A stretch of 64,000 nt of DNA. Origin: Norana najaformis (taxonomy: Eukaryota; Annelida; Clitellata; Crassiclitellata; Hormogastridae). Both the position numbers and the translations under genes were made by a program. The stretch spans positions 40,589,924-40,653,923 of the forward strand of contig OZ029914.1 in assembly GCA_964023275.1 (NCBI GenBank), written 5' to 3'. The notes under the pieces were generated by a model that was not told the DNA's origin, ran no database searches, and worked only from the letters and a program-made list of their open reading frames with translations. Below, piece after piece: positions 1 through 64,000 of this stretch (position 1 is the first letter of the stretch; each line of letters starts with the position of its first letter).

Positions 1-186
1 TCAAAGAGGTGTTTTAGTTTAATGCTGCCGAATACCAAGGAACATATACCTCTAGTTCCAACATTTTTCGGAGACAAAAGTCCTTAAGGACCAAGACTTT
101 ACTGAGTAAGCATTTTGGATGAGGGTCAAATCTTACACTTGCATAAATAATTAATGTTATGTCATTATCTGACAATGTTCCACAAT

Positions 187-920
187 TCTACAAAATGATT
201 CTAGGACTATAGCACATAGGCTTTCCGCACATAGGACTGTGACTCATAGGACGATCGCACATAGGACTGGGACTCATAGGACGATCGCACATAAGACATT
301 CGCTCATAGGGCTTTCACTCATAGGGCTTTTGCTAATAGGACGATCACTCATATTTGTACTATTTGAACCAATTTATTAAGCTTCCAACATAAAAAACAT
401 AGAACACCGATTATGAAAAAAATTAATATTGGCTATTGTTATTGTTATTCATATTCATATTTTTATTAACTGCACGTAGTATTTAATGATATAAATGTTC
501 ACCGTTACAAGTTTAGAAAATATCTAGTTATACGATAAGTACGCCATGGAACGGAGGTAGGTTAGAATATCTGTTTGCCCATAAGTGGCTACTGCCCTCA
601 TTACGCGATCTCGAAGGATTCGGTAGCGTTTGACGGCTGGTTGTAAATTTTTCACGACTTTTCTATTAGGCTTTCTTACGATGCCTTTATATACTGTACC
701 GTGTTTAAATCTGTTGAGTTCACTTCAAAGCGAACGTATCTCCAGCGTTCATTTATTAGCTAACGTCTTATGAGCGATAGTCTTACGAGCAAACATCCTA
801 TGTGCGAATGGTTTATGTGCGGTGATCCTATGAGCAACAGACCTATGAGCGAAAATCTATGTGGGATAGTCCTATGTGTGAAAGTCCTATGTGCGATCGT
901 CCGGATACCCTACAAAATCA
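187..920. mobile_element. Foldback-type DNA element with arms made of ~15-bp repeats
   Basis: Present in unit A and absent from the matching place in unit B (about 20,255). The left arm (about 205-355) is built from repeats of the form CACATAGGACTTTCGCTCAT with variants; the right arm (about 770-905) carries the same words in reverse complement (CCTATGTGCGAT, CCTATGAGCGAA). The arms flank a unique AT-rich core. Both ends are bordered by CTACAAAAT, a likely target-site duplication. No transposase reading frame is seen, so this is a non-autonomous foldback or MITE-like element. Confidence 0.7.
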
Positions 921-1244
921 TGCATAAAAATATAAATTACTAATATTAGATTCTTTCAGGCTAGATTATGTTTTCAACCGAGTATAATAATAATTTTGAT
1001 CAAGATACACATAGAGTAATATACGTTTTCTACAGTAATGGATTATAGTCATTTTCGCCTGATTTGAACAACATAACATAACACGATAGAGGTTTCAAGC
1101 AATATACAAGCGGAGTCTTTTAATCTGTATTAGAGCCACTCCAAAATACCCTGAATGCTCATATCATTAGGTACATGCACAGTACTGACGGATTAGTAGC
1201 GAAGTAGCAAGCACGTCGATCAGTGATGTTTCTGTGTTGAAATG

Positions 1245-1371
1245 TATGCGACAATGTAGTCCACTCGTTAGCGCGCTTAGCATGTAATCCAACGATTGCG
1301 GGTTCGAGCCTCATAACAGCACACAGTGTGACGACCTTTATATCCAGTTTAAGCATTTGTCTCGCGGATCA
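1245..1371 (+). mobile_element. tRNA-derived SINE, 5' part, split by a LINE
   Basis: Contains a tRNA-like B box (GGGTTCGAGCC) preceded by TGTAATCCAACGATTGC, as in the copies at 5,300, 23,717 and 34,948. The body continues to CTCGCGGATCAG at 1371, where a LINE fragment interrupts it. The 3' part resumes at about 2036 and ends in an AATA-rich tail near 2095. Confidence 0.6.
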
Positions 1372-2035
1372 GCTCTCTTTTAAGGCTCAGGTACATCGTC
1401 TTTGTCGTAGTTGCTACTACCAGCTACGGCAACTTCGTGTTGTCTCACGTTCTCTCTCAGTCACCTCATCTAAGACTCTGGTTCATGCATTTGTCACTAA
1501 TCGGTTGGATTACTGCTCTTCTTTATATGTTGGACTCCCTGATGTAGGGCTTTTGTGCCTGGAACGTGTGTTGCGGGAGGCTGCACGGCTTATTGGTGGC
1601 ATCTCTAGGTTTGGTCATATCTCTGATTTTATGCGAGATGAATTGCACTGGCTTCCTATGAGTCAGCGCATCCACTATAGGGTCATCGTCTTTGTTTGGA
1701 ACTCCTTGTTGGGTATTGCACCCTCTTACTTGAAGGAGCTTTGCCTACCTATCCGGTCCAATTTGGGACGTGCTTCTCTTCGCTCCGCTGCTAGTGGTAA
1801 TCTACTAGTGCCTCGCGCTCGCACCTCGACCATGCAGCGTCGTGCTTTCTCTGTTGCTGGCCCAACCCTCTGGAATGGACTTCCTGTTACTGTACGTCTT
1901 CTGCCCCGGGATTTTACTTCTATCTTCTGTTCTTCTCTTAAGACTGTTCTCTTTCGCCGAGGTTAGTTTGGGAGCGCTTCTGAGTAGATTTCTTGAAGGG
2001 GCGCTATATAAGTGTTCTGTATAAAATAAAATCAG
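1372..2035 (+). mobile_element. CR1/L2-like LINE, 3' fragment (reverse transcriptase C-terminus)
   Basis: A frame from about 1,376 to 1,966 encodes the C-terminal part of a non-LTR reverse transcriptase: RLDYCSSLYVGLP, LHWLPMSQRIHYRV, LRSAASGNLLVPRART, RRAFSVAGPTLWNGLP. It is followed by the characteristic GCGCTATATAAGT 3' end. Catalytic RT motifs are missing, so it is 5'-truncated and dead. It is absent from unit B, where the SINE is continuous at the matching point (about 20,494). It therefore inserted after the duplication, antisense to calpain A and downstream of exon 11. Confidence 0.85.
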
Positions 2036-2095
2036 ATACAGGTTTACTGACCTTGCTCGCGTAATAAGTACATTAAAAATAAATAAATATATATA
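2036..2095 (+). mobile_element. tRNA-derived SINE, 3' part
   Basis: Continuation of the SINE begun at 1245: CAGGTTTACTGACCTTG, then an A/T-rich ATTAAAAATAAATAAATA tail. The same 3' part is found uninterrupted at 20,467-20,545 in unit B. Confidence 0.6.
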
Positions 2096-2139
2096 ACTTA
2101 ATTTAAGGTTGGTAGAGAGGGAGGTCTTAGGCCTTTTAC

Positions 2140-5100
2140 CTGGCAGACTCCAAAACCAATAGCGAGAGTGGTTTTGTTCTTTCTTCTCTGCATCAAAGAC
2201 ACGATCACATGACCTGTACCATCTGCTCCAAAGTGCGATGGATTCAGGACAATGGGATACTGAGGATTTTTCCAGAACATACCTTGCAGAAGCATCAATA
2301 AAACAGTAATAAAACACCGTCCAAATAAAAAAATTTGCAATAATAATTTATACTAGAATTAGTGGAGTTTGTGTGTCATAATATATTCGCAATAAAATAT
2401 TTTGATTAATGAACTAAGTTAGTCAATATAAATTACAAATTAAAAAATATTGCGCGTTTTAACCAAAAAAACAAGTTTAACAATTAACTCTAAAAATTTG
2501 AAAGAAGTAAAAATCTTAAGCTTATTGTTTTAAAGGTTTTCAAGTTTTACAGATTCATGGCGTTAAGCCAAAAATTCCATGATCTGCCGAATCCAATCTT
2601 ATATGACTTAACCTAATCTAACCTGACCTGACCTAACTTAACCTAAGCTTGACTGATCTAACCTAACCTAATCTAATCTAAGCATAGATTGACAAATGAA
2701 CTGAGAAATCCGAAACGAGCCGTTTTTTCCAGTAGGAAAAGCTGGAACCAATGGCTAAACTCGAACGGTCTATGAATACAAGCTTGCAAATAACACTGAT
2801 TTTTAAGAAATGTTGGTTTCTTCCGTCATAAGGAAACTCACGATCTTGCCTATAGCCACCGGCACCACCAGAATTGACGCCTCGAACCCATTCCGACTGA
2901 TAGGTCTCCTGATCCCACATTTGCTTTCCCTGAAATCGACCAATCGTGACAATTCACGACTACACGATAATGGAAACACTCTGAGCCCCTCGTTGTTGTT
3001 ATGCACAGTTTCAAAAGGCGCAGTCTTTGCGGTCAATTAAACATCTGAAGACAAAGGAACCTTAGGAAACATGGCTTTATTTGGAACAGAATAATTGCTG
3101 CTCTCAACTGACGTAATACGCATAGGGATGATCTCATACAAGGGAAGTAGGCTCAATCTATCGTAACAAATTATGCAATATGTTACAATACTTATGTTAC
3201 CAGCGTTTGACTGAAAACCCAGGAATCTTAACTATGAGAGGAAGATGGAAAAGAGTTTATAGGAACATCTCTGAGAGGGGAAGTAAAAGGAAAGTTAAGG
3301 AAATAAAATTGGTCTCTTAAGAAACGAATCAAATTTAACCCAATTGCGCTATTATTCAAATCCCTAAAAGCAGCTATACAAATCTAATGTGTTACCATGT
3401 AGCGCTCCAAGAACAGAGGTATATACATACTCTGCCAGACTCGCTTTTATAAAGCACTGCCTATATACAAAATGCGCATTAATCCAGCTGTTAAAATCAC
3501 CCTGTTGGTTAATCTGACTTAAAAATGCAGGTAAGATTACATACAAACAATGAAGGACCAAGGCCAAAAATGAGTTCAGCTTACACAAGATGCACAGATC
3601 TCAGCTGTTACAGCATCCGGATAGAGATGACAGATTGTAAGACGTTCGAAATTATCCAACCAGTCTTCAAACGACATCCTAAACCAAATTCTCAACCCTT
3701 CAAATATACACTATTCTAACAATTTTATGAATTAGAATGACATTTCTTTGCCCAATTCTGCAATATCTCGTCTTAAATTCCACTCTGAATGAGGGAATTT
3801 CTTTTTGAAGCAGCTTTTCACCGTTCGGTTTGTTCCGCGAACTTTCATCATTAATCTACCCTATGCTTTGATTAAGCCATCGAGGTCAACGTAGCCTTGT
3901 ACAGTACTTTTAGGTTTATGTTTAAACAGGTCTATTTTTATGTGAACATATAGGCAATGAACTGCGTATTGCAACGCAAGTTAAAGCAGTCACTCAATGT
4001 TACATTTCCCTTTTCAATAATAATCGTCAGAGACGTGGTCTTAGGATTGAAAGTTATTTTGATTGAAGCGCAAACACAACAACAGCATTCGAACCGTTGG
4101 TCACAATCGCTGCTCATTAGTTACAACATTTACACTGAGCAACAGGCCAAGAAATTACACTTCATAAATACACTTACCAGAATTCTCCTTCATCTCGGCG
4201 CTGCATCTCAAGCTCCTTCTTGATCTTATCCGGAATGGCTGACCATTCTTTCGACCTGAAAAGCAGATCTGGATATTCAGCTGAATGACTGAGCAAATAA
4301 TTGAACTATTGAATGAACGAATTAAAAGTGAATGATTTGCAGAAGATAATCTATGTCAAATGTTTCATACAAGTAGCGGCAAATAAAAAGCCTATAGCAG
4401 GCTTACTCATTTATCTACTGAGCCAGGTAATCGAGGCATTGTTGGGTACATTGATGGGTAACTTTTGAGTACTAACCCGTCAGACCAGCGGCCATTCCAT
4501 TCTCTTTTACCCCACGGATTATTAATACGCAGCAGCCTATGCGAAGTTCCCTCCAACTGTAACAGTAATAGTAGTAGAAGTATTAGTGGCAGTAGAAGTA
4601 GTAGTAGTAGTAATAATAATGGTAGTAGTTGTGCAATAGTAACAGCAGAAATAATGGTAGCAGAAGCGGTGGTACAAGTGGGAGCAGCATTAGCAGCAGC
4701 AGTACTAGTTCAGCAGCAGCAGCATCAGGAGCATCATCATCATGATGATTATCATTATCATCATCATCATTATCAAAGATGTAGGCTAATTAGTTATCCA
4801 TATGTTTAAAGCCAGTTATGGGCCATTTCCGCAGCATGCATCTCTTAAAAGCGTTCATCAGATTAAAATTATACGCCGACCGCATTAACAGAATGTAGAA
4901 AGTTACACTAAGTAATAATTGCTATAGCCTTAGTGACAGAAAGACATGAAGAATAATTGTGTATTGAATTACATAAATCAATCTATTTCTTTCTTATAAT
5001 TCTATCTTAGAAACCATTTGTTTAGCCGCCCCAGTGTCCCCCATTCGAAGGTTAAGAAAAGAGATTCCTGCAGAGGTAGTTGTGAGTTACATTACTAGGA

Positions 5101-8100
5101 ACTTTACTGAATTACCGTTACGATTTTAGTAATGCTGTAGGCGTGTCCTGTGTATAGACCACTGCGCAACCGCGTGGGCATTGCTCCCTGAAATATTGAG
5201 ACAGTCAATTAGCCCTAATTCTTAGCCCTTTTATATCATACTCAAATTATGTATGTGACGCAAGCAACAGGCACCTTTGCTGTAATAATAGATTTATATG
5301 TATGGCGCTGTGGTCTATTTGGTAATACACTTGGTCTGTAATCCAACGATTGTGGGTTCGAGCCTGCCAAATTAATGCAACAAATAAATAAATAAGATAA
5401 ATGAATATCACCGTAGTTCAAAGAAACTTCTATGAGGCGAAAAGTCACATGAAGAAAGACGAATCTTAATTCAGTGCATAGTGTTAACAGGTGGAAGAGG
5501 TAATAACAGGTGTTATTGGTCCTAGTTCGGCTCACCTGTCTGGTCACATTGTTACCTGCAATTATGACATCGGTTCACGATTTGTGTGGGTGGAAGGGGC
5601 ACATTATTTATCCCAAATATGTAGGTCTGACCGTATGACAAAAACTCACATGTACATCAAGGTCTAAAGATCATAGCAGGCATAACGTAAGATCATAAAT
5701 AGGCCTAAATAAAGATCATAATGGCACTTTCCCGAATCTCATAACAATGTTCAGTCCTGTAAATGTATCGGTGGACGGTTTGGTGGTTAAAGGATGGGTG
5801 GGGCCTACCAATGACTCGCCAATATCCCTAAACGAGGGAAAGTTTCGATATCGGTGTAGTGTATTCTATCTATAATTTGTTTACTTTACTTACTGCAGTT
5901 AAGTGAATCTGATATTTGCGTCAGGTGTACGAGAACAGTTATTAAACAGAATACCATGCCGCGAGTATACTGCACGAGAGTGCCAATACAGAAGCTAGTA
6001 CTGTATATATCATGTATTCAGAAAGTCATTCGAACATAAGCCGAGAACTCGACTGTGCAGTGGCCTATATATATACCTTTGCATTGATATGGGTGCAGAT
6101 GAGAGAAGACATATTCATCATGGCACTGAGCATCTCGAACAGGTTGCCAGGAGACCATCTTCTTGGAGTGATGTCGATGTATTCGGAGATTCCGCCAGTG
6201 AAGTCGACCAGAGCATCGCTGGCAAAGCCGAAGTTCATGTTCTCATAGGCACCGTACAGTCTGAAGACAATACATTCATATCTCATACAGCACCTGTTTT
6301 AAACATAAACTGTGCGTCCAGTATTTTCTTTCCTATTTTCCATGACTTCATTCTTCACTTAAAACCTAATTTGTAACTTCCGAACTTAATATCACAGTCG
6401 AAATTACAGAATGGACGGCACACGAAAGAACCGGAAACAATATAACCAAACATGAATGTCGACTCTGGAAAGCATTGAATCTTTCCTAGACGAATTTTTA
6501 ACGCGCTAATTTTGTTCGACAAGAACTCGTGGCAAGAAAGAAAGACTAAGTTCTTAACGCAGTAATCACTGAGTTAAAATTATAATCGCAAAATTTTTAG
6601 CGCGTTAATCGCACACTTTAACGGCGATTAATCAACAGCCCTAAACTTTCATCAGCACCCTATTGCGTTTGTAGGTTTCTGAAAAGGCGTTATTTAAATA
6701 GCCTTATATAATAATGCATACCGATTTATTTATAAATATTCATATATTTATAAATACCGATTTATTGCATTAGATTAGACCTTACGGTGTGAAGTTAGCG
6801 GATTAGAGCTAAACTGTCATGATTGCTCTATGTAGGCCTAACTATTTTTTAACATTGTTTAAAAGTTTTTGATTGTGGTTCATAAATTTAAGCTAATTTC
6901 TAAAGTCATTGTCGTACTTCGCGTAGGCCTTTTCGAACAGTGGAACCCAGAACTCGTTCGGTTCAAGGCAGTTTTTTGCGTAGACGAGTTCGATTTCTTT
7001 CTGTCCTCCTACTTTTCTCACCTCTCGACAAGGCAGACGATCGTCAATGACGATCTCCACCCATGCGCCGAATTGCCAGAAGTTGAAATGAAAGACCCCT
7101 TTGAAAGAACAACCAAATACTCATGTTGTAGAAACAGCACTGTATGCGACAGATGACATGGTGGTCTGAGGTACAGAGGTATAATAGCAGGTGTTTAACA
7201 AGGGTAAGGGTGTATACTAGGCCTATAATCCGCGCTGCATGGGAAGAGGACATGGTTTTCTGGGGTATAGGCAGAGGGGTGTAACAAGAGTGAGGTTATA
7301 ATGTTATATATCGTAGAAACTGCGTCGGAGTCAGAGGGTAGACAATCCGCACTATTTTGCGATATTACTGTACTAGGCACTGTGAGATGAAGCTTTTAGT
7401 GACAGTGACATTTAAGAACCCAAGCCTCGGAAATATTTTAGGACTTTTATAAGACATCGAGAGTTTTGAAATTGGTCACGAATGTCTTGTGACCTTCTTA
7501 ATGTGATTCGCGTTGCTGCCGTTTTTGCTTGAGGCCCATTTCTCAAGTTATTTTTTTACTTTAAATCCTTTTTGGCAACCCTTTCTCTTTAGTTTTCCAG
7601 GTTTTCACCTTTGTTTCCTTATACAGTTTGACTGTTACCGTTTTTACTTTACACAATCTGTATTTTGACCCTCATTCATACCATTTTGAGTATGAGGCAA
7701 CTCAATGGGTTCCCCTTAAATAAAATGTAGGATATAGCCATACTGGCATACGTGAATCCGTCATTATTCTGGACCCGAAAGTGGACATATATACATCGAA
7801 TAATCATGATTGGTCGATGTCCATATGAAAAGACCTAGATGACTGACCAAACACGGCCTACCTTAAACATTTTTTCAGTAGATCATACAACCCTTGGCTG
7901 TGAAGAATACAGAGAGAAAGACATATCAGTAGGATAACATGTATGCTTAAACGTGTACCTGCATAGTTTCCGTCGAACTCCTGGTCGGGTGGAACGCACC
8001 ATTCAAACAGCTGTTTGTGCGAGGTTGCGAGACAAGCGGTTGCGGCAATAAACCAGCAATTGTCTAAAATAAATTATTCGAAGAGACTGACAGAGTGCCC

Positions 8101-11100
8101 TAAGCACGATTAAATTTTATAGATTTTTCAAACTTCTGCACATTGATTGTCCGTTACTTATTAATTTATTACGCCAGATGAATCGATGACTTAAAGAAAA
8201 GAGGAAAGGCACTAGAAGTCTCTCTATGGAATGGACTTCCGCTATCGTTTCGTGTAAGGGTCACTGTTTGTGATAGGCTCAGTCAGCTCGTTGTTCAAAG
8301 ACGTTCTTATTTCCCCGAGGTTCTCGTGCTAGAAGAGCCTCTGAGTAATTTGTTTTGGAAGAAGCGCTATATAAGTTTTCAAATACACTAAGATACAGAA
8401 GTCAAGGTTTTTCAATCACCCGACGTGATACAAAAACCACGGAGTACTGTTTAACACTACAATAAAATAGTTGCAAAGAAAATTTGCCATCAGTCAGTCT
8501 CCTTTGCACAAAGAATTTTAAAAAATATCGAAATAAAAGAATAAATGAGAATAATTGGACGTCAGAAAGTAGTTTCTATTTGCAAAATACTTGTTATGCT
8601 AATATTCTAACACGTCTAGACTGGATGGAGTTGATAAGAACCTGTTGCTTACTTAGATCGCCTTGGTTCAAATCGTATCGTGTTGCACCTCTAACCATAA
8701 ACTTGGCGTCTGGATGAAGTTCCTGCAATTCAAATTCAAATAATTTGGTGTCGGCGAGGTCAGTATGCAATATTACACCAGCACAATGTCGTTTGCATTC
8801 CAACGAGGACGGTGTTCGATGTAGCGATAATGCTTATGGTAATCTTGTATACCAAAAGACGTCAGCACGGTCTTGAGAGTGGAAGTTTTGAGTGCAGGTG
8901 ACCCAGTCTTTAAGGGGCACACAAATAAGAAGACATCGTTTAGTCAAAGACAAGAAAACGATCGTTTTTAAGGCTACGAAATTATAAACACATACGGATA
9001 TATTTTTTATATAAAATTTCTTTCTCCCTCTCGTTCTACTAGCAGAGCTTTCTGAAAAATTAGGCTCCAAATTTGTTTTACATTATGATCAAAAATGGAG
9101 CCAAAAATGCATCTGGCCCCATTTTTTGAGTGGCTGTGTACCTCCCCTCTGGCGCCGCTGTTCCGACGTCCTAGCGCGTACCTATACTCAAATACGCCAG
9201 CGGGATTGCAGTCAAACATTAATCAATAACCTCTGGCGTCTCTGTGCCGACGCCCTTGCTCCTACCGGCACCAAAGTACATCAGCGGGGTTTCTGTCGGA
9301 CACATATGTAATTTTTGCCAAGCAATATCGCTCTTTCTTTAAAAATACAAGAAAAAACGCGACAGTATTAGATTTTAGAGATAGCAAAGAGGAGATGCAT
9401 AGAATTTTTGTTTATAGATCGAAGCCACAGAACAGCAAACTGAGTAAGGAATTGAGCTCAGACGAAAAAATTTTGAGTGTGATTTGAATCAAAGCGAGAA
9501 AGTGATACCGGTGACCTTTCTCAGTAGAATTTTTCAATGGCATATAACCGCGTTTTGCATTACATAGAGGACGATGTATTGCTTTGTCCGCGGTACTTGA
9601 AACTCAATAGGCCGGCAAGCAGGTAATAAATGGCACATCCTATAGCTGTCATGACTGCGCACACAGTGAGAGGCTTATGCGGTCTTCCAATGTTCAGTGA
9701 TCCTTGAATTAGTCTAGAGAGCAGAGTCATTGGGACATAACCAGTAACTAGTCCATACACGATTTCTTTTGTTGGATGACTAGGACATGCTTCATCGTTG
9801 TTCAGCTGTGAGTCACAGGGAACATTTATCATTGTGGCGAATTCTATCGGCATTAGTAACTGCTCGTAGGAGACACTACATTTCGGAATTCCGACCTATG
9901 TCATTCGGTGGGTTACAATGTAAATTACAGGCTTCTGTGGAAGTACATAAGCCTACATGATTACAAATTTCCTGAAGAGAACGCAGATTTTTATTGTCTA
10001 GAGCAGAACAAACAGTAAGGGACTTCTGCATTTCAATCTCCTTGGTTCCGGGTCGTAGCACTCACCGGTCGGCATCCCTTGGACTTCTGACTGTCCCTCG
10101 TATGCGCACTGTTACAGCTCAATGTAGAAGCTTTGCCTATCTGGCCTATCAGCTCTAATCGCCTTTCCCGAAAACTGCGACTCCAGCTCCTCAGTTTGTC
10201 CCTTCCGCAGTTTCGCATTCACCTGAAGTCCGTTTTATTTGACAGTGGTCTCATTGGTTCGGGTTGGGAGCACCTCTGATGAGTGTAGCCTTGAAATGGC
10301 GCCTTACAAATGTCAGATTACAATCACAGTAAGTAAGGAAGTAAGCAATAAGTAAGTAAATAAATAAGTAAGCAATGCATGTGTTAGCACGACATATGTC
10401 CGTCAGCTGAGCGAGGAATCGTTGGTATGCATGTGTAAGTGTAGTCTGCTGCAAAATCTACTATCTTGTAATCGTAAAATGCCAAACTGGCAGCAAGTCA
10501 CTCTACAATGATTGTAGGCCATTATAATTAATTAGAAGATCATTAGGTATAATTGCGTGGCAGTGAAGTTTCAATACAGGATAATGAGGTGTCATTGGAA
10601 GATAACGTGTTGTCATTTCAACATAAATTGGTATCATTATAGCCTGACGAAGTTTCATTTCAGAGCTGTAATGTAGGCTATCATTACAATGTAATGGAAT
10701 AATGGTCTCAGCGTTTTTTACGTGTGACTGGTTGACTGCATTAAGTCTGCAAGAGTAAAGACGCAATACAATGCACGGTTCCGTCAATAAATTACGTTCA
10801 TAAACGTTTCCTTCCGCTTATGAAACCGTCAGCGATCTTGGCCATTGTCAATAGTCGTCTATTTCTGGATTTTATAAATGTTATAGTTTTCGACTAGTCA
10901 ACAAGCGTCTCCTCGTTTTGTTTGTTAGTCAGAGGATGAATAAATCAGCCTATGTTTCAGCAGTTGAAAGCTACAGCTGGAATTGTCCCAAATGCAATCA
11001 AATGCTCATCAAGCCTAGGTGTCGTGATGACCTCAAAGCCGGGAGGTGTCGAGTCATCCATATATATATATATGAGCGTCTTCCACAGATTCTTAACTTC

Positions 11101-14100
11101 TAAGAAGGATCTATACAAATGGCCGACTGTGTATTTATATATCCTGGGTGGGACTCCGATGCCTGCCATGGGTTCTAGGTGCATGCCAAAAATGGTGACT
11201 ATTTCATTTTTTTACAGGTAAACTTATTATAACTGATTTTAGCTTCATTTGAGCTATAGCAAGGACTGGTATTGAGAAGGTTTTCTATAAATATTCAGTT
11301 ACATAACTACATTACATACATTACAAAATCACATATATATACATATATATACGCATGCTTGCGGTTGCTGTTTGACGACGCTAACGACGCTGTCTTAACG
11401 ACGATGGTTAACGTCGCCTCCTTCTTTATCCAGCCTTGGGACTGATACCGCCCGAGCGTGGCAGTGGTGGAGTTAACATACGTGCATGCATAAAACATAC
11501 TTATATACATGCAAAGGGCAACATGGGTGCCTTCCAGCGCTTTATCCTTTGCCCGGACCCCCTCCCCGTTTCAATGTTATCTATGAACACATCGACATTT
11601 GAGAGCCGATCTTCATTGGGTCAGTGCACACAGGCGCCTCTTGGTCGTCATAAAGGCTTTAGAATTATAGCCTATGTATAATAGAAGCGATACGGTTAGA
11701 AACACACACACACAAGGTCGAAGAACCAACACAACACACGACAGGTCTACAATGTCTTTGTGTGGTCTCAGCAGGCAACAATATGAATGGTATTCTGCAG
11801 GATACAGAATACAAAAATTTATAGACTCTATTGCAATGTGGATCGTCAAACTCTCAATCTTCTGATGGTTGATGGCTGTAAAAAATTCACAAAGGCGATG
11901 ATTACCCAAGGACGTGTATTTGCATTCCGCGTGTTTTCGCTGAATAACTGCGAAAAGACAACCGTTTTCGTCGGAACGCAGGCTTTAATATCACAGTGAA
12001 TGTCAGGCTTAAGAACACCAGCTAAGGTTAACATAAAATGGACATCAGGCTGAATGTAGGCCTATTGCATTATGATGTGTATATACAGTATAAGTATGTA
12101 TATATGATTGCTTGTTTGTTTGCATGTATGTATGTATATATGTAAATGTATATATGTAAATGTATATATGTATATATTTGTGCATATATGTATGTATATA
12201 TGTATGTGTGTAAGTTTTGTAAGTATTCATTTGTAAGTATGTACGTATGTATGCCTTTATAGATTATCATAGTGGTAATTTGCAGGTCTTACATGTATGT
12301 TTCAGTACATATAGACCCTTTACCGTTGCAGCTAACACACAGAATGCAGAAGCTGGGCCTAATTTAGTCCATTAGGCCACTTTGTATACGCATCTTACTA
12401 AGATAAACAGAAATACATATATGTCGACTATCAACAGCTATTTGATTACTGTTTCCAGACCAAAGGGTAGGCATAACATAGATGCCCCCATGAGCACACG
12501 TGCAAATACTGAGTCGACCATGTATGAATAAGGTGTGCAAATATTTTTTACAATATTAAGCATAGGTCTATACATGATGCATTTATAGGTCTATACACCT
12601 ATGCATCCATTGGTGGATTGAGTGGTAAACTGCCAAAGGACGAAAATTAACGACGTTGCTAATATCTGACACTTTAAAAGACGCCGCCCTGAAACCGGTT
12701 TAAGATGCAAGAGCGATTCGTTGCTCACGCGGAATGGTTTCCTCTTCCATATAAACTTCATGGGCCTACGCTACAGGCCAACGAATGTACCTGCAGGTGT
12801 TTTAGATAGACTATGTTCGTGTGATTTGCCTTATTATAAGGAAGGTACAGTAAAGTCTTTACATAGGTTGAGTTATAGTTACGGTCTTAATTACAACAGT
12901 CGAAATAAATAATTCTGTATGCCTGGCTCTGACTGTGTGTAGCGGGGAAAAATGAAAGGAAGGGTTGAAGGGAGCAGTGGACGGATCAATGAGGTATGGG
13001 AACAGGGCAAACTTCCGGTTTTCTGGAAGAACTCCATCGTCGTTCGGATCTTGAAGCCGAACAATCCAGCCAACGAGGGAAACTCATATCGCCCGACTGC
13101 GTTGACCTCTGTGCTGTGCAAACTGATGCAACGACTAGTTACCGACAGGCTGAACTGGCACATGGAATCAACGAACCAGTTTAAGAAGTTTCAGTCCCGC
13201 TTTCGCAAGCTCAGGAGCTGCCAGGATCACATCGTACGCCTCCAAGACGATATCCAGCGATCCATCCACGCCAAGTACACCTTCACTGGAGTCTTCATGG
13301 ATCTCGAGAAAACCTTCGACCTCATGTGGATCGACGGCCTACTGCACAGTCTACGCCATGGAGGGTACCGGATGAGCGACGGCTCATCAGTCCTGGCGGC
13401 AGAAATGATGGCCATACAGAGGGCAGTAGAATGGGACACCAGCGCTAACATACCTCATGTTGTCATCTTTTCAGATACTCTGGAAGCGACAGAGAGCCGG
13501 GAACAATAGAAATCTGCGTCCAGACCGCAACATCTCGCGGACCTGATGCACCCACTGGATGATTACTGACAACAGGTTCAGTCGCCGGCAACGATCGTCT
13601 GGATCCCCGGTCATTTGGGCATCGCAGGGCACGAGACTGCAAACGGTCTGTGCAGAGAAGCGTTAAATCGCACCAGCGTCGATCTCCCGACCTACCTAGA
13701 CCCGGATAACTCAGGCGGTCCTTGTGCCATTAAACAAGGGAGAAGAAAGAAGACAAAGAAGAAGATCAAGAAGAAAGAAACCCAAGAAGAAGAAATTCCA
13801 ACGAACATTCTAGAACCACAACCACACCAAATAACACATAAAATAGCATACTTAAAACAACGGTTTTAGAATAGTAAAGCCCATTTACATGTAACCAAGA
13901 CAGAAGAGGGGAGTAAACTCATCTCCGCTGCGCCAGCATTGGAAAAATCCTACCTCCAGTCTCCCCACGGGGTTTTCTGGTCAGGTAGCCGGCCGCCAGC
14001 TCACCTGTCTTGGAACCCACAGTTTAACTCACACTGTTCTTTGTACTTTTGTTCTTGTTATGAAGTCAATCATCTCGACATGACGTCCTCGTTAAATAAA

Positions 14101-14732
14101 TTATATCAAATCATGCAGTGGACGGAGGGCGATGACGAGGGTGATGTAATACCACGTGGGCTGGATAGCACCCCACCTGGATGGTCAAAAAAATGAAGGG
14201 AGGAAGGGATGAAGGTAAGGAGGGAGAAAGGGAGGACGGGAGGAAGGAATGAATAAAATAAGGAAGGAAAAGAGGAAGGAAGGAAGATATGAAAGAAGAG
14301 AGGAAGGAAGGAAGAGATGAAGGAAGAGAGCAAGAAAGAGAGCAAGGAAAGAAAAGAGGAATGAATGAACGAAGAAAGGAACGAACGAACGAACGAAGGA
14401 AGAAAATAATTCATTACATTACCATGTAAGATAATGTAACGCATCTGTTACGTATTACATAAATCTATATTTCCCTCCTGTTTGAAAGCACTGCGCCCAG
14501 TTCTGCCCGAACGCCTGCAAGCGGCGCAAAATGAATGTTCCAGCGCAATACTTATGGAAACGGATGCTCCTACCTTTGGGCGACGCCAAATTATCGGCCT
14601 GCCTCCGTATCCTTTTTTGTGGCTGATGGAAGACTCGTTGGCCGGAAACGTCGGGTCCTCATAGAGCTTCCCTTCCTGGGCGAGGCTAGACTTCACCTCA
14701 GCGAACCCTTTGTCGTCCTTTACGGAACCCAT
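2140..14732 (-). CDS. Atypical calpain (calpain-like cysteine protease), copy A, 3' end beyond window
   Basis: Calcium-type intracellular cysteine protease of the calpain family (CysPc). Exons on the minus strand, in transcript order: 14574-14732, 8653-8722, 7959-8063, 6918-7098, 6077-6260, 5116-5187, 4477-4556, 4178-4255, 3585-3678, 2842-2929, 2140-2282. All join in frame with GT-AG borders, giving 418 residues; the last exon (19600-19809 in copy B) should lie left of position 1. The start is supported by an in-frame TAG two codons upstream. Residues 1-53 hold the N-terminal [10 protein letters not shown] and IIWRRPK motifs. Catalytic Cys79 is in NNCWFIAA, with the upstream oxyanion Gln in LNQGDL; His248 is in GHAYSIT; Asn270 is in NNPWG. 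The motifs [35 protein letters not shown] and DALVDFTGG are family hallmarks. Domain III begins at [10 protein letters not shown] and MFWKNPQY. It is closest in layout to calpain-5-like forms but has no evidence of a PEF domain. The triad and splice sites are intact, so probably functional. Confidence 0.93.
2580..2695. repeat. Degenerate TAACC-type pentanucleotide repeat
   Basis: About 100 nt of TAACCTAATCTAACCTGACC-like units in the intron between calpain exons 10 and 11. A shorter equivalent is at about 21,050-21,125 in unit B. It resembles the TTAGG telomere word but is degenerate and shared by both duplicated introns, so it is a simple repeat. Confidence 0.6.
4560..4795. repeat. Trinucleotide repeats next to calpain A exon 7 acceptor
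   Basis: AGT, AAT, AGC and CAT triplets abut the exon 7 acceptor at 4557. On the transcript strand they read ACT/ATT/GCT/GAT and form the 3' end of intron 6. In unit B the corresponding place (23,030-23,195) holds AGC and CCA triplets instead, so the tract turned over after duplication. Confidence 0.75.
5300..5400 (+). mobile_element. tRNA-derived SINE, internally deleted (unit A)
   Basis: Head GCTGTGGTCTATTTGG and B box GGGTTCGAGCC run straight into an AATAAATAAATA tail. The matching SINE in unit B (23,717-23,912) keeps about 100 nt of body that is missing here, so A carries an internal deletion. Confidence 0.65.
8216..8403 (+). mobile_element. CR1/L2-like LINE 3' end with target-site duplication
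   Basis: The fragment begins with LWNGLPLSF-like coding sequence and ends in AGCGCTATATAAG, the same family as 1372-2035. It is flanked by AGAAGTC on both sides. Unit B has a single AGAAGTC at about 26,496 and no insert, which gives a clean empty site. It lies in calpain A intron 2, sense opposite to the gene. Confidence 0.8.
9560..9890 (-). pseudogene. Two-helix membrane-protein exon, copy A (broken)
   Basis: A minus-strand frame of about 100 codons lies inside calpain intron 1 and is well conserved in unit B. It predicts two hydrophobic segments: one around [15 protein letters not shown], and a second around [19 protein letters not shown]. The order 'HPTKE...helix, ..AIG...A...L..FK' faintly resembles the second exon of lipid phosphate phosphatases (PAP2), but no catalytic KXXXXXXRP, SGH or SRXXXXXH motif follows. 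In copy A a TAA cuts the frame where copy B reads on for about 16 more codons. I treat it as an orphan or pseudogene exon; the product is unrecognised. Confidence 0.35.
10020..10340 (+). mobile_element. LINE 3' fragment in calpain A intron 1
   Basis: A degenerate reverse-transcriptase C-terminus ([19 protein letters not shown]-like and [12 protein letters not shown]-like pieces), ending in TGTCAGATTACAATCACA. It is shared with unit B (28,145-28,475), so it predates the duplication. A better-kept relative lies on the minus strand at 51,112-51,430. Confidence 0.65.
12065..12262. repeat. TATG/TATA microsatellite (unit A)
   Basis: Tetranucleotide repeats of TATG and ATGT with TATA variants, in calpain intron 1. 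The equivalent in unit B is 31,370-31,620 and is longer and richer in TGTG. Reading frames of the YTYIHTYI type here are artefacts of the repeat. Confidence 0.85.
12955..13735 (+). mobile_element. Non-LTR retrotransposon fragment with RT and RNase H pieces
   Basis: A frame from 12,952 to 13,509 encodes RT segments ([50 protein letters not shown]). It then jumps, without the catalytic FADD part, to an RNase H-like segment ([19 protein letters not shown]). A further piece at about 13,596-13,665 reads [17 protein letters not shown], the RNase H C-terminus. The presence of RNase H points to an I/R1/Jockey-type lineage. The internal deletion and stops make it dead. Unit B has no equivalent at the matching place (32,485-32,520), so it is an A-specific insertion in intron 1. 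Confidence 0.85.
14190..14403. repeat. GGAA-rich purine tract (unit A)
   Basis: Imperfect GGAA/GAAC/GAGA tetranucleotide tract in intron 1, about 170 nt downstream of calpain exon 1. Unit B has a longer version at 32,655-32,925. On the transcript strand it is CT-rich. Confidence 0.85.
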
Positions 14733-14830
14733 AGTCTATTAGACTGAAATCTGATCGAATTTAAAACAACTGCAATCTACGATGACTACGAATCTATGAA
14801 ACACATATACTAGCCTCACAAGCAGTCAGT

Positions 14831-14840
14831 GTTTATATAA
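14831..14840 (-). promoter_or_regulatory. TATA box of calpain copy A
   Basis: On the minus strand the sequence reads TTATATAAAC about 100 nt upstream of the calpain A start codon. The same element at the same distance stands in front of copy B, inside a block of about 250 nt that is well conserved between the copies. Placement is by eye; the transcription start is inferred to lie about 30 nt downstream. Confidence 0.55.
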
Positions 14841-15485
14841 GCTACTACAGAGCGGGAATGTCCAACAACGTCACAAGCACTTCCTCATATAGCGTCGCGG
14901 AGGGCCACTAAACAAAGCCCATTCCCTCCGTTTTTCTCTCCTCCCCAAGTATGCAACAGACCGAAGTTAAATTTTAAGTAGTCTAAATATAGACTATTAC
15001 GCATAATGTAGGGTGCGTAGGGTGCGTAGTTAGCTACAGGCTACAGAATAGTGGGCTTTTTGATGCATTGGAGAGGTTTTGGTCGCATCTAGATCGGTCA
15101 TCCGTTAGTTGAGTAGAGGAGCTATAGGCCTACAAGAAACATGTCTTATAGGCCGGGCTGCTTGGCCTAAAAAGAAACCATCCCAGATGACCGGCCTAAA
15201 TAACTCGGTCATCAGTGGCTTCTGATTGGCTGAACTCTGGCCTAGATATACGTGCTTCGGAACGGCCTAGACCGTCAGGAAAACGATAATGCCGATCGGC
15301 GTAAAGATCAAAGTTTATTCCACGAATTGTCAGAAGTATCTTCGCAGTGATATGCAGTGTTACGGAGTTAGGCCTTAACTGCATTACCAGCTGCAATGTT
15401 AAAACTAGACTTAACGCAAAATCTCGATTTATAATATAATCCATTTTTAGTCTATCTTCTTGATCTTACTGCACTGCAAGATAAT

Positions 15486-18400
15486 TCGAAATTTTGTTTT
15501 AGTACATGCTTAAACCTATTTCTTTACAGTTGAAGCATTGCTTGTTCATGTTTTTTCGGTCTGCAGATGCATCTAATTTAAACAAAACGTTATAAAAGCG
15601 CTGCTGAACTAATTGAGGATCTTGCTGATGCATTTTAACTTACGGGTCAGCTAAGTGGAGTTGCTAGCAACATAATTATGATATAATATTACAGAAATAA
15701 CACAGATATATAAAACAAGTCTTTAGCTAAACATGCGGAAAAACAAAATTGCCAAAGACCTACTACCATATCATTATCAGCAACGTATGACGCAACCTGA
15801 TATATTATGGTTATCTAGTGACCCAGTGAGCCTAATTTTTTTTTAAATATTTTTCATCTTCAACTACAAAAAACTTCTCTATTTGCAGTAACTGTGTGCG
15901 CAATGCAGTAAAATAGAAGCTATTGCGTCTCCTTTTATTAGTGAAGTCTGCCCAGTATAATTAGGCCTAATATTTAACTCCGGCTGGATGTAATTGCGTT
16001 TAGCAGGAAGTATAGCGATAGTATTGTTGAGTTTCTTTTGACTGAAAGCTTTTCAAACAAAATTCCGTAATTTTAAGATATTTACTCTGAATTTGAATTA
16101 TAAACTTTCTATAGTCATATGCGGCTATATCACTTAAAATAATTGTATCTGGTGCTTCCTAGTAGATGATATCTACGTAATTATATAATATGAACGGTCT
16201 AAATCCCGTGTTAGTCTACTATAGCAATACGCGCTTGTTAGAATGGCAGCAAAATGTTTGTCACATTTGTATAATCCTTTGTTCCTTTGGCAATAACCGC
16301 GACATTTGTGTTCTAAAACATCTGATTTATAGGGGACTATAGCTTATCAGGCAACCAACAAGAAGAAGGAAATGAGGTCAATGATATCTTACCTAAAACT
16401 GCTATTGTATAATCGCACTGATTCTAGACACATTCAGTTATGAAACATCTTATTTCTATAGTGATTATAGAAAACCAGTAATAAATAGAAAAACGAGGTC
16501 TAGAATATCTTACCTAAAAACTGCTATTGTATAATCTCACGGATTTCACTGGTGAGGAGCTAACCAGTTAAAACTGTCATATCAGCAACATTAATTCAGG
16601 TGATTGTCCTATTTTTCTTATTTTTACATCTATTGAGTTCATATTTCAAAATTAGTTTTAATGCAAAGTGACGCAGTTAATGGCATTCTAGTAGTATCAC
16701 GTAACGCATGCAAGGCACTATTCAGACAATACCTGTAAACGAAGGTTTCTGAGAGGGCAGTTCGTCCTTTTCTGTACATCTCACCCCAGCCTTCATACCA
16801 ATAAAATCTCTTCGGACACTGTGTACACCAACTACGACCGATGCGGACTTAGGCTGGAAAATGGACAAGTGGAACGTCTGATCGTTGGGCAGTGGACAAT
16901 GGACAACAAGCAGGGTTGGGCAGATTACGCAGAAAAATGTAACTGAATTACGAATTACAAATAAGTTCGAGAAATGAAATCTTAGTTACTAATTACAAAA
17001 TACTTTAAAGTTCACTCAGAAATACAAGTTACGTAGTTTCTAAATACTATTTTACAAATTACTTACGCAAATGGGATCATGAAATTTAAGCAGGAAACAC
17101 GTCTGAAACTTTACTTAATTTTCTTTAAGAAGCAGCAGCATTGCAAACAGTTTAACTGACAACCAGCTTCAGTTAGGCCTACTCTCATGCATAAAACATG
17201 CATATACATACACACATATATACACGTATGCATGCAGACAACCATTCATACATATATACATTTATACAAGTGCATTATACACTAAAGATCTAAAAGAAAT
17301 TCTAAGACACGACTAATAAATCTGTTTCATCAAAACGAAGAACAGGATAAAGAAAAATTCTTTTAATTATCATTTCAGAACAATCGAGTTTTGCACATAT
17401 GGTACTCAGTATTAAACAAAACATTCATTAGAAACACTGACAGTTAATTTCAGAACACTACATTCCTGTTTAGAACACTAACATCGATTTTTGTAAGCAT
17501 GCTACGAACTACGTCCAGTAATGCAGACCACACACATGTTAGTCATATTAAACGAAAACTAAAACCTGGGTCTAAATATCAGTTTTTATCAATGTATGAT
17601 TGGAAACAAATCCTTTTTCGTCAAAGAGTGACTGAAATCGTGATTTACGTTAACTAAGGTTTAAATGTTTCATCAAAATGTGACATTCAGTACTGATTGC
17701 AGCAATACCTGGGTCTAACAAATATATTACCCATAGACAAGTTCCAATATGTTTTCAAAAATATATTTTCCATTTTGAACAGAGAAATAAGGAGAAATAA
17801 GGAATATTCCATTGGTGTTCGCAAGTAACGTTCGAAACGCCCCCTACTAATGATGCATGAAGTCTGTCAACATCACACTGGACCATTTCATCCCATGTTG
17901 TTCTTCAGGTGTCTCACTTCATGCATTCCCTAATTACAAAATTCGTAACAGTAAATAAGAAGCAATAAAACTACTCTTTCCTCTTAAAATTTTTAAATAT
18001 TAGGTTACGATTATGAAACATGCATAGAAGTTCCATTTTATCCGGACAGCGTGCCCTATTTATCAAACGCAAATTCTGGTCAAATATTATGGAAAGTTTT
18101 AAAACTGGTCCTTACGAGAAACACTTTAGAGACGTCTAAGTGGCAATATCATTACTCCAACGTTCCATAGCAAAGTAGAAATTGGAGAAATATTGAAAGA
18201 AAGCTCAAAAGCAACAGTGTTAAAGCATTTAGCAGAACAAATATTGTTCGGAAAGGCAGATGTTTAATCGATGTCAATATTATCAGAAACCAATCGAAGT
18301 TTTGCTTGATCGCCAAGTTTCTTCAGAACACCACTGTAAATAACGACAGCAAAAGCACTTTTAAATGATGGTGGAACAAACTCAAAGGTTCTTGAGAAGT

Positions 18401-19599
18401 TCTTAAAGTGGCAGTTATATACATATACAGACAATTTGATGTAACCAATGCATGACCTAAAAACATGAATATTGTACTCAGTAATGATAACCGCAAGGGA
18501 GCTATTATTTGAGCCACTGTGTAATATAGCCTGACATGCATCGCGGCTGACTGCAATTGTTTGAGAATTCGCCTTGCACGTGCAACCTCCAGTATTCACT
18601 GAGATGGTCACTGTGTAATGGAACAAGAGTAAGTCCTTAACAAGGATTTGCTTAACGTCTCCAAGGAATGCTTCCAACATTATATGATGGCGCTATTTAA
18701 ATATATGAAAATACATCATTAGCATGAGGATTTGGTTGGAGAGGTATGAAGGTAATGCATACAAGGTACGTTGTAGTCAACTAGCTAAGTGGAGTACACT
18801 TATTACTTTATTCATCTAACCTCCTTGGGTATATAAATTCTTCGCTACCTACTTAGCATTTACAGCATTAGGTATACTGTAGATAGGCCTACATATGTTC
18901 AAAGAGCGTTTTAAACATAATATTCATAATAACGCAGATGAATACAATGGAACTCATTGATGATGCTAGTTGTAATGTTGTCTTACATGTTTTTATAAAT
19001 TTCTGTGCCAGTTACTCTTTTCAATTGTTCTTCGAACAACTTCACATCTACAAGATTCAAATACATTCACGTGAAAAATGTGTTTTGAGAGACTGAGAAG
19101 AAAAGTACAAAAGAAATATTTGTGCTTGTCTTCTTTAGGCCACTTTATTCAGAGACGAAAGTCTCAGTGTCTTCAAAAGCTTCTCTTGAACATACAGTTA
19201 GGAATATACAACTATTATGCTATAAGTTATTATTATAGCGTATTAAAATGCAATCTTAAAGGTGAAATAACAGTAAGTTTATTAGTCAGCAGCACTATTT
19301 CATATTACCACTGCAGGTTTTATCAGGTCAACATTAAATCGTTTATTTTCCATGCGCTGGCAATAATGATACTCTACTAGCAATGATTTGTAAAATACTA
19401 TTGCATTTCATAACGATTTTATCATTAGTAACTATATTAGCATTACTTTTAATCTTAATATAGTTTTCACACTTAACGCTAAACTGGTCAGGACGCGAAG
19501 GCATTTTTGGAAACATAATGATCAGTAGTTTTAGATTATATTACTGAAGTTAAATGGTTTTGAGGGTTTTAAGGAAAACAGACTGAGTTATACTGACTG
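15486..19599. other. AT-rich spacer between calpain copies
   Basis: No gene I can support. At 15,590-15,830 there is homology to 38,560-38,900 in front of the Ig cluster. Near 16,909 CAGGGTTGGGCAGATTAC followed by alternating ATTAC/TTACG words looks like the end of a hAT-type element, but no opposite terminus was found. A minus-strand open frame of 138 codons at 18,264-18,680 has no recognisable domain and no splice context. Candidate minus-strand polyadenylation signals for calpain B (TTTATT on the plus strand) lie at 19,278 and 19,342. Confidence 0.5.
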
Positions 19600-33248
<13,649 letters not shown>

Positions 33249-33346
33249 AGTCTACTAGACTGAAATCAGGTCGAATTTAAAATAACCGCAATCTACGATG
33301 ACTACGAATCTATGAAACGCATATACGGGCCTCACAAGCAATCGGT

Positions 33347-33356
33347 GTTTATATAA
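33347..33356 (-). promoter_or_regulatory. TATA box of calpain copy B
   Basis: Minus-strand TTATATAAAC about 100 nt upstream of the copy B ATG, matching copy A. The flanking sequence (GC-containing initiator side and a CCTCACAAGCA block upstream) is also shared, so both copies probably kept the ancestral promoter. Confidence 0.55.
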
Positions 33357-34947
33357 GCTACTACAGAGCGGGAATGTCCAACAACGTCACTACGCACTTC
33401 CTCATATAGCGTCGCGTAGGGCCACTAAACAAAGCCCACTCCCTATGTTTTCTCTCCTCCCCAGGGATGCAATAGACCGAAGATGAATTGTAAGCAGTCT
33501 ATATATAGAATATTACGCACAATGTAGGCTGCGTAGCTAGCTACAGGCTGCGGAATAGTGGGCTTTTGATGCATTGGCGAGGTTTTGGTCACCGTTTGTA
33601 AGCAGCGGCCTACACATTTGCAACTAGGCCACAAGATCGGTCATCTATTGGTTGAGTAGCTGAGCTATAGGCCTGCATAAAGCATGTCTTGTAGGCCAGG
33701 CTGCTTGGCCTAAAAAGAAACCAGCCCAGATGACCGGCCTAAATAACGCGATCATCAGTGGCTTCTGATTGGCTGAACTCTGGCCTAGAGAAACGTGCTG
33801 GCGAACGGCCTAGACCGTCAGGCCTACAGCGATCAGGCCAATCGACATAAAGGTCAAAGTTTATTCCACGAATTGTCAGAAGTATCTTCGCAATGATATG
33901 CAGTGCTACGAAGAAGGCCTGACTGCAATGTTGAAACTACACCTAATGGAAAATCTCGATTTATAATCTAATCAATTTTTAATCTATCTTCTTGACCTCA
34001 CTGCACTGCAAGATAATTCAAAACCCATTCACATGTAATCCAGTTTAGTCTATTCTGCTGCTAGCCTACATTGTGCCTCAGTGTGGCGTTTATTACAACT
34101 GGGCTATAACCATAAACTAGTGATGCACCGAAGCTCAACCGCGTAGGTCGGATCAAGTTCAAAAGGTCACTAGGTCGAGATAATTCTATTGATGCTGTTT
34201 ACCATTACACGTTCTTAGATCGCAACGACATCGCAGACACAGCTTTGCAGAAGATAGGGCTTCTCAGAGCCTGATTAATAGTAAGGGTGGGACACATTGG
34301 GACAGTTTCATCCAGCCTGTGATAAGGGACCAAAATCATTGTAGAACTACTTTACCACTGCTTCTTCTAGGATGCCTCGCAGCTGTCGCGAAAGATGCAT
34401 GCAGCGTTCCGGCCTACTCTTTTTACTGTGTCAAGTTCAGGAGACAATGTCAGAAGGTTCCCAAACGTGTGAACTGTACCAAATCCACCCATATATATGT
34501 TTTCAGCTCTCCAAAATCTACTTTTCTTACTTCATGGTGATCCATTCTAACACTGTGCACTCAAAGTTTTAAATAACAGTTCAGCAAAATGAAATTGGTC
34601 ACAAGGTTTGATTGTACTCCAGTCAGTAGCAAACTGCCAGAACGTTCAAGAACACATTTCTATATTTCATTTCAACTCTAATTAGAAGCAGCTCTCAAAC
34701 AATTTAATTATCTGTGCTTTTCAAAGTAGAACGTTTTGACTTTCTGTCGAACACAACGATTGCAAGTGACATCTATGGTTTACAACTTCGGCAATTTTGC
34801 CAATGTTATTAATAGTATGGTGTTACGTTGAAAGCCATTAAAATTTACAACATTGCTTTGAAATTATGAAATATACGACTAAAACACTAAACAGCTGAAA
34901 CACTAAAATGTACAACATTGCTTTTAAATTAAGAAGTAACATTAACT

Positions 34948-35130
34948 GTGTGGCATAGTGGCCTAGTGAGTGGCGTGATAGTTCTGTAAGCCAATGGTTG
35001 TGGGTAGGAGCCGGTTGAGCAAACTCTGTGTAACAATCCAGTACAAGCTGTTCATACACACATGTCTCGCACATCAAATGCAGATTTACTGACCTTTCAT
35101 GAATAGTAAATAGAATAAATACATAAATAG
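34948..35130 (+). mobile_element. tRNA-derived SINE, diverged copy
   Basis: Head GTGGCATAGTGGCCTAGTGA with a degenerate B box (GGGTAGGAGCC), body CATGTCTCGCACATCAAATG then CAGATTTACTGACC, and an AATAAATACATAAAT tail. Same family as 23,717-23,912. Confidence 0.65.
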
Positions 35131-35877
35131 AATAATAAATCTCCAGCTGTGCATCGACACAAAGAAATTTTTCGAATACAGACCATCCACTTAGGCCTGA
35201 CGATGCATTCTCCGTTAACTTTGTCATCATTTGCATTTTTGGTCCACAACTATTGAAATCTCCAGTAATTATAACATCAAAATTTCTAACGTGTTATTTA
35301 AAAGCTAAGAAATGCAGTTATAACTAGTTCAGTCAGGAACGCTGCTTCAAGTCCTGGGGGTTATCAAGAAGTAAGGCCTACTATACAAAGGACAAGATTA
35401 GGTTGCCAAGAGGGAAAATGGTAGAAATATGTGGTCTTCAACTGCTAGGATTATTTCAAAGCACAAGTTAGGATAAAAGTTCTAATTAACAAAGGGCCTT
35501 TGTGCAAGTGTTATTGAGAAGTTTCTTTGGAATGGTACTACAGAAATGTCTGAATATTTTATATTACATCATAGTTAGTAAAATTTCCTACCTGTTCCAA
35601 TGAGAGTTACGCTTTGCCTGCTATAGATATTTCTTCTGGAATTTAGCCAATTAAATTGATCCAGCAATGTGACAAAGAAATACAAACAAGTCTTTAATAA
35701 TAAATGAGAATGTTAATAAGAAAAGAAATAATGATATTTGAACGTAAATAAATTTCTTGTGTTGCTTATTGATTGTGAATTGAAAACTGGTTCTACTGTT
35801 AAGCATCGACCTCATCACTAACTGACAATCAACTGCGTTTAAAAATAACATGTATGTATGTACGTATGTATGTATGA

Positions 35878-36030
35878 AGTAGTAGTTTCAATGTTTAACG
35901 ACATCTTATGGCATCAAAGGCCGTTGACGTCGCCCTCCTCCTTTGTCCAGGCTTGGGACTGGCACTACCTGACTAAAGGCAGTGGCGGAGTTATTCATGT
36001 ATGCACATATGCAATTATGAAGACGCTTAA
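35878..36030 (+). repeat. Dispersed repeat: TTTAACGAC... GGGACTGGCACTACC... GGCAGTGGCGGAGTTA
   Basis: Shares this word order with 11,365-11,480 (unit A), 30,320-30,425 (unit B) and, in part and inverted, 43,460-43,560. A shorter relative (CCAATGTTCAACGACATCTTAG) is at 58,229. Probably an interspersed element; class not determined. Confidence 0.5.
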
Positions 36031-36964
36031 TATAGAGCCTTTTATGAACCTCTGAATAGAATGAATACAAGATGGCTGACCAAGGGAACGACTGCTAATG
36101 CTAAAGTCAGTCAGACCCTTTGCATTGTTACAACTGACAAACTGTTATTGTTAGAGTAGTCTAATAGAAGACAAAGGTTAGTGCATCAATCAAAATAAAA
36201 ATTATTATAAAAGATGCCAGCATGTATGGTAATTTATTACAGAAACACTTAGCAGTTATATATAAAATTATTGCTGAGATATATAACCTCAAAAATCATT
36301 CCATAATTTTAGAAGGGAGTATTACTGAATACACAAATTTAATTAAAACGTATTTTATTATAAAAGGGATGACAAATATGATTAAATACTAATATTTATT
36401 GAAAGAATACTCACTGTAGATGTTTACATGTTTTCAGTAGTATAATGAACGAAGTTAATATATTAATGTGTCACGATACATGAAAAGGGACCGAGTCTTA
36501 GAAATTGAGTTATAACTTCTATAGAATTAGTCCATCATCACTAAATATATTAAAACTAATTTCAAGCTAAAACCTCATCATTTGACAAGCGATTCAAATC
36601 TCATGTGAATTAAGAGTTCAAAAAATGCAATATTTCAAGAAAATCGTCATTGAAGTGCTTGCATCCCTGCACTTCTGTGAATAAAATAGCTCAGTTGTTT
36701 AGCCATATGTACAAGTTGAACTGTTATCAGATCAGGTACAGTTTCATCTGCCACGACCTTAGCATTTAGACTGGCAGCTGACGTACTTGGAACCGACTCA
36801 CTCACACGAGGAACTGAATCAGTACTTATTTTTCTAATCGTTGCTGCTTTCATCACTTTATATGCTTCAATCGCCAAAATAGTTCTGAATTGTTTGGAAA
36901 CCATCATCAAAGGTTAGTGAAGTTCCAAGATTTGCAAAACAGTTCAACAACCAGGCCACCTAGT

Positions 36965-37250
36965 CACTGTTCTTTGTGGACGGAGGGACCATCTTCGTGA
37001 GGACAAGTGGGACTACTCGCTTCGCAAGAGAGGACACTTTTCATATTGCCTTTTTTGGTAAATCTAAAGTGTTTCAAAGTAGTTTTGTGAATCGAAGTAT
37101 CTTTAGTTATAATAACTTGTACATGTCTGTCTATCGTATTTGCCCATGTTACAGTCTTGTTTAAACATGTATGTAATCGATCCAAACAACGTCATGCATG
37201 TACGCTCGTTGGATGCTAATAAAGGCTACTTACTTACTTACTTACTTAAT
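36965..37250 (+). mobile_element. Possible retroelement 3' end with TTAC tail
   Basis: Ends in GTTGGATGCTAATAAAGGCT followed by ACTTACTTACTTACTTA. A 'GCTAATAAAG' word followed by a short tandem-repeat tail is typical of non-LTR retrotransposon 3' ends. No recognisable protein motif upstream. Confidence 0.35.
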
Positions 37251-37539
37251 GTTAGGACACAGAAAATGCATATAATGAGATTTACCATTACTGACATTTC
37301 CAAGTTGTCTGTATACTATTACTGGTCAAACCACATATGCTAACAAAACTGTGCTTTATTGTGCAGCTGCAAAGTTTGTTCTTCATCGGAAATAAAGAAT
37401 AATACCACAACTGACTTTCAATTAGGCATTTTTAAAGTCACGAATGACAGACTAGCACAACACACATGGCTGCTCATCTGAGCGTGGTAAACATCGTAAG
37501 GCAGGTGCAAATTAAAAACTTACCTGGCTGTAGGCTTGA

Positions 37540-38310
37540 AGTGTATCATACTTCAAGAGTAAATCAAACCGGCAATTCCCGAGAAACGGCCGTTAAGGTC
37601 GCCCTACTTATAAGCAATATGGCCACTTCACACTGCGAAGGAAGTTAGATTATGGTAAGCTACCGAAGGACTCCCAATAAATGAATAATCCACAAGTGGC
37701 TCCAAAAACGACACGCACAACGCCATAGAGACATCGAGAAGGATGAAGTATGCTTATCTGATTTTTATCTTATGTTGAATTCTCATTACCCGATTTCTCA
37801 ATTTATTGGTATCAATAGCAGTATTCTATATAAATTTTTGTTACTCTGCACTGTTGAAAAAGAAATGTTCTCTTCCAACAAAACTTCGCCTATTTGGTCG
37901 GTTTTGAAGATACGATGCTGTATTGTCGCATTTATTTACACTTACTGATTACTCACTTATTTATTGAGAGTCCTTCCGGTGGCGTACAGCGATCTAATCT
38001 CTCTCGCAGTCTGGGGTGGTCATATTGCTTATAAGTAGGGCGACCGCAAGCGGCCATTTCTCGAGAATTATCGGTTTCAATAGCTGATGCTCGTAAATGT
38101 TGGAAAAACCACGAAACTAAGTCCTGCAGGCAACCCACGTTTCCATGGATGCATCACCGCATTTCTGTTGCGACCCATAGGATACGCATCGTTGACAGAC
38201 GATTCATAAAATTTTCAGTGGGAAAACCATTATGACTTTCTAGAAATTGCGACAATACAGCGCCATCTCTTCATACAGCCGACCAAATAGGCGAAGTGTT
38301 GTTGGACGAA
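37540..38310. repeat. Two interleaved inverted repeats (a-b-a'-b')
   Basis: Arm a (37,570-37,625, containing TCGCCCTACTTATAAGCAAT) recurs inverted at about 38,015-38,080. Arm b (37,870-37,945, containing TTCGCCTATTTGGTCGG and CTGTATTGTCGCA) recurs inverted at about 38,247-38,310. Each pair is about 80-90% identical by eye. Confidence 0.7.
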
Positions 38311-38482
38311 TACTTTCTTTGAAATAGATTTCAACACATTCTAAGTTACAAAAATAATGATTGGCATGTATATATATTTAACGTGTAAGGCTTGGCCCAC
38401 ATTTGTATAGCTTAAGAATCAACATGCCTATGTGCGGCGGTATACAGATGCATATAATTTAAACGACACATGATAAAATTGT

Positions 38483-38590
38483 TATTATGCTAAGATACAT
38501 AATAAAAGTGCTATTATACTAATCGAGGATCTTGTTATTATGCTAAGATACATAATAAAAGTGCTATTATACTAATCGAGGATCTTGTTG
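38483..38590. repeat. 53-bp perfect tandem duplication
   Basis: Two successive copies of a unit starting ATTATGCTAAGATACATAAT and ending CGAGGATCTTGTT. The second copy runs into the block homologous to 15,590-15,830. Confidence 0.85.
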
Positions 38591-39429
38591 ACGCATGTTT
38601 ACTTTCTGACTTTATGACTTTATGACTGAGCGCCTGTGAATAAGCTGCTTTTCGCGACTTAGCTTTCGTTGGGTGCTGTAGAAATCTCGTGATTACGATT
38701 ACGATTAGGCCTACGATTACGATTTTTGGTCAGTTAAGTGGAGTTACTAGTGACATAGGCCCTATGATAAAATAGTAGGCCTACAGTAATAACGCAGAAA
38801 GATAGGGCCTACATAAAACACGTCTCGAACTAAAAACGACACAGGCAAATAGCATACTTCTATATCATTATCAGTGTCCCATGGGTGCATGGTGCTTACT
38901 TACATCCTTGTAGGCCTGCGATATTATGGTTGTCTTGTGACCTATTTTACAGATTTGAAACTGTTTTCCGTGTTCGATGGGCAGCCAATGTAATGACTGC
39001 AATACGAGTGCACTTATTGATACTGATATTTAGGAGTCTGTGTTGTCAGGGAATGCTGAATCATTTGTAGTTCAAACTGCTAGAAGTTTTCACATATTTC
39101 TATTTGGCCTTTTCCAGTATAGTCGCCGCAATTTCAGACACTATTTACCTAATGCAGTCGCTGCCTACTCTGCCTACAGTAGTGACGTATACAGGCCTAA
39201 TAACTGCGGGAATACTGCGTCTTGTTTCGAATTAGGCTGCTTAACCGCGTGAGTGCCCTATATGTTGATAGCAGTTAGCTCCAAAAGTGACTCATAAGTG
39301 CTTTGAATCCTGAATTTTTCGTATTGGCTGATGGTTTTATGCTGGTCATAGGCCTAAATATTTCATTTCCGCACTTTTAGATAATTCAACACGCATTTGC
39401 ATATAGGAAATAACTTTTAGCCGATTACC

Positions 39430-39466
39430 ATGTTCATTTTAATCGTAGCATCAAGCTTGATAAAAG
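39430..39466 (+). CDS. Spare signal-peptide exon of the Ig receptor family
   Basis: ATG followed by 12 codons (MFILIVASSLIK) and a G, then a GTGAGT donor: the same length, phase and flanks as the first exon of Ig gene 1 at 40,534. About 1.1 kb of flanking sequence is duplicated between the two (38,945-39,740 and 39,985-41,900). No Ig exon follows before the second copy. It could be an alternative first exon of gene 1, since the phase-1 donor can join to the acceptor at 42,285, or a remnant of a lost gene. Confidence 0.6.
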
Positions 39467-40533
39467 GTGAGTTATTCAATTGAATCTTTAAGCAGACCGC
39501 GAATTTCTGATGAAATCTTATAGCGCATTAATTAGGCCACCTGTAAGTATTCGATTATACAGTGGCATTCAAATACAAGCTGCTTTAAAGGTTTCATGAA
39601 GGTGCTATGTAAATCTTGAGGTACATGCCATTTCTTGCAAACCAAGTGCAAATAAAATCTCACTATCTGCTTTATCACAACTTCTAAATAACTCAACCCT
39701 TTTCCCAATAATTGGTTATAAAAGAAACCTAAAATGATTCAACGAAAAATTTTCGGTTAATTCCGCAAATTCTCCGTTTCTTCACAAATCCCGTCATTCA
39801 CGCACCATCACTCGAGTCAACCTTTTTCTATCTATTGCTTCTCAGACTTTCCATTCAAAACTAAAGCCCCATCTATTCAAGTAGTCTTACCCTGATCCAT
39901 AGAATTAGTGGCCTTCCCAAATCTCTCTAAAAAACAACATGAACCAGCGTTTTGTATAGTAACTTGATTTTTTGTGTAGTAACTTGACACAGATTTGAAA
40001 CTGTTTTCCGTGTTCGATGGGCAGCCAGTGTAATGATTGGTAAACGGGTGAACGTATTGATATTGATATTTAGGGGTCTCTTTTGTAGTTCTGGTCAGGG
40101 AACGCTGAATCATTTATAGTTCAAACCACTAGAAGTTTTCACGTTTCACATTTCGCTATCTGGCCTTGCCAATATAGTCGCCGCAATTTCAAGCACTAAT
40201 CACCTGTTGCAGTCGCTGCCTACATTGGACCAGAAGTAAAAAATATAATATTTGCGGGCATGCTGCATCTAGTTTCGAGTTAGGCTGCTTTACCATGTGT
40301 ATGCCCTAAAATGGCACATGCTCATAACAATTAGCTCCAAAAGTGACTTTTTATAAGTGCTTTGAATCCGGTATCAACGTATACAGAGCAGTGCATTTTT
40401 ACTGGTGATCATCCTTTAACTCAGTTTTTTGCATAAGTTCACTGTTTTATGCTGGTTCTAAATATTTCATTTCCGCACTTTTAGATAATTCTGTATGCAA
40501 TTAGCGACTGGAAATAATTTTTAGCCGATTACT

Positions 40534-43500
40534 ATGTTCATTTTGATTGCAGCAGCAAGCTTGATAATAGGTGAGTTATTTAATTAATTAAATCTTTACT
40601 CAGTTCGCGAACTTCTAATGAAATATTATCAACAGTGCTTCAATTACACCACCTTTAAGTATTCGATTTTACAAGCTCCTTCTGCAGTTTTATGAAGGTT
40701 CTATATAAACCGTTCTACAATCGTATGGAGTTGACAACAAACTGATTCAGTTGTTACGAGACATAAATGGTACTTCACAAGCGGCGGTCAGGACATGTGG
40801 CAAGTTGGGACCGTGGTTTAGAACCAACAAGGGTATGAGGCAGGGTGATCCAATATCGCCCATGGTGTTTATAACAGATTTGGAAAGAGCAATGGACAAG
40901 GTCAAGAGCAAAGGAATATCAGTTCAGGGAATATGCATAAACAATTTACGTTTTGCAGATGATGTGGACATATTGGAGGAGGGACCTACAGAGCTGGAGT
41001 GCACAACACAAATGCTGAATGAAGAAGCAAAGAAATATGGACTGTACATGAACTTTGATAAGACAAAAACCATGGTATTTGGCGACAAAAATATCACCCA
41101 GCAGATAGTGGTTGAAAGAATGCAGCTGGAGAATGTAGAGAGGTTCACTTATCTTGGAAGTAATATGACATATGACCTAGATTGCAAAAGTGAAATAAAG
41201 ATACGAATAGCGAGGGGAATGGCAGTGTTGAAAGCAATGGATAAAACTTGGAAGAGCAAAGCAATCAGCATGAAAACAAAACTGGAGGTATTAAAGACAT
41301 GTGTATTCAGCACCATGATGTATGGATGTGAGACATGGGTCCTGACAAAAGACTCACGACGGAGAGTCTTGGCATTTGAGAGAAAATGTTACAGAAAAAT
41401 CCTAAGGATCGGATGGACTCAGAAGATTAGGAATGAAGAGGTCTACGAAAGAGTGGCTATAACCGAGAATCTACTGCAGAAGGTTATTCAGCGAAAACTT
41501 GGATTGTTTGGACATATCTGTAGATTGAAGGATGACAGAAATATTAAGACTCTGACGTTTGGAATTATGGAAGGTACGAACAAGAGAGGCAGACCACATC
41601 GAGAGTGGGTGGATGACATTGAGGAGTGGTGTGGCGCGGACTTGCAGAAACTGGGACATGCGGCTCAAAACAGAATCGAGTGGAGACACATTGTGAAACG
41701 GGCATCGGACACCTACGGGCATTGAGCCCATGGTTATTGATGATGATGATGATGATCTATATAAATCTCCAGATACATGTAAGATAGCCATTTCTAACTA
41801 TATGGATAAACCGGTGCAAATAAAATCTCACTAGCTGCTCTATCATAACCTCTAAATAACTCAAGCCTTTTTTCCAATAATTGGCTACAAATGATGCATA
41901 AAATAATTCCACCGGCAAGAGTTCAAATTTCCCATCCATGTATTTAATAATTAAAACTAGTTTTAATGCCATGCCAACGATTATAGCAGGCAAATGCCAG
42001 AGTAAAGACCCTAACCAATGTTAATTAAATGAAATCTGAAAATATAGTCAACGGTTAGTGACTTAGTTCTGCTCCATATCAAGAGTCAGGAATGATGAAT
42101 CATACTTAAGGCATCTTACCCAACACCTGTTCACACTTCTTATAAATAACTGCACGTGATCGATTTCATAATTGTAGGCCTATATATGAAAATAAATTAG
42201 TTGAGTGGTGTATGCTAAGTTAATTTACATAAAGACTGGTCCTAACATTGCAAGAGTTTAGACTGGCATTCTGGTAATTTTCAGGTGCATCAGCCAAGTT
42301 TACTGCGTTTCCTTCTAATACAGTAACAACTGCAGGAAGTAAGGTCGTCTTGGAATGCAAAACAAATACATCAAAGAGACTGATGTGGAAAGAACGACTT
42401 CTAGATGCAAAAGAGAAAGGTTTGTCATTTGGGCTAATCTTCACCGGAAAAAAGTTTTCCACCGAATCAGCGCAGAAATACGATATCATACTTGAAGCTG
42501 ATGGACAAGTCGATCTCAAATTCAATGCTACTTTGGACCACGCCAATGAATACATGTGCGAAGAACCAGGTGGAGATAACTTCACTGCCCAACTTACAGT
42601 TCTAGGTATACGCCTCTTCGTTTTCTTATATATTATATAAGATACATATTATTTTATATTTTGTATATCTTATTAACCTCAAGCTGTTTATTTGGTTATC
42701 ATTTGTCACCGCTTGTCGTAATATTTAGATATAAATTATGCTCATGTTAAGGCAGTAGTGTATTTTTCTTTAGTGCAAATCTATTAACATAATTTGAAAC
42801 TCTAGTGATAAGCTTTTGGTTCCCTGCAGTTGGCAATTAGCTCATCTATATTTCAGCATCTGAACCTAAATGCTACGTGAATGGAACGCAAACGACCTCC
42901 AACTTAACTGTCGTTGATGAGGGAGAATATGTAGAGCTGAAGTGTAATTTAACCTTCGCTGGACGATGGAGTCCTAATATGGAGTGGAAGCAGCAGATTA
43001 ATTTAGAGAACGACTGGAAGATCATTGCCAGCCAAGAAGAAACTGGGATAAAAGGCAATATTTGTTTCGTTTCCACAATTCTAGCTGTGAAAGACACCAA
43101 AAATGTCACCTCTTATATGTGCACAACTCGATTTCTGGAGTCTGCTCGCCCAAGAACGACTGCCGCCGAAAACATTCCAGAATATTCATATAACTGGACA
43201 TCGCCACCTTTTGTCTTACGGTGTAAGTTGATTCAATATTTTCATAATTATGTAGAACATATATTTCAATATCCAAAATGAAATTGATATGACAACTAAT
43301 TATGAATAATGTGTGAAATTGCTACTTTACAAATTTGAGAAAAAACATATTTACATAATTTAGGAATTATGACGTGCATCATTTAGACAATTATATTGAT
43401 GCATACATGCGTCCTTTTCACCAACTCTGGTTGATACAATTTAGGGTTTAGTAAATTGGTTCCTTAAGGGCGAGCAAATACAACTCCGCCACTGCCGTTC

Positions 43501-45039
43501 TCTGGATTAAAAAAGGCGATGCTAATTGTCTTCGTTATGATAAAGCGTCTTTAAACAGAAACTAGTAGTGAGCAAATACTGTTTTCATTGGCATTGCTAT
43601 AATTTTGATCACACTGTATTAAAATTAATTTGAAAACAGACCAATGGACCTACTTTAAGTCAGATATATTTCTGATCGTAATTATTTTCCGTATGAAAAA
43701 CAAAAAATGCGAGGTAAAGACCCGAATATACGAATTCAACATATTTCGGTTTACCATGTGTTTAACAATAACAACAATAGGCCTAGTTGTGGAGGTATAT
43801 TGCCTATAGATTATAACTTTGTTGCTTTTTGTTTCCAATCGCAGCTTTTTATGAAATCATGTACAGAATACAAGAAGAACAGAGTGATGAAAATCTAAAA
43901 TTCGAAAAGAAAGGTATAATGCTATAGTTACTTACAAATATTTTACTAAGCGTTTATATCTCTGTTCATACAAGTCTGAATTCGATCTCTGAAAACCAAT
44001 GTCTTGCATACTCAAGGCGCTCAGTATGTGTAATGTATCAGAGTATGTGCTAGCTCTAGGATAAAATTAGTTAAAATGGTGATTCAGAGACTTTTCTTGA
44101 AGTTTCATTTTGTCAGAAAACTGGCATGAAACAGGCAAACGTGTTTAAATTATATATTTCTTCTTTGTAGGTCTCGAACCATGGGCACTGGTGTCTTTGA
44201 TTCTAGTTGTTCTGCTGGTCATCTCGATTTCTGTAACAATCTTCGTCATACTTCGCTATATTGTCTGTCAGAAGAAAATCCAAAGTGAGTTGATGGATGG
44301 TTGTTGATTAAAGTTAATAAGTGAGTGGCCGATCGAAGGAGTAATCAACAGATTTTTTCTTGTAATGGTTGTCAGTATATTTGCCAATCTCCCTGAGTCC
44401 ATTTTCTAACGCCATGCATGGAGTGCTCCTCAGCAGAACGACATTGATAAAAATTAGATTTTTAAGAATAGTTTAGATTACAAGAAAAATCCAGATGTAG
44501 CGTGATATGAAAAAAAATCAACATAATAAAATCAACCAACGCATTGGTTCACTTAACATAATCTCACAAACCTTCAGTTTTCATTTATATGTGAACAAGT
44601 GTGCTTGCTCTTAAAATACGTTCATTCTATACTGTCATAAGTGATAAAATCTCGTTAGTTGTTTTTCATAGTGGAACATCCTGAAGATATTTCTCTACCC
44701 TTGCAGTCTTCGTCAAACGTTGACAGTCTCGTTACTGCATCCACAGACATAAGATCAGAAAGGACTCCGACTTCTATGCCTGCATACGAAGAGGTGGACA
44801 TCGAACCTCGTGCCGACACGGTGGCAGAAGGACGGACAGTTAGAGAAACACCACCAGATGAAAAGTACAGCAGTTTAGTTCAGTCTGACGTAACATCCAG
44901 AAAGCCGCACAACTACGAGGCAATCAACCTTCCTCAAATGGCCGATGACGCAAACACAATCAATATAAGACCTGAAAATGAACCAAATAATGATACAAGA
45001 GAACGTCTGCCAGATTACGTCAACATTTTGAGCCATTAA
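40534..45039 (+). CDS. Ig-superfamily receptor with tyrosine-motif tail, gene 1 (424 aa)
   Basis: Predicted type I cell-surface receptor. Exons: 40534-40570 (signal peptide), 42285-42605 (V-like Ig), 42857-43222 (C-like Ig), 43845-43913 (stalk), 44171-44284 (transmembrane), 44672-45039 (cytoplasmic tail, TAA). All introns are phase 1, and the exons sum to 1,275 nt. Ig1 has Cys37, LMWKE and Cys104 in YMC. Ig2 has LKCNLTF, GRWSPNMEWK and SYMC, with an extra Cys pair. The transmembrane helix is about residues 270-292. Tail tyrosines are Y341 (YEEV), Y368 (YSSL), Y384 (YEAI) and Y418 (YVNI). YSSL-x12-YEAI fits the ITAM spacing rule, and YVN fits a Grb2 SH2 site. N-glycosylation sequons are frequent in Ig2. 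The ligand is unknown; a role in immune or allorecognition signalling is inference from architecture. Exon 1 could instead be 39430-39466. Confidence 0.88.
40710..41756 (+). mobile_element. RTE-like LINE, 5'-truncated, in intron 1 of Ig gene 1
   Basis: Open for 325 codons (about 40,751-41,725): RT motifs RQGDPISPMVF and LRFADDVDIL, then the C-terminal region MYGCETWVLTKDSRR, FERKCYRKILRI, KLGLFGHICRL, KRGRPHREWVDDI. It ends with a TGATGATGATGATGATGAT tail. Flanked by the 9-bp target-site duplication CTATATAAA (40,701-40,709 and 41,757-41,765). The duplicated block at 39,600-39,640 is an empty site. The 5' part of RT and the endonuclease are missing. The intact frame and perfect flanks indicate a recent insertion. 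Confidence 0.92.
42285..42605 (+). CDS. Ig gene 1, exon 2: V-like Ig domain
   Basis: Borders TTTTCAG and GTATAC, phase 1 to 1. Residues 13-120. B-strand Cys in VVLECK, C-strand Trp in LMWKE, F-strand HANEYMCEE with a diverged D.(A).Y.C motif, G-strand AQLTVLG. Same length class as gene 2 exon 2 (321 versus 315 nt) but low sequence identity, as expected for a ligand-binding distal domain. Confidence 0.85.
42857..43222 (+). CDS. Ig gene 1, exon 3: C-like Ig domain
   Basis: Acceptor TTTCAG, donor GGT before GTAAGT. Motif PKC...VELKCNLTFAGRW.PNMEW...SYMCTTRF. The block C.L.F.G.W.P.M.W is shared with gene 2 exon 3 and looks like the family signature. Carries several NXT/S sequons (NLT twice, NVT, NWT). 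Ends with a hydrophilic segment before the stalk. Confidence 0.85.
43845..43913 (+). CDS. Ig gene 1, exon 4: extracellular stalk
   Basis: 69 nt, phase 1 to 1. The charged sequence (YRIQEEQSDENLKFEKKG) links Ig2 to the membrane helix. Supported mainly by exact phase, splice borders (TCGCAG, GGTATA) and position; gene 2 has an 81-nt exon of unrelated sequence in the same place. Confidence 0.6.
44171..44284 (+). CDS. Ig gene 1, exon 5: transmembrane segment
   Basis: 114 nt, phase 1 to 1. Helix from LVSLILVVLLVISISVTIFV followed by ILRYIVCQKK, a basic stop-transfer. No charged residue inside the membrane, so no DAP12/FcR-gamma type pairing is suggested. Gene 2 has the same exon length and the shared core VLLVIS. 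Confidence 0.9.
44672..45039 (+). CDS. Ig gene 1, exon 6: cytoplasmic tail with four tyrosine motifs
   Basis: Tail of about 121 residues. Motifs in order: PAYEEVD, KYSSLVQSDV, NYEAINLP, DYVNI. They match, in order, the tail of gene 2 (AYENV, KYSAL, NYETINLP, EYVNI), while the linkers are poorly conserved, which is the pattern expected for phosphotyrosine signalling sites. None is a strict (I/V/L/S)xYxx(L/V/I) ITIM because position -2 is P, E, H or P. Confidence 0.88.
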
Positions 45040-46957
45040 ATTCGTTAAAAAATAGAATTTAGTGTATTCAGCCTCATTCAGTATGGCATATTTCAACCTG
45101 TATTACTCATTATCTTCTTGTATTACTCATTGACTTTCTTATTCCAAACTCATATGTCCTTCTAATTATCCTTCCCTACTGAAATGTATACTGCAACTAC
45201 ATGCAATGAGAACTGTAACTACAGTAACGTGGAATGACACCAATTATATTTTCTCTAAGTTGAAAATTACAAAAATATTATTTGTAAATGGATTCCAGAT
45301 TGCTATATTTATGCATCGATAAGACCTGTTCTAGATCGAAGGGGAGCTTTCTGTAGCACATGCAATATATTGTTAAATGTATTGGACCGTCAACATGGAC
45401 AGTGGACATTCCAAATATTCAGATTTTTTAACGCAACTGCGTAACTTTAAAAATGATAAAACGACTTTAGCTGGTATTAAGTTATATAATTTTAGTCCTT
45501 AAGTGGCATTCTTTGCATATTTTATTATGAGTCTGACCCATTTGTTTTTACATTCGTTAAGAAATTGCTAAGTATCAGCTAAGCATTTACCAATGTTCTT
45601 TGGCTTTATCTCAATTGATTGTTTTTAAACGGCCCATAATTAAGCAGGATTTTGATGCTTTTTGGGTCTGCGATCATGAAGTACACCGATGACCTGTTAA
45701 TTTTAGGTTAAACTTGTATCTTCTCAATTTTGGGGACGAAAAACGAAGATGAAACAATGCAAGAATGAATAGTGAAAGTAATAATAGAAACGAAGATGAA
45801 ACAATGCAAGAATGAATAGTGAAAGTAATAATAGAAATGGCGACAATAATCATACAGTTTAAGTTTATGGTGGTAAATATTAATTTAGATAATCATTTAT
45901 GCGCCTATACAATAAATAATGAAAGCCTATAAAATAACCTTGTTGAAGACTTGTTCACACTTTTCTTTTCAATAAACAGCATACACGGAAAACAAGCTTC
46001 TGTAGCCTACACTACAACTTTGAAGCAACTAATTAATAAGTGGATCGCATTTACCCTGCCAGCATGCCCATTAGGGTGGTCCATGTATGCATGGTACTTT
46101 CCTTTTCTGCTCGAAAAGCTATTATTGCGTTGCCGACTCTAAATTACGGCCACAGCTCTAAGCCTTTATGAAATTAATGTTAAAAATACGATTTTAGGAC
46201 AATCAATAATTACACACAAACCACAGTTCAACTGTGCATAATTAACTTTCACTTTTGTCCAACCAATGTCGGGTTTGTGGTACATGTGCACGGCGCAAGC
46301 TCGGCTTTGCGGTACATATGTACGGCCAAAGCTCTGCACATCACAGCTAAACGTCGTGTTTCTTTCTCAGATCTGTAATTTTGTGACTGTAGCATCCGTT
46401 CTTTACACGACACTACCGAAAAGACCCAACCAATTAGACTTTTCCTTTGTAAAGAGCAGCAAGTAGTGAGTTTCAGACAGCATACGAGAATCTGCGTTTG
46501 CCAAACTTCTATCTTGACAGTTCGAATCTAGACCGCTCGATGAGCTAAGCGGATGCGGGGCAGAAGGCTTGCCGTTGAAGTGACAAGTGCAGGCAGCCTA
46601 CGAGATGAGCTGCGCCCTGCATGCATGATCAAACGCATACAGGACGCATAGGCCTAATTAACTTTAACCTAGGTAGTGGATGTAAGCCATTTTCTAGAAT
46701 CGCATTATGCCATTACGTTTTGTTAACGCACAACGGCATAACTGCTTTCCTGCAACACATTATACATTCCAGTTTGGCTTCAGTATCTACGTGTAATTAA
46801 ATACAAAACCAGCATCCATAGACCTGTAGCTTGATAGCGTAAGCGCACATTGACATAAGTGTAATTAAGACACGTCAGACGGAAATTGAAGCGTTTTCAA
46901 TGATAAACGACATTTCCGTTGTAGTACGTCAGTCGACTGTCGTTTTACATAGCAGTC
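45040..46957. other. Spacer and 5' flank of Ig gene 2
   Basis: No gene seen. From about 45,340 onward it is homologous to 61,255-63,521 in front of gene 3. It includes a 47-bp tandem duplication (45,730-45,838, unit ACGAAGATGAAACAATGCAA and onward) that is single-copy at 61,640. Possible AATAAA signals for gene 1 lie at 45,911 and 45,972, but both are far from the stop. Confidence 0.5.
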
Positions 46958-49900
46958 ATGTGGATCATCTTATCAGCAGCGTTCATCGGCGGTAAGTTTC
47001 TTTACCTAATATGATATGTCTGTGCAATATTGTTCGATTTAAGCGTATTTTTTATATGTATGCTAAAGTTACCAGCTCTATACGACTCAAAATGACAGAC
47101 TTCGTCCTCTTTATGTGAACTTAAACTTAGCCCAACATAACAGCTTCGTTTTCCTTGTTCCTGGTCTCACGTGAACAGGATCTTGTACTTCCCAAAAATA
47201 TGTCTGGACAACCCCTGTTACATGACGCAGCGCTCGTGAATAAGCTAGAATGCCCTGCCTAAAGCATTTAAGTAGCGTTTTAGAAATGTATAGTTTACCA
47301 TAACAATTAGTACGATTACGAATCTAAATGCTTCGAGGGTTTACTTAATTGTGTTATAACGCGATATCTACGGGAATCCCTGTTAACTTTGAAAGACTTC
47401 TCAGTCTGGAGTTGAAAATAGAAGTCTAAACTAAGGTCCATGGCTGGAATTTGAAGTGTGTGGCTGTAACTATGCAGGTCTAAAGGCTACATTTTGACAC
47501 CTGCGGTTGGACCTTCGCACGCTGGGAAATATGAAATTAAGTTAATCAAACATATAGTCAAAGTGTCATCATTACTACGCTAGCATCTTCATCGTAATCG
47601 TAAACTCAAAATTTCTATAGAGCTACTTGAAAGCTAAGCGCAGGGCACCAGCTCATTCACGAGCGCTGCGTCGAGTTATTGAGGTTGCCCAAAGATGCCA
47701 TGTCAGGAACCAAGTTCGGTTGCCAGAAGACCAGAGATAGGAAGGGAGAGAAGGTTAGGGTGGGTTATGTTTCAGCTGAGAGAAATCGAAAGACAGAGGA
47801 TTCGATTGAACAGGGTGGGGTTTTGTTGGCAAGGTGAGACCAGTTTTGAATGGAATGCCTGAGCAGTAATGGATAAAGTGAACGATGGAAAGGGATTAAG
47901 GAGCACAGAATTTGAGAAATTCAGGAGGGAGATCGTTCCAGAGTCGAGATGTATTCATGTTATTCCCACCTCATCCTCTTCTCATAAAGGCTAATGAAAT
48001 AACTTCAAAACGTCTGTAACACAAAAACGTCTGTAGCATTCCACTTCCAGATTATTTCACGTAGGTATATAAATGATGCATTTCACTTGCAGGCTTTTAA
48101 AGAATTTCTTTCTGAACTGACACTTCACAGAAGTGCCATTTGATGCGATTATCATAAAGGCACCCCAGTTTAATATGAATGTTTGCTGCCATTATAGAAG
48201 CTGCACTCAAAAATAGCAAATATTTCACGTTAATAGGCCAACTTTTTAAAAATTATAACTGGCCATTTCATTTGAAAGAAAAAGTCCAATATACATATCT
48301 ATATATAGCGTTATATATAATAAAAAATATAAAATAAAAGTAGCAGTAGGATTAGAAGGTTGTTCGTGGCATAAAACCCGCTGGCATAAAATTTTATTAG
48401 TGGGCATGCATGCACTCCTATCGCAAGAGAAAGATAAAAGATACCGAATTAACAAACTTCAGGCGATTTTATAAACCGCACACTCTAACAGTTAATCTTT
48501 TCACATATTGGACCATATTAAATTTTTGTTTTTAAGCATTTAATCGAATTTACAAGGATATTATGTCATGTTTCTGTTTTTAGAAGAAACCCCTTGTTAA
48601 TTTGGAAGAGGCCCCAAACTTATCCTTAGACTAGTGTGTTTTAAACCCTTCGACAGATTTCTGAAAGTAGCGCATTAATAATATTCAGATAAACCCGTAT
48701 TTATATGCCAACTTATTACCACCGTCAGTTGATGTTGTAGCTGTGGCTAAAGTTCACGAAGGACCGAAGAATATGGCAGTCACTGCAGGTGAAGCGACGC
48801 AGATGACATGTGCACAAGATTCAGCAGATACAGTTTTCTGGTTTCATACTTCGCCGAAAGATAAGATCGAACAAACTCTGTTTGACGGAACGAAAATTTC
48901 CCATGCCAATTTTTCAAATACAAATGCAACGGGTCGAGTGCGTGGGCAGATTTTAAATATCAATCCAGTGCAATTGGAAAACTCTGGAGTTTTCAAATGC
49001 TTAGTAAATGAAGAGGAACTTTCTGCTCAACTAATAGTCTTAGGTGAGCTTTCTTTTGTACGGTTATTTTAGTTTCGCTATTCTGTCTTTTTAGATCCTT
49101 ATGTCATCCATCAAATTAACCGTCAATAATCTCTGCTGGCTGACATAAATTCTTAAGCATCTATGACGTGGTCTGAAAGAGATATAAGATGAGGCTGTAC
49201 CATAGCAAAGCAAGACTATGACCAACCTGTCGGATTAGCAGTTTTACTCGTGGGCACTTCTCTCACAACAGAAGGTTGAAAGATAAAGAGTTTACAAATT
49301 GCATGTGATTCTATTATCCGCGCACTCTAATATTTTACAAGTTATCAAAAGTAGTGCTTTATTAACTTTTGTTTTCAAATGAAATATTTTATCGAGTGTA
49401 CCAGGATTGTCTATCACGTGTTGGCCTTCAGATGAATTATACTTTAATAGGATCGTGTATGTGATGGCTGCAGTTGATATTAATGTTGTAATAAAATCAC
49501 TGTACCTAACCACTCTTCATTAATGAGCCGTCTGTCTGTCTGTCTGTCTGTCCTCCAGGCTTCAACATACCTCAACGACTCTGGTCTGCACTTAACCGAT
49601 TCGGTCAGGTCAGGGTTGTTGTGCACATAATCTCGTCAAATGAGGTCAAACCACAGGTCCTTCGTTCAGCTGTGGTGTAGTGCAGACTATGGCGCACATG
49701 ATCGAATTTTGTCCGCAAAACACATTCAAATGGCGGAGTATTGGCTCTTCATCTCTCTGGTGATGACGCTTGCAACTGGCTGGGCTTGAATCGCTTACGC
49801 TTTAAGAACTCTTCCTAAATAAACAGTTTATAAATAAACAGAACTCGTGGAAGTTATTTACAAGTGTGCCAAGATAAGCCATTGCAATGCGATGCATGTA

Positions 49901-52900
49901 GGCTACCCCACCTTTTCCTTAACTAGGTTAACGTTTTCATACTTTAGGGTCTAAGCCAGTATGTGGTACAGCGCCCAATGTTGATCGTCGGGGCTTTGTG
50001 AACTTGTGGTGTCGAGTAAACTACACAGGTTTCTGGCCTCCACGTATGCAATGGATGAAAGGTGATAGAAAACTAGAAAGCAAAGATCAGCGATTGCCTA
50101 CAAGCCTTTCAACTACTTTGACAGTCGAAAACGAGTCAGTTGGAAGTAATGCGAGTTATTCATGTAAAACATACTTCGTAGCCGAAGACAATACGTTGAA
50201 AGACGGAAACCAGATAGTCAGGAACGTTCCAAACTTTACATTCACATTCAGTTCAGGTACAATACGAAAAAATCATGTAGACTTAAGTTTTCTAATAATA
50301 GCATAGCATTGCTCGTGTCATATAAATCGCGATTCGATTATTGTTTGGATACGGAATACATTATGGTGATATCGTTCTATCATTCATATATATATATATA
50401 ATTATATATATAATTCTAAATTGAAAGCCATCTGTAGTTAAATAACTGATTTCTTCACAGTTGCTGCTTACAATTCTGCAACACAGAATACTCATCTGGA
50501 TAATGAAGTAACAACACAACACGTGCCTATGACTAACAATGGTAATGTCATCATCATGCATTGCAACATTGTGATTATGCTTAGCGATAAAAATGATAAC
50601 GAAGATGATATTTGTGGCATGCGATAGGGAGTGACGCGCTATAGAATGTACGTAGGCATGCATGTATGTATTATGTACATACATTGTTGCAAGTTGTCCA
50701 GAAGCAGATTAATAATTCACTTGGTTTTTGATAAAGATCTCTATTTACAAGTTTAACAGGTAAAAAACAGTTTCCAGTTACCCAAGAAAGAACAACGACG
50801 GCTGATTCAAAGCACAAAGTTGAAACCTTCTACACCAAAGAAACAAGATATCAGAATTCTTAACAGATTCCTCAGACACACCGGGGACCTTTACATACTT
50901 TAGTTAGCGGAGCTTTGGCACAAATAACATCATAACAGAGTCAGGTCTGACTCAACCTATACTTAACTAGCCAAACTCTCAAAATTAACGAATACTTCCA
51001 TTTTATAGGGTTAACCGCTTCACGCCCTCCAAGATACGGTTCCTTCTACCAACACTCCTTACATCCGAATCCTACCTAGCCCGGCTTTAACAACATATAT
51101 ACACATATATATTGTAATTGTAATTGTAATCTGACATTTATAAAGCGCCACTTCAAGAATAGACTCATCAGAAGCGCTCCCGACCCGAACCAGTGAGACC
51201 ACTGGCAAATAATACAGACTTCAGGCGCTTGCGAAACTGTGGAAGAGACAAACTGAGGAATACTAGCCGGAGCTCTCGGGAAAGGCGATTCCAGCTGTTA
51301 AGTCCAACATAGGCAAAGCTTCTAGACTGCGCTGTAGCAGTGCGCATACGAGGGACAGTCAGAAGTCCAAGGGAGGCCGATCGGAGAGTGCTACGGCCTG
51401 GAACCAAGGAGACCGAAATGCAGAACATATATACTCATATATATGCATGAATGTGTGGTTGTATGTATGTGTGTATGTAGTTACACATGTATGTGTGTAT
51501 GTAACGCCTTTTAAGGGCCTCTCAGATACGTTGAAATATGCCTCACTATAGCAGATCTAAAAGAAACGATTTGCAGTGAAGAGATTAGCTGCAAATGTTT
51601 TCAGTCATTTCTGATGGTAACGTTTTAAATTTTAACGAAGTATTGTTCCAGAAGGACGGACCGATGCACGATAAAGCATAAAGTATCCAAATCCGAATCG
51701 AATACCGAATTGGTATCCGAATCGCTGTTTGCCAACAGGTCCTCAAGTGTTGTAGGGTGCACTCTCGTTTGTCCTAGATGGATTGAGACAGAATCACATG
51801 TTTTTTTGACATTTTCTAGGCCCGAACCGACCACCGAGGATCCCTGGTACGGAATGTCTTGAATATACTTCTGTCCTCAACCGGGAGCCAGTGCAGTGGC
51901 TCAGGCATTTTTAGTTTAATCCTTCCCTACCATCTATGCAGCCCCGTGTTCAACCTCCTCTCTCACCACCCCAAAACGTTTTCCCCAAATCTCTCACCGT
52001 TTTTGTAACATATTTTTTATCCTTTTTATGCTCTCACTGTCTCCTCCGATTCTGAAAGTAAAATGCTTTTTTTGACATTAAAAGTTTTAATCTCAAAGAC
52101 TGTATTTGCATTGTATTTGACAATTTGCATATCGCGTCTTACAGAATCAATTACTCTGAGGCGCTTCCACCACGAGAATCCTCGAAGAAAAGTGCACAAA
52201 TATCTGCACAAACTGAAATATATTGAAGCTGTAATAGCTATTTAATTTTAGTTTAGGAATTTGATGTTATGCAGTCAAGTTGTAAGTGCAATATTACTTA
52301 AACATCATTCAGTTTGGTTAAGATATATTGCATTGTAACATTTCTCGGGTTCGACTCAATACCAAATGCATCGCTCATTTACATGTGCACAGTCAAAAGA
52401 ATAGCTAAACACAGCAAATTCGTTGCTCATGGGAGATTGCTTCAGATGCCATTTTGCCATTATAAATTTTCTATTCCAGCTATCCGTAATTACTAATATT
52501 GTTGTGAGCTTTATATGTGCAACCAAAGTAAGCTGTTCTTCCAAAATGAGCCAAATATCTGTTTCCTTTTAAATTAAGGTGAAGAACAAATGGAACAGAT
52601 AACCATAGTTTATTTGCTTAATTTAGCGTACAGCCTTATGACTTATTTTTCAGCAAACACTATCTTAGGTCGCGGTTGTGTTTTCTGAACGATTATAAAT
52701 TATTACATAATGGCCGGCATGGCTACAAAAATGACCATATACAACACGTATAACAGTTTAGCCTAACAAAGAGTAAAGCCTACTCAAACATGCAGTAACC
52801 TACTACCATCAACATTATCACCATCGTTATCACCTTTATCATCTTCATCATCATCAGAATAGACTGAATTGTTGTAAACGCATTATACTCCGTTTCTCTT

Positions 52901-53617
52901 TGCAGGTTGTACATCATTGGCTTTGGTTGCCGTGATTCTCGCAGTTCTTCTGGTCATCTCAGTTCCAGTAATTATCTCCATCACGCTTTACTTCACCGTC
53001 GGCCGGGGAAAAGCGAGAAGTACGTGGTTATGTGTGCAGTATGGACAAGTTAGTTAGTGAGCAAGAAACAGCCATCTATCCATCCAGCCAGCCAGCCAGC
53101 CAGACAACAAGTCAGTCATTCAGCCAGCCAGCCAACCAATCAGTCAATCACAGTCAATCAATCAGTCAGTAAGTCAGGCATAGCCAGTCAGTCAGTCAAT
53201 CAGTCAGTCAGTCAATCAGTCAGTCTAAATATATGTGTCTAAACTGTTACGGAAGATGTGCTAAATTTGCATTATGCTTTCAAAACAGAACCCTCTCTAC
53301 CCCAAAGGTCTTCAGAAATCGATAGGAATCTCACCACTACATCCACCGCCCTTTCAACGGAAAGGACGTCTCAGACGGTTCTAGCTTACGAAAATGTCGT
53401 CGATGAGCATGTTGCAGGAACGGCTGCAGAAGAAGGTTCATATGAAAGAATTGAGCCAGGTGTCAAGTACAGTGCTTTAATTCGATCCGAAGTAACTCAT
53501 CCACGAACTAATTACGAAACCATAAACCTTCCTAGCACAGAAGCATCCGTTATGAGCCAGCAACGCATCTCAGTGGATGAAGAAGCACGTTCGGTTGAAT
53601 ATGTCAACATTCCTTGA
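46958..53617 (+). CDS. Ig-superfamily receptor with tyrosine-motif tail, gene 2 (393 aa)
   Basis: Paralogue of gene 1. Exons: 46958-46991 (signal peptide MWIILSAAFIG), 48729-49043 (V-like Ig), 49948-50256 (C-like Ig), 50461-50541 (stalk), 52906-53019 (transmembrane), 53289-53617 (tail, TGA). All introns are phase 1; total 1,182 nt, 394 codons with the stop. Ig1: Cys39, VFWFH, Cys102 in GVFKC. Ig2: LWCRVNY, GFWPPRMQWMK, ASYSC. Transmembrane helix around LALVAVILAVLLVISVPVII. Tail tyrosines: Y318 (YENV), Y336 (YERI), Y345 (YSAL), Y360 (YETI), Y389 (YVNI); YSAL-x11-YETI fits ITAM spacing. Function as a signalling surface receptor is inference from architecture. Introns carry a LINE end, a CAGT/CAGC tract and AT repeats. 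Confidence 0.88.
48729..49043 (+). CDS. Ig gene 2, exon 2: V-like Ig domain
   Basis: Borders CCGTCAG and GTGAGC, phase 1 to 1. QMTCAQD, DTVFWFHTS, then LENSGVFKCLVNEEE and a G-strand SAQLIVLG that closely parallels gene 1 (TAQLTVLG). Contains the sequons NFS and NAT. Confidence 0.85.
49948..50256 (+). CDS. Ig gene 2, exon 3: C-like Ig domain
   Basis: Acceptor ACTTTAG, donor TCAG before GTACAA. PVCG...VNLWCRVNYTGFW.PRMQW...LSTTLTVENESVGSNASYSC. Shares with gene 1 the C.V.Y.G.W.P.M.W signature and a P-x-F/Y-x-F/Y ending before the stalk. Confidence 0.85.
50461..50541 (+). CDS. Ig gene 2, exon 4: extracellular stalk
   Basis: 81 nt, phase 1 to 1, with a good acceptor (TTTCTTCACAG). Thr/Asn-rich sequence (NSATQNTHLDNEVTTQHV), probably glycosylated or flexible. 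Replaces the charged stalk of gene 1. Confidence 0.6.
51112..51430 (-). mobile_element. LINE 3' fragment in intron 4 of Ig gene 2
   Basis: On the minus strand: [40 protein letters not shown], then FRKRLKSVLFASGLTGSGRE and a 3' end with ATTACA repeats (read on the plus strand as TGTAATTGTAATTGTAAT). Best-kept of three copies of this family (others at 10,020 and 28,145). Confidence 0.8.
52906..53019 (+). CDS. Ig gene 2, exon 5: transmembrane segment
   Basis: 114 nt, phase 1 to 1, acceptor TTTGCAG, donor GTACGT. Helix LVAVILAVLLVISVPVIISI, then TLYFTVGRGKAR as basic anchor. Same length as in gene 1. Confidence 0.9.
53055..53225. repeat. CAGC/CAGT/CAAT tetranucleotide tract in last intron of Ig gene 2
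   Basis: CCAGCCAGCCAGCCAG, then CAGTCATTCAGCC and CAGTCAATCAGT-type units between the transmembrane and tail exons. Open frames here are artefacts. Confidence 0.85.
53289..53617 (+). CDS. Ig gene 2, exon 6: cytoplasmic tail with five tyrosine motifs
   Basis: About 108 residues: LAYENVVDE, SYERIEPG, KYSALIRSEV, NYETINLP, EYVNIP-stop. Aligns in order with the gene 1 tail; the YERI site is extra. The order YxxL/I pair then YVNI at the extreme C-terminus is kept. Confidence 0.88.
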
Positions 53618-53847
53618 AGGACTGTGAAAAAACTGCACTGCCGCGTGAAAGGTGGAAACGAATCCATTCATCTGCTGGAGGAACTTGTTAAAGACTGAGA
53701 TGGAGAACCTCATCTTGGGGAAGGGAAGTTAAATTTTACTACGTCTTAAAGAATAGATAATTTGCTGGCCTTTAAGTGAGGAAGTTAAATTATTTTATTG
53801 TGTGAATGTAAATGAACTGTTTGGACAAATTACTATGAATTGTTCTT

Positions 53848-53853
53848 AATAAA
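53848..53853 (+). terminator. Polyadenylation signal of Ig gene 2
   Basis: AATAAA in TCTTAATAAAACATTTTG, about 230 nt after the TGA stop, with a T-rich stretch upstream. It is the first canonical hexamer after the coding sequence. Confidence 0.6.
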
Positions 53854-53974
53854 ACATTTTGAAATTGACTTACAACGAACCATATACTATTTATAATCTG
53901 ATGATAAGATCAAGTGCTTGATTAAGATGTGCTGCACCATAATATCAATATTTGTGACACGTACCGGTCCCAAG

Positions 53975-55640
53975 TACTTATAGAGCGCACTTAGGCCTCT
54001 AGTTTGAATTAGTAAGAAGTCTATAAAGATTAACAGAATTAGGTAAATGGCTACATAGCCATCCAAGACTGAACATCACCAAAAACTCAAGCAAGTAGTT
54101 GGAGAGCGGTATTAGACGTGCAACTGCCGAATGAGAGGAATAATTGAGTATCATCAGCGTACATATCGTAGTCAAGACAGCTATCAGTAAGTAGTGAACC
54201 GAGTGGAGTCTTGTGCAGTGTGAACAGGAGCGGACCCAGTACAGAACCTTGTGGAACGCCACAATTCAAGACAGTAGGCTCAGAAGTGATTTGGTTGATA
54301 CGGATTGACTGAGAACGAAGGTGCAGGTAAGATGCGAACCAATGTGGGGCGGGACCGGAAAGACCAAACCAATGTTCGAGACGGTGAAGGAGTATGTCAT
54401 GATCAACAGTATCAAAAGCGGCAGATAGGCCGAGGAGTAATAGAGCAGTTACTTTTCCTTTATCCTTGGAGCTGATCCTGTGATTGTGAATGGTAAGCAG
54501 TACGGTTTCAGTGGAATGATATTTGCGGTAGAAGGAATGGAAAGGAAGGAACAGGTTGTGGGAAGAGAGGTTACGATTCGGGCGATTAGCAACTACTTTT
54601 TCCAGAATTTAAAGAAAAATTGAGAGTAGAGAAAGTTTTATAGATCGTCAGGTGAGAGAGAATATTAAGAAGAGGGTAAACCATGGCACGACCAGAACTG
54701 TTTGGAAAAATGAGTTCAACAAGAGAAAGTTTGGCAATGGATGTGAAGACTGAACCCAAGACATCGAAGCATTCTTTTAGAAGTGCGGTAGGAATAACGT
54801 CCAAGGCACATTGTTTATAAGGAGATGAAAAATTTATATTACGAATCTCAGGCAATGTTGTTGGTAGAAAAAGACTAAGACCCGGTGGAGAAGATTTAGG
54901 ATATGATAGGCCATCGAAAGAAGAGCTGTTAGAAAAACAAGAGATCTTGTTAGAAAAGAATTATAGGAACCTATCATTAAAGGAAGAAAGTGATGAGGAG
55001 TTAGGTAGTAAATTGCAAAGTGATGAGGAGTTAGGAAGTATATTGCATTTGTCGCGGTGTAGGATCTTCTTATTCATCACCTGCCATAGTAACCAAATGA
55101 GACAAGTAGGTGAATTTCGCAGCTGAGACAAGTTTACGGATACTACGATGCTGGCATCTAAATTTGATGAGAAGAGAAGGCAAAATTGGAAGGGTCGCCA
55201 ACACCGCTCCAGCCGTCTGCACAGCCTCCTAGCAACAGCATTGTCTGAGTTGTACCAGGACTGGGAAGGGCGTGCTGCGACCCTCTTAGACCTGGCAGGA
55301 ATGAGCTTATCCAAGATTTCAGATGAAGTTGAATGTTTGAATTTTGCAAAATAAAAGGGTATTGCAATGGCGAGACAGAATATTTGGTGGTGTGGATCTT
55401 GCAACAACAGAGAGCTTATGTGAGCAACTGGCAAGCTACTGGCGAAAATTTGTCGTCCAAGGACATTGATGGTTTAGTAAATGTTTGCACGCCACTTCTT
55501 CTACCCACTGCCCGTGGAAAGCCAGTCGGTGGTCGTTACCTTGTGCTGCGGACTCTCACTCGGCTGTTGTCATTTTGAAGTTTTCAGATTCCCAACGCAT
55601 CATGGAAGAGGAACTCTGAAAACTAAGTCAAATGTGGATG
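53975..55640 (-). mobile_element. Degenerate CR1/L2-like LINE reverse transcriptase
   Basis: On the minus strand, in pieces with frame breaks: an upstream SWYNSDNAVARRLCRRLERCWR segment (about 55,250), YKQCALDVIPTALLKECFDVL (about 54,800), then GVPQGSVLGPLLF and YADDTQLFLSF (54,130-54,265). These are the finger, core and catalytic motifs of a CR1/L2-type RT. It is dead by frameshifts. It lies antisense directly downstream of Ig gene 2. Confidence 0.85.
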
Positions 55641-57456
55641 GGGTTCTAGCCCTTAGCCACTGAGGTGTTCAGTTACTCGGTCATTTTGAAGTCCAAAAGC
55701 GTGGTTCATATTTATCCAAGGATTTTTCGGCTGAAGCGCAAACACAAACACAGCAATCCAACTACAGGCCAACAGAAACTTCTTAGTTCGATAATCACTT
55801 ACTAGGCTCAAGTACTAACCTGACTCTGCATTGCTAAACTTCACTATGCTTGCCAGAGTCGTATCTATAGAGCCAATAGTTAGTCAGTCATTTATTCAGA
55901 ATCTGATATAGCGCTTTTAAGTACATCACAAAGTGCTGCCTACATTAGCCTAAATGATATTAAAGTCTTTAAAAACAAAACGTTCGTCATTAAGGAAACA
56001 AAGCTTAGATAACTTGCAGAGTCAACTTCGCGAACTTCCTAACATACGAAGAAGGCAACCAACAGAACCCCATTCAGATTTAACAGTTGACACAGTTGTC
56101 GCGACACTCACTAGATCTGTAGTGGCTTCTTGAGGGCGCGGCACATTCAATCTCGAACCAGAGTGCAATTTTACTCTTTTAATTCAACTACGAAATAACT
56201 ACAGCCTACGATGTACCACTACTAATAAATATATCAAAGTTCTTATTTAAATCTAGCGTTAAAAGTTACAATCTCTGAATCTGTGCGAGAATATATTCTC
56301 TTCCTATGCGAGCGAGTTAGAACCGGGTTATCGGCTAGTCGTCGATCGTCGCCTTCTTGTCCTATTCAAGATGTTTAATTAATATTTACAAGATCCATAG
56401 CCGTTACGGCGAGTGTCACTAAAGAGCGGCCTGATTAGCAATAGCTCTTTACAGATTATTCATACACAAATGAACGGGGTATGGATCACCTTCTTCTCGT
56501 ACTTACAAGCTCCATAGCCGTTACAGCTAGAGTCATTGAAGTTGGGCCATCGGACAAGTGTAAGATTTCCCGGCACTTGAGTTGATGTAGTCATGCAGAG
56601 TGAGTGTGGTGGTGGTATCCTTATATATTTCGCTGTGTCGTTCGGTCGGTCGTGTGCTTCCCCTGGTGTCAGGTTTTGTACCTCTGTGTCGTTCGCCCGC
56701 TCCTGGGAGGGCCTCGCGTGGGGCATCCTTCTGATGAAGTAAAGTCAGCGACGTGTAATCAAGCATCTCCTCGCGTTTCCCCATCCACTCGGTCTATTGG
56801 TGATCCTTGGATGCTGGCACGGGCCTGTCCATAGACCTGACAGTGACAACAATGTTCAGAATTTCTGGACTAAGATAGTAGAAGACGGATTGTGCGGAAA
56901 TCTCTCGAGCAAGACAGACATTCGTCGGAGGTCGAAGAACGTACCTCTCTATGTTTGACTGTCGACGCCGAAGACTCTTCCCGCACTGTCATCACCGCAT
57001 CCAATATTTCCCACCATTGAATGTGTTCAATGGTGGAAAATATTGAATATGAAAAATATTAATACGAATTAAGACAGAATTATAAGAATATTGTAACAGC
57101 CAGTAAGATGTAGAGTACAGAAAGGTTCGCCTGACCTATATTATTCACCTATCCCTGTCAGCCTAATGTGGCAAAAGCTACATTACTTGTGGCGCCAGAG
57201 CATGTAATTGTCGGCCATTAACGCAGTGCATCTACATAAAAAAATTGCTTTAAAATGTGGAATAGACAGCTTCATAACTTTAATAACAGTTCTTACTTGC
57301 GTAGGAAAACAAAGTTGACCAGGAATTTGGGGGGTTGAATGCAAGACGCAACTGAAACATGCTTGCCCCTTCACTTCGTAATAGGCTTCTGTTTAATGTA
57401 TGAATTTATTAAAATTTGTAAATGACAACAAGAAAGAAAAAAACATGAAATAGTTG

Positions 57457-57484
<28 letters not shown>

Positions 57485-57489
<5 letters not shown>

Positions 57490-57523
57490 CATGCATTCAC
57501 CTGGGAGAGGTTCTGAAAGGGTG

Positions 57524-57571
<48 letters not shown>

Positions 57572-57573
57572 CA

Positions 57574-57614
<41 letters not shown>

Positions 57615-57625
57615 CACCAAGGGTG

Positions 57626-57657
<32 letters not shown>

Positions 57658-57695
57658 CACCCTTTCAGAACCTCTCCCAGGTGAATGCATGTGTT
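57485..57695. repeat. TA-rich palindromic element with ~38-bp perfect arms
   Basis: ACACATGCATTCACCTGGGA and the next 18 nt at the left recur exactly inverted at 57,655-57,695. Between them are three long TA runs separated by TAACACCAA and TTGGTGTTA boundaries, so the whole element is nearly self-complementary. Probably a MITE-like or expanded hairpin element; may be unstable or mis-assembled. Confidence 0.85.
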
Positions 57696-58129
57696 AATTG
57701 TGGCCGTACAAGTTGCTGATATTGATAGATATTATGGGGCCTACGTTCGCCAGTGAAGAAAAACAATTTTTTTCAAATGAAGAATTTACGTAATGAAAAT
57801 GACGCAATTACAATAAAATTACAATTAAAATGACGTTATAACATAGGAACGTGTTTAGTAGTAGTAGTTGTTGTTTTTTTTGTAGTAGTAGTATGGTAGT
57901 AGTAGTGGTAGCAGTAGTTGTAGTATTCCGATTCAAGTGCTTCTATAGCACCACTGAGATAATGCACAAGGCATCAATATATGGCCGTTCCAAAGTCTGT
58001 ATGCATACCGAATTCCATTAATATTTATGCATAACAATTAGTTGTATGTACTGAATAAATATATCTAACTCCGTGTTTTTTCCAGAGTGGGTCGTATATA
58101 CGTACATATGTATGTATGTATGCACATCC

Positions 58130-58215
58130 CAGTATCGAAGATGATTCAGGCAAGGAGCCTCTGGCTGTTTGGACACATCGGGGGCTGCGAAGATGACCTG
58201 GACCATGCCAGCGCC
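58130..58215 (+). mobile_element. LINE C-terminal remnant
   Basis: Encodes VSKMIQARSLWLFGHIGGCE followed by DD, matching the RTE-type C-terminal region seen as KLGLFGHICRLKDD in the element at 40,710-41,756. Very short. Confidence 0.45.
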
Positions 58216-58662
58216 TTGCGAGTAGTTTCCAATGTTCAACGACATCTTAGTGTAATTGTAATTACGACAATCTATAAAGCATCGTTAGTAGCATGCTACT
58301 TTTAGGGTGCTTTACAAAGTCAATAGTCAGCTAAGAGTCAGAACATCTTATAGAACCAAAGCCCGTTGATTATAAAAAACGTTTTTACAGTATTTACTGA
58401 AATTTGGACAAATCGCGCGCCACAAAGGTGACCAGGACGATGCAAGACACTTGTAAGCAATGATTGAATTCCCGGCCCCGCGAGAGATCAGAAGAGACCA
58501 GGCGGTCTCCCTCTCTATACTTAAACAAGAACAGTGGAAGCTGACCTGTGCCCACTGAACTACGGGTTACAAACGGTCTGGATTCGATCACAGAATAGAG
58601 AAGGCTGGCTACAAGTTATGAAAAAAGGCAACGCTCCAGACAGGAGCATACCACATACGATG

Positions 58663-59035
58663 CTGTATGTATGTATGTATGTATGCATGCATGCATGTAT
58701 GTATGCGCGTATATGCATGTATATGCATGCATGCATGTATATATGTATGCATGCATGTATGTATGCCTGTATGTATGCATGTCTGTATGTATGTATGCAT
58801 GTATGTATTTATGCATGTATGTATTTATGCATGTATGCATGCATGTATGTATGCATGCATGAATGTATGTATGCATGAATGTATGTATGCATGCATGCAT
58901 GCATGTATATGCATGTATATGCATGTATGCATGTAAATATGTATGTATGTATGTAAATATGTATGTATGTATGTAAATATGTATGTATGTATTTATGCAT
59001 GTATGCATGAATGTATGTATGTATGTATGTATGTG
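58663..59035. repeat. ATGC/ATGT tetranucleotide microsatellite
   Basis: About 370 nt of ATGTATGCATGC-type repeats; both strands give long spurious frames (MYVCMHAC, YIHTCIHA). Confidence 0.95.
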
Positions 59036-59446
59036 GTTAATATATAGTCTTTTAAAACCACTGCAAGGCGCTAATGTCTTGCTGTCTAACATATCTGAAC
59101 TGTTTAACACTGTAATCCCATCGGCGCTATGACTAATTCATAGACATAGGATACACTATGCCAGCCTTTCGCGAGAATGTCGATTAATTTAAGTTACCCG
59201 TTTATTGTACTTACATCGATGCGTAGTAATGTTAAAGTTGTAACACCAATGCATCAGGAATAATTTGATGACGTTTCGATAAAACATGTTAGAGACTGTT
59301 TACAGCTTACCTTTCTGCGGCCTTTAGAGAAAAATGTTCGCCTAGACTTTATGCATCCAATCATCGAATTTGAACCACTGTACGTCTTTTTCTGTGTATT
59401 TGTGTGACTCCGTCTGTCTCCTTCTCCCTTCATTCACTTTCTGCAA

Positions 59447-59465
59447 GCTCTCTCTCTCTTTCTCT

Positions 59466-59512
<47 letters not shown>
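59447..59512. repeat. TC dinucleotide run
   Basis: CTCTCTCT for about 60 nt with a few TT interruptions at the left. Confidence 0.95.
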
Positions 59513-59514
<2 letters not shown>

Positions 59515-59844
59515 AGAAAACCAAAAAATGCGAGATTCAAAGTAACGTGTCAAGATGGCTAAAAACCAAGAGATGCAGCTAGCTTTACAGAGACAGTGTC
59601 ACATCAGTAATTTCTTGTTAGGTTCGCCATTGAACGAAGGGTTGTTTAACACAGATTTTTCTGATTCCGACAGGCATCGAAGAAACGAGTAAAGAAGGGT
59701 AGAAGGAAGAAAAGAAGGAATTAAGAAAGGAGCGAAAGAAGGAAGGAGGAACTCAGGAATATCTTGATGCACATAGGCCCATATAGAAATAACGAAAGAG
59801 TGGGAAGGACATGGAAAGAGCGAACACAGAAAGGGTAAAAGGCA

Positions 59845-60100
59845 AAGAAAGGCGTTTTGTCTTTAATATATAAAAAAGAAAGAAAAAAGGACAAAACGCC
59901 TTTTTTAAATCAATTTCTAAAGGGCGCTTTTTCTTCCTTAATTCTTTTTCCTGACATCCTTCCATTTTTCTTCATTACTTCCAATTTTACTACTTTCCTC
60001 CTTTATTCCCTTACTCCTTCCATCCTTCCTTCTTTGTTTGAAAGTCGTTTTGTCTTTGATTATTTAAAAGAAAGAAGTAAAGGACAAAACGCCTTTTCTT
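59845..60100. repeat. Two tandem hairpins with AAGGCGTTTTGTC / GACAAAACGCCTT arms
   Basis: First hairpin about 59,850-59,912, second about 60,045-60,100. Each has a 12-14 bp stem and an A/G-rich loop ending in AAAGGACAAAACGCC. They look like two copies of a small inverted-repeat element within a CTTT-rich tract. Confidence 0.75.
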
Positions 60101-60740
60101 TAATTAATCCTTTACTAAAGGATGTTTTTTTCCTATTTCCTATTTTTCTTGCCGTTCTTCCATTTTTTCATTACTTCATTGTTTACTACTTTTCTCCTTT
60201 ATTCCCTTTCTTCTTTTTTCATTCCTTCTTTCCTTCCATCCATCCTTCCATTCTTTCTTTATTTCTTCTTTCCTTCCTTCTTTGTGTTTGATGTCAGGCC
60301 AATAGCTCCCTGGCCAGTTACCCTTGGATAAAACTCCGGGCAATAACCTCTCATGGATAATAACCTCAGAAATATTATCAGTGAGTTTAAAACCCTTGTC
60401 CATTAAACTCCCAAATTAATCTACAGAATAAACACCTGTATAAATATAACACGTATTTTGGGAGGTTATTGCCCAAAGATTGTAAACTGGAAGGCTATTT
60501 TCCTGTGGGTTCATTTCCTATGGGATTATTGCTCAGGGGTTTAAAACTGGAAGATAGTCTTCAGGGAATTGTTGTCTGGAGGTTTCAGCCGATGCTACAA
60601 AATATTAAAACAGTAAAATAGTAAAACAGAATGCTCAGTCGACTACTACGAGGTTGACATATTCGTTAAAGGTATAGGCCTAACGGCCACCCCAAACCCG
60701 ACTCTTATCGGTTTGTCTGCAGGCGTTTGGTGGAATGTGA

Positions 60741-61250
60741 CTACCAACGAAAAATTTTCGGTTAATTCCGCAAATTCTCCGTTCCTCCATAACTCCCGTC
60801 ATTCACGCACCGTCACTTGCGTCAACCTCTTTCTATCTTTCACTTCTCAGACTTTCCATTCAAAACTAAAGCCCCAGCTGTTCAGGTAATCTTACCTTGA
60901 TCCATAGAATTAACGGCCTTCCCAAATTCTCTCAAAATAAACACGAACCAGCCTCACTTGACACTGATTTGAAACTCTTTTCCGTGTTCGATGGGCAGCC
61001 AGTATAATGATTGCAATACGGGTGCACGTATTGAAATTGATAGTTAGCAGTTCCTGTTATAGCTCTGGTCAGAGAACGCAGAATCATTTATAGTTCAAAC
61101 TACTAGAAGTTTTCACCTATCCCTATCTGGCCTTTGCCACCATAGTCGCCACAATTTCAAACACTACTTAATGCCGTCGCTGCCTATATGGGACCAGAAG
61201 TGATGAACGTAATAGCTGCGGGCATACTTCATCTTGTTATATCTTATAAT
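60741..61250. repeat. Third copy of the Ig gene 1 5'-flank block
   Basis: AAAATTTTCGGTTAATTCCG through GAAACTCTTTTCCGTGTTCG and beyond matches 39,741-40,260, and in part 38,945-39,200. The signal exon that follows in the other two copies is missing; homology switches at about 61,253 to the gene 2 flank. Confidence 0.8.
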
Positions 61251-61252
61251 GC

Positions 61253-63521
61253 TTTCTGTACCACGTACGATGAATTTTAACATTAAATGTGCTGGGCCGT
61301 CAATTTGGGCATTTTAAATTGCAGATTTAAAAAACTGCGTAACTTTAAAAGTGACAAAAAGACTTTAATCAGTATTAAGTTGTATATTTTAGTCCTTAAG
61401 TAAGATTCTTTGCTTGTTTTGTCACCAATACACGAAAACATTTGTTTTTCTTTTAGGTAAGAAATCACTATGTATAAATTAAACATTTACATGTAATAAT
61501 TTTCCTCGACTTAATATGTATTAATTGATTATAATTGGCACTAATTAAGCAGGATTTTGGTGCTTTTTGGGTCTCTCGTTGGTATACCGATAACCTGTCA
61601 ATTTTAGGTTAAACTTGTGTGTCAATTTTGGGGATCAAAAACAAAGATGAAAGGATGCAAGAATGAATAGTAAAAGTGCTGGAATAGTAATAGTACTTGC
61701 AGAAATTGTGACAATATTCATATAGTGGTAAATATTCACTCAGATGAACATTTATATTATAAGGAATATTTTAATATTCATTATTATAATGAATATTATA
61801 CGCTATTATAATGAAATGCAAATAATATATAAAACTCTTGTTCAACTCTTTTCAATAAATAACACACCTACAGGATAAGCAAACTTATTTATGCTAAACT
61901 AAAACTTCAAAGCAAATAATCATTTGCGTGGATTGCATTTTGATGAAATGAAAACAAGTACTACCTTACTTTACTGAAAATCGTGAAGGTGCTTAGAATT
62001 GTCAATGACTTGGTCAAATAGGACTGAAGCTGATCCAGGATTACAACTTAATTCTGAGAAATGACTAACAGCAAATATATGTATTCGAAGTTGCTCAGGA
62101 GTATTGCCACAATTTTTTGACTCCAAGAAGATTTGGCTGACCGTAATAAACCAAATACAGAATAACAAGGCTGACAAATCTGTTATTGCACTTGCAATTT
62201 GTTGACTTACAACTTTATTAAACTAATCTAATATTAACAGGTCATGTAATGTTATAATTCATGCTTAATTTACTTTTATGTACTATTTCTCGTTTGCATG
62301 CCATAAAGTCGTTCAACGCCTCTTTGATCGACTTGTGCAACCTTAACTACGGTGCAATTTGGCTGAAATTTCCACCATATTAGTTCTTTAGTAGATGATA
62401 AGTCTCCAACATAAAATTTTATTAAAAAATTACCTTAGACCACTCTACTACCCATAAACATTTTAAGGGACCCACATGGGTTCTATGTGGGTGCCAAATA
62501 GAAATATGGTCCCACCAACATCATCATGGTCCCACATAGGCCTAAATTGTGTATGCTGGCAGAGTAGGAGTATGAAATGTAAGATGAATTTGCATTTAGG
62601 GTAACTCAATTGCGAAAATTTAATTTAAGCTTGGTTAGCTAAACATTTCATTAACCCCCGCTTTCCCTATATCTGTCCGAAAAGCAAATCTTCGTTGTCG
62701 ACGCTAAATTACAGCTTGATCTCTAAGCCTTTTATGACATCTTTATTGTGACATTATTATTAGGACAATCAAGAATTATACACAAACGAAACTTTATACG
62801 AACTTTAACTTTTGCCCAACATATATCGGCTGTGCGGTACATGTGTAGGGAGAACTGTAAACATTACAGCTAAACGCAAAGTTTTTCTTTCTCAGATCTA
62901 TTTATGTTGACTGCAGCTTCTATTGCGCGACACTGCTTAATAATGTTTTCATAGATATGAGACTCAAGCAAATAGACTTTCCTACAAGTCTGAGGTGCTG
63001 TCGAAAGTTTGTTCTTAACAACATTCAGGCTAGCATAGGCAGCGCTTTTGTAAGATACCAAAAGGCGCTATATAAAGCAGTCTGCATCTACACCACTCGC
63101 TGAGGCTTGCAGCTAACAAAATCCGACAGCGTGCGAGATGTGCTGCACCCTGCGTGAAACAAAAGCAACAATTAACATTGACCTAGAGGGTGGATGCATT
63201 ACCAAATATAAATATACTACTTTGTTGAATCGCATTATGGTCGTCCACTGAGTTCACTCGTGCCGAAATAATTGCTTTCCTGGAAGACAGAAGCGCATTT
63301 TACGAACAAGGAACCCTTCAAAAGCGCTTATATATACGTCCCAATAAGGCTTCCGTGTATAAATCAATTAAAAGCCCAGCATCCATATAAGTTGATAGCA
63401 TCAGCCCAGTAAGTTTAATTAAGACATGTAATATGGAAAATAAAACTTTTTCGATGACGAACGACATTTCCTTTATTGTACGTCAGCCGACATTTTCTTT
63501 ATTGTACGTCAGCCGACAGTC
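61253..63521. repeat. Copy of the Ig gene 2 5' flank
   Basis: Aligns with about 45,340-46,957: GCTTTCTGTA, ACTGCGTAACTTTAAAA, CCTTAAGT, AATTAAGCAGGATTTTG, TTTTAGGTTAAACTTGT and the promoter-proximal TTTCC-TTGTAGTACGTCAG block. It carries its own insertion around 61,970-62,540, which reads as non-coding. TTTCTTTATTGTACGTCAGC is tandemly repeated just before the gene 3 ATG. Confidence 0.8.
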
Positions 63522-63555
63522 ATGTGGATCATCGTGTTAGCAGCGTTCGTCGGCG
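63522..63555 (+). CDS. Ig receptor gene 3, signal-peptide exon only (gene continues beyond window)
   Basis: ATG then MWIIVLAAFVG and a phase-1 GTACGT donor, 34 nt as in gene 2 (MWIILSAAFIG). The downstream sequence (63,556-63,900) still aligns with gene 2 intron 1 (for example TAACCGGATCTTGTACTT against 47,170). The Ig exons are expected 1-2 kb or more past the right edge. Confidence 0.75.
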
Positions 63556-64000
63556 GTACGTTTCTGAACTTAACATCACGTGTCTGTGTAATATTGCTCA
63601 ATTTTAGTGTAGATATTTAAAAAAATGTATTTTAAAGTTACAATATCTATTTGAATCAAAATGATAGAAATCATCCTCTCTTTTTTTAACTTAAACCTAG
63701 CTCACCGTAATAGCGTCTCTGTCCATTACCCTCTATGGTCTCACGTCAACCGGATCTTGTACTTTCTATGGTATGTCTGGACACTCCTTCTGACCTGACG
63801 CAGCGCTCGTAAATTAGCTACTATGCCTTGAACCTGGGCAACCGCGCTTAAAGCGAAAAGACTTAGACATCTTGTGGAGATCTGACATTCACAAAGGGCA
63901 AGAAAACGGAAGCGGATGAATTACAACAGTTAATATGAACAACTTCACAGTTTAAATATGAATGTGTACAGCCAAAACTAATTTTTTGAACTTGGAAATT

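Follow-up and report, generated by a model that had tools for sequence, protein, structure and literature searches.

The analysed stretch of annelid DNA (the window, 64,000 nucleotides, C2:40589924-40653923 of a 608 Mb genome in 17 contigs) carries two complete genes and the start of a third that belong to an expanded family coding for immunoglobulin (Ig) domains and tyrosine-bearing tails. We favour the reading that these are single-chain type I receptors of a birth-and-death family, some copies of which are broken, and that they probably signal through ITAM-like tyrosine motifs. A further 199 kb beyond the window was also read. The models of gene 1 (39430-45039, 424 aa) and gene 2 (46958-53617, 393 aa) comprise six exons each. 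All ten introns have GT-AG borders and lie in phase 1, and the joined frames are free of internal stops, which for genes 1 and 2 bears out the shared, all phase 1 exon layout that the first-pass annotation had described. The features are as follows.

39430..39466, + strand: gene 1 exon 1, start of the signal peptide (MFILIVASSLIK), GT donor, phase 1
40534..40570, + strand: repeat of the gene 1 signal exon (MFILIAAASLII), followed by a GT donor of its own
42285..42605, + strand: gene 1 exon 2, Ig domain 1 with V-like cysteine spacing; Pfam Ig matches weak, all below cut-off
42857..43222, + strand: gene 1 exon 3, Ig domain 2 (GRWSPNMEW); Pfam Ig matches below cut-off
43845..43913, + strand: gene 1 exon 4, stalk, from the gene model
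44171..44284, + strand: gene 1 exon 5, transmembrane helix, core without charged residues, from the gene model
44672..45039, + strand: gene 1 exon 6, cytoplasmic tail with YEEV, YSSL-x12-YEAI, YVNI and stop, from the gene model and motif scan
46958..46991, + strand: gene 2 exon 1, start of the signal peptide (MWIILSAAFIG), from the gene model
48729..49043, + strand: gene 2 exon 2, Ig domain 1, from the gene model with Pfam and PDB sequence matches
49948..50256, + strand: gene 2 exon 3, Ig domain 2, from the gene model and Pfam
50461..50541, + strand: gene 2 exon 4, stalk, from the gene model
52906..53019, + strand: gene 2 exon 5, transmembrane helix, from the gene model
53289..53617, + strand: gene 2 exon 6, tail with YENV, YERI, YSAL-x11-YETI, YVNI and stop, from the gene model and motif scan
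53848..53853, + strand: AATAAA, a poly(A)-type signal 231 bases 3' of the gene 2 stop, from reading the sequence
63522..63555, + strand: gene 3 exon 1; the remaining exons lie beyond the window at C2:40655307-40659563

The second signal exon of gene 1 sits within a tandem duplication of about 1.1 kb and may be an alternative first exon or a relic. A block upstream of exon 1 is common to genes 2, 3 and 4. Gene 3 consists of five exons (334 aa) and its tail contains YENC and YAAL-x12-YAEL; gene 4, likewise of five exons (333 aa), starts 15.4 kb further on. A stalk exon was looked for in both models and not found, and in both the first Ig exon ends at a GC splice donor. An inverted copy of the tail is located between the two genes. 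By eye, open frames resembling reverse transcriptase are present in intron 1 of gene 1 and also downstream of gene 2; an Rfam scan of the 64,000-nucleotide window at gathering scores gave no match.

Generic Ig models of Pfam pass their cut-offs for gene 2 and for three of its paralogues (copies a, b and d, see below), while genes 1 and 3 stay below every Ig cut-off, with E values of 2e-4 and 2e-5, respectively, for Ig_3. The first domain had been called V-like. It is Ig, and its cysteine distances of 67, 63 and 64 residues in genes 1, 2 and 3 are what we take to be V-like, but the V-set profile (PF07686) does not confirm the assignment: gene 2 reaches 17.9 bits against a cut-off of 26, and no V-set match is listed for gene 1 (Pfam up to E 10) or for gene 3 and copies a, b and d (E 0.01). 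For genes 1 and 2, Pfam showed no sushi domain at E values of up to 10. Sequence searches of the PDB gave nothing below E 0.13 for gene 1, and for gene 2 antibody light chains and other Ig proteins (best E 1.5e-4). These Pfam and PDB matches (the best 60 of 683 for gene 2) are generic for Ig. No orthology to vertebrate single-chain ITAM receptors or to the LRC/KIR/LILR genes is claimed. AlphaFold models from a two-row alignment were useless for domain 1 (pLDDT 32) and reached pLDDT 63.5 for domain 2. The transmembrane core of genes 1-3 is without a charged residue; this and the layout are consistent with the self-contained receptor that had been proposed.

Searches of the genome with the tails of genes 2, 1 and 3 detected 17 related tail exons, not counting two weaker matches (E 2.6 and 3.6) that both contain stops, and thus support the notion of an expanded family. 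They are distributed as follows.

C2 40.477-40.585 Mb: six tail exons upstream of the window, in the same array as the next five
C2, part of the array at 40.48-40.67 Mb: five tail exons, those of genes 1-4 and the inverted copy
C2 39.49-39.74 Mb, - strand: four tail exons, those of copies a, b, c and d
C3 and C5: one tail fragment each

With 60-base flanks included, the exons of copies a-d have 84-92% identity to those of gene 2. The exons for domain 1, domain 2, stalk, transmembrane helix and tail of copies a, b and d share boundaries and splice sites with the family models, apart from a displacement of the tail acceptor by three bases in copy d. The domain 2 exon of copy c is damaged (286 instead of 309 bases) and its intact exons keep the matching boundaries. 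In the 10 kb of sequence covering each of the four copies, no first exon was detected. Both pieces on C3 and C5 have a truncated first Ig exon, and the C3 fragment carries a TAA stop. The upstream copies were read over 3.2 kb in the case of copy g0 and over 180 to 282 bases for each of the other five tails.

The motifs that had been named for the tails, YSSL-x12-YEAI in gene 1 and YSAL-x11-YETI in gene 2, read as stated and agree with the rule YxxL/I-x6-12-YxxL/I. The tail tyrosines are conserved in further paralogues as well, the pair being present in 13 of the 17 related tails, with a spacing of x11 in gene 2, copies a-d and the C3 fragment and of x12 in the other seven. Three of the remaining tails have lost the pair through exchange of the second tyrosine against asparagine (g0), through a change to YEAR (copy 40548984) or through a TAA stop codon at the second tyrosine (copy 40477209); the C5 fragment falls outside the rule by its x13 spacing. 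The stricter ITAM form with an acidic residue and x6-8 occurs in none of the 17. When the letters were shuffled within each tail, the pair arose by chance with P values of 0.008, 0.011, 0.003 and 0.0045 for genes 1, 2, 3 and 4. In 227 kb scanned in six frames (starting at 36 kb and counting ORFs of 12 or more residue types), the loose ITAM pattern occurred in 113 ORFs, many of them short or repetitive; the bare motif is therefore weak evidence and it is its conservation that counts. Retention in 13 of 17 tails argues more strongly against chance than the shuffling does.

It had further been stated that the motifs are kept while the linkers diverge. This holds for distant members, the linkers of which are 25-58% identical (seven comparisons of representative members), but not for the close gene 2 group, in which even the residues linking the two tyrosines are nearly identical. 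Two other motifs regarded as conserved turned out to be features of subgroups: YEEV/YENV is present in genes 1 and 2, but paralogues a and d have D at this site and paralogue c has H, and genes 3 and 4 lack the C-terminal YVNI seen in genes 1 and 2. What the family shares more widely is a tyrosine in the context YxN, the Grb2 consensus, which is found in 15 of 17 tails at differing places: C-terminal as YVNI (genes 1 and 2, copies a-d, C3) or YANI (C5), between the pair in four upstream copies out of six (YENT, YENI or YVNT; one of these copies is broken), and before the pair as YENV in gene 2, in addition to its YVNI, and as YENC in genes 3 and 4 and the inverted copy. No YxN was seen in g0 or in the part of copy 40548984 that was read.

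These sites bear on the question whether the YxxL/I motifs direct AP-2-dependent endocytic sorting, in proteins that would serve adhesion or scavenging, instead of docking SH2 domains. YSAL and YETI do match the generic sorting pattern YxxPhi, and a single YxxL persists in g0 and 40548984 despite the loss of the pair. Against such a role, 13 of 17 tails hold the spacing constant at x11/x12 although their linkers diverge, the YxN sites are not of the sorting type, and one motif suffices for sorting; we regard this explanation as quite unlikely.

Alternatively, the pair could represent an inhibitory or switch module, an ITIM followed by an ITSM, that recruits SHP-type phosphatases as in PD-1 or SLAM-type tails, and the family would then mix inhibitory members of the gene 2 type with others. 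The patterns [SIVL]xYxx[LVI] (ITIM) and TxYxx[VI] (ITSM) both fit at the two tyrosines in 5 of the 17 tails (gene 2, copies a, b and c and the C3 fragment), and the ITIM pattern alone fits copy d, the C5 fragment and the broken copy 40477209; copy 40493319 fits it at the middle tyrosine, not at those of the pair. Six tails (genes 1, 3 and 4, the inverted copy, 40561471 and 40578016) match neither pattern yet still keep the pair, and the distance between the tyrosines, 15-16 residues, is exceeded in PD-1. We consider this reading unlikely. The ITAM-like pair is the one pattern common to genes 1-4, three upstream copies and copies a-d. Because the tails of the gene 2 type also fit ITIM plus ITSM, the sign of the signal, activating or inhibitory, may differ between members.

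Selection was estimated by the pooled Nei-Gojobori method from five close paralogues (gene 2 and copies a-d; the C3 and C5 tails were excluded) in ten pairs that are not independent of each other. The dN/dS values were 0.45 for domain 1, 0.30 for domain 2 (without copy c, because its exon is damaged), 0.87 for the stalk, 0.52 for the transmembrane helix and 0.75 for the tail. The contrast between first Ig domain and tail, which had been put forward for comparison, hence lies in a slower ectodomain. For the gene 2 subgroup, this argues against ligand binding having been under recent diversifying selection, and it is not what a fast arms race over ligands predicts. Within the tail exon, the ITAM block plus YVNI had a dN/dS of 0.22, the rest 1.13. 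Variable columns with amino-acid versus silent-only changes numbered 9 and 8 in the block and 42 and 11 outside (Fisher P=0.057), and variable versus invariable columns, block against remainder, gave P=0.12. The effect is thus large but its formal support modest, the per-site test being no more than suggestive.

That contrast inside a single exon argues against ordinary tandem Ig adhesion genes, partly decaying, in which the tail tyrosines are kept mainly by recent common descent. In favour of such genes are the broken copies (the TAA in C3 and 40477209, domain 2 of copy c, the truncated domain 1 of C3 and C5) and the 84-92% identity of copies a-d to gene 2; the pair is, however, also kept between members with linkers of 25-58% identity, and we judge this possibility to be quite improbable.

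We infer phosphorylation, partners, sign of the signal and immune role from the tails and the layout, and the preferred signalling model would proceed as follows. Two extracellular Ig domains, a short stalk exon in genes 1 and 2 and a transmembrane segment with an uncharged core would precede a tail of about 90-120 residues. Upon ligand binding or clustering, a Src-family kinase would phosphorylate the tyrosine pair, which may then dock a tandem-SH2 protein, a putative Syk-type kinase or, in tails of the gene 2 type, an SHP-type phosphatase. The YxN site could recruit Grb2, so that an ITAM-like and a LAT-like site would be combined on one chain. FcgammaRIIA, a single-chain ITAM receptor, is in part comparable; like CEACAM3 it joins an Ig ectodomain and an ITAM of wide spacing in a single chain. 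The LRC/KIR/LILR genes likewise form tandem clusters in which the tails differ. The gene models, matching exon boundaries in the copies, the 17 tail exons, the pair kept in 13 of them across divergent linkers, the dN/dS contrast within the tail, the uncharged transmembrane core of genes 1-3, x10 pairs in neighbouring ORFs (see below) and the presence of SH2-domain exons in the genome (131 matches) count for this model. Counting against it are a spacing of x11-12 and never x6-8, the loss of the pair in four of 17 tails, the P values of 0.057 and 0.12, the slow ectodomain and the broken copies.

Within a large expansion of Ig genes, the family is apparently a single branch. A V-set profile search of the genome gave at least 150 matches above the cut-off (all of the best 150 candidates scored, of 910), and a mosaic query for domain 2 at least 115 exons at E 0.01 or better, of which 106 are on C2 (best 150 of 266 candidates). 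The V-set matches among the best 150 of 910 are mostly clustered on C2 and C4.

C2 about 1-3.7 Mb: V-set cluster from the profile search (best 150 of 910 candidates, as in the next three lines)
C2 39.3-41.8 Mb: V-set cluster
C2 47.7-50.5 Mb: V-set cluster
C4 28.6-29.1 Mb: V-set cluster

About 85-128 kb past the window end, other tail-like ORFs lie near Ig exons of the minus strand. They carry YGIL-x10-YASL and YGSL-x10-YTSL and appear unrelated to the tails of the family; this type has three matches in the genome, one of them partial with a stop. Two long ORFs past the window end contain YCNV, YVNS, YTNI and YANA or YTNA. From their position, the tail-like ORFs presumably belong to neighbouring Ig genes.

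The first-pass annotation knew of no named family with this layout. For the exact layout this seems right, but the Alr genes of Hydractinia and FcoR of Botryllus are close in kind and, likened by description, appear to be the nearest described systems. Alr proteins are of Ig type, cross the membrane once and have each domain coded by a separate exon; they come from another phylum and differ from the annelid family in domain number and tail sequence. On a single chromosome, the Hydractinia allorecognition complex is reported to hold a cluster of about 40 Alr and Alr-like genes, among them possible pseudogenes, and homophilic binding has been reported for Alr (PMC11876637). ITAM/ITIM motifs are reported for candidate Alr genes, and Ig receptors of the ITIM/ITAM type for the recognition loci of one cnidarian and one tunicate (PMC12065747). 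FcoR at the fuhc locus of Botryllus schlosseri has a V-Ig, a sushi, two C2-Ig domains and a transmembrane segment in 520-610 aa; it resembles the annelid family as a large clustered family of invertebrate type I Ig receptors and by its long tail with ITIM, hemITAM or YxxI/L/V motifs, and is linked to a recognition locus (PMC12065747). The annelid family has two Ig domains in 333-424 aa, a spaced unit of two tyrosines and no sushi domain seen in genes 1 and 2, and is by description set apart from the domain set and length that define FcoR. Among lophotrochozoans, the oyster receptor CgIgIT is described on blood cells with a tyrosine-based tail and five Ig domains, as against two in the annelid family; the review text terms the motif of CgIgIT2 an ITAM, while a title cited there terms the receptor inhibitory (PMC11999971). 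By term counts, 'immunoglobulin' and 'ITAM' are absent from the main text of two reviews on annelid immunity (PMC13295531 and PMC9756803, the latter on soluble mediators), and titles and abstract starts of the literature yielded no description of the receptor family or of annelid ITAM-type Ig receptors.

The family is a concrete candidate for how annelid worms could recognise foreign tissue or microbes. If the receptor reading is true, a clustered single-chain family in an annelid would supply candidate genes for the graft observation and, as a lophotrochozoan case, would help to weigh an ancestral against a convergent origin of ITAM/ITIM recognition. Much more tentatively, the whole Ig cluster of C2 might be the annelid counterpart of the Hydractinia ARC, the Botryllus fuhc locus and the mammalian leukocyte receptor complex. 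It would then be an array shaped by gene birth and death, probably polymorphic, that combines one ectodomain fold with interchangeable tyrosine tails (ITAM-like plus Grb2-type, ITAM-like x10, multi-YxN) and provides the receptors behind graft rejection and cytotoxicity by annelid coelomocytes. We put this forward as a speculation and regard it as unlikely.

Two observations concern the genome itself and point to an annelid, perhaps a clitellate. It contains 29 matches to Eryth_link_C at E 0.001 or better (best 8.1e-32), which resemble the linkers of annelid extracellular haemoglobin, a domain we take to be typical of annelids. A COX1 relic, which does not look tunicate, reads NMRW(AGA)GLRLERIPLF, and its AGA stands where annelid COX1 has serine.

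The cluster of tandem two-Ig membrane receptors on contig C2 (genes 1-4, with tyrosine-motif tails) holds a second type of candidate tail with paired tyrosines, represented by two tail-like ORFs that lie ~114-128 kb past the window end, close to neighbouring Ig exons, a position from which we infer their link to the Ig genes:

C2:40767521-40767802, minus strand, tail-like ORF
C2:40782092-40782376, minus strand, tail-like ORF

Their motifs are YEKM or YEEI, plus YGIL-x10-YASL or YGSL-x10-YTSL (x10, residues between the tyrosine motifs). Two related ORFs of ~300 aa are located at the following coordinates, worked out from ORF scan offsets:

C2:40739089-40740003, minus strand
C2:40758872-40759771, minus strand

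Several Grb2-type YxN tyrosines are present in this pair (YCNV, YVNS, YTNI, and YANA or YTNA), and judging from these motifs the ORFs appear similar to a multi-Grb2 adaptor tail. A Pfam search with the first 260 residues of one of them gave no match at E 0.01.

Genes 3 and 4 both carry a GC splice donor directly after the first Ig exon, and the sequence immediately 5' of the ATG is conserved among genes 2, 3 and 4, including AACGACATTTCC and GTACGT. This block is possibly a common promoter element.

C2:40655621, domain 1 exon end at the GC donor, gene 3
C2:40671063, domain 1 exon end at the GC donor, gene 4
window ~46870-46957, conserved pre-ATG stretch, gene 2
window ~63430-63521, conserved pre-ATG stretch, gene 3

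Intron 1 of gene 1 contains a second signal-peptide exon, a possible alternative start, which sits inside a ~1.1 kb tandem duplication. The same intron also harbours one of two ORFs that, by eye, look like non-LTR reverse transcriptase. A long microsatellite with a four-base unit is open in all three plus frames and translates into YLSI repeats.

window 40534-40570, signal-peptide exon copy
window 40709-41725, reverse transcriptase-like ORF, gene 1 intron 1
window 54087-55473, minus strand, reverse transcriptase-like ORF, downstream of gene 2
window 29388-30155, microsatellite

Elsewhere in the assembly, thirteen exons within 160 kb (C5:36718918-36879561) encode a distant erythrocruorin-linker-like domain and score far below the best matches, which are on C16, C9 and C1. 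Decayed nuclear copies of mitochondrial COX1 are found at C15:412069-412726 and C15:570464-571281.
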